Shown here piece after piece: positions 1-64,000 of a stretch of DNA of 64,000 nucleotides. Positions within the stretch are counted from its first letter, which is position 1; each line of letters starts with the position of its first letter. The stretch is taken from the NCBI RefSeq assembly GCF_035083965.1, contig NC_089722.1:42904697-42968696 (forward strand), written 5' to 3'. The notes beneath the pieces were generated by a model. The model worked only from the letters and a program-made list of their open reading frames with translations, made no database searches and had not been told where the DNA came from. Position numbers and translations under genes: made by a program. The stretch is from Branchiostoma lanceolatum (lineage: Eukaryota; Chordata; Leptocardii; Amphioxiformes; Branchiostomatidae).

Positions 1-1036
1 TGTCACTCAAATTCATATTCTGTTCATCAAAAAGTCCTTACTAAGTCAGAACTGGACCTACAGCTATTCATTCTATGTTGCTGTTTTTGAATGCTCTTGG
101 GGCTCTGTCTGTGGTTTGTATAGTCTATAGATGAAACCGTTTCGAAAATCTGATACTTTGTCCATTAGTCCATTCAAAAAGACTCAACAAGCCTTTCTGT
201 AGTCCATGTAAATAAACATAAAAAACATCTAAAGGTAATACATGTACAGCAGGCACATTCTGAAATTACATAACAGAATAATAACACTATAATCACATTT
301 AAAAAACACTTGTCATTCTGTCTCTAAAACTCAGTTTTTTTACCAGACTTATTATGTGAAGACTATACCTACAACTGTTCATTCCACGTCACTGTTTTTA
401 AAGGCTCTTAGAGTCCTGTCCGGGTTTGTACAGTCTACAGATTGTTTTCTTCATTGACTTTGTTATGGGCTTGTCCTCTTCTACCAGTAATCTAAACAAT
501 AATCTAGAAGCATAAGAGCGCTGTGGCTATACCACGTCCGACTGGCGCTTACAATGGGAGGATGGACTCCTTAAAACTTTGGTCCATGCAAGAAATTGCA
601 TTGGGCCATACATCCATCACAAATACAAATGAATGACATCCCTTCGCAAACCTACGATACTTCTTCGGTGCTGCTACACAAACTGCAATGTTACTGCTTT
701 GTTACTGTAATCTCATTACATCTACTGTATATCCACAAAATTTCCAAAAGAAACAGTACAACTACAGAGCCAAAACAGCACTGCCCGTCACAAAAGACAA
801 TCAGTTACCTTGTATGTAATGACACATATAAAAGACAATAAAGCCAATTAAGCGTTTACTAGAATCACACAAGACAATTATAAGACGCTCATTCTCTATG
901 ATGTGTCACATGCAGCTGAAGTTGTTCACAAATATTTGACAATGCATCAATGAAATATATAGACACATTTTTTTTTAATCTTAGAGAAAATTCAAGGTAA
1001 ATACCAATTGCCATGATTACAAACCGTTGAAATGAC
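1..1036. other. Non-coding stretch downstream of the LRR gene
   Basis: No convincing gene is visible. Two diverged direct repeats about 305 bp apart (roughly 40-130 and 350-445) share the order 'tattcatt..tgctgttttt..gctctt..gtcctg..ggtttgta.agtcta.aga'. The rest is AT-rich and probably holds the 3' untranslated region of the minus-strand LRR gene that ends at 1037. Confidence 0.4.
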
Positions 1037-2677
1037 TTAAGAATGGTTGTTAAGACATTTAGGTTCTACTATCATGTAACCATTAGCATCAGTGGGTAAA
1101 TTCGTGGCCTCTGTTGGAGGCTGGTCATTGACATATACTGGCTCCTCGCTTTGACTATTTGCTGGCATCTCATACAGGACATCTTCTGGCCTCATGTACA
1201 GGGCACCATCTGGCTCTACATACACACAATCATCATCATCATCATAGTCACCATCACGAGGAGGGGCAGCTTCAGGAAGTGTTTTTCTAAATGAGACAAG
1301 AGATTTCTTTTTAGGTTTCCCTGGACCTGAACCTTTGGGTTTAGTGGGGTTTGGTGATGTGTCTACATCTACATAGTAATGAGGCTCAGGTACAGCTGGC
1401 TCTCTGATGCAAGATGAATGTTTGGTGCTAGTATTCAAGGCTTGAGTGGAAGCCAAAGACTGCCCCTGCCCTGTCTGATCATGACCACTGGCCACTACAG
1501 CAGCTGTCATGTTAGTGTTACTCAAAGCAATGTTGACATTTGGGCCTGAAGGAGGATTCTTGGTCCTCTTTGACCAGATTGTGAGAACGATGGTGACGAT
1601 GATGAGTGTGCCAGCTAATGTACCACAGACGGAGCCAATGAGAACATGTAGGGGATAGCAAGGGGCAGATCCATGGGAGCCGTTGCCTTCTGGTTTGTTA
1701 GAAGTTCCCATGACGGGAATGGGGGGAGTTGCCTGTGCCATTGTAACAGTTGTTACCACTTTCTGTTGAGTAACGGCAGGCAGTGAGTCAAAGGTGGAAC
1801 CAATTGCTGTTGGGCCAGAATGGCTTTCTGGGTTGCCAAATGTAGATGTTGATGTTGACACTACAGTTGAAGCAAATAAGTGTTTGGCATCAACAGGTGG
1901 TGTTGATTTGGTTCTGTCTTTACATATCAGATCTTTGCGACTGACATCTTCAAGGAGTTGTCCCGAGAGGTTGTTTGGTTCGGCACATATTATCTGTCTT
2001 TCAAACGAATGAGATTCGATCATTTTTTGCCGAAAGGGTGCCATCTCACAGTCACACTGCCAGGGGTTGTTGTGAATCTTTACGACAGGAATAGATGCCA
2101 GCATGGTATATGCCGACAGGGGGAGGACAGATATCCGATTGGAGTAAAGGTACAACCAAAAAAGGTTGGGTAGATTTGCAAATGCACCCGGCTGAATCGT
2201 TGTTATCTGGTTGGAGCAAAGGGACAGCTCTTGTAGCAGGGGTAGATTTGCAAATGTACCAGGCTGAATCGTTGTTATATTGTTGGAGGAAACGTACAAC
2301 CATGTTAGCTGGTTTAGGGTTGCAAATGAACCAGACTCAATCGTTGTAATACAGTTATTGGACAGGCTCAACACTTCTAGCTGGGATAGATTTGCAAGTG
2401 TCCCAGGCTGAATCATTGTTATCTGGTTTTGGGACAGGTACAACACCTGGAGCTGGGATAAATTTGCAAATGCACCAGGATGAATCATTGATATCTGGTT
2501 ACCATTCATATATAACTGGTAAATAGTTGTTGGGAGGTTCTGGGGGACGCTAGTGAGGCCCTGGTTTGGGCAATCGCAGCGCCATGCTGGTGTACAGCTG
2601 CAGGCAGCTTCTGGCATGTTGCGATTCTTCAGCATGATGAGAAGAAAAATCAGCAGGTGTCGCAGCTTTCTCCCCAT
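1037..2677 (-). CDS. Leucine-rich-repeat type I membrane receptor with tyrosine-motif tail
   Basis: One open exon encodes 546 residues. The start is the ATG at 2677: the longer frame begins inside a likely splice acceptor (ctgttttgtttag just upstream), so a 5' untranslated exon probably lies upstream. In order the protein shows a signal peptide (MGRKLRHLLIFLLIM), a cysteine N-cap (CSCTPAWRCDC), about six LRRs of the type LxxLxLxxNxIxxIxxGxFANL, an LRRCT cap (NPWQCDC), a Ser/Thr-rich stalk, one membrane helix (VLIGSVCGTLAGTLIIVTIV) and a cytoplasmic tail. The tail carries tyrosine motifs YVEP, YMRP, YEMP, YVND and YMIV; YVND fits the pYxN consensus for Grb2-type SH2 domains. Amphioxus has very many lineage-specific LRR receptors, so no orthologue name is given. 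Ligand and signalling role are inference. Confidence 0.85.
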   Translation of the reverse strand: MGRKLRHLLIFLLIMLKNRNMPEAACSCTPAWRCDCPNQGLTSVPQNLPTTIYQLYMNGNQISMIHPGAFANLSQLQVLYLSQNQITMIQPGTLANLSQLEVLSLSNNCITTIESGSFATLNQLTWLYVSSNNITTIQPGTFANLPLLQELSLCSNQITTIQPGAFANLPNLFWLYLYSNRISVLPLSAYTMLASIPVVKIHNNPWQCDCEMAPFRQKMIESHSFERQIICAEPNNLSGQLLEDVSRKDLICKDRTKSTPPVDAKHLFASTVVSTSTSTFGNPESHSGPTAIGSTFDSLPAVTQQKVVTTVTMAQATPPIPVMGTSNKPEGNGSHGSAPCYPLHVLIGSVCGTLAGTLIIVTIVLTIWSKRTKNPPSGPNVNIALSNTNMTAAVVASGHDQTGQGQSLASTQALNTSTKHSSCIREPAVPEPHYYVDVDTSPNPTKPKGSGPGKPKKKSLVSFRKTLPEAAPPRDGDYDDDDDCVYVEPDGALYMRPEDVLYEMPANSQSEEPVYVNDQPPTEATNLPTDANGYMIVEPKCLNNHS

Positions 2678-2896
2678 GTTGTGGCACCTAAACAAAACAG
2701 TTAATAAGCTCCTCTGTTAAAATCTGAGCATTTTAAACAGTTTCAAATAGCCTGATATGCAATTATTATAATGATTCCCCCTCCCTAGCCATGTAGCTGA
2801 GGTAGATTTTTGTTTCAGTTCCAACTGAACCGTTTGAACATTTATTCTGATGATATATCTGATTGTAATGAAAGCTCATCTGTGTTGGTAGTAATC

Positions 2897-3362
2897 ATAA
2901 TACAATGCTAAACTTTTTTCCAACACTAGGTATTCACGGATCGAATTTTCGACGACCACTGTCGCCTTCTTCAGGATCAATAATGACCAATCACTGCCGA
3001 ACGTAAACTCGCGAGAGTTACGAACACGTGACTTTATTGACACGTGTCCTTGCGGATACGTGACGTCAGCAATTGGTCAAACGTGCCAGGAAGTTTGTAA
3101 CGCCCACTATCTCTGTTGAGTGACGGCTGGAGTGCCCTGATGTATATGGCCTCCTTTATACCTCTCATAAAGTAGTCCTGCTCAGTGTCCAGTATTCTGA
3201 CTTTGTCCAGCGAGACGGTATGGCCCGGAGATTCAATGTGGATGTGTTGAGAGACTTCAGACGAATGCGAGCTGGGGCGTTTGTGTTCAAGGAATCTGGT
3301 TCTCAACGAGCGTTCTGTCTCACCGATGTAGAATTCTTCGCAAGTCTCTTGTCTAGTGGTTC
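2897..3362 (-). repeat. Left inverted arm of the Penelope-like element
   Basis: This is the reverse complement of 3637-4102 and has the same length. It encodes RTRFLEHKRPSS...RIRKDTCQ on the minus strand and carries the same 3' tail (gatcctgaagaaggcgac). Confidence 0.85.
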
Positions 3363-3365
3363 TGC

Positions 3366-3965
3366 GGGTACCCTAAGTGGGCCATAGACAAGGCGACCGC
3401 ACCAAAGCCCCCTCAACAGAACAACAGGAACCCGGGGACAAGAGAGAGGGACAAAGGACGCATCACCCTTCCGTACATCAAGACCGTCTCAGAACCCCTA
3501 CGCAGAATATTTGCTTCACACGGGATCTCCACCTACTTCAAACCTACTAACACACTGCGACAGCTTCTCGTGGCGCCGAAGGACAAAACCCCTAGAGAAG
3601 AGAAGTGTGGCGTAGTGTACCACATTCCGTGTCAGGGAACCACTAGACAAGAGACTTGCGAAGAATTCTACATCGGTGAGACAGAACGCTCGTTGAGAAC
3701 CAGATTCCTTGAACACAAACGCCCCAGCTCGCATTCGTCTGAAGTCTCTCAACACATCCACATTGAATCTCCGGGCCATACCGTCTCGCTGGACAAAGTC
3801 AGAATACTGGACACTGAGCAGGACTACTTTATGAGAGGTATAAAGGAGGCCATATACATCAGGGCACTCCAGCCGTCACTCAACAGAGATAGTGGGCGTT
3901 ACAAACTTCCTGGCACGTTTGACCAATTGCTGACGTCACGTATCCGCAAGGACACGTGTCAATAA
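3366..3965 (+). pseudogene. 5'-truncated Penelope-like polymerase, GIY-YIG endonuclease end
   Basis: The frame is open from GYPKWAIDKATAPK at 3366 to the TAA after RIRKDTCQ, about 199 residues. Visible motifs are LPYIKTVSEPLRRIF, FKPTNTLRQLL, the CGVVYHIPC zinc-finger-like piece and FYIGETERSLRTRFLEHK, which is the GIY-YIG core with the conserved Arg and the EHK segment. The reverse-transcriptase catalytic part is absent because the copy is truncated at the arm junction. The endonuclease end may still be translatable, but the element cannot move by itself. Confidence 0.8.
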
Positions 3966-4014
3966 AGTCACGTGTTCGTAACTCTCGCGAGTTTACGTTC
4001 GGCAGTGATTGGTC

Positions 4015-4072
4015 ATTATTGATCCTGAAGAAGGCGACAGTGGTCGTCGAAAATTCGATCCGTGAATACCTA
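4015..4072 (+). ncRNA. Hammerhead-ribozyme-like motif in the Penelope tail
   Basis: CTGAAGA (4025-4031) is followed by a 6-bp stem (ggcgac / gtcgtc, with one G-U pair) closed by agtg, then GAAA. This is the layout of the hammerhead core CUGAUGA-stem II-GAAA. One core base differs (CTGAAGA instead of CTGATGA). Flanking gatc/gatc could form a short outer stem. Penelope-like elements are known to carry minimal hammerheads. The mutated core argues against full activity. The same motif is present inverted at about 2927-2984. Confidence 0.4.
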
Positions 4073-4102
4073 GTGTTGGAAAAAAGTTTAGCATTGTATT
4101 AT

Positions 4103-7100
4103 ATATCTGATTGGTTAATTGTAATTTCATTAACCATTCCATAGAATACATTGCAACATATGTCGAAATAGCTGAATTAAGGTTTCTAAGCAGACATATA
4201 CGGTGAGGTAAAAGAATAAGTGATGATCAATGCAAACGACACTAATAACTATTAAAAATTAAAATGGACAAAAAGCGACGACGGAAAGCTATATAGAAGT
4301 AATAGATTTATAATCAGTATCACACAACTGCAAGCAGAAACTAAAATGGACAAACTATTCAAATACTATTAATAGAAACTCTATTGCCATATGTAACTAA
4401 GAGCGCAAAAAGAAATGTGGGAAAACTATTCAAAAACAACCAAACCATGATACAAGACAAAACCATGCATAACGATATGAATAGTGATATCAGCATACGT
4501 GATTCAGTTGTCCATGTAGAATACGTGCTTCAGTAGCTGTTGAATAACGTGGTGCGACAAACAGTCTTGCATTTGCCCTACTGATATGGTTTTGTTGATT
4601 GTCTGCTGGCTGTTTGAATATTAACGTTTAATATGGAGATCGATTGTTTACTCTTTTTGCTTTTGACTGATTCAGTTGTCATTGGAGAATACGCGCTTCA
4701 TTAGCTGTGCGGGCGACAGTTTCAAATTAGTCTTACTAATATGAGTGTGTTCATTCCCCGAATCTGGCTGTTTGAATATCGATATTTAACATGTTGATAT
4801 GGCTTTTTGTTTGTTTGAACCTTTGTTTATTCACGCGAAGCTCAAATCGGCACATAGGCCGCTTTTCATTGTGTTCAGTGTCTGAAGCTGGCAGTTTGAA
4901 TACTAATATTTGACATGGAGGTTGTTTCCTTTTTTGCTTTTATTGATATTGTGACGCTGTTTGGAGCTTCAAGATAAAGAGCTCGAGATTTCTTGGTTCT
5001 CGATTTTTTGCAGCATTCGAAAAAAAAGAACATGGTTCTCTGTGATAGACCAGGATAATTTACCACTCGTACATCAAGGTCAAAATACTAAAGGTCAACA
5101 TACTAGGCTGATTGATGTTTCAAACAATGAATTTCAAACAGTTATCGCTGTAACAAAATATATCTTTTTCCGCTTTAAACGGAAAGACTACAACGACAGG
5201 GAAGACAATGACTGTTATCAACTGTTGTTGCCAAAATATAATCAATTAGGGTTCATTATGATATCGTTCCTTCCCTCTTTTTAGAAATCAGAAGAAAAAC
5301 AAAACACAGATCAAATTCGCGTGACCTTGGTATAAGAATAAAAGAAGGTTCAAAGGCCACTCTGGGTTCATCAGCAGACCTGAAACGGAAATCTTCTCCT
5401 GTCCAAAAAAACCCACAACATGATTGAGTGAGAAAAGCTCGACTTTCTGTGAGTGAGGGATAACTGACCCATTCTGAAGAGCAGGAGACTACGAATACTG
5501 ATCGGAAATATCCCCTACCTCATTTTTTTACAAGCGAGAAGGACCCGTCAGGTGTTTGATCCGGTGAGTAGCTTTATCCAAGTCGACTTTCTTCTGCACA
5601 ACCAAACTCACCTCCGTTTTGGCAGCTGGGGTTTATTTAATGATTTGACCTTCCAGCGGCCATCATTATGGCAAAATGGATGCTTTTTTATAATGTGAGT
5701 TGATTTGCTAAAATACTTACCTTAAGATTTATCTAAACGTACCTGTCAAGCTGGTTAGAGTATCTTCAGTTGGCACTTTCTCTCATGGAGAAAGGAAGTC
5801 ACGAAGGGCTGTCCCCAGTCTTCTTATCGCAGTTGTGCCTCTCGAACTTGACTCTGCGTGGCTGATTAGTCTCGCTTGTATGGGCGTGTTGATTGTCTGA
5901 AGCTGACGTCACGAGTGAAGTGAAGGTGCTCCAATGAACCTTTCACAAGCGCCACCTGTCGACGAATCGACCAACTGCAGAGGGTTTCTTAGCGTATGGT
6001 CTATGAAGTATGATTATCATGACATCACCCACGTCGTTTTGCCATTAATATTTTTTACCTTTTTGTTCTTTGCCATCATTAATCAATATTAAGTTAAACT
6101 TCACTTCTTTATCGGCAAAACAAAACAAGACAAAACAAAACACAACACAGGAATCTGATCTTTATATCATAAGTGCACTTCTTTAAAGACAGATTGACTC
6201 AAGTTGGTTTGTGCATTTCCCTGAATGGGTTGATATGTATTAAGTAAGGCCACATTAAGTAGATTTTATGGATGACAACCTCTGCCAACACCAATGTTAT
6301 TGCGAGAGGACGAAATCAATTAAAACTCAGGCGAAAATGAATGAGCGTGCTGATATCATCCATAGAATTAACTTGCTATGGCCTAAAGGCTGTAAGTGGT
6401 CGACTTGAGTGTCTTTATCGTTTGGAAGGTTGGTCGTTTTCACAGAAGCATGTCTGCCTCGTAATGTAAAGTCGACTCACCTTCACAGAAAGAGCTATTT
6501 GCATACGTTTGTCATGCATACCTATTCACCTGACGAGCATTGAAATATCATAATTAGATTTAATGTGTAAGAATTCCGGTCAATATATACAGATATGTGA
6601 GGACTTAAGCCTCCAATCTCAAATGGATTCTTGTAATGAAGCTAAGAAAATAAAAGAAAGAACACTAACAGCATGCAAGGTAGTTGGATATTTTTGAGTC
6701 AATGTACGTAATTTTAAGACGATTAGTAAAAAAAATACACATCAATAACCTGAAACAAATAAGGTGTCTGGCTGACGAGTGTGCCTCCGGGGACAAGGCT
6801 AATGATTAACATGGGGTCAATATGGGGGGCCTTCTGGGGGCCTGGGAACAAGGCTAAGGGTCATCTTACGAGGAGGGTTCACATTGAACATTGTTCTAAA
6901 TGTAGCTGACACAACAACATCCAAAGTATTGATTATATATGAGCGCAAAGTTTACTTTACGTCATGCACACTTTCATGAGGGTGAGTCATGCAGTGCATA
7001 TACATCACTCAGTACTCAGAGAGGAGCATCAAATGTACACAAAACTAGACCTGTCCAAATCTTTATTGCAGTCTGTGTTGAAAAAAAAGAAGTCAGAGGT

Positions 7101-7926
7101 GGAAGAGTGGACCGCCTCATGATAAGGTACAAGTAAGTAAGAAAGTTGTACACATGATCCAGGTAGCAAAGTGCCCCTCCACCCATTGTAATCCTGAGGT
7201 GCAAAATAATCGATGATCTATATCGCGCAAAGGTGACCTATGCCAAATATCAAAAGTACAAGGTACAGTCACATGATGGCGTAACGCCATCACAGGATAT
7301 ATATCCAGGACTTCAGTAGACGGTACGTCATTGCCAATCTGAACAACTTAACAACGGTCCTTCTTCAGGGCACAATCATCTGCTGCTATCCTATTTTCAG
7401 CTGTTGAAAGAAAGGTGAGATATAACAAGGTGCAAAGTGCTGCTGAAGAAACAAGGGCGATAAGCCCCCGGAGTTTTGCATGGCTATACTCAGGTGCAAT
7501 GTGACACGTCATCATAAGGCTTTTTTTTCAGAAGTCCTTTGAGTTATAGTTCAGCATGAAGCAAAATGGTGGGTTGTGGAAAGATGACAAAATGTTTTTC
7601 TCTAACTGGATATTTTCTCTCAATAAGCTGAAATTTGAACAGTCCATGAAACATGACAGTCGTTTTGGTGCTAAGAATGCATTGCATCATAAAAAGACTT
7701 AGATTAAGAGGTGGAGCTGTTTTCAAAATAGTATCAATCATTGCTGTAATCTGAATATTGCACCTCCTTTCTTGTGAATAACAAGAAATAACTGAATAAT
7801 TGTGTGATGAAAGTATGCAATGTACTTATTTGTATGCATAGAATATTGTAATAGCAGTGTTTATTTTCATATCAAGTAACCCATCAACTTTTCGTTCCCG
7901 TCACAGAAGACGACATTCAAGAGACA
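4103..7926. other. Intergenic region before the XK-related gene
   Basis: No coding gene is recognised. Three diverged tandem copies of about 175 bp lie at 4500-4930 (gattcagttgtc..gaatacg.gcttca.tagctg...gctgtttgaatat). A piece at 6770-6860 (gtcaatatggggggcc..cctgggaacaaggcta) matches the array at 13.55-13.86 kb. A splice-acceptor-like tract (tttcgttcccgtcacag) ends near 7905, so 5' untranslated exons of the next gene probably lie in this stretch. Confidence 0.4.
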
Positions 7927-9051
7927 ATGGAGGACGCAGCTACCCCACGTGCTGATGTGCCACGCCGAAGGGCGGTTTTACCGGCTACAGAGATACAGAT
8001 AGAGACGGTGCGTGCATCCACCGGACCCTGGGATCGCCTTCTGTTAGCCTGGAACTCCAACCCATGGCAGATGCGTCTTATGCTGTTCTCCCTACTTTTA
8101 TATGTTGCTGATGTTTTTACGGATTTGATGCTGGCCGTGCAGTACTACAGCAGCGGGGATTTGTATTGGTGTGGCTGGACATTGGGGTTTGTGATGGCAC
8201 TACCAACCATAATGAACTTCCTTTTATTACTATTTGGCATTGACATCCTAGATGTCAAACTATCAGTGAATAAGTGGGAGAAGTGCCTGTTGAACTTCCT
8301 ACATTTTGTCTTACCTTGGAAGTATTTTGAAATTATCAATATGTTATCTTGTGGCAAAGACGTTGAAGACAATTTGAAGTTAAAACTGTCCAAAATGCAC
8401 CTGTATGAAGCCATGTTGGAGAGCGTCCCTCAGCTGTGTCTACAAATCTACATCATGGAGACCACACACGAGCAGGTCAGTGTCCTGAAGGTCATCACCA
8501 TGGTGATATCACTGGTGGCAGCAGTTAGGACCTTGTACACGTGTATGTACCATGAAAGGATAGATTGTAATGATGTAATTGACTTTTTCGGTGACGTTTA
8601 CCCGATAATCGTTTGGAAAGTGGTGGAATTGACTATGCTTGTGTTGGCCATAGCGATTGGTGCATCCGCCCTGAAACAGTGGGTCATACTTCCCCTTGGA
8701 ATACATTGGCTGTTGATGGCATTTTTCATAGCAAACGAATCGCCCATAACAGACTATAAAGATCTCATTGAAGGAGTTCTTTTCTTGTCTGTAGTTACAT
8801 TATGTTTTCCCCGAGAATATGTATACATAGTGATTTATCTATGGTTCGCTTTTAGTAGCGTCATAAGACTACGTGGATTTCTCATCTTGCAGGGAGCAAG
8901 ACTGCAGTGGTACAATGGTCCAGCTGTATTGATCGAATTGGTAGGCACAGTGATGGGCGCAGTGTTTTCTGTATGTGTACTTTTGGGATACTTGCCAAGA
9001 GAACTGTTCCGGGAAATATTTGGTATAGAGATAGATCAAGAGAACATCTAA
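7927..9051 (+). CDS. XK-related (XKR) multi-pass membrane protein
   Basis: A single open coding exon of 374 residues starts at ATG 7927 (agacaATGG context), just after a likely 3' splice site near 7905. The sequence has about eight hydrophobic segments and the family signatures LLYVADVFTDLMLAVQYY near the first membrane helix and ESVPQLCLQIYIM in the middle. These match the XK/XKR family, several members of which (XKR4, 8, 9) act in caspase-triggered phosphatidylserine scrambling. Whether this paralogue scrambles lipids cannot be told, and I did not identify a C-terminal caspase site. AATAAA-like signals are not obvious just after the stop; 'gattaaaac' at 9181 is a weak candidate. Confidence 0.8.
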   Translation: MEDAATPRADVPRRRAVLPATEIQIETVRASTGPWDRLLLAWNSNPWQMRLMLFSLLLYVADVFTDLMLAVQYYSSGDLYWCGWTLGFVMALPTIMNFLLLLFGIDILDVKLSVNKWEKCLLNFLHFVLPWKYFEIINMLSCGKDVEDNLKLKLSKMHLYEAMLESVPQLCLQIYIMETTHEQVSVLKVITMVISLVAAVRTLYTCMYHERIDCNDVIDFFGDVYPIIVWKVVELTMLVLAIAIGASALKQWVILPLGIHWLLMAFFIANESPITDYKDLIEGVLFLSVVTLCFPREYVYIVIYLWFAFSSVIRLRGFLILQGARLQWYNGPAVLIELVGTVMGAVFSVCVLLGYLPRELFREIFGIEIDQENI

Positions 9052-9236
9052 TCATTCAAACAAGTAGTTTGTTCCTTGCTACTGTTGACTGTATTGTTGT
9101 TCCACACCTTCTGTACAAGCAGAATGGAATGCATACAATGTAGTTCAGTCTGTTGGATATATTACATAAACTGGATGTACTGATTAAAACTGTGAAACAT
9201 TGAGGCATCATTGGGTGAGGTTTTTTTTTTAAATTC

Positions 9237-9446
9237 AGCCGTCTAAGACATCTGGAGCTGCTTTTCCCGTTTGGGACTTTTCTTCAGTGTGACACAGACC
9301 AGTTTTGCCCTGTGGCTTCTACGAAGCTGTGTAATTTAGCCTCTGTACACTGATGAAGCCGACAGGGCAAAACCGGTCGTGACAGGCTGAATACAAGTTC
9401 TAAACGGGAACTATGCGGTTCCAGATGTCTTACTGAGGGACGACTG
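9237..9446. mobile_element. Fold-back (hairpin) element 3' of the XK-related gene
   Basis: The ends pair: taagacatctgga (9244-9256) is the exact reverse complement of 9420-9432. Further in, accagttttgccctgt pairs with acagggcaaaaccggt. The whole 210 bp can fold on itself with gaps. It also contains CTGATGAAGCC at 9350, a sequence often seen in hammerhead-like tails, but followed by CAAAAC rather than GAAA. Confidence 0.55.
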
Positions 9447-10648
9447 CTGTGCAATAGATGTCGGGTAGCTGAGAAATGAATCCACTTTATTTTATATCAT
9501 ACATGTATATAAATATGTTAAGTCTCCTATCACACCTTGAAACGTTAACTGAATTAAAAATAAAACAGACACAGCAACATGCAAGGAGTTTGGGTATACT
9601 TTATTGAATATACATCATTTATAAACATTAGCCATTCATGCAAAAATCCACCTCAATTTCAATCCTTCATTCTCTGATTGTTTTTCAGGAAACAAATTGA
9701 GTGAAACACTAAAAATTCCCCCTGGTACAGCTGATCAGAGATATTCTTTACAAAATGTACCAACTTCCCAGAGGAACAACATTTTCCTCCATTTCAAATT
9801 TTGTACAAAGAGAGACAGCTTGAGAGTTTCAGAGTGTTAAAAGAAAGTACAAAATATGGAAGTACAGTTTAAGGCCACGGGAACTTGTCCAAACCAAACA
9901 AGATTTGGCAACATGGCAAGTTTCAACAGAAAGAAGACTGAATCAAAACTTCAGTTAAAATATCTCAGCAAAAGACATTTAAGACTGGGTTCCAGACCAC
10001 ATCCAACTTACACTCCAGTACAAAGGTATCAAATTTGGTTTGATTGAAAAATAAATTAAAAGGGATTGTTGGGACCCTAAACTAAAAGAAACAACATTAG
10101 GCCAAAGTTCAAACTAAGCTAAGTAATTACCAAAGCAACAGTACAAGTTACACTGAGCTGACTGGAGGCTAATAGATGCATGTCTAGGTGATCTTTAATT
10201 GCAGGAAGATATGGCTTTGTTGGAATGAGGCCGATCGTTATCATATTAGTTATACTGTACTCAGGAAAAAATGAATGAGAAAAAGATTGTCCCAGATCAG
10301 TTTGGCAGTAATTACTATGTCTTCACCACAGGTGATACGCCATGTAAAACTCCCAGTTTTTAACAGAAAGACACTGGGAAGTTGTAAAACTGCATGAGTT
10401 TCAAATCTCATAACTTTTTCATATGCACAAAGCACATCGTCAGACTGAAGGACACAATCCCTTTTCCCACAACGTCTATAAAAATAGATGTCTTTGACTT
10501 GAGATTTCCCAAATTGTATCCAAACACAAAGTGACTTAAGGAGAGTTCAAACTTGTACTGATGACTGGGCTGAGTAGAGTCTGGACCTGGAAATTCTGTT
10601 GATTTAAGGAGAGTCCAGATTTAAGGCGAGTTCAGACTTAAGGAGAGT
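9447..10648. other. Non-coding stretch, likely MTFR 3' region
   Basis: No gene or clear repeat was found apart from the diverged copy of the MTFR last exon at 10560-10605. It probably includes the 3' untranslated region of the minus-strand MTFR gene. Confidence 0.35.
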
Positions 10649-10735
10649 TCAGACTTGTACTGAAGATGGGGCAGAGTGGAGTCTGGACCTGGAGGTGCTG
10701 TTGCTGCTCCTCCTCCTGTGGACCGGCTTCAGGTG
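10560..10735 (-). repeat. Tandem copies of the MTFR last exon across its stop codon
   Basis: The segment 'actgaagatggggcagagtggagtctggacctgg' at 10660-10695 (coding for the C-terminus and the TGA) recurs at about 10556-10595 as 'actgatgactgggctgagtagagtctggacctgg'. Shorter 'ttaaggagagttcagac' repeats lie between them. The copy downstream of the stop is degenerate. Confidence 0.65.
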
Positions 10736-13700
10736 CGCACGCCCAAACTGCACACATGTACAAACAAACGGTAACATGGCAATCAGAGGTGGCAAATTTC
10801 ACTGGACCCCCTTACCCATACTGTTTTTATCCTACCACAATCCCACAGACAAGCCTACTGTACTACGGGTCCCCCGAAAGTGCGAAATGGAACGAAATGG
10901 AACGAAATGGAACGAACTAAAACAACATATGTTACATTATGAAATGAAATACCAGCAGATTGCGACATATAAGGAGTAGACCGGAACAGGAAGCATTTTA
11001 AATACAGAAGTGAGTGGTAAATACATAATATAACGTGTTTTATTTCTTGAAACTATGTGATGATATTAAATACAACGTTTTTGTCGCGTTTGTGTGGCTA
11101 GATTCTTCCTTGAAAATAGAGGCGCCGCGTGCAAAGAGATCCGCCGCTCTTCCTTGTGTACCAACGATCTGCAAATGAACTGCTGCAAATAGCATGGGAA
11201 AACAAGCAAACGGAACTGAGTATCGAAGTTAGGACTAGATTATACAGTTGGTGGTAATATTGCATCTCATAATTCACCAAGAAGGCTTGAGGCAAGCGTT
11301 GTTTTATTATTCATACAGCGTGTTTGCGTGTTGCGGGACAGAACTCTTCTCTCCCAAATCAAGGTCCTATTTTAACCTCCTTGCCCAAATGGAGCCCCGC
11401 ATACAAATGAACCGCCATTGTTGCCAGCGCGACGGGACTGTGGGCGTGCTACCGACAGGTTGAATCAAACTCCGACTTTCCAGTTATTTACATACGGTTT
11501 TAGTCAATAACTAGTATATTTACCCTTGTCTATTGAAACAAGAAGATTTAATGCCATTCCTGAGGATGATAGAATTTGTCTACTGTGTAATCTACATGAA
11601 ATTGAAAATGAGGTCCATTTCCTATTTTATTGCACTTTTTACGACAGTTTACGCCAAACACTGTTCAACAAAATGTACAACAAGAGACCTGATATCATTT
11701 GGGAAAGAGATGAAACAAAACTTAACTGGTTATTCACGGAGGGGGTATTTGAAATAGCTTCATTCATTCAAAAGGCTTGGAGGGAACGTAAGCACTACAT
11801 CTACTCATAACAAGACAGCAACAACAACAAAAAAATACTTCAATGAAATGATTTGATCCTAATTGGCATCTAGTTTTGGCTTTGTTTGGTTTTGTCTCTA
11901 CCCTGTCATGTTCTGTTTTGACTGTTATATACTGAGTTGATATACGTGTGTTACCTTCAATAACTTTTGATTTGAATTTAATTTATGTTCATTTACCACT
12001 TGCTTCCTTGAATTGATTTGAATCATTGTACCAGGTGTGTCCCTTTTTGTGTTGCCACTATATTATGCTCATATTGTTTAGTGTCACTCATTACTGCTAT
12101 TTTTATGATTTATTTCTGATTATCATTATTTACTACTGTACCTCTTCCATTACTCAAGTTTATGTATTCTTATGTATGGTGTCTTATAAGCCCGTATTGG
12201 CTTGGCGACTTTTGTCGCAGGACACGGAAATAAAACATTCATTCATTCATTCATTCATTCATTCATTCAGTACGTAGCATATGCATATCTCCACAACAAC
12301 GATTTTTATACAACCAATTCTTCGGCTCAAAGTCAGACCGCTGTCGGGGAATGGACCCCTCCGTTAATGATATGCAAATGAAGCTCTGCGCTGCGTCACC
12401 AATTTCACACATTTCACACTCCATTCAAACACGGACGTGGAGTCCTCTGGAGACATTTCTGCTTCCCTGTTCCCGACAAAACAAAGGGAGGGTGTGAACG
12501 AGGAGGACATGTATTTCACGGTTCACACAACACGCAAACACGCTAGCTGTATACATAATAAGATAACGCTTGCCTCATGCCCTCTTGGAGATGCAATGTT
12601 ACCACCAACTTCTGTATAATCAAGGAGGTATAATCTGGTCCTTACTTCGATACTTAGTTCCGTTTGCTTGTTTTCCCCGCTATTTGCAGCAGTTCATTTG
12701 CAGATCGTTGGTACACAAGGAAGAGCGGCGGATCTCTTTGCACGCGGTGCGTCCATTTTCAAGGAAGAATCTAGTCACACAAACGCGACAAAAACGTTGT
12801 ATTTAATATTATCACATAGATTCAAGAAATAAAACACGTAAAATTATGTATTACCACTCACTTCTGTATTTAAAATGCTTCCTGTTCCGGTCTACTCCTT
12901 ATATGTCGCAATCTGCTGGTATTTCACATCATAATGTTACATATGTTGTTTTCGTTCATTCCATTTCGTTCCATGTCGTTCCATGTCGTTCCATTTCGTT
13001 CCATTTCGTTCCATTTCGCACTTTCGGGGGACCGTGTACTACAAGGATGTATGACAATGCTGCATTGTGTTTATTGGGAATCGCAGAAGCACATGCATAC
13101 ACAAACAGACAGACAACGCAAAAATGCTTCACTTGCTTGGGGCAAAATCAAAAGTTTAGTTGATACACACCTAAAACTAAGCAACGACTGGTCATCGAAG
13201 TAAAAAAACAGCATGTTTCCATGAATTTTCATCCTTGTATGATTTGCAAATGCTGCAATGACCACCCCTTAAAACTGTACAACAGTAAGTTGTCTTAACA
13301 ACATTGAACGGTAAAGTTTCCTTTAACTGGAAACATAATCTTTAATATCAAAGCTAGCAATGATGATGTACGAACCTTAGGGCTGCACCCCGCATCTGGT
13401 GATGGCCAATCGTTCTCCTTGTCCTGCAGGTCAGGTGACCCGACATGTTTCCTGTGGGCGAACTTCCTGCGTAGCGCCTGCGCGATGAGGGCGGCCGGGT
13501 CCTGGGTGTCAGCCTCCTTAGGCTTCTGTCTGACAGGGGTGCCGCCGGGGGACCTAGGAACAAGGCTAGGTGTCAGTTTGGGAGTTTTCATCACAAGGGT
13601 CAATATTGGGGTGCCGCTGGGGGACCTGGGAACAAGGCTCAGGGGTTCTCAACACAAGGTAGAGGGTCAATATGGGGGGTTCAGGGACCTACACACAAAG

Positions 13701-16700
13701 TTAAAGGTCAATATGGGGGTTCTTAAGAAAAAGCTTGAAAGTTTCCTAGGCACCTGCATACAAGGCTAGCGATCTGGCGGAGGACCCATATGGGGATTTC
13801 TGGAGAGGTATACACACGGCTGTGGGTCAACATGGGGGTTCTGAATACAAGGTCAGGGGGCTGCAGTCTTAAAGCACAATGGTTGGAAAAAACATCTGCC
13901 CGTTAACTGGAATAAATCTGTGACAAATTCAGCATCAATCTTTGGCTATATTCAAATGAATGGTAGACTATACGTTTTACAGGAAACCGACCTTTCTACG
14001 GAGCGCAGCTTGACATTGCTCATGTCCTTTAGCACGGCCATCATGTTGGGCGGTCCGCCGGGGCTGGGCATGGAGACGGGCGTGCTCACCGACGCAGACC
14101 GCTTCGACTTGTTCTGCGCAGAAGGGAAACAAATTTATTAACAGTTGTGTACATATGTACTCAAACCTGTCTACAGTGACGCTCAATTGATTTGAAGAAA
14201 ATGGTCAAAGCAGACAGGGGGTGTATAGTTTTATTATCATTTATTATTGCTTGGGTCAATGGGGAAAATTATCGAAGGGACCGACCAGCAATGGCCAGGT
14301 GGTCATCACTATAGCTAGCTTAGCTTAACTGTGTCTGATCTCAGGGCTCGAAATAGTGATGTGCACCCTTGTGCACCCAAAATTGGAGCTGTGCACCTAA
14401 TTTTTGACAGTGGGTGCACCAGTGCACCTAGATATTTTTGTACACTATATGATAACGGTTCTCTTGTACACTAGCATACAGAATATTCTTGAAATGTAAG
14501 TATCAGAAAAAGCAATATAACCCTTTGTTGTACTTGATTTATTGCTTGGTTGAAATTTGACATCTGGATAGAATTACAGACTGAAGTTCTTAATTAAGGG
14601 AGGCAGTAGTGTCAAACTTATGTTTTGCTGACATTCAACTTTATTTCATTTGGTGCACCCAAAATTTTTTCTGTGCACCTAATTTTTTTGGTTGGGTGCA
14701 CCAGTGCACCTATCTCCAAAAAAGAATTTCGAGCCCTGGATCTTGTATCTTACAAAACGGATTATACGTGCAGTCTTTTGAGGATGGCTGCTAGTTTCAA
14801 AAGCACAAAAATTACTTTAAGCAAAAATTATAGTCAGCCGAAGACAACTATTCAGTCAGAGCAGCCATCCCTCATCATACATTAAAGTGTAAACAAAAAA
14901 ATAATACATAATACAATCATAGTTTAGAAATAGACAGTTTGTATGGCCATTGAAATGGTGAAAGTAATAACATAAAGATCAATCAACAAGTTAAAAAGGC
15001 TCAACTCACCTTCCTAATAATCTCCTTGATGTTCAACACGGGTGTAGTGAGGCTGCCGGGGGGAGGGGGTGGTGGTGGTGGAGGGGGCGGCGCAGGGGGT
15101 GGACCCTGGGGGGTCATCGGGGGGTTACCAGTACCCTGCTGCACGGTGGGCATCTGTGGCTGTATCGTTGCCATGAGAGCGATCTGTGCGCGGAGTTTGT
15201 TCAGCTCGGCCTCCAGCGCGCTGATTCTCTGTAGAGCTGCGTCTTCTACTGGGGCCTGCTTCTGTAGGGGGTGGTCAAAAGGACAATGTTTGCTGAACAA
15301 GTTTTAGGTTACATAAAGCTATTCATTCTTCCAATGGTCAACACAAGAAAGAAATGTACTATAGTATAATGCATCACACTCAGAGCTCGAAGTGAATTTT
15401 AGGGATAGGTACATCAGTACCTAAAATAAAAATGTATGAGTGCACAACATAAGATTTTACTGTCAGCAAAACCTAATTGTAAACCCAACTTTTCAAGCTT
15501 GAATGAGCCCCGTGCATGTGATGGACGAATGTATATATTTCTTATCCGGAGATGTCCTTTTACTTTCAGACCTTTTCAGCTTTAGAAAAAATCTTAAGAA
15601 ACCTTCCTACCTGACTTGTAGGATTGCACGTTGCTGCAGGTTTGGCATCTAAGACGTCTTCTGCCTGCTTCGTCTTGACACAACTACTCGAGGTTCTCCT
15701 TGCTGATGCTTCTCTTCTGGACTGTCCCAACTCACAGCTGGGGTAAAAATGAGAGTTTGTAGGAAAACATACAGATTAGAAAAGGCCAAAAAAAAGCAAC
15801 AAAATACTGTAATTCTTGTTTCTTTCACTGTAACTTTTTTCACGGTCACCTCTAGATCTGTACTGTGAACTTATAATCACCGTGAAAAAACCTGTTGTTA
15901 TCATTTATTATTCCTTCACACATCCGTTCTGTAAATCACTTGCCGCCACCGTGAAGTTAAAGTTCAGTGAAAATGTAAATTTTCCTCACACCGTGATTTT
16001 GCTACCATGAAGATAAGGTTCAAATATTACAGTAGCCCCCGACAGAAGCCTCTGCTTGGAGTGAAGCACCATGGTGATACAAAACATGCTGTGTAAGTTA
16101 GTAAGTTAGTGTGTCCCACCTGATGGAGATGCCAGATTGTGCCACCTTGTGGTATGATAAATGCTGTGTATGTTAGTAAGTTAGTGTGTGTCTGACCTGA
16201 TGTAGATATGGTGGTACAGTATATGCTAGATGTATGTTAGCAGGGCTCCAGACTAACTTTTAGGCCTAGGAGCACTGTGCTCCTAACTCAAAAAAGTTAG
16301 GAGCACCAGCAAAAATCTAGGAGCACCACTACAAAAAGTTGGAAGAACAAGCAAAAGTCTTGGCTATACCAAATGATACTCCTATTGATCAATGTTAACA
16401 ACCGGGAATAAAGTATTTGAATAGATCATAAAAGATAAATTGATGGTGCAGAACAATTGGCAATTCAATTCATTCAATACCTTCCTACATACTGATACTA
16501 GTATGATGGATTTTTAGAAACATTCGGCATAGGTTCCCCGGCTGGCCCCTATCCGGGGGCCACGGTGCCTCAAGTTCAACAAGTTGAAAAATACACAATG
16601 GTATTTTTTACTTGGAACAAGGCAGGTAATGATTCACATAACCTTGAATGATAAATAAATAGATGACTCTAGAAGTTATCTATTGGGTTCATGACCAAAA

Positions 16701-18876
16701 CAAATAAAGTCATATTCCATAATTTGAAACTTCACTGCTGGCATCAAGTTTAACATTTTTACAGGCATTTCTTTTCTTTTTACCCTCACCCTCTGTCTAC
16801 AAATAATCCAAAATACTTTAATATCCTTAAAATTCTTGCTCAATAGTATCAAAAATGATCTGTTTGTGCTGACCCAGTCAAATATCTTCGGTTCCTTCGA
16901 AACGCGTAGTTCAAATTTCGCGCGTCAGGACCATGCGGCGCCGCCATCCAATGACAGGCTGACCGCATGGGGAAAGCTTTGTGATTCGCCGCTGTGCAGT
17001 ATAGACAGCAGCAGAATGAAAGTACATGTAGCACCATAACAAGGGGCAGGTAATGAGCTTTGAAATGATACCGGTGACAAAAGGAAAATTTGATATTTTT
17101 TTAAATAAAACTCCACTTGAATTGATTCATCAATTTTTGATCGTAAAAATCATCGCTTGAACAGGTATAAATATGACCGCAGGAAACAAGCCTTTCATTC
17201 TGCTGCGGTCTATTTTTCATAAGCATCATGGCCGCCATTGAAAACAGCGAGCGTCCGGCGAGCGCTCACTTTCATCGACAAAGTTTTGGCGTTTGAAACA
17301 TTTTACAAATCAAACAAATACACCACAAAGGAGAGAAACTTATATCCTTTATTTCAATGGGTAACTTTGCCACTAGGAACGGATAGTTTTTGTACCGCGG
17401 GTGTGGGAACATGATAGAAAATTCACCGACGATATTCGCGGTAGCATTGGAATACCTATATTTTCGGCTTACCGCTTAGTTCTTCAGGCATTATCCTGGC
17501 GCTGGTCTTAATTTTTGATTGTCGCACCGTGCGACCGTGATTTTAAATCTAGTCGCATTCTCAAAAAACTGGTCGCATACATGTTGTGTGCGAGTCGCAC
17601 TCACGAGCGCTGGTTAGTTAGTCAGTGTCCCACCTGATGTAGATGCCCGGGAGCGGCTCCTCCTGTTCCAACATGGCGACGTCGGCCAGCGACACCGGCG
17701 CCCGCCTCACACCGTCCTCGCTGAACGGGGTCCCACATCGCTGGTCCGGCTGCACCGTCTGGGGGACGAGAGAAAAAAGTTTAAAATTGTTCGAAAACTT
17801 TTCACACTGCAAGGCCACAGTCAATTATTTATCTATGTTTCTAAATTGTAAAGCGTATTTGAGTGACTACTTGGTACTCTACAGTGTCTTAGCCCTAGCC
17901 TGCTGGGTGCCATTGGATTACAACTGGGGCTCCTACAGCTACTGGTGCATCACCTAGCTACCCTGAGTGAAAGTTCCGGTAGTAATCGAATGGCATCCGG
18001 GCTATCTTAGCCTAGCCTCTATGTGAATGGCATGGCAGTCAGTGACATAGTGACATAGTGCTTTCTCCCTCTATAAACAACTTCGTAGACTAAGTTCCAA
18101 CTAGCCATCAGACACAACACAAGCAGGAGAGCAAACTTCTATAGGACTGTGGTGTGAGACCTTACCTGGAAGTAGAGCCTGTGGCGCTGGCGTTTGAGTG
18201 ACAATACTGCGGTGTGAGACCTTACCTGGAAGTACAGCCTGTGGCGCTGGGGTTTGAGTGACAATACTGTGGTGTGAGACCTTACCTGGAAGTAGAGCCT
18301 GTGGCGGTGGGGTTTGAGTGACAGGTAGGTGCCAATCAGCCGGACAATACTGCGGTGTGAGACCTTCCTCTGGGCTGACTTGGGCCACCAGCTGACCCAC
18401 AGGGTGCAGAGGTGCTGGTGGGCGACCTGGGAGGGACACAAGTCAGCAGCTTTCATAACGGTTTTCCAACAAAAAAACTACATATTGTACGTAAGAAAAA
18501 CTCATCTGTGTTGGTGAAGGCCCATATAATGCAAATTATGATCCAAGTTTCAACTTTCTTTTCGATTCGACACAAATAATGTGACAATGTCCATCAGTCT
18601 AATTTTCATCTAACGCTTCACTCAATCAGCCCTCTAAAGAAAAACTGACATCATCACTAGTACTGTCAGACAATAGACTACTAGTAGTGCTGCAGCTGTG
18701 GACTATATCCTACCAAATCTCAAAGCAGATGTTGGGAGAAGGGACTGTATTGTCACTCGTGAGGAAACTTTAGTCTTTCATAGACTAGCAAAGCTAGAGA
18801 TGATTGTTACCATCACATAGGGGATCAGGTGGTTGAGGATGTGGAGGATGAGTCGTGGTGACAGGCTGTTGTCCAT
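10649..18876 (-). CDS. MTFR1: Mitochondrial fission regulator family protein (MTFR1/MTFR2-like)
   Basis: Eight coding exons were assembled on the minus strand: 18876-18811, 18426-18286, 17758-17634, 15737-15611, 15261-15010, 14113-13992, 13553-13376 and 10747-10649. They keep phase and give 1,110 nt (369 residues plus stop); human MTFR1 is of similar length. Family signatures are RSIVRLIGTYLSL (exon 2), APVSLADVAMLEQEE (exon 3), a short coiled coil ALQRISALEAELNKLRAQI followed by an 11-proline run (exon 5), VLKDMSNVKLRSVERSPGG (exons 6-7), DPAALIAQALRRKFAHR (exon 7) and FGRAHLKP (exon 8). MTFR proteins act at mitochondria and promote fission. The last donor (GTTCGT) is weak. A 5' untranslated exon ends at 19919 (GCAAG/GTAAGG). 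Orthology to one vertebrate paralogue is not resolved. Confidence 0.8.
10867..13034. mobile_element. hAT-like non-autonomous element with long inverted ends
   Basis: An 8-bp direct duplication, tgtactac, flanks the element at 10859-10866 and 13035-13042. The ends are GGGTCCCCCGAAAGTGCG and its near reverse complement. Inverted similarity continues inward for about 450-500 bp per side (to about 11330 and from about 12520). Next to each end lie tandem aaatggaacg decamers, about three on the left and seven on the right. An 8-bp target duplication is typical of hAT (and P) elements. No transposase frame is visible. It lies in the last intron of the MTFR gene and hosts a later LINE insertion. Confidence 0.75.
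11521..12270 (+). pseudogene. 5'-truncated LINE 3' end nested in the hAT-like element
   Basis: The frame at 11526-11810 encodes the end of a non-LTR reverse transcriptase: RICLLCNLHEIENEVHFLFYC is the CxxC...H..C pattern common at LINE ORF2 termini. The 3' untranslated part ends in an (attc)n tail of about eight units at 12236-12270, a normal LINE terminus. Confidence 0.7.
13540..13860 (-). repeat. Tandem array at the MTFR exon 7 acceptor
   Basis: On the plus strand, units such as 'gtgccgccgggggacctaggaacaaggcta' recur about every 65 bp (13541, 13608, then more diverged to 13860) with 'gtcaatatggggg' between them. On the minus strand each unit repeats the intron end ccttgttcctag and the first coding bases of exon 7 (GTCCCCCGGCGGCAC). 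The copy at 13553 is the in-phase one. Confidence 0.65.
14342..14738. mobile_element. hAT-type MITE with CAGGGCTCGAAAT ends
   Basis: Inverted ends CAGGGCTCGAAAT / ATTTCGAGCCCTG bracket 397 bp. Inside are two similar blocks rich in gtgcacc (14370-14432 and 14651-14712). Flanks share gatct, so the expected 8-bp target duplication is imperfect. It lies in an MTFR intron. Confidence 0.65.
15808..16035. mobile_element. Possible MITE with TACTGTAAT ends
   Basis: The left end 'atactgtaattctt' and right end 'aaatattacagta' are inverted. The interior has repeated 'caccgtga' motifs. No target duplication was established. It lies in an MTFR intron. Confidence 0.35.
16090..16235 (-). repeat. Duplicated copies of the MTFR exon 3 donor region
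   Basis: Two copies of 'gttagtaagttagtgtg...ctgacctgatg.agat' at about 16098-16130 and 16175-16210 match the exon 3 end and donor at 17615-17645 (gttagttagtcagtgtcccacctgatgtagatgcc). The downstream copies sit 1.4 kb from the true exon because another element (16241-17612) separates them. Confidence 0.6.
16241..17612. mobile_element. Probable hAT-like insertion splitting the exon 3 repeat array
   Basis: The interval begins CAGGGCTCCAGACTAAC and ends GAGCGCTG, giving short inverted ends CAG(G/C)GCTC. Flanks both read gttag. The array of MTFR exon 3 copies is interrupted exactly here, which supports an insertion. Internal ends show different tandem motifs (aggagcacc on the left, gtcgca on the right). 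No protein is visible. Confidence 0.45.
17894..18002. mobile_element. Small hairpin MITE
   Basis: The end tgggtgccattggattac is inverted relative to gtagtaatcgaatggcatcc. A related end (gtagtaatcagatggcaccc) is at 36125-36145, so this is a dispersed family. Confidence 0.5.
18141..18350 (-). repeat. 60-bp tandem array at the MTFR exon 2 donor
   Basis: On the minus strand the end of exon 2 plus its donor (CTCTACTTCCAG/GTAAGG) is repeated with a period of exactly 60 bp. The donors fall at 18285, 18225 and 18165. The repeats stay open and in frame and encode VRSHTTVLSLKPQRHRLYFQ-type units of 20 residues. The parent exon lacks the same junction: the repeat joins its SHRSIV part directly to its SLKP part. 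Confidence 0.75.
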
Positions 18877-19290
18877 CAGTCACCAACTCCAGCGTCTGGA
18901 TACACATAAGGGGAGTTACTTTTTACGTAATGTAGTATTATGTACATTTGTCACATGGTGTACGTACTAGTACTATAAGCTAGTATCAGAATCAGCATTG
19001 ACTCACATGCATGCATAGCGACCGTGACTTGAAGAGAATATAAGAGACACTGCCTTTGCCAGTGTGAACCAAAGAGGCTACCTTTAGGCTTCAACTTCGA
19101 GAGATTTTGTTATTTATTGATTTATAAAACATCTATGTCCAGCCATGGCCTGAGTCATCACTTTTATGTATTTATCTCTCTACAAGCCTCCTCCTACTGG
19201 TTACTCTATTAAGAAATAGAGAAATAACATCTGTAGACTAGGCTGAACAGTTTGGACAAGATGAGAAACTTTCAAATAAGTTGACTTCAA

Positions 19291-19562
19291 CCATCGCGTG
19301 GCGCGTTGGATACACCCGATCCCTCGATCTCGGAAGTTAAGCAACGCGCGGTCCGGACAGTGCTTGGATGGGAGACCAACCAAGGACGTCCGGATTGCTG
19401 TAGCCTCACGAAGCTTTCCACGAAATCGTCTTCCGGGAGGGACGTAAAACGGGGGTCCCGTGCTCGAGGAGGTGCCTCGAACACGTTAAACAGCCTCATT
19501 ACCCTACACATTGGGTACCTGCCTGTGGCACTGGCTGCAAATACACCTGATATTATCATCTT
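19291..19562 (+). mobile_element. 5S rRNA-derived SINE, copy 1
   Basis: The head (19291 to about 19410) matches animal 5S rRNA: cccgatc..tcgatctcggaagttaagcaa and cttggatgggagaccaacc, ending gctgtagcct. These include the internal promoter boxes A and C. The body and tail (gtcttccgggagggacgtaaaacg ... cactggctgcaaatacacctga) are not rRNA and recur in the second copy at 54.3-54.6 kb. It lies upstream of the MTFR coding exons. Confidence 0.85.
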
Positions 19563-19918
19563 GTCTTTTTGTCTGTTTATCTTCTTTCATCACATGATGT
19601 ACTTTGCCAGTTTGCCAACATATTTTTTGGTAAAACTGCCCATGCACATGGTCAACACATCTTGCCATCTCAATCATGTCAGCCTAGCTCTGCAACATTT
19701 TGCCTTAGTCCGCTAGTCCTAGATGGTCGTACAGATCTATTAAATTTTTAAAACTTTAAATTTTATGCCCCCCTCCCTCGCTAGCGCTGCGACAACGGTT
19801 AATAGCGTGGTAATGGGACACATAATTTTTTGTACGATCTGTACCTCATCTAGCTGTCTAGATCTATGTAAGCGAACTGAACAGTGACAGCTGTATCTAT
19901 ACCTAGAGACCTCCTTAC

Positions 19919-20326
19919 CTTGCACAAAAGCAGACACGGCAGGTTTCTTGAATCAAAACATTTCCACTTCAACTTTCTCTTCTCCACTTCTCGGACCACA
20001 AAATGGTTTTAAACCGAGCGCTACCGGTTTTACCCATCATGCACCGCGCAGCTGGCGTGTCAGCGAATCAGGTTCATTTATTTCTCCGACGTCATAATAA
20101 TCAACCAATCAGAGATAGTAAAGTCAGTGACGTCATGTATATGCGCCATCTTTAAAATTTCAAGTCATCACCTTTAATTTTTGCAGCGCACTGACGACCC
20201 AAAACGCACAGGGAAAAGTTTGATTTACAGCGGAACGAAACAGCTGAAATCACCGAGAAGACGTTTCACATCAGGCCAATATTCTGGGGTTGCAAAGTCC
20301 ACCATTTACAGTGGTTCCGAAAGGAG
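19919..20326. promoter_or_regulatory. Divergent MTFR / ARMC1 promoter with both 5' untranslated exons
   Basis: A minus-strand donor at 19919 (MTFR side) and a plus-strand donor at 20326 (GAG/GTAACG, ARMC1 side) face away from each other. Between them lie a CRE TGACGTCA (20128-20135), a second CGACGTCA near 20088, a CCAAT box (20105-20109) and a YY1-like gcgccatcttt (20143-20153). No TATA box is evident. Start sites were not determined. Confidence 0.6.
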
Positions 20327-20728
20327 GTAACGTTATATTTTGGGTACGGGTGTATCTTTCCTCGTGAAAATCGTTGTGTTTAAAAATCATGTTTGAGGAA
20401 GTCGGCAGCTGAAGGTCGTCCAAGTTTTCTAGCATCAAAATAACTTCAACTAAAGCTGTCACCACTAAACTTTGAATCAGCGCTGCTGAATCAGCTACTG
20501 TAATACGATGACATTTATGTAAGCTCTCTGCAAGGATCTCTGGTATACACTTCAAAATTTGGTTGACTCCACGCCCCACCTCCTCAGCACTTCTGAGTGA
20601 TGAATAAACATCACTCTAGTGACAGTCTAACTCATAAAAGTCATAAATAGAAATTTTCATCACATATTGTAAAGTAGTCCTGATGATTGTGCACTTGCGA
20701 TAAAAACTGATCCATGTATTTTCAGTTA

Positions 20729-21146
20729 GGGCTACACCAAGTAATTTTTATGGATGACGTCCTTTGGAGACCCTAAATCTAATGCGAGAGTGCGAAAAAA
20801 CCCAAGAAGGGCCAAAGAAAACAAGAAGATGCCCAGATTTGAAATATAATAGTCGACGACACATGTTAGGACACAATTTGAATGAGAGAACACAGTGTAA
20901 CAACTAAAAATTATTTTATTCATCATGAAAACAGCAATAATTTGAATAAGTCAGTTGAAGTTGAACAGCAGTTTTTGTCCTGTTCTGTTTCTTTCCATAT
21001 TCCATCGATTTTGCAGGCCTGCAGAACATACATGTGTAGTATACTAAAAAGGTAAAATTCGCATGCATTACTACATTTCTACCTATGCAACTAGTCCACA
21101 AGAGCCTAGATGCGGACGTCATCCATATAAATTACTTGGTGTAGCC
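20729..21146. mobile_element. Tc1/mariner-like MITE in ARMC1 intron 1
   Basis: Inverted ends of about 32 bp start GGCTACACCAAGTAATTT and are mirrored at 21115-21146 (aaattacttggtgtagcc). TA dinucleotides flank both sides. There is no transposase frame. Confidence 0.65.
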
Positions 21147-21286
21147 TAGAGCTTTGCTTTACTAGTAGTCAGATCTGCTGAAGTGGCTGGAACGTGATGA
21201 TAAATTATGTGACCCAATTCTACTGAGAAAAGTGTGAACCTTGTGTTTTCTGTATCTGTATCTTCAGGTAAACTCAGGCTTGAAGG

Positions 21287-24093
21287 ATGACGAGCACGGA
21301 GGGAAAGCTGCAGGTGGTGCAGCAGCTCCACGACATCGCTAAGCAACCGCAGGGGCACGACCTCATCACTCAGGTATGGGGGTCATGCTGGCATGTTATT
21401 ATAGCCTGAGTACTAGTAGTACCTGCCTTTTTAGCTTCCTTCCGCTACCCAAGCTCCGCTACCGGCCGGCTCAACCACTTGCTCAATCTTTTCGCTTGCT
21501 AACTATGGAGGATGGTACCCAGGCTGCTAAAGGAAGCCTAAACTAGATTTTGTGAAGCATACTGCAGTACCGGTATGTTAAATATACCCAAAAAGTCCAG
21601 TTCTTACTTGTTCTTACTACTTTTACACATTGGGTACCTGCCTGTGGCACTGGCTGCAAATACACCTGATATTATTTTACATTAGTCCATCATACAAAGT
21701 GATAACCACTATGATATCATCCCCATGCCCCTCCCCCCAGGACCCCAGCCTGCTCTCGGGCCTGGTTCTGTTCCTGGACATCCAGCAGCACGAGGAGCCG
21801 GTGGTCTGCGCAAGTCTGCAGGTTCTTGAGCTGCTGGCCCACAAACCCTCCTGCCGTCCCATCATGCACCAGCAGCTGGGGATGAAGGAGTCTCTGCAGC
21901 ACATCTGCAGCAGGTGGGTCAAATGTCGGGTGTGATATCGTCAGGTGTCTTAGGGTTCAGTCAGGTGTCTTAAACTAACTACTGAGGTGCAGTCTGGTGT
22001 CTAAAGGTCTAGTCTATAGTCAGATCAGATGTAGTGTGTTGTCTTAACTGGCTTAGTTAAGGTGCTGTCAGGTGTGTAACGATATAGTTTGGTTCAAGGT
22101 GCAGTCTGGTGTATTTATCTATACCCTATCTTGACTGACAGTGGCATTCTAACTAAGATGTGGCATTAAATTTGAACTATTGATGATTCCCAGTGTTTTC
22201 TGGTCACTGTACTAGTACATTGCTGCTACCTGTACACAGACACTGGTAAGTTGCATGTGCACCATTCCTACTTACCCTACATGTCCATGTATGTGCAGGG
22301 ACACATGTACAGCAGCCCAGGCCACAGCCCAGTCTGTGTTACAGTTACTGTGTACAGAGCTGCCTCCTGTACACAGACACTGGTACTGCACCATTCTAAC
22401 TTTACCCCATGTACATGTATCACTCACAGTATCAGGGGCACAGCTGCCCAGGCCTCTGCCCAGTCCGTGTTCCAGCTCCTCTACAAAGCCGAACAGAAGT
22501 CTAAAACTCCAGGCTCCGGACTGAAGGACACCTACAACTCCACACGCTCCTCCAACAGTAACAACATCCGCAAGAAAGTCTGCTTCCTGGGCGCAGCTAA
22601 CAAAAAATCCAAGACGATCACCCTGCAGATCAAAGGCCTTACTGATCAGGTCAGTCCTGGTTGTCCACTAAATTGTTTGAGGATGACATCTAAAAGTATT
22701 ATGTTTGTGTCTCCTCTCATAATATGGTATGAAATGGAGACAGTTTTTTGTAGCACCAGAATAGTTTTGTACCAAAGATGTGAAGAAATAGGTACAAATG
22801 TACATTGATGTAAGGTTTTTTTGTTTACAAATTGATGACATAAAAAATTAATATTTGACTGTTACTTTAGATATAGAAAGACAGCAAAACAAGCATATTT
22901 AAATGAAAAAGTTTAGACAAATTTGCCCAGACTTAGCTCATCGTTGTTTTGTGTTTTTTCACCAGCATCGACGCGAACTCTGCGTGAGCCAACTACTCAA
23001 GGTCAAAGGGGTCATCAGTTTCACCTTCAACATGCCGCTCAAGAGATGCATCCTGCGGGCACGTCCAGATCTCAAGGCAGAGGTAAGGCCACAGTTGCCT
23101 AGCAACAAGTGAAGCAGAAGTAGGGAAACTGTTGCTAGGCAACAAGACAGAGGTAAGGAAAATGTTGCCTAGCAACAAGTGGGCCAGAGGTAAGAAACTG
23201 TTGCCTAGTAACAAGTAAGGCAGAGTTAAGGAGACAGTTGCCGAGCAACAAGTAAGGCAGAGGTAAGGAAACAGTTGCCTAGCAACAAGTAAGGTTGGGG
23301 TACGTAAATAGAGCAAGAAGCCTAGCAACTAGAACTAGAAGTTAGGTGCAGATGTATTTTTATTTTGTAGTGAGCTGTTGCCTGTAAAACTAGAGTGGTT
23401 GTAAGAGCCATTAAGGTACAGCCGGAGATTGTTGGGCCAACAATCTCCTGCTGTACCTTAATGGCTCTTACATTGCTTGCGTAGTCCAGTGGTTAGCGAT
23501 CTTGCCTTTGGAACTAGAAGCCCCGGGTTCGATCCCGGCTGTGTCGCTCACCCGACATGCACGCTACCGGAAAGGGTTGCAGTCCTTAGGACGGGACGTT
23601 AAGCCGTGGTCCACTGTGCATTGTGCTTTTCTATAAAAGAGCTAGGGAATTTCCCCGGTACAATGAACCTGTAAATACTGTACATAGCGTCTGTCGTCTC
23701 TGTCACGACCAGTGGAAGATTAGCTCATTTGTTCTTTGAGTTCATTTGAGCTAAACTGGTTCGAGACCGCTTTCCTTTCCTTTCTTACAACCACTCTGAT
23801 CCCCCCTGTAGAGCCTCGTGGCGACGGTGAACCAGACAGGCGTGATGAGCGCCCAGCAGGTGGTGCGGAACGACCAGGGGGAGGAGGTCCTGCTGTCGTT
23901 CGGGGCGCACCCCGCCGACGCCAACAAGGAGAACGCCGCGCTGCCGGAGTACCTCCCCGAGGAGGACAGTCCCGTCAAGTCCGACGGCTTCACCCTCGCC
24001 AGGTCGGGTCACGACGCCAAGGGCGGCGGCGGCTGGCTCAGTTCCGCCGCCGGCGCCGCGGTTAGCTACCTGTCCAAGTCATTCTACTGGTGA
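21287..24093 (+). CDS. ARMC1: Armadillo repeat-containing protein 1
   Basis: Five coding exons were assembled: 21287-21373, 21741-21913, 22430-22649, 22966-23082 and 23812-24093. They keep phase and give 879 nt, 292 residues; human ARMC1 is about 282. Exons 1-3 cover the armadillo-like half ([35 protein letters not shown] in part). The later exons give the small HMA-like domain ([19 protein letters not shown]) and the conserved tail ([25 protein letters not shown]). ARMC1 is a mitochondria-associated protein that affects mitochondrial distribution and is reported to work with MTFR-family proteins. A 5' untranslated exon ends at 20326. A polyadenylation signal aataaa lies near 25119. Confidence 0.9.
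21624..21676 (+). mobile_element. Fragment of the 5S-SINE tail
   Basis: The stretch 'tacacattgggtacctgcctgtggcactggctgcaaatacacctgatatt' is the same 3' tail as in the 5S-derived SINEs at 19.5 and 54.3 kb, without the 5S head. It lies in an ARMC1 intron. Confidence 0.7.
22231..22505 (+). repeat. Duplicated acceptor and exon start of ARMC1 exon 3
   Basis: A unit of about 139 bp occurs twice: 22231-22369 and 22370-22505. Both begin with cctgtacacagacactggta and both contain an intron end plus the same coding start (GCAGCCCAGGC...CAGTC.GTGTT). The first acceptor (22298) joined to exon 2 shifts the frame because it lies 131 nt from the second. The second (22429) keeps it, so the upstream copy is a decoy. 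Confidence 0.75.
23077..23305 (+). repeat. Tandem array from the ARMC1 exon 4 donor
   Basis: About six units of 34-38 bp repeat the exon end and donor (ggcagag/gtaagg) followed by 'caacagttgcctagcaacaag'. Each carries gttgcctagcaac, a near-perfect RFX X-box-like palindrome. Only the first donor follows the coding exon. Confidence 0.75.
23392..23797. repeat. Long perfect palindrome interrupted by a SINE
   Basis: The left arm 23392-23435 (agagtggttgtaagagcc ... gattgttgg) is mirrored by 23437-23471. The mirror continues after the SINE at 23783-23797 (tcttacaaccactct). Removing the SINE restores an almost perfect inverted repeat of about 45 bp per arm with a one-base centre. Confidence 0.75.
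23472..23782 (+). mobile_element. tRNA-derived SINE in ARMC1 intron
   Basis: The head (about 23474-23550) has Pol III boxes: A box tagtccagtggttag and B box ggttcgatcccgg. A 230-bp body follows (ggacgttaagccgtggtcc, aatttccccggtacaatgaac, ctctgtcacgaccagtgg). A tcttac target duplication is at 23466-23471 and 23783-23788. A body-only relative lies at 37.7 kb. Confidence 0.8.
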
Positions 24094-24420
24094 TGAACCG
24101 GGCTGGGCCAATCCATCCGAATTACGTGTTTCTCAGACACTTTATAAGTAGTACCTGTCTAAGTCTTATACCGGTGATAAGAGACTAGTTACTTTCTTCA
24201 ACTGGGCTTGGGCCGATTCAAATGAATAATATGTTTCTTAGACAACTTAAGCTACCTGTCAAAGTCATTCTACTGGTGATAAACTGGCTGGGCCAATCAA
24301 TGTTAATTATGTGTTTCTCAGACACTTTAGGTTAGCTACCTGTCCAAGTCGTTCTACTGGTGATGAAGTGAACTGGGGCCGATTCAGATGAATTTTGTGT
24401 TTCTTTAGTTACCTTAGATA
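24061..24420 (+). repeat. Tandem copies of the ARMC1 stop-codon region
   Basis: The coding end 'agctacctgtccaagtcattctactggtgatgaa' (SYLSKSFYW stop) recurs about four times, at 24063, 24150 (diverged), 24250 and 24334. The following 'ctgggccaatc...tgtgtttctcagacac' spacer recurs as well. The duplicated copies lie in the 3' untranslated region. Confidence 0.75.
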
Positions 24421-25340
24421 AGGTCCTTATACTACTGTAGTTGCAGAAATGTCCACGGTGGTTTTGTGTTCATGGCTTTTACGGTGAAGTCTTTACCGCT
24501 AACTTAAAGCAAAAAGATGTTCCATTGTGTTACTGTAGTGATACTATTGTTTCAAATTCAACAAATTCAAAACCACCGCAGACACTCTATTGCCAGTAAA
24601 AAGTGGCAGTTCAGTCAGCAGTTTCCTACCTAAGGATCATTGTTATTTTGCTGAACTGGGCTTGGGTTGATCCATCTGAATTATGTGTTTCTCAACAAAA
24701 ACTTGAATGTGATGTTAGTAGTCATGAGGTGTAATGTACATGTGTAAATAAGAACTAACCTGTTTCTGAAATCACTCTAGTGAGAATCACAGAATTCTTT
24801 TTTAAACAAGAGTAGAATTACACAATTACAAACTATAGTATGAAGAAAGCAAGTCTGAGAACAAATGTATTGATTTGATGTAGCCTTAGAATGTATTGAT
24901 TTGGTTGGAGAAAACAGCATTTTTCCTGCCTTGTTGATTATAATGCTTTTGCCTCGTCTGTCTGGCAAATTTTTACCTCCTCCTGTTTCCTTGCTCCTAG
25001 TTATTTACAGTCTGTCAAGTCTTCAAATGTACAGAAAGGGAGTTTTGACTGTAATACAGGCATTTCCCAAATCAAAGTTTCTTTCCATATGCTTTGAATG
25101 ATGATAGGATTTAATGACAATAAACGTGATTGAACAATATTAATAGCAGTGTCTTCTTTGTCAAAAAAAGGAGGAAACGGATCTACAAGTAAAATTCACT
25201 TTTGTTTTATTCTTCATTGAAGTCTACATTTTTTTACACACTGACATTTAAGTCTTAACATTTTCATATACAACCAATCCAGTGTTAGTGGTCACCTTTG
25301 CATTATAAACTGGCATCAGTAGGAATTCAGTCTATACTAT
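24421..25340. other. ARMC1 3' untranslated region and short spacer
   Basis: No further gene. aataaa near 25119 is the likely ARMC1 polyadenylation signal. Blocks with caccg/cggtg (24450-24580) resemble the possible MITE at 15.8-16.0 kb. Confidence 0.4.
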
Positions 25341-25348
25341 AGTGATCA

Positions 25349-26115
25349 GCCACAAGCAGATGCAAGAGAAAACAACCCTTCTGGACACAACATCAATTAG
25401 CACAGGGCTCAAAATCAGCAAAAAGAAGACTGAACTCATGAAGAGTAACACAACCAGCAACATATCAGTCAAAATTGGAGGAGACGAAGTGAGGGAGGCT
25501 GAGTCCTTTGTGTACATGTACCTGGGAAGCGTCGTAGATCGTCAGGGGGGCACGGATAGAGATGTGACAGCCAGGATAGGGAAAGCACGAGCAGCCTTCA
25601 TCATGCTGAAGAATGTCTGGGCTTCCAGGGTGATACGCATAGCCACAAAACTACGTATCTTCAACTCTAATGTCAAGTCTGTATTACTTTATGGTTCGGA
25701 AACTTGGAGGATCACAAAAAGAACGCAACACAAGGTACAAACTTTCTTGAACTTAAGAAGGATCTTCAAAATCAGGTGGACAGACAAAATTAGTAACCAG
25801 GAACTGTGGGAAAGAGCAGGTCAAAGCCCAGTGGGAAGTCAGATCCTCAAGAGGAAATGGTCCTGGATAGGGCACACACTAAGAAAGCCTATATCCAGCA
25901 TCACACACCAGGCCCTGACCTGGAATCCCCAGGGTAAGAGGAAGAGAGGGCGGCCAAAGAACAGCTGGAGGAGGGACACAGAGGAGGAGATGAGGAGCAT
26001 CAGCAGTAGCTGGCAGGACCTCAGAAGGAAGGCCCAGAGACGAGTACAATGGAGGACAATCATCAGTGGCCTATGCTCTGATACATAGGGGCAAAGGGCC
26101 TAAGTAAGTAAGTAA
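25349..26115 (+). pseudogene. 5'-truncated RTE-type LINE fragment
   Basis: The frame at 25342-26088 encodes the C-terminal part of an RTE-clade endonuclease/reverse transcriptase: FVYMYLGSVVDRQGGTDRDV, SVLLYGSETWR, WSWIGHTLRKP, QGKRKRGRPKNSWRRD, WRTIISGLCS. It ends in a (taag)n tail. The 8-bp target duplication agtgatca is at 25341-25348 and 26116-26123. The catalytic YxDD part is missing. It sits between the convergent 3' ends of ARMC1 and HACL1. Confidence 0.85.
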
Positions 26116-26260
26116 AGTGATCAACTGTCTGATGTGGTCGTGGTCACAATGCCTCCAGGACCCAATGTAAGCTTTGTTTCACTGTTAATTATCTCCCTGC
26201 TGAGGTCACCTTTTGGTACCCTATTTGCACAGGTTACATGGCTTGGCAGATAACTCTAAT

Positions 26261-26398
26261 CTCCAAGCAGAATTTGTAGAGAGGCAAAATCTTAACGTTT
26301 CTACCGGTTACCGAAGCAGGGAGCCTTTCCCAGTGCTATCGGGAGCTTGAAAAATGTTACACTTTTGCCTTTCAACATCTGCTTGGAGAAAAGCTTAA
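26261..26398. mobile_element. Hairpin MITE with CTCCAAGCAGA ends
   Basis: ctccaagcagaatttgtagagaggcaaaa is mirrored by ttttgcctttcaacatctgcttggag. The same termini occur in hairpins at 38453-38584 and 47530-47640. Confidence 0.6.
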
Positions 26399-26603
26399 CT
26401 TCACCAGATTTTGTCTGCAAAAATCAGACTGGAAGAAGACTACTGCTTTGATTCCACATTAACCCTCTTCCTATTCGGCAGCTTTTTGGCATAATTTGTG
26501 CACTGATTACTGAGTTATGCAACAACGAAAGGGTTAAGTGTTACAGTAATCCATATTGCTTGCTTATGTCGAGACCTGTAATTCATATTACAGTCTGCAA
26601 AAA

Positions 26604-29600
26604 TCACAGACTGGAGCGCGTGAGCCAGTCGAAGTCCTGCTGTTTGCGCGTCGAGGTCGTTTCGATCATCACGTTGATCAGCGAGGCGCGGTCGTCTGTC
26701 GTCGCCGACTGGAGGGCGCTGCGAAGCTCCTCGTGGGTCGCCACAAAGTAGCCCTTCCCGCCAAATGCAGCCAACACCTGCAAGGGAAAGGTGTGGTTTG
26801 TTACCATGGTTACATGCACAAAGGACTGAGGAAGCAAAAATTCCAGCAAACAACAGTTAGTAAGCTGTAAGTTACCAGTATTCCTTGAAGTTTTTTGATA
26901 AGGCCCCTTTAGCAGCAAGGTAACTTAAATACAGTTCTTCAGACAGTAGCTGAGGAAGAAACTGAGTTAAAAAGTAACCAACTAACCTGAATTTCTTTCA
27001 GTCTATACAACTTAACAAAAAGCTTTTTCACAGCAACATTTATTCATGGCAACTTATACATGACAACCTCTCAATAAAGAAGTTGTTACGTTATGTTCAG
27101 CAACATCAAACTTCTATAAGTTTTCTTCACAGAACATCATCATTCCACAGGCATGTTTCTTAGTCATCAAATCTTTATGAACAACATTATTTCTCACCTG
27201 TTCATAACGAGCGTTGGGCAGGAGGGATGTAGGGGGCCTTACCTGTTCATAGCGAGCATTAGGCAGGAGGGATGTCGGGGGCCTTACCTGTTCATAGCGA
27301 GCATTAGGCAGGAGGGATGTCGGGGGCCTTACCTGTTCATAGCGAGCATTAGGCAGGAGGGATGTCGGGGGCCTTACCTGTTCATAGCGAGCGTTGGGCA
27401 GGAGGGATGTAGGGGGCCTTACCTGTTCATAGCGAGCGTTGGGCAGGAGGGATGTAGGGGGCCTTACCTGTTCATAGTGAGCATTGGGCAGGAGGGATGT
27501 AGGGGGCCTTACCTGTTCATATCGAGCATTAGGCAGGAGGGATGTAGGGGGCCTTACCTGTTCATAGCGAGCATTAGGCAGGAGGGATGTAGGGGGCCTT
27601 ACCTGTTCATAGCGAGCGTTAGGCAGGAGGGATGTCGGGGGCCTTACCTGTTCATAGCGAGCGTTAGGCAGGAGGGATGTCGGAGGGCTCATCAGAGTGA
27701 GCGGTGTCCCAGCCTGCTCCATGTGGCCCCATGTCTCCTGGGTCACTCCCTGGTAGATCCCGTTGTTGTTCACCACGATGAACAGGATCGGCAGCTTGTA
27801 CCTGCGGTGGGTTCATGTGTCATTTAAAAAGTATCTTGGATAGATTGATCGAGTTCAGACCCTTGAAAAGCCTTAGTAGCACAGAGGGCAGCAAGTTTCC
27901 TTGCTGTTTCAGTAGCAGGGTTTATTTTCAAAGGGTGGAGTTGCTCGCCCTTCTCCTAGGCACCTCCTCAAACAGGGGACCCGGGTCCATTTTACTAGGC
28001 TCTACCATCCTCCGCGGGTCGCTGGGAAAATAGTAGAAATTGGCCAAAATAGAGTCAATTGTATGAAGGGAGTCGGCTACGGAGATGGGGTCCAATATTG
28101 CAACCCAACTGCGGCTGCGAATGTTACCCTCCATAGCCAAAGTCCCCCGGCAAATGTTCTGCCTATAGCCGGCACGGTTAGTCTTGTAGAGACTACAATT
28201 TTACGTCCTTTCCAAAAGACGGTGCAACCCCAACCAAGATGTCCTGACCCTCAGGTTCAGACTTTCCACTCGGACTGTTTATGCACTTATACAATGTCCA
28301 GGACAGAACTAGTAAAAATAGCTGACTGAGATTCAAGCAAACAAACATTCTGTCCCAAAAACTTGATACTAACCACTACAAACACATTTCTACACTTTTG
28401 ACATTGTCATCCAAGACAAACACTTATTCTTTTTCTTACTTTTTGGACATTCTGGTAGACAGATAAACAAACAAACAAACAAACAAACCTGCACACAGTC
28501 TCCACCTCCATACCGGAGAAGCCAAACGCGCTGTCGCCCTCCACGCACACGACCTTTGTCCCCGGGAGGTAGTCACGTGCGTACAGGGCTGCTGCGATGG
28601 CGAACCCGAGACCGACGCCCATCGTGCCAAACGTGCCGGCGTCCAGCCGTCGCCGCGGCAGCCGGTTCAGCAGCATGGTGCGCCCGATGTCCATCGTGTT
28701 GGCGCCCTCGCTCACGAGGAGGGCGTCCGGAGGGATGGCTTCGATCACGTGCTGGAAAATCGAAACACATGAAGTTAAAGCCTGCTGGAAAGGTGCACTT
28801 AATCAGTTCATCCTAGTCCAGTCACTATATGTACAGTGTTGTTCATCCGTTGTTTTGTTGACTATGACCATCACATCATGTACAGTATGGATAGATGCTG
28901 TGTACAGAATATACAGGACCTGGTTTAACCTGATCCAGTCGACAACTAAAATGAAATGGACAGTAAAGCATGGCTTTGATATTATCCCAACCTAGTGACA
29001 AGTCAGTCGAGCAACAGCCAGGATTTGAACTCACAACCTTTTGTTCCATAGGCAGAGTTTCTTTGACACTTGACCACACACAATACAAACCTGGAAGACG
29101 GAGTAGTAGTTCATGGGGAGCGCGGTGCTCTGCGCCATCTTCTCTGTGACCTTCCTGTTGACGTCAGCCTTCTGTTTCAGGTTGACCCACCACGGCCGCT
29201 CAGCAGCAAACCTCCAGCCTCTGCACACAACAACAACAACAACACTGTTTACATCAGCCTTCTGTTTCAGGTTGACCCACCAGGGCCGCTCAGCAGCAAA
29301 CCTCCAGCCTCTGCAACAACAACAACAACAACAATGTTCACATCAGCCTTCTGTTTCAGGTTGACCCACCAGGGCCGCTCAGCAGCAAACCTCCAGCCTC
29401 TGCAACAACAACAACAACAACAATGTTTACATCAGCCTTCTGTTTCAGGTTGACCCACCAGGGCCGCTCAGCAGCAAACCTCCAGCCTCTGCAACAACAA
29501 CAACAACAACACTGTTTACATCAGCCTTCTGTTTCAGGTTGACCCACCAGGGCCGCTCAGCAGCAAACCTCCAGCCTCTGCAACAACAACAACAACAACA

Positions 29601-32600
29601 ATGTTCACATCAGCCTTCTGTTTCAGGTTGACCCACCACGGCCGCTCTGCTGCAAACCTCCAGCCTCTGCAACAACAACAACAACAATGTTCACATCAGC
29701 CTTCTGTTTCAGGTTGACCCACCAGGGCCGCTCAGCAGCAAACCTCCAGCCTCTGCAACAACAACAACAACAACACTGTTTACATCAGCCTTCTGTTTCA
29801 GGTTGACCCACCACGGCCGCTCAGCTGCAAACCTCCAGCCTCTGCAACAACAACAACAACAACAATGTTCACATCAGCCTTCTGTTTCAGGTTGACCCAC
29901 CAGGGCCGCTCAGCAGCAAACCTCCAGCCTCTGCAACAACAACAACAACAACAATGTTCACATCAGCCTTCTGTTTCAGGTTGACCCACCAGGGCCGCTC
30001 AGCAGCAAACCTCCAGCCTCTGCAACAACAACAACAACAATGTTCACATCAGCCTTCTGTTTCAGGTTGACCCACCAGGGCCGCTCAGCAGCAAACCTCC
30101 AGCCTCTGCAACAACAACAACAACAACAATGTTCACATCAGCCTTCTGTTTCAGGTTGACCCACCACGGCCGCTCTGCTGCAAACCTCCAGCCTCTGCAA
30201 CAACAACAACAACACTGTTTACATCAGCCTTCTGTTTCAGGTTGACCCACCACGGCCGCTCAGCAGCAAACCTCCAGCCTCTACAACAACAACAACAACA
30301 ACACTGTTTACATCAGCCTTCTGTTTCAGGTTGACCCACCAGGGCCGCTCTGCTGCAAACCTCCAGCCTCTGCAACAACAACAACAACAACAATGTTCAC
30401 ATCAGCCTTCTGTTTCAGGTTGACCCACCACGGCCGCTCAGCAGCAAACCTCCAGCCTCTACAACAACAACAACAACAACACTGTTTACATCAGCCTTCT
30501 GTTTCAGGTTGACCCACCAGGGCCGCTCAGCAGCAAACCTCCAGCCTCTGCAACAACAACAACAACACTGTTTACATCAGCCTTCTGTTTCAGGTTGACC
30601 CACCACGGCCGCTCAGCAGCAAACCTCCAGCCTCTACAACAACAACAACAACAACACTGTTTACATCAGCCTTCTGTTTCAGGTTGACCCACCAGGGCCG
30701 CTCAGCAGCAAACCTCCAGCCTCTGCAACAACAACAACAACAACAATGTTCACATCAGCCTTCTGTTTCAGGTTGACCCACCACGGCCGCTCTGCTGCAA
30801 ACCTCCAGCCTCTGCAACAACAACAACAACAATGTTCACATCAGCCTTCTGTTTCAGGTTGACCCACCAGGGCCGCTCAGCAGCAAACCTCCAGCCTCTG
30901 CAACAACAACAACAACAACACTGTTTACATCAGCCTTCTGTTTCAGGTTGACCCACCACGGCCGCTCAGCTGCAAACCTCCAGCCTCTGCAACAACAACA
31001 ACAACAACAATGTTCACATCAGCCTTCTGTTTCAGGTTGACCCACCAGGGCCGCTCAGCAGCAAACCTCCAGCCTCTGCAACAACAACAACAACAACACT
31101 GTTTACATCAGCCTTCTGTTTCAGGTTGACCCACCAGGGCCGCTCAGCAGCAAACCTCCAGCCTCTGCAACAACAACAACAACAATGTTCACATCAGCCT
31201 TCTGTTTCAGGTTGACCCACCAGGGCCGCTCAGCAGCAAACCTCCAGCCTCTGCAACAACAACAACAACAACAATGTTCACATCAGCCTTCTGTTTCAGG
31301 TTGACCCACCACGGCCGCTCAGCTGCAAACCTCCAGCCTCTGCAACAACAACAACAACAACACTGTTTACATCAGCCTTCTGTTTCAGGTTGACCCACCA
31401 GGGCCGCTCAGCAGCAAACCTCCAGCCTCTGCAACAACAACAACAACAACACTGTTTACATCAGCCTTCTGTTTCAGGTTGACCCACCACGGCCGCTCAG
31501 CAGCAAACCTCCAGCCTCTACAACAACAACAACAACAACACTGTTTACATCAGCCTTCTGTTTCAGGTTGACCCACCAGGGCCGCTCAGCAGCAAACCTC
31601 CAGCCTCTGCAACAACAACAACAATGTTTACATCAGCCTTCTGTTTCAGGTTGACCCACCAGGGCCGCTCAGCAGCAAACCTCCAGCCTCTGCAACAACA
31701 ACAACAACAACAATGTTCACATCAGCCTTCTGTTTCAGGTTGACCCACCACGGCCGCTCAGCTGCAAACCTCCAGCCTCTGCAACAACAACAACAACAAC
31801 AATGTTCACATCAGCCTTCTGTTTCAGGTTGACCCACCAGGGCCGCTCAGCAGCAAACCTCCAGCCTCTGCAACAACAACAACAACAACAATGTTTACAT
31901 CAGCCTTCTGTTTCAGGTTGACCCACCACGGCCGCTCTGCTGCAAACCTCCAGCCTCTGCAACAACAACAACAACAATGTTCACATCAGCCTTCTGTTTC
32001 AGGTTGACCCACCAGGGCCGCTCAGCAGCAAACCTCCAGCCTCTGCAACAACAACAACAACAACAATGTTCACATCAGCCTTCTGTTTCAGGTTGACCCA
32101 CCAGGGCCGCTCAGCAGCAAACCTCCAGCCTCTGCAACAACAACAACAACAATGTTCACATCAGCCTTCTGTTTCAGGTTGACCCACCAGGGCCGCTCAG
32201 CAGCAAACCTCCAGCCTCTGCAACAACAACAACAACAACAATGTTCACATCAGCCTTCTGTTTCAGGTTGACCCACCAGGGCCGCTCAGCAGCAAACCTC
32301 CAGCCTCTGCAACAACAACAACAACAACAATGTTTACATCAGCCTTCTGTTTCAGGTTGACCCACCACGGCCGCTCTGCTGCAAACCTCCAGCCTCTGCA
32401 ACAACAACAACAATGTTCACATCAGCCTTCTGTTTCAGGTTGACCCACCAGGGCCGCTCAGCAGCAAACCTCCAGCCTCTGCAACAACAACAACAACAAC
32501 AATGTTTACATCAGCCTTCTGTTTCAGGTTGACCCACCACGGCCGCTCTGCTGCAAACCTCCAGCCTCTGCAACAACAACAACAATGTTCACATCAGCCT

Positions 32601-35600
32601 TCTGTTTCAGGTTGACCCACCAGGGCCGCTCAGCAGCAAACCTCCAGCCTCTGCAACAACAACAACAACACTGTTTACATCAGCCTTCTGTTTCAGGTTG
32701 ACCCACCACGGCCGCTCAGCAGCAAACTTCCAGCCTCTGCAACAACAACAACAACAACAATGTTCACATCAGCCTTCTGTTTCAGGTTGACCCACCACGG
32801 CCGCTCAGCTGCAAACCTCCAGCCTCTGCAACAACAACAACAACAACACTGTTTACATCAGCCTTCTGTTTCAGGTTGACCCACCAGGGCCGCTCAGCAG
32901 CAAACCTCCAGCCTCTGCAACAACAACAACAACACTGTTTACATCAGCCTTCTGTTTCAGGTTGACCCGCCAGGGCCGCTCAGCAGCAAACCTCCAGCCT
33001 CTGCAACAACAACAACAACAACAATGTTTACATCAGCCTTCTGTTTCAGGTTGACCCACCAGGGCCGCTCAGCAGCAAACCTCCAGCCTCTGCAACAACA
33101 ACAACAACAACAATGTTCACATCAGCCTTCTGTTTCAGGTTGACCCACCAGGGCCGCTCTGCTGCAAACCTCCAGCCTCTGCAACAACAACAACAACAAC
33201 AATGTTTACATCAGCCTTCTGTTTCAGGTTGACCCACCACGGCCGCTCTGCTGCAAACCTCCAGCCTCTGCAACAACAACAACAACAATGTTCACATCAG
33301 CCTTCTGTTTCAGGTTGACCCACCAGGGCCGCTCAGCAGCAAACCTCCAGCCTCTGCAACAACAACAACAACAACAATGTTTACATCAGCCTTCTGTTTC
33401 AGGTTGACCCACCACGGCCGCTCTGCTGCAAACCTCCAGCCTCTGCAACAACAACAACAACAATGTTTACATCAGCCTTCTGTTTCAGGTTGACCCACCA
33501 CGGCCGCTCAGCTGCAAACCTCCAGCCTCTGCAACAACAACAACAACAACAATGTTCACATCAGCCTTCTGTTTCAGGTTGACCCACCAGGGCCGCTCAG
33601 CAGCAAACCTCCAGCCTCTGCAACAACAACAACAACAACAATGTTTACATCAGCCTTCTGTTTCAGGTTGACCCACCACGGCCGCTCTGCTGCAAACCTC
33701 CAGCCTCTGCAACAACAACAACAACAATGTTTACATCAGCCTTCTGTTTCAGGTTGACCCACCAGGGCCGCTCAGCAGCAAACCTCCAGCCTCTGCAACA
33801 ACAACAACAACAATGTTCACATCAGCCTTCTGTTTCAGGTTGACCCACCACGGCCGCTCAGCTGCAAACCTCCAGCCTCTGCAACAACAACAACAACAAC
33901 AACACTGTTCACATCAGCCTTCTGTTTCAGGTTGACCCACCACGGTCGCTCAGCTGCAAACCTCCAGCCTCTGCAACAACAACAACAACAATGTTCACAT
34001 CAGCCTTCTGTTTCAGGTTGACCCACCAGGGCCGCTCAGCTGCAAACCTCCAGCCTCTGCAACAACAACAACAACAACAATGTTCACATCAGCCTTCTGT
34101 TTCAGGTTGACCCACCAGGGCCGCTCAGCAGCAAACCTCCAGCCTCTGCAACAACAACAACAACAACAATGTTTACATCAGCCTTCTGTTTCAGGTTGAC
34201 CCACCACGGCCGCTCTGCTGCAAACCTCCAGCCTCTGCAACAACAACAACAACAATGTTCACATCAGCCTTCTGTTTCAGGTTGACCCACCACGGCCGCT
34301 CTGCTGCAAACCTCCAGCCTCTGCAACAACAACAACAACAACACTGTTTACATCAGCCTTCTGTTTCAGGTTGACCCACCAGGGCCGCTCAGCAGCAAAC
34401 CTCCAGCCTCTGCAACAACAACAACAACAACAATGTTTACATCAGCCTTCTGTTTCAGGTTGACCCACCACGGCCGCTCTGCTGCAAACCTCCAGCCTCT
34501 GCAACAACAACAACAACAATGTTCACATCAGCCTTCTGTTTCAGGTTGACCCACCAGGGCCGCTCAGCAGCAAACCTCCAGCCTCTGCAACAACAACAAC
34601 AACAACAATGTTTACATCAGCCTTCTGTTTCAGGTTGACCCACCACGGCCGCTCAGCAGCAAACCTCCAGCCTCTGCAACAACAACAACAACAACAATGT
34701 TTACATCAGCCTTCTGTTTCAGGTTGACCCACCACGGCCGCTCTGCTGCAAACCTCCAGCCTCTGCAACAACAACAACAACAACAATGTTCACATCAGCC
34801 TTCTGTTTCAGGTTGACCCACCACGGCCGCTCAGCAGCAAACTTCCAGCCTCTGCAACAACAACGTTGGGGAAAGTGTATTTCAATGTAGTTCTAGACAA
34901 TTAGAGCCTGTTCTCCCACTGCTTGAAGTAAAAGAATATGCATTGCTTACGTATAGGGAAATTGGTCTTGAAAGTTGTTTGGGTAAGTGTTCTAGATCTG
35001 TATCTGTAAAGCTGGTACAACTGCCCCTAGGTGTAACAATTTAGCTTCCCAGGCACACAGCACCTAACCTTAAAGTTGGTACCTCTAAGCTAAGACCATT
35101 GCAAAGCTACACCTCAACACAGCAGATTCTGTTAACTTATAGGACAAATCATCAGTTTTCCATGACAGTCACACTACGCCTGACCTATGACACACTTCCT
35201 TTACCTGTGGTGTTCGTCCATGGCTTGGTTCAGCTGCTTCACCACACAGTCTACATCTCCGACCAGCGCAACTTCAGCCGGGCGCGGGTTCCCCATCTCC
35301 TCCGCACACACGTCCACCTGTGGTAAGAAATACAAAATGTATCTGATTTGCTGGTCGTGACACACTAGGTACAGTACTAGAGCGGTTGTGCAGGGACTCA
35401 CCCCAGCAATCAGGGACAACAGATCATGATGATGATCATAACAGTGTATTCTGAGCCTCATGAGGATATTTCTGTTCTTATCATGTGCATTGGACCATCA
35501 CATTTTGTCGGGAGGATTACACCCTTACTAGTAGCGTACAGACGGGTAACTAACAAAGTGGACGTATTCAAACTCTTGACAGACTGACCTGTATAGTCTT

Positions 35601-38600
35601 GACCGTGGTTCTGAAGTTGGGAGGGGGGTGGTTATGCTAATGCTGGTTGCAGACTGACCTGTATAGTCTTGACCGTTGCGCTGAAGCGAGGAGGAAGGCC
35701 GAAGTGCAGGATCCAGTTTAGCCTGGCTCCTAGCAGCAGGATCACGTCAGCCTGCAGCAGGGCACGGGACCTGCAGGGGGGGCAGGGTTCCGGTCTAGTT
35801 TTCACAGAGCATTATAAGCCAGGTATCGATATCCAAACCTATTATAGCTCCCGAGGTACTGAAGGCAGCTTTTGTATTAGCATGGCGAGTTTACAGATAG
35901 AAATGTATCTCAATTCTGAGGATGCATTTCTACCATAATATATGATTGTAACGAGAAAGGCAGATAAAATGTTTCTGCACATTCACAGCTAACTATAAAA
36001 AAGAACATTCAAGGGATTTATTCATCTTTTAATTTACAACAAGGAAGGACTCGAACCTTTTCCTTAGTCTCTACCAGGGTCTACCTGGGTGGCATATTAT
36101 TTCAGGGTAGCGAGTATAGGGGCCCCGTAGTAATCAGATGGCACCCAGGCTGGGGTCTATCAGACTCCTAGGGTACTAAGTCGATAGAAATAGTAGAAAG
36201 ACAGTGAATAATAATCGCCACATGAGTTAGCCAGCCAGAGTTACCTTTTTGTTCTAGATTGTAGAGTTAGAAAGTAATAGGTAACCGACAAAAAACAGTA
36301 ATATAACAGTTACTGTGATCGGAGAGACTGCTATGAAAGTGTACCTTGCAGCAGACATGCACAGCGGATGGTCGTCAGGGACAACGCCCTTCCCCATGGG
36401 GGTCGGCAGGAACGGGAGTCCTGTCTTCTCCACAAACTGTCGTATACTTTTCTCTGCGTGGGAGAACGCTGCACCTGGGGTATCACACAGCAGTTTAACA
36501 ACCTGGGGTATCACACTAGTCTTACAGCCTGGGGTATCACATAGAAGTTTTTATAATCTGAGGTATCACAGCAGTTAAACAACCTGTGTTATCGATACAC
36601 AGAAGTTCAACATTAGCTGAGGTATCACACAGAAGTTCAACAACTTGTGGTATCACACAGAAGTTCAACAACATGTGGTATCACACAGCAGTTTCCATAA
36701 GACAGATGAAAGACACGGTCATTAATGTTTACTGGTAAAAAACCTACAATGAACAGGTAATCTATTTATTTATTTAATTTATTTATGAATCTTTAGGGTG
36801 GTCTGTTCAATGTTACCTTTCCCAATGATGACCAGAGGTCGTTGCGCTCCTGTCAAGACTGACGTCGCCTGAACCACTGCAGCGGGATCTGCCAACACCT
36901 TGGGCGGGGGTGGACAGCGCGGCACTGTGCGCAGCTGGGACAGGACCGCCTCCTTGTTGACCAGCTGTCCGGGCAGGTCGAGGTAACACGCGCCTGGCCG
37001 GCCGTACATGCTGGTCCGCACCGCCTTCTCCACGAAGAACGGGATGTCTCGCACCCCGGGAACCCTCGCCGCGTACTTGCAGTGCAGCCTGCTGCTTTCA
37101 ACCTGCAGGGGGGGACGATGGTAATGACTTAAGCTGAGAAGCTTTTGAGGATAAAAACAGCTGGCCTTGCATTGGTTTCTCCTGTCCTTTCATTGTACTT
37201 TATACAAGATGGACAAGAGTGCATTGGTTTCAAGATATATCGATCATACATGTGTCTAGATGGTCTAGAGAGTTGATATGTAGATATGATATTAATCCAA
37301 ACTACTCTTAACTTTTGTTTACAATTTCAAAGATTTTTAAACCCTGTTTTCTGTGAAATTGGTTATCCAGATTAATCTTGGCTGACCTTGACCTTTGCTC
37401 CTTGACCTCACCTGAGGATACTCCTGGAAGGCCCCCATGCTCTCCTGGTCCTCGTCGCAGGCTCCACCAATGACCAGCAGTGGCCAGCAGTTCACCATGG
37501 CGTTCGCCATTCCGCCAATCACGTGCAGGAGGCCTGGACCGGACACAACCAAGCACACGCCGGGCCGGCCGGTTAGGTATCCTGGGACAGAGAACAACAC
37601 AAGAGTTAGGCATTGCATTTGGTAACACAGTTGTCAAAACAAATAAGGTCTAACATCTCCTTCTTAGTACAAAAATCATTGTCGCTGTCAACTATTCATC
37701 ATGTGCTTGTTGAAAAGAGCTATATCAGGTGGAATTTGCCCAGTACAATGAACATGTATCTGCAGTATGTAGCATCTGTCTTCTCTGTCATGACCAGGGG
37801 AAAAGGTCAAAGGCTGGTTTGAGATCTCTTTCAATTTCTATTCATTGATATCAGTTGGCTCTTTGTCATTGGTCACATTCATCACCATCATCATGGTGTA
37901 ACAGGCCAGACTATACCCCTGCCAGAACATACCCAAGGTACATACTCACCAGGGCCTGTTACACTGGTAATGCTACACATATTGGACAAGGTGGATCTCG
38001 CAAATCTTGATTTATCTCAGAGTCCAAAGCAGTAAATTATGTGCCTGAAAAGTGAGGATAATCTTGGGGTTTGCGGAAAAGTGGGCTGTCTACCAAGCCT
38101 GACTTCCCTGCCAGCCTACCCTTTCTGGGCCCCAAGGCTATGCATGGGGCTAAGGCTCTAGAGCTAGAAAGGGTACCCAGGCCTAGGTAGACAGCCCAGC
38201 CTTTTCCGTGAACCCGGGATCTTGAGATCTTGCCCAAAGTCTTCCAGATGCACCCACAGTCTTACCAATGGCCTGCGCGGCATAGCAGGCCGACTGCTCG
38301 TTCCTCATGCACACATAGTGAATGCAAGAGTAGAGTAGAGTAGAGTAGAGTAGAGTAGATCCTTTCGGCCAGGTAGGAAAATCATATGCCAATTTAGGCC
38401 GCTCATCCGTTTACTGGATCGTGATTCCAGGCTTGTGAGGGCAGTCTGATGCTAATCTCCAAGAAGATCTAATGGTTTCAAAGACCGTATCCAACTGGCA
38501 AAAGGAGTTTTTATTGCAACCCGTTAGATCAAGGAGGTTTAATCTCTTGATTAAACCTCCTTGGTTAGATCTGCTTGGAGATTAAATGAATGCCTCTTCT

Positions 38601-38840
38601 TCTTTACTGCTTAGCCTCATATCTGAGATTATCTTATAGCTTACCAATGGCCTGTGCGGCGTAGCATGCCGACTGTTCGTTCCTCATGCCCACATAGTGC
38701 ACGCCGGCCTGCTGCAGCGCGAACCCCACCTCCACCACCGGGATGCCCACGATGCCGAACGCGTACTCCACGCCCTGGGCCTTCAGAGCGGCGGCCAGGG
38801 CAGCGGCGCCCGTCACTTTACTCTCGTCTGCCTCCGCCAT
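26604..38840 (-). CDS. HACL1: 2-hydroxyacyl-CoA lyase 1 (peroxisomal, TPP-dependent)
   Basis: Ten coding exons on the minus strand: 38840-38645, 37581-37412, 37102-36817, 36474-36345, 35770-35659, 35317-35205, 29220-29091, 28751-28489, 27801-27648 and 26777-26604. They keep phase and give 1,728 nt, 575 residues; human HACL1 has 578. The enzyme cleaves 2-hydroxy-fatty acyl-CoA to formyl-CoA and an aldehyde in peroxisomal alpha-oxidation. Visible signatures are the TPP-activating Glu in [78 protein letters not shown] and the Mg/TPP motif [13 protein letters not shown]...VVNNNGIYQ. The C-terminus is SSL, a weak PTS1-like end. The start is ATG 38840, just after an acceptor, so a 5' untranslated exon lies upstream. 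Five junctions carry tandem duplications. Confidence 0.93.
27190..27692 (-). repeat. 45-bp in-frame array at HACL1 exon 9 donor (11 copies)
   Basis: Eleven units with a 45-bp period repeat the end of exon 9 and its donor (TATGAACAG/GTAAGG). The frame stays open: each unit reads [15 protein letters not shown]. The first donor (27647) gives the family-like junction [17 protein letters not shown]. Every later donor keeps the same phase. The last copy has a GTGAGA donor and borders unique intron. Confidence 0.9.
27840..28330. other. HACL1 intron 8, possible degraded repeat
   Basis: No coding exon. Pieces such as ggcacctcctcaaacaggggacccgggtcc resemble the reverse complement of the 5S-SINE body, but too weakly to call. 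Confidence 0.25.
29221..34865 (-). repeat. Giant array (about 65 copies) at HACL1 exon 7 acceptor
   Basis: A unit of mostly 83-89 bp is repeated roughly 65 times over 5.6 kb. On the minus strand each unit holds an acceptor-like (ttg)n-cag, then the start of exon 7 (AGGCTGGAGGTTTGCTGC... coding [19 protein letters not shown]), then GTGAACA or GTAAACA. The real exon at 29220 is the terminal copy. Units differ in (aac)n length and in three core variants (cagggccgctcagcagc, cacggccgctctgctgc, cacggccgctcagctgc) that alternate in patches. The array makes up almost all of intron 6. Confidence 0.92.
34985..35075 (-). mobile_element. Possible LINE 3' tail fragment
   Basis: tctgtatctgtaaagctggtacaactgcccctaggtgtaac resembles the 3' tail of the LINE at 40898 and the tail pieces in the 14-kb element's arms. 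Confidence 0.4.
35580..35675 (-). repeat. Duplicated HACL1 exon 5 end and donor
   Basis: agactgacctgtatagtcttgaccg occurs at 35580 and 35651, each followed by a similar ctgaag.g.gga run. On the minus strand both read GTCAAGACTATACAG/GTCAGTCT. Only the 35659 copy continues into the coding exon. Confidence 0.8.
36060..36148. mobile_element. Small hairpin MITE fragment
   Basis: tctacctgggtggcat is inverted relative to gatggcacccaggct. Its end matches the hairpin at 17894-18002. Confidence 0.4.
36472..36692 (-). repeat. Tandem array at HACL1 exon 4 acceptor
   Basis: About eight units of 22-33 bp read cctggggtatcacacagcagtttaacaa on the plus strand. On the minus strand this is the intron end ctgctgtgtgataccccag before exon 4. 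The copy at 36474 is the used acceptor; most others keep or nearly keep the AG. Confidence 0.75.
37712..37850 (+). mobile_element. 5'-truncated copy of the tRNA-derived SINE
   Basis: It matches the body of the SINE at 23472-23782 (gagcta..ggaattt.ccc.gtacaatgaac..., ctctgtcatgaccag, gctggtttgagatct) without the tRNA head. It lies in HACL1 intron 1. Confidence 0.6.
38074..38208. mobile_element. Hairpin MITE in HACL1 intron 1
   Basis: cggaaaagtgggctgtctacc is mirrored by ggtagacagcccagccttttccg, and inner segments (cctaccctttct / agaaagggtacc) also pair. Confidence 0.6.
38262..38360 (-). repeat. Displaced copy of HACL1 exon 1 end plus donor
   Basis: The minus strand reads [20 protein letters not shown] followed by GTAAGA, a near copy of the exon 1 end and donor (38645-38705). 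It lies 0.3 kb inside intron 1 in the same orientation. It adjoins a (agagt)n microsatellite at 38327-38358. The copy is a pseudo-exon without an obvious acceptor. Confidence 0.8.
38453..38584. mobile_element. Hairpin MITE with CTCCAAG ends and inner palindrome
   Basis: taatctccaag.agatctaa is mirrored by ttagatctgcttggagatta. The core aaggaggtttaat/attaaacctcctt forms a second palindrome that also occurs alone at 48743-48774. Confidence 0.6.
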
Positions 38841-39735
38841 GATGTAATGTACCAACCTGTGGGGAGAGGGAAGGCACAGAACACTTCATTCCCCGGTGTG
38901 CAAGATTCGAGAGGGAATTCAGGCACATGAGCAATGTACCTGAGATTTGAAGCACCAAAGAGTACAAGGTAACCAAGAAGCACCTAGCAAAACAGCACCA
39001 TGTGACTTATTAGTTTTACAGAGAAATACAACAACAGCAACAAGAACATAATAACTCACGTACAAGTCTTAATCTGATAGAAAAGTCGTTCTGTGTCTGT
39101 CTAGGAATGTACTAGACGTGCAGTGAAAGTTGTAGAGTTCAGTATCTGAGCTCCTAACACGATTAAATCAGGTGCAATGCTCGTTCGGTCATGTCACACC
39201 CCTCCACGACGTGGACTTTGTATGTTTTGGTCTGACAGAGGTCAATGGCCTTGCGGTCACTCACTCTCGTGCCCAGACTATGTAGTAAAATAGCGTAACA
39301 AAGGAAGTTTTTGGTTTCTATTGCACTTTCAGATAGTTGAAATAAAGTTGTGTCTATATTGTCGGCTAGATGAGACGTATACTTTATAGTTTAGGTGGCC
39401 CGATTACTTTGAATCTTGAGAACGAGAAGCAAATTGGCCGATTCCACTTTTTAACAAGTTTGCTGACTTTGGGTGTACCGTCATCGGAAAAAAGAAGTAC
39501 TCGTTAGTCTAGATTTATCTTATATGTTTTCGAACTCTCTTAAAAGTGTAAAGTAAAGAGTATAACTTTATAAGGATGTGTAACTAAACTATTGTAACGA
39601 CCCCACCCTATAGTGTACCAGTCCCGACCGTTGCCAGGCCGGTTGCTAAGGGAAGCCCAGCTCCAACAGATATCGAGTTTCCACCTTTGCTGTCAAAGTC
39701 GTCTCATGTCGTTCTTCGAAGTCGCCTTGGCAAAC
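38841..39735. promoter_or_regulatory. Divergent HACL1 / CFAP119 promoter region
   Basis: The two genes start about 0.9 kb apart and face away from each other. An acceptor (ctctccccacag) just upstream of the HACL1 ATG implies a non-coding first exon in this stretch. Near 39642, gttgctaagggaag resembles one half of an RFX X-box (with cgttgcc at 39629), which would suit a ciliary gene. Confidence 0.4.
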
Positions 39736-60325
<20,590 letters not shown>

Positions 60326-61850
60326 CCTTGTGGAACCCCTGGATTCAATTAATGGAAAATTAACTTGTCTGTCAGACGTGTCTGAGTTGTCACTGGATGT
60401 AACAGCCAATACAATGTATCAACTATAAATATAGTTTTATGTTTTCTTCTTTACGTGTAAATATGTATTTCAATGGCTGTTGGGGAATCTTTGTTTGTCA
60501 AAAGAAGTGGAAAATTCAGTTGTTTTGCATAAAACTTGTTGAGGTTTACATGATATCCTTAGACCTTTGTGAACATGTCAAAGATGCACTTAGACTTAAA
60601 TTTTGTCGTCCTTTTAAATGTAAATATCAAATCATTTTGAAAACTTCTAAGAAAATCTTTAGCTGTAGTTTTGCTGTGCACAAAGGTGTGATACATTTTG
60701 CACTGATTGTGTTGAAAACCGATGGTACTCATTAAACCATTAGAAATATCTGTTTGTCTTTTGTTGTCAAAGTGTTGAGGTGATGGAAAGGGTGTATTTA
60801 CCTTCTGACTGTGAAATCACAACTGTTACAGATACCAGAAATTGTTATGTGTAAAGCCACACAAATTCATTCTTTGGTTTCTGGACCTTAAAAGATAATG
60901 CTATGACTATGATTGGAATATCAACATGAAAACAGAGTCTGATGGAAAGTCTACCTTCAAGTTGGTACACACTGTTTCAGGGAGTCAGGTGCAAATTTTT
61001 ACCCAATCCTTCTGTTTTCATGATGTCTTAATATTTTACATAAAGATGTCTGAGACCCAAGGAATTATATTGATGTCATCTAACATGAGTTGACTACTCT
61101 CAACTGTTAATACAACGAAGGTGAGTAGGAAACAACTTTTATGCTTTATTTTCATCATTTCAGAGTTACACCATAGACCTCAAATTTCACTATCACCAGT
61201 AAATACAATTTACAAATCAACTTTGTTTTTGTAACTGTCAAAAAATCTAACAGCATTTGTTGGAGATCATAGAACAGTCTCTAATAGTATATACTTACAC
61301 ATGTATGACAACATGTTGAACAAAGTCAATTGCTACAGATGCTTCCAAAGTTTGATATGGACATTGAAGAGAAACCTTTATTACTCAATCTCATTGCTTG
61401 TACACTCAGAAACGGTAAACAAAATTAAATTCTGGGCTCAAATATATACAGTACAATCTGCAGGTCATATAAACATCTGGGTCACAAAACTCCCTACATT
61501 TACTGCATAGGTAGAATTTCAATTGCTTTAGATTATATTAAGGAGTCAGTATGAAATCTCAGTAGTGGTCTTGAATGTAGTAGAAGTCTAATAAAAATAT
61601 ACTGCGTAATCAAATATATTCTGTTGAACAATGAAAAAAGTTTTAGAAAACAATAATGTACAAAAATAACCTACACCGTAGAAGTCATATTAGATAAGTG
61701 ATCATTGACAAATGCTTGCTGTTTTGATTTGCTCGCAACATTCAAGTTGATGACTTCAATTTTCAACAGACACTTAGTGACATGGAGTCTCAACATTTCC
61801 TATGGTTGAATATCTCGAAATGAACAGCTTGGTTGCTATTTCAGTTTGAT
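60326..61850. other. CFAP119 3' untranslated region and spacer
   Basis: AT-rich, with no further gene seen. A taataaaa at about 61590 is a candidate polyadenylation signal, but it is far from the stop. Confidence 0.35.
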
Positions 61851-61854
61851 GGTT

Positions 61855-62199
61855 CTGTTACTCTGCCTTTATAACTGTGACAGCCTCTATGATAGCAATG
61901 GTGTCGGTTCTGACAGTTCAGTTTTTACAAGACAGACATGAAGAATCTCTACAATTTAACGGTCAAATATCTCGTAGCAAGGAAGTTTCAGGAGCTGGTT
62001 CTGTTACTCTGCCTTTAGCGCAGCATCGATGGTCGCGTTGGTGTCGGTACTAGCTGAGCTGCCGGGTGGGTTAGGGTTGTATCTATGATAGCATTGGTAT
62101 CGGTACTGACAGTTCAACTTTTAGAAGACAGACAAAGAATCTCAACAACTTATTGGTCAAATATCTCATAACAAGGAAGTTTCCGGACCACTGGTTCTG
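61855..62199 (-). repeat. Tandem copies of the last exon's stop-codon region
   Basis: gttctgttactctgcctt(t/c)a recurs at about 61855, 61999 and 62196. It is followed each time by a version of the coding end (minus strand [15 protein letters not shown] stop) and by ggtcaaatatctc.taacaaggaagttt upstream of the next copy. Confidence 0.8.
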
Positions 62200-63840
62200 T
62201 TACTCTGCCTTCAGTGCGGCGTCGATGGTCGCGTTTGTGTCGGTACTGGCTGAGCTGCCGGGCGGAGAGAAGGCCTGGGGGCGCCCGGCGTCCTGCGACT
62301 TGGACGTGTGCTCCACCAGCGAGATCACGACGAACGCCCAGTTGTACAGGTACTGTGCCGGGACCGAACCGTGCTTCGATACCGCGCCGTGAGGGATGTC
62401 TGGGGAAATAATAGAAGACAGCACAATGTAGTTCTGTGATTCATGAACTATGGATATCTTGCCCTTTCTTTCTTATGCTACACTTAGAAAAGTCATTCAG
62501 TGTGATATAACCAGCTGCTGATGCTTGTCTGTAAAGCTAGTGTGCATGAATTCAGAAAGTTCAGCATACTCCTTTCAAAACAAACCACTGTGAACGACCA
62601 GGGATTATTAAATCCAATATGCCTAAATGGACAATCATAAACTATTGACAATAACTTTCTCCGCACAAGGTTACTTAAGCGTCCGGGTCAGCGTATATAT
62701 TCAGTCCTTCTCATGGAAGCCAAGAGGCCAAATTCACAGCAGAGAATTGACTATCAAACAACTGATACATGTAACTAGAGATACTGGGATGGACTAGAAA
62801 ATTTGGATGAGGCAATGGAGAAAGATTAATATGGTATAAAATCTGGCTAGTTGGGCAACCCTGGCATGTACATGCTGAACTAATGAATAAATAAATATGG
62901 TATAAAATCTGTTACAGCACTATGTTAAATATATGGTTGATATATGGTCGATAGATGATGATACATGTACACTGTCAGGCAAGTGAGATTTCTTACCGCT
63001 GAGATGTGTGAGGATGGCGTCCGGCTGAAGAGTCACATCTTTGGACGTCGGGTCGAAACTGATGATCATCTTCATCAGCTCACTCGTCACACGCTGCAGG
63101 GGGAGGAGGGGAATGTTAGACAGCTGCAGTTTGTAAGTTAGCTGCTAGGTGGACAAAGATTTAATTTCCAAGGGCTACGCTTCAAAAAAATTGTTGAAAC
63201 ATACGTTTTTTCATTTTTTTTTATTCATTTGTTCGGCTGCGTACAATGTACAGCAGCCAAGGCTGCCCGACTAGCTATTGCTATTACAAGGGGCCAGCCA
63301 TAAGTTTAAGTCTGCATATAGAAAATATGTTCAATTATTGCAGTTGGAAATAAAGCAAAAAGCTGGATTGTCCGGCCAGAATATAACATTCAACACTTTA
63401 TGGAACAGCTCTGTGTGTGTGTGTGTGTGTGTGACTGTGTGTGCGCATGTGTGTGTGTGTGTGTGTGACTGTGTGTGTGTGTGTGACTGTGTGTGTGCAT
63501 GTCTGTGTATCTGTATCTGATATATGTGTTAGAGTGTGTGTGCATGCATGTGCACATGTGAGCGCCTGGTCTGTGTGTGTTTAAGGGGGGGGGGGGGGCG
63601 GGGTTATCCTGACCTGTTTTGCTGAGTTCCACAGCTCGAACTCGCCCAGTGCCGCCTTGTCAGCCCAGAAGATTCCCAGGACGGCCTTTAAGATTCGGTG
63701 GATGATGGGCGGGGGGTCCTTGTAAGACTTGAGCTCGGCGAAGGCTTGCACGTCAAGTTTGGAGACACTCTGCCGCAGATCAACCAGCATCAGGCGGTCG
63801 AACATGATGTCGATACGGGTGTCGTCATCCTTCTCAATCT
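62200..63840 (-). CDS. Dynein-stalk-like domain protein, 3' end (partial gene)
   Basis: Three exons on the minus strand: 63840-63614, 63093-62997 and 62399-62200 (stop TAA). Phases agree. The 5' part lies outside the window, because the first exon starts at an acceptor with two carried-over bases. The sequence ([21 protein letters not shown]..., [51 protein letters not shown] in parts) resembles the region beside the microtubule-binding stalk of dynein heavy chains, where 'elk.yk.PP..v..v..aV' and 'F...l..fd.' are typical. The C-terminus after this block is short and Ser/Pro-rich, so it is not a full dynein heavy chain. I do not recognise the gene; a ciliary function is only a guess. Confidence 0.6.
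63411..63600. repeat. (TG)n microsatellite and G run
   Basis: Long tg/gt tracts with act and cat interruptions, then a run of about 14 G at 63585-63599, inside an intron. Confidence 0.9.
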
Positions 63841-64000
63841 CTGCAGTTAAACACAAAATAGATAAAAAAACTGATATTTCTATACTTTTGATCCCACTTA
63901 GTTTTGTCTCGAGCTTTAAATTTTGTTCTGTTCCACTCATTGTTGTTATTTTAGGCTGACAAAAGTACATTGACTATGTCATTAATTTCAATTGTCATGA

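Follow-up and report, generated by a model that had tools for sequence, protein, structure and literature searches.

Mirage minisatellites have been reported in the lancelet Adh3 gene and in the globin genes BflGb6 and BflGb9; these are tandem copies that run across exon-intron boundaries, many with their own AG or GT, and regular splicing was reported despite their presence (PMC3087553). The copy number of the BflGb6 mirage varies between haplotypes (PMC3087553), and it has been remarked that mirages are perhaps a more general phenomenon in lancelets (PMC3087553, PMC3902484). In lancelet PGBD5, tandem repeats of 60 bp and 108 bp lie at splice sites, and a gene prediction made part of one repeat into an extra exon (PMC3902484). 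The Rogers model, cited in PMC3087553, envisages intron gain through duplicated AG/GT proto-splice sites.

We analyzed one 64,000-nt stretch of DNA from one assembly, referred to here as the window, and all of the counts below refer to the few arrays that it contains. Like the Adh3 and globin mirages (PMC3087553), its copies cross exon-intron borders in a lancelet host, many of them with AG or GT; like the PGBD5 repeats (PMC3902484), they lie at splice sites; and, as in the Rogers model, they are duplicated exon ends with usable splice signals. The first-pass annotation had pointed to amphioxus mirage minisatellites, and this link was right, such repeats being described in the available passages of both PMC3087553 and PMC3902484. 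The arrays are therefore lancelet mirage minisatellites, an already known kind, and what is new is a mark of coding selection on the copies. In contrast to the Adh3 and globin cases, about 50 kb of the window contains 13 confirmed borders, of which three are stop codons, and its copies show a codon-position bias that goes unmentioned in the available passages of PMC3087553. It differs from the PGBD5 report, as far as that source is available, in that constraint on the copies was analyzed, and from the Rogers model in that the existing border keeps its place and no new intron is present. In a literature judged by titles and the starts of abstracts, we found no stop-codon mirage and no genome-wide mirage survey. 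To this background the window data add a behavior that suggests trading between the copies and the functional exon end.

Gene models and repeat-bearing borders

Spliced models, which comprise the coding exons, were made for five genes by reading the sequence. A script check showed that all introns were GT-AG and that all five spliced coding sequences were open, the last gene in one of three frames only, because its 5' part is missing.

MTFR, minus strand: 8 coding exons, GT-AG introns, open frame
ARMC1, plus strand: 5 coding exons, GT-AG introns, open frame
HACL1, minus strand: 10 coding exons, GT-AG introns, open frame
CFAP119, plus strand: 10 coding exons, GT-AG introns, open frame
Last gene, minus strand: 3 exons, partial, GT-AG introns, open frame

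Pfam matched MTFR to the mitochondrial fission regulator family and found thiamine-pyrophosphate enzyme domains in HACL1. The name CFAP119 is supported by a Pfam match to CLAMP together with a PDB match of one exon. The Pfam search gave no family match for the last gene or for the second gene of the window, which we take to be ARMC1. The MTFR protein of the window was 95% identical to the B. lanceolatum protein P0121, and its HACL1 was 93% identical to a protein of a B. floridae x B. belcheri record; these identities bear out a lancelet (Branchiostoma) host.

Local duplications within the window were detected by an ungapped scan that covered every diagonal between 8 and 1500 bases, the cut-offs being set at about one false pair per distance class as the mean of four local shuffles (the worst shuffle gave 5 false pairs in one class). 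Gapped BLAST pairs with a score of at least 20 were added, and simple-sequence pairs (331 of 600) were set aside. The diagonal scan was preferred to a BLAST-only scan because BLAST lost close-spaced pairs, for example at HACL1 exon 5. Copy numbers are given as assembled, a reservation that applies above all to the 65-copy array at HACL1 exon 7.

10533..10703, minus strand: MTFR stop codon, duplicated, copies 102 bp apart, both ending in TGA
13536..13850, minus strand: MTFR exon 7 acceptor array, diverged copies
16074..17644, minus strand: MTFR exon 3 donor, with two further copies in the intron at a distance of about 1.4 kb
18146..18373, minus strand: array at the donor of MTFR coding exon 2, in-frame unit of 60 bp, true donor at 18285/18286
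22189..22489, plus strand: acceptor of ARMC1 coding exon 3, two diverged copies at a spacing of 131-139 bp
23073..23332, plus strand: array at the donor of ARMC1 coding exon 4, 37-bp unit in about 6 copies
24060..24698, plus strand: ARMC1 stop codon array
27193..27706, minus strand: array at the HACL1 exon 9 donor, in-frame unit of 45 bp in 11 copies, of which the final one is partial
29155..34864, minus strand: array at the HACL1 exon 7 acceptor, 83-92 bp per copy, 64 extra copies
35580..35694, minus strand: donor of HACL1 exon 5, two copies at a spacing of 70 bp
36473..36700, minus strand: array at the HACL1 exon 4 acceptor, 28-bp unit in about 8 copies, marginal (2 bp exonic)
38261..38704, minus strand: HACL1 exon 1 donor, two copies
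40246..40338, plus strand: 34-bp array whose end lies 6 bp short of the CFAP119 exon 3 acceptor, leaving that border outside the repeat
40566..41273, plus strand: acceptor of CFAP119 exon 4, with a diverged copy lying 603 bp upstream
61755..62265, minus strand: last-gene stop codon, 196-bp unit

Fifteen borders had been named as straddled by duplications, and 13 of these were found inside local duplications, specifically the exon 2 donor, exon 3 donor, exon 7 acceptor and stop codon of MTFR; the exon 3 acceptor, exon 4 donor and stop codon of ARMC1; the exon 1, 5 and 9 donors and exon 7 acceptor of HACL1; the CFAP119 exon 4 acceptor; and the stop codon of the last gene. The HACL1 exon 4 acceptor was marginal, its array reaching just 2 bases into the exon, and the CFAP119 exon 3 acceptor was missed by 6 bases. 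Three further loci end 6 to 12 bases off a border (ARMC1 exon 2 donor, CFAP119 exon 5 donor and CFAP119 exon 8 acceptor). Nine splice borders were spanned with at least 5 bases on either side in the ungapped scan, to which is added the ARMC1 exon 3 acceptor, whose duplication is visible by gapped comparison and absent from the ungapped list. The proposed extension to stop codons was borne out, since the MTFR, ARMC1 and last-gene stops all lie inside duplications; these three arrays come in addition to the splice borders, as the definition of a mirage covers exon-intron boundaries and not stops. The duplications are not all head-to-tail, with copies lying about 1.4 kb (MTFR exon 3), 0.4 kb (HACL1 exon 1) and 0.6 kb (CFAP119 exon 4) away.

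Splice signals and stop codons were copied along with the exon ends. The MTFR exon 2 unit consists of 38 exon-like bases followed by GTAAGG and further intron-like bases, and at HACL1 exon 1 the second copy, which lies 379 bp downstream, comprises the final 60 bp of the exon followed by GTAAG. GT follows the exonic part in 10 of 10 extra copies at HACL1 exon 9, which encode identical residues except for one R to H, and AG (as CAG or TAG) precedes the exonic part in 64 of 64 extra copies at HACL1 exon 7. The upstream copy at CFAP119 exon 4 has lost its acceptor AG and reads AA. TGA is kept in all three downstream ARMC1 copies that can be aligned to the exon end, and the aligned last-gene copy keeps TAA, differing from its exon at 7 third positions and at no other position across 66 bases. 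The MTFR stop duplication contains 17-bp subrepeats.

Border excess by base coverage and by locus

The repeat-bearing borders had been described as far more numerous than chance would give, a claim that stood when independent loci were counted but not when bases were. By base coverage, 14 of 72 borders were in duplications, compared with 24% of intron-interior junctions (P 0.54 or more at every setting). When the 65-copy array was removed, the figures became 13 of 72 borders and 9.9% of intron-interior junctions, with P values of 0.07 when borders were shifted and 0.14 against introns of the same gene (0.07 to 0.46 over settings). Because border arrays spread into introns, base coverage scores them mostly as intron.

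In the locus test, each array was collapsed to one unit and placed within its own gene, with purely exonic placements excluded; one locus wholly within MTFR exon 5 (15059-15124) was dropped ahead of the counts. A border was straddled by 14 of 33 loci, a count that includes the HACL1 exon 4 acceptor with its 2 exonic bases, versus 2.7 to 4.6 expected (P 2e-8 to 1.3e-5). When 4 bases were required on either side, the count was 13 of 33 versus 2.4 to 4.3 expected (P 4e-8 to 3e-5). Eight of the remaining loci sit within two transposon-like inverted-repeat elements, and without these the count was 14 of 25 versus 3.3 to 5.7 (P 3e-7 to 1.5e-4). The signal came mostly from HACL1 (5 of 5 loci at borders), ARMC1 (3 of 4) and MTFR (4 of 8), with CFAP119 (1 of 12) and the last gene (1 of 4) contributing little. 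The counts were best fitted by a border advantage of about 5- to 8-fold; a 3-fold advantage was compatible with the larger unit size (P 0.14) and rejected for the smaller (P 0.005). Purging of duplications inside exons, which had been offered as an alternative explanation, is insufficient alone for this excess, as the test already omits purely exonic placements.

Codon positions and similarity of the copies

Thirteen arrays were aligned in frame to the functional exon end, and 12 gave differences, there being no changes at ARMC1 exon 4. The counts pool arrays that differ in age and take in copies above the alignment threshold (one each for MTFR exon 7 and the last-gene stop, three for the ARMC1 stop), with weaker copies, HACL1 exon 4 and CFAP119 exon 3 left out. 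Among 71 distinct changes between copy and exon, 51 were at the third codon position, 11 at the first and 9 at the second, versus 26.3 third-position changes expected if all of the history had been neutral. We also considered a half-coding history, in which the functional lineage is constrained and the copy lineage free; with non-synonymous changes passing at an assumed one tenth rate, 33.9 third-position changes were expected (P 1.3e-5), and with none passing, 35.2 (P 5.1e-5). A coding share of 0.9 fitted the counts, and a share of 0.7 did not (P 0.002 to 0.014). Matching for base and CpG context, with 2 edge sites dropped, gave 49 of 69 versus 33.4 expected (P 3.4e-5), and P stayed at or below 6.2e-4 when any one array was left out.

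The bias was also present among the mirage copies alone, where 15 of 21 variants were at the third position, versus 7.9 expected (P 9e-4) or 10.0 under a half-coding history (P 0.017). All 7 of the variants common to at least three copies were at the third position, as were 8 of 14 rare variants (5.3 expected, P 0.10). Two-copy arrays alone gave 31 of 45 versus 21.8 expected (P 0.002). HACL1 exon 5 (3 of 6 changes) and CFAP119 exon 4 (5 of 8, with the acceptor AG lost) were nearer neutral. This pattern is as expected if copies inherit variants from an ancestor that served as the exon end and then drift once they no longer serve. When the HACL1 exon 7 copies were read from their own acceptors in the true phase, 63 of 64 met a stop within 45 codons, and the sole exception adjoins the true exon and reads through it; translation is therefore an unlikely source of the bias in this array. 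The HACL1 exon 9 and MTFR exon 2 copies keep the reading frame and stay open across their arrays, and their use in protein is possible, yet would leave the remaining arrays unexplained.

The exonic part of the copies was more similar than the adjoining noncoding part in 8 of 10 arrays compared, by a local alignment that favors exonic stretches. The values, exonic versus noncoding, were 0.84 versus 0.64 for the MTFR stop, 0.94 versus 0.72 for MTFR exon 7, 0.83 versus 0.72 for ARMC1 exon 3, 0.88 to 0.97 versus 0.47 to 0.73 for the ARMC1 stop, 0.88 versus 0.56 (chance level) for HACL1 exon 1, 0.83 versus 0.71 for HACL1 exon 5, 0.76 versus 0.57 (chance level) for CFAP119 exon 4 and 0.89 versus 0.81 for the last-gene stop, part of the gap being expected anyway if constraint acts on an exon whose copies are free to drift. 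The two parts were equal in the adjacent MTFR exon 2 copy (0.95 both), and the order was reversed at HACL1 exon 9 (0.90 versus 0.94), where the neighboring sequence is the next copy.

Amino acid differences in the HACL1 and MTFR copies equaled the functional-exon residue of another Branchiostoma in 3 of 16 cases (MTFR exon 2 Q, MTFR stop-region I and HACL1 exon 1 I), versus an expectation of 0.23 (P 0.0017) that is somewhat low, because the null counts single-base changes and the V-to-I change of HACL1 exon 1 needs two. MTFR exon 3, with one difference and no match, was left out. Spliced products were assessed from ortholog proteins. Five of six Branchiostoma MTFR orthologs (P0121, P0122, P0123, P0125 and P0126) join exon 2 to exon 3 as modeled, with no extra unit. 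The sixth, B. floridae P0124, has three extra copies of the 20-residue exon 2 unit, with junction residues VRSHTT...LYFQ matching those of the window's array, and also has the beginning of exon 6 twice, the repeat following what resembles translated intron; in the window, intron 5 and exon 6 were searched for this repeat and contained the exon 6 start once. One MTFR border array is thus common to the two species, and another is not. P0124 resembles the predicted extra exon of PGBD5 (PMC3902484) and may be a gene-prediction product; even if it is, it carries the exon 2 unit, and therefore the DNA array exists in B. floridae. The HACL1 ortholog P0001 (575 amino acids) has no insertion of repeat units. 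It was the sole Branchiostoma entry among the best 120 matches to the HACL1 exon 9 repeat, and the repeat was not evident in it; the database searched was clustered at 90% identity, which may hide isoforms.

Proposed origin and upkeep of the border copies

We consider it somewhat probable that the copies descend from, and exchange with, the functional exon end, and that the constraint lent to them prolongs the visibility of border arrays. In these local duplications the exon end is copied along with the splice signal or stop codon that belongs to it. Open gene models and ortholog proteins free of insertions suggest that such arrays are tolerated, the normal message being restored when the first of the donors or stops, or the last of the acceptors, is used. 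The codon-position bias, the congener residues and the array common to two species suggest that copies then swap sequence with the serving exon end, whether through gene conversion or through unequal exchange. The array would thereby share in the selection that acts on the serving copy, and the exonic part would decay more slowly than plain intron repeats. Slower decay would yield much, perhaps not all, of the border excess without border-directed mutation; it may fall short alone because the locus counts fit a border advantage of about 5- to 8-fold. Beside a border mechanism and purging, the codon-position evidence points to a third possible reason for the excess, namely, that exchanging copies stay recognizable longer.

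The size of that advantage, and the 14 straddling loci where 2.7 to 4.6 were expected, would also follow if duplications were born more often at borders, whether through AGGT/GTRAG microhomology promoting slippage or template switching or through R-loops or composition steps breaking the DNA. By eye, TGAG occurs both in the exon and at the donor of HACL1 exon 9, and AAGG at both places in MTFR exon 2. We regard this origin as rather unlikely, as just a few junctions could be read, the consensus is absent from stop codons, and a border excess would follow from slower decay too. Still less probable, in our judgment, is that duplications arise everywhere, those in exons are purged and the rest are neutral, the border ones being noticed since exons are easily seen. 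Border base coverage that does not exceed intron coverage, and only 1 wholly exonic locus among 34 in gene bodies, are what this would give. However, the locus excess persists with purely exonic placements excluded, and a third-position bias is not expected of neutral copies.

Selection would act on the copies directly if alternative donors added in-frame units, the arrays then being coding repeats. The units of HACL1 exon 9 (45 bp) and MTFR exon 2 (60 bp), open through their arrays, and the MTFR unit in the B. floridae database protein P0124 are consistent with such use. Nevertheless, we hold it very improbable as a general account: the HACL1 exon 7 copies meet stops in 63 of 64 cases, stop-codon copies lie past the stop, P0001 and five of six MTFR proteins are without insertion, the sole Branchiostoma entry among the best 120 matches showed no evident exon 9 repeat, and P0124 is possibly a prediction error.

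If copies do exchange with the exon end, the functional end may itself be an interchangeable member of its array, with position setting which copy serves and array turnover being rapid enough for copies to take turns, so that introns and 3' untranslated regions store selection-tested exon ends and stops. We offer this extension tentatively, as plausible though short of probable. Were it true, stored ends and stop codons could be swapped in, sometimes adding whole in-frame units, and the spare ends of exons could be a source of new introns or of extensions to proteins. A lancelet curiosity of a few genes would become a testable claim, that noncoding sequence is kept under coding selection, with a bearing on the clustering of repeats at gene borders. 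Gene predictors may also make exons from mirage arrays, and their models of such genes call for caution. Within the HACL1 exon 7 array, copy lengths differ mainly by multiples of three, within a GTT run.

Reading frame of the donor arrays

Two donor arrays, those of HACL1 exon 9 (27193-27706, minus strand; unit of 45 bp) and MTFR exon 2 (18146-18373, minus strand; unit of 60 bp), had unit lengths divisible by three and were open to reading throughout. In contrast, the ARMC1 exon 4 donor array, with a unit of approximately 37 bp, did not combine divisibility by three with an open reading frame.

In P0124, the Branchiostoma floridae MTFR ortholog and possibly a gene-prediction product, the 17 residues with which exon 6 opens were repeated on both sides of intron-like sequence. 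This repeat is apparently a second mirage (a local duplication of an exon end together with its splice signal), absent from the window.

Elements within introns

10868-13033: 2.2-kb element with long inverted ends, inside MTFR intron 7
43456-57727: 14.3-kb element with terminal inverted repeats, inside CFAP119 intron 7

The inverted ends of the MTFR element start with 10-bp TTCGTTCCAT-type arrays; their outer pieces are 92-95% complementary and their inner parts less so. The terminal inverted repeats of the CFAP119 element span approximately 570 nt, with main pieces 96-98% complementary, and contain 21-bp minisatellite arrays.

Other open reading frames

1043-2680, minus strand: leucine-rich-repeat protein open reading frame
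7882-9045, plus strand: open reading frame with an XK-related match (Pfam)

A 72-bp tandem repeat (2167-2500) lies inside the leucine-rich-repeat frame.
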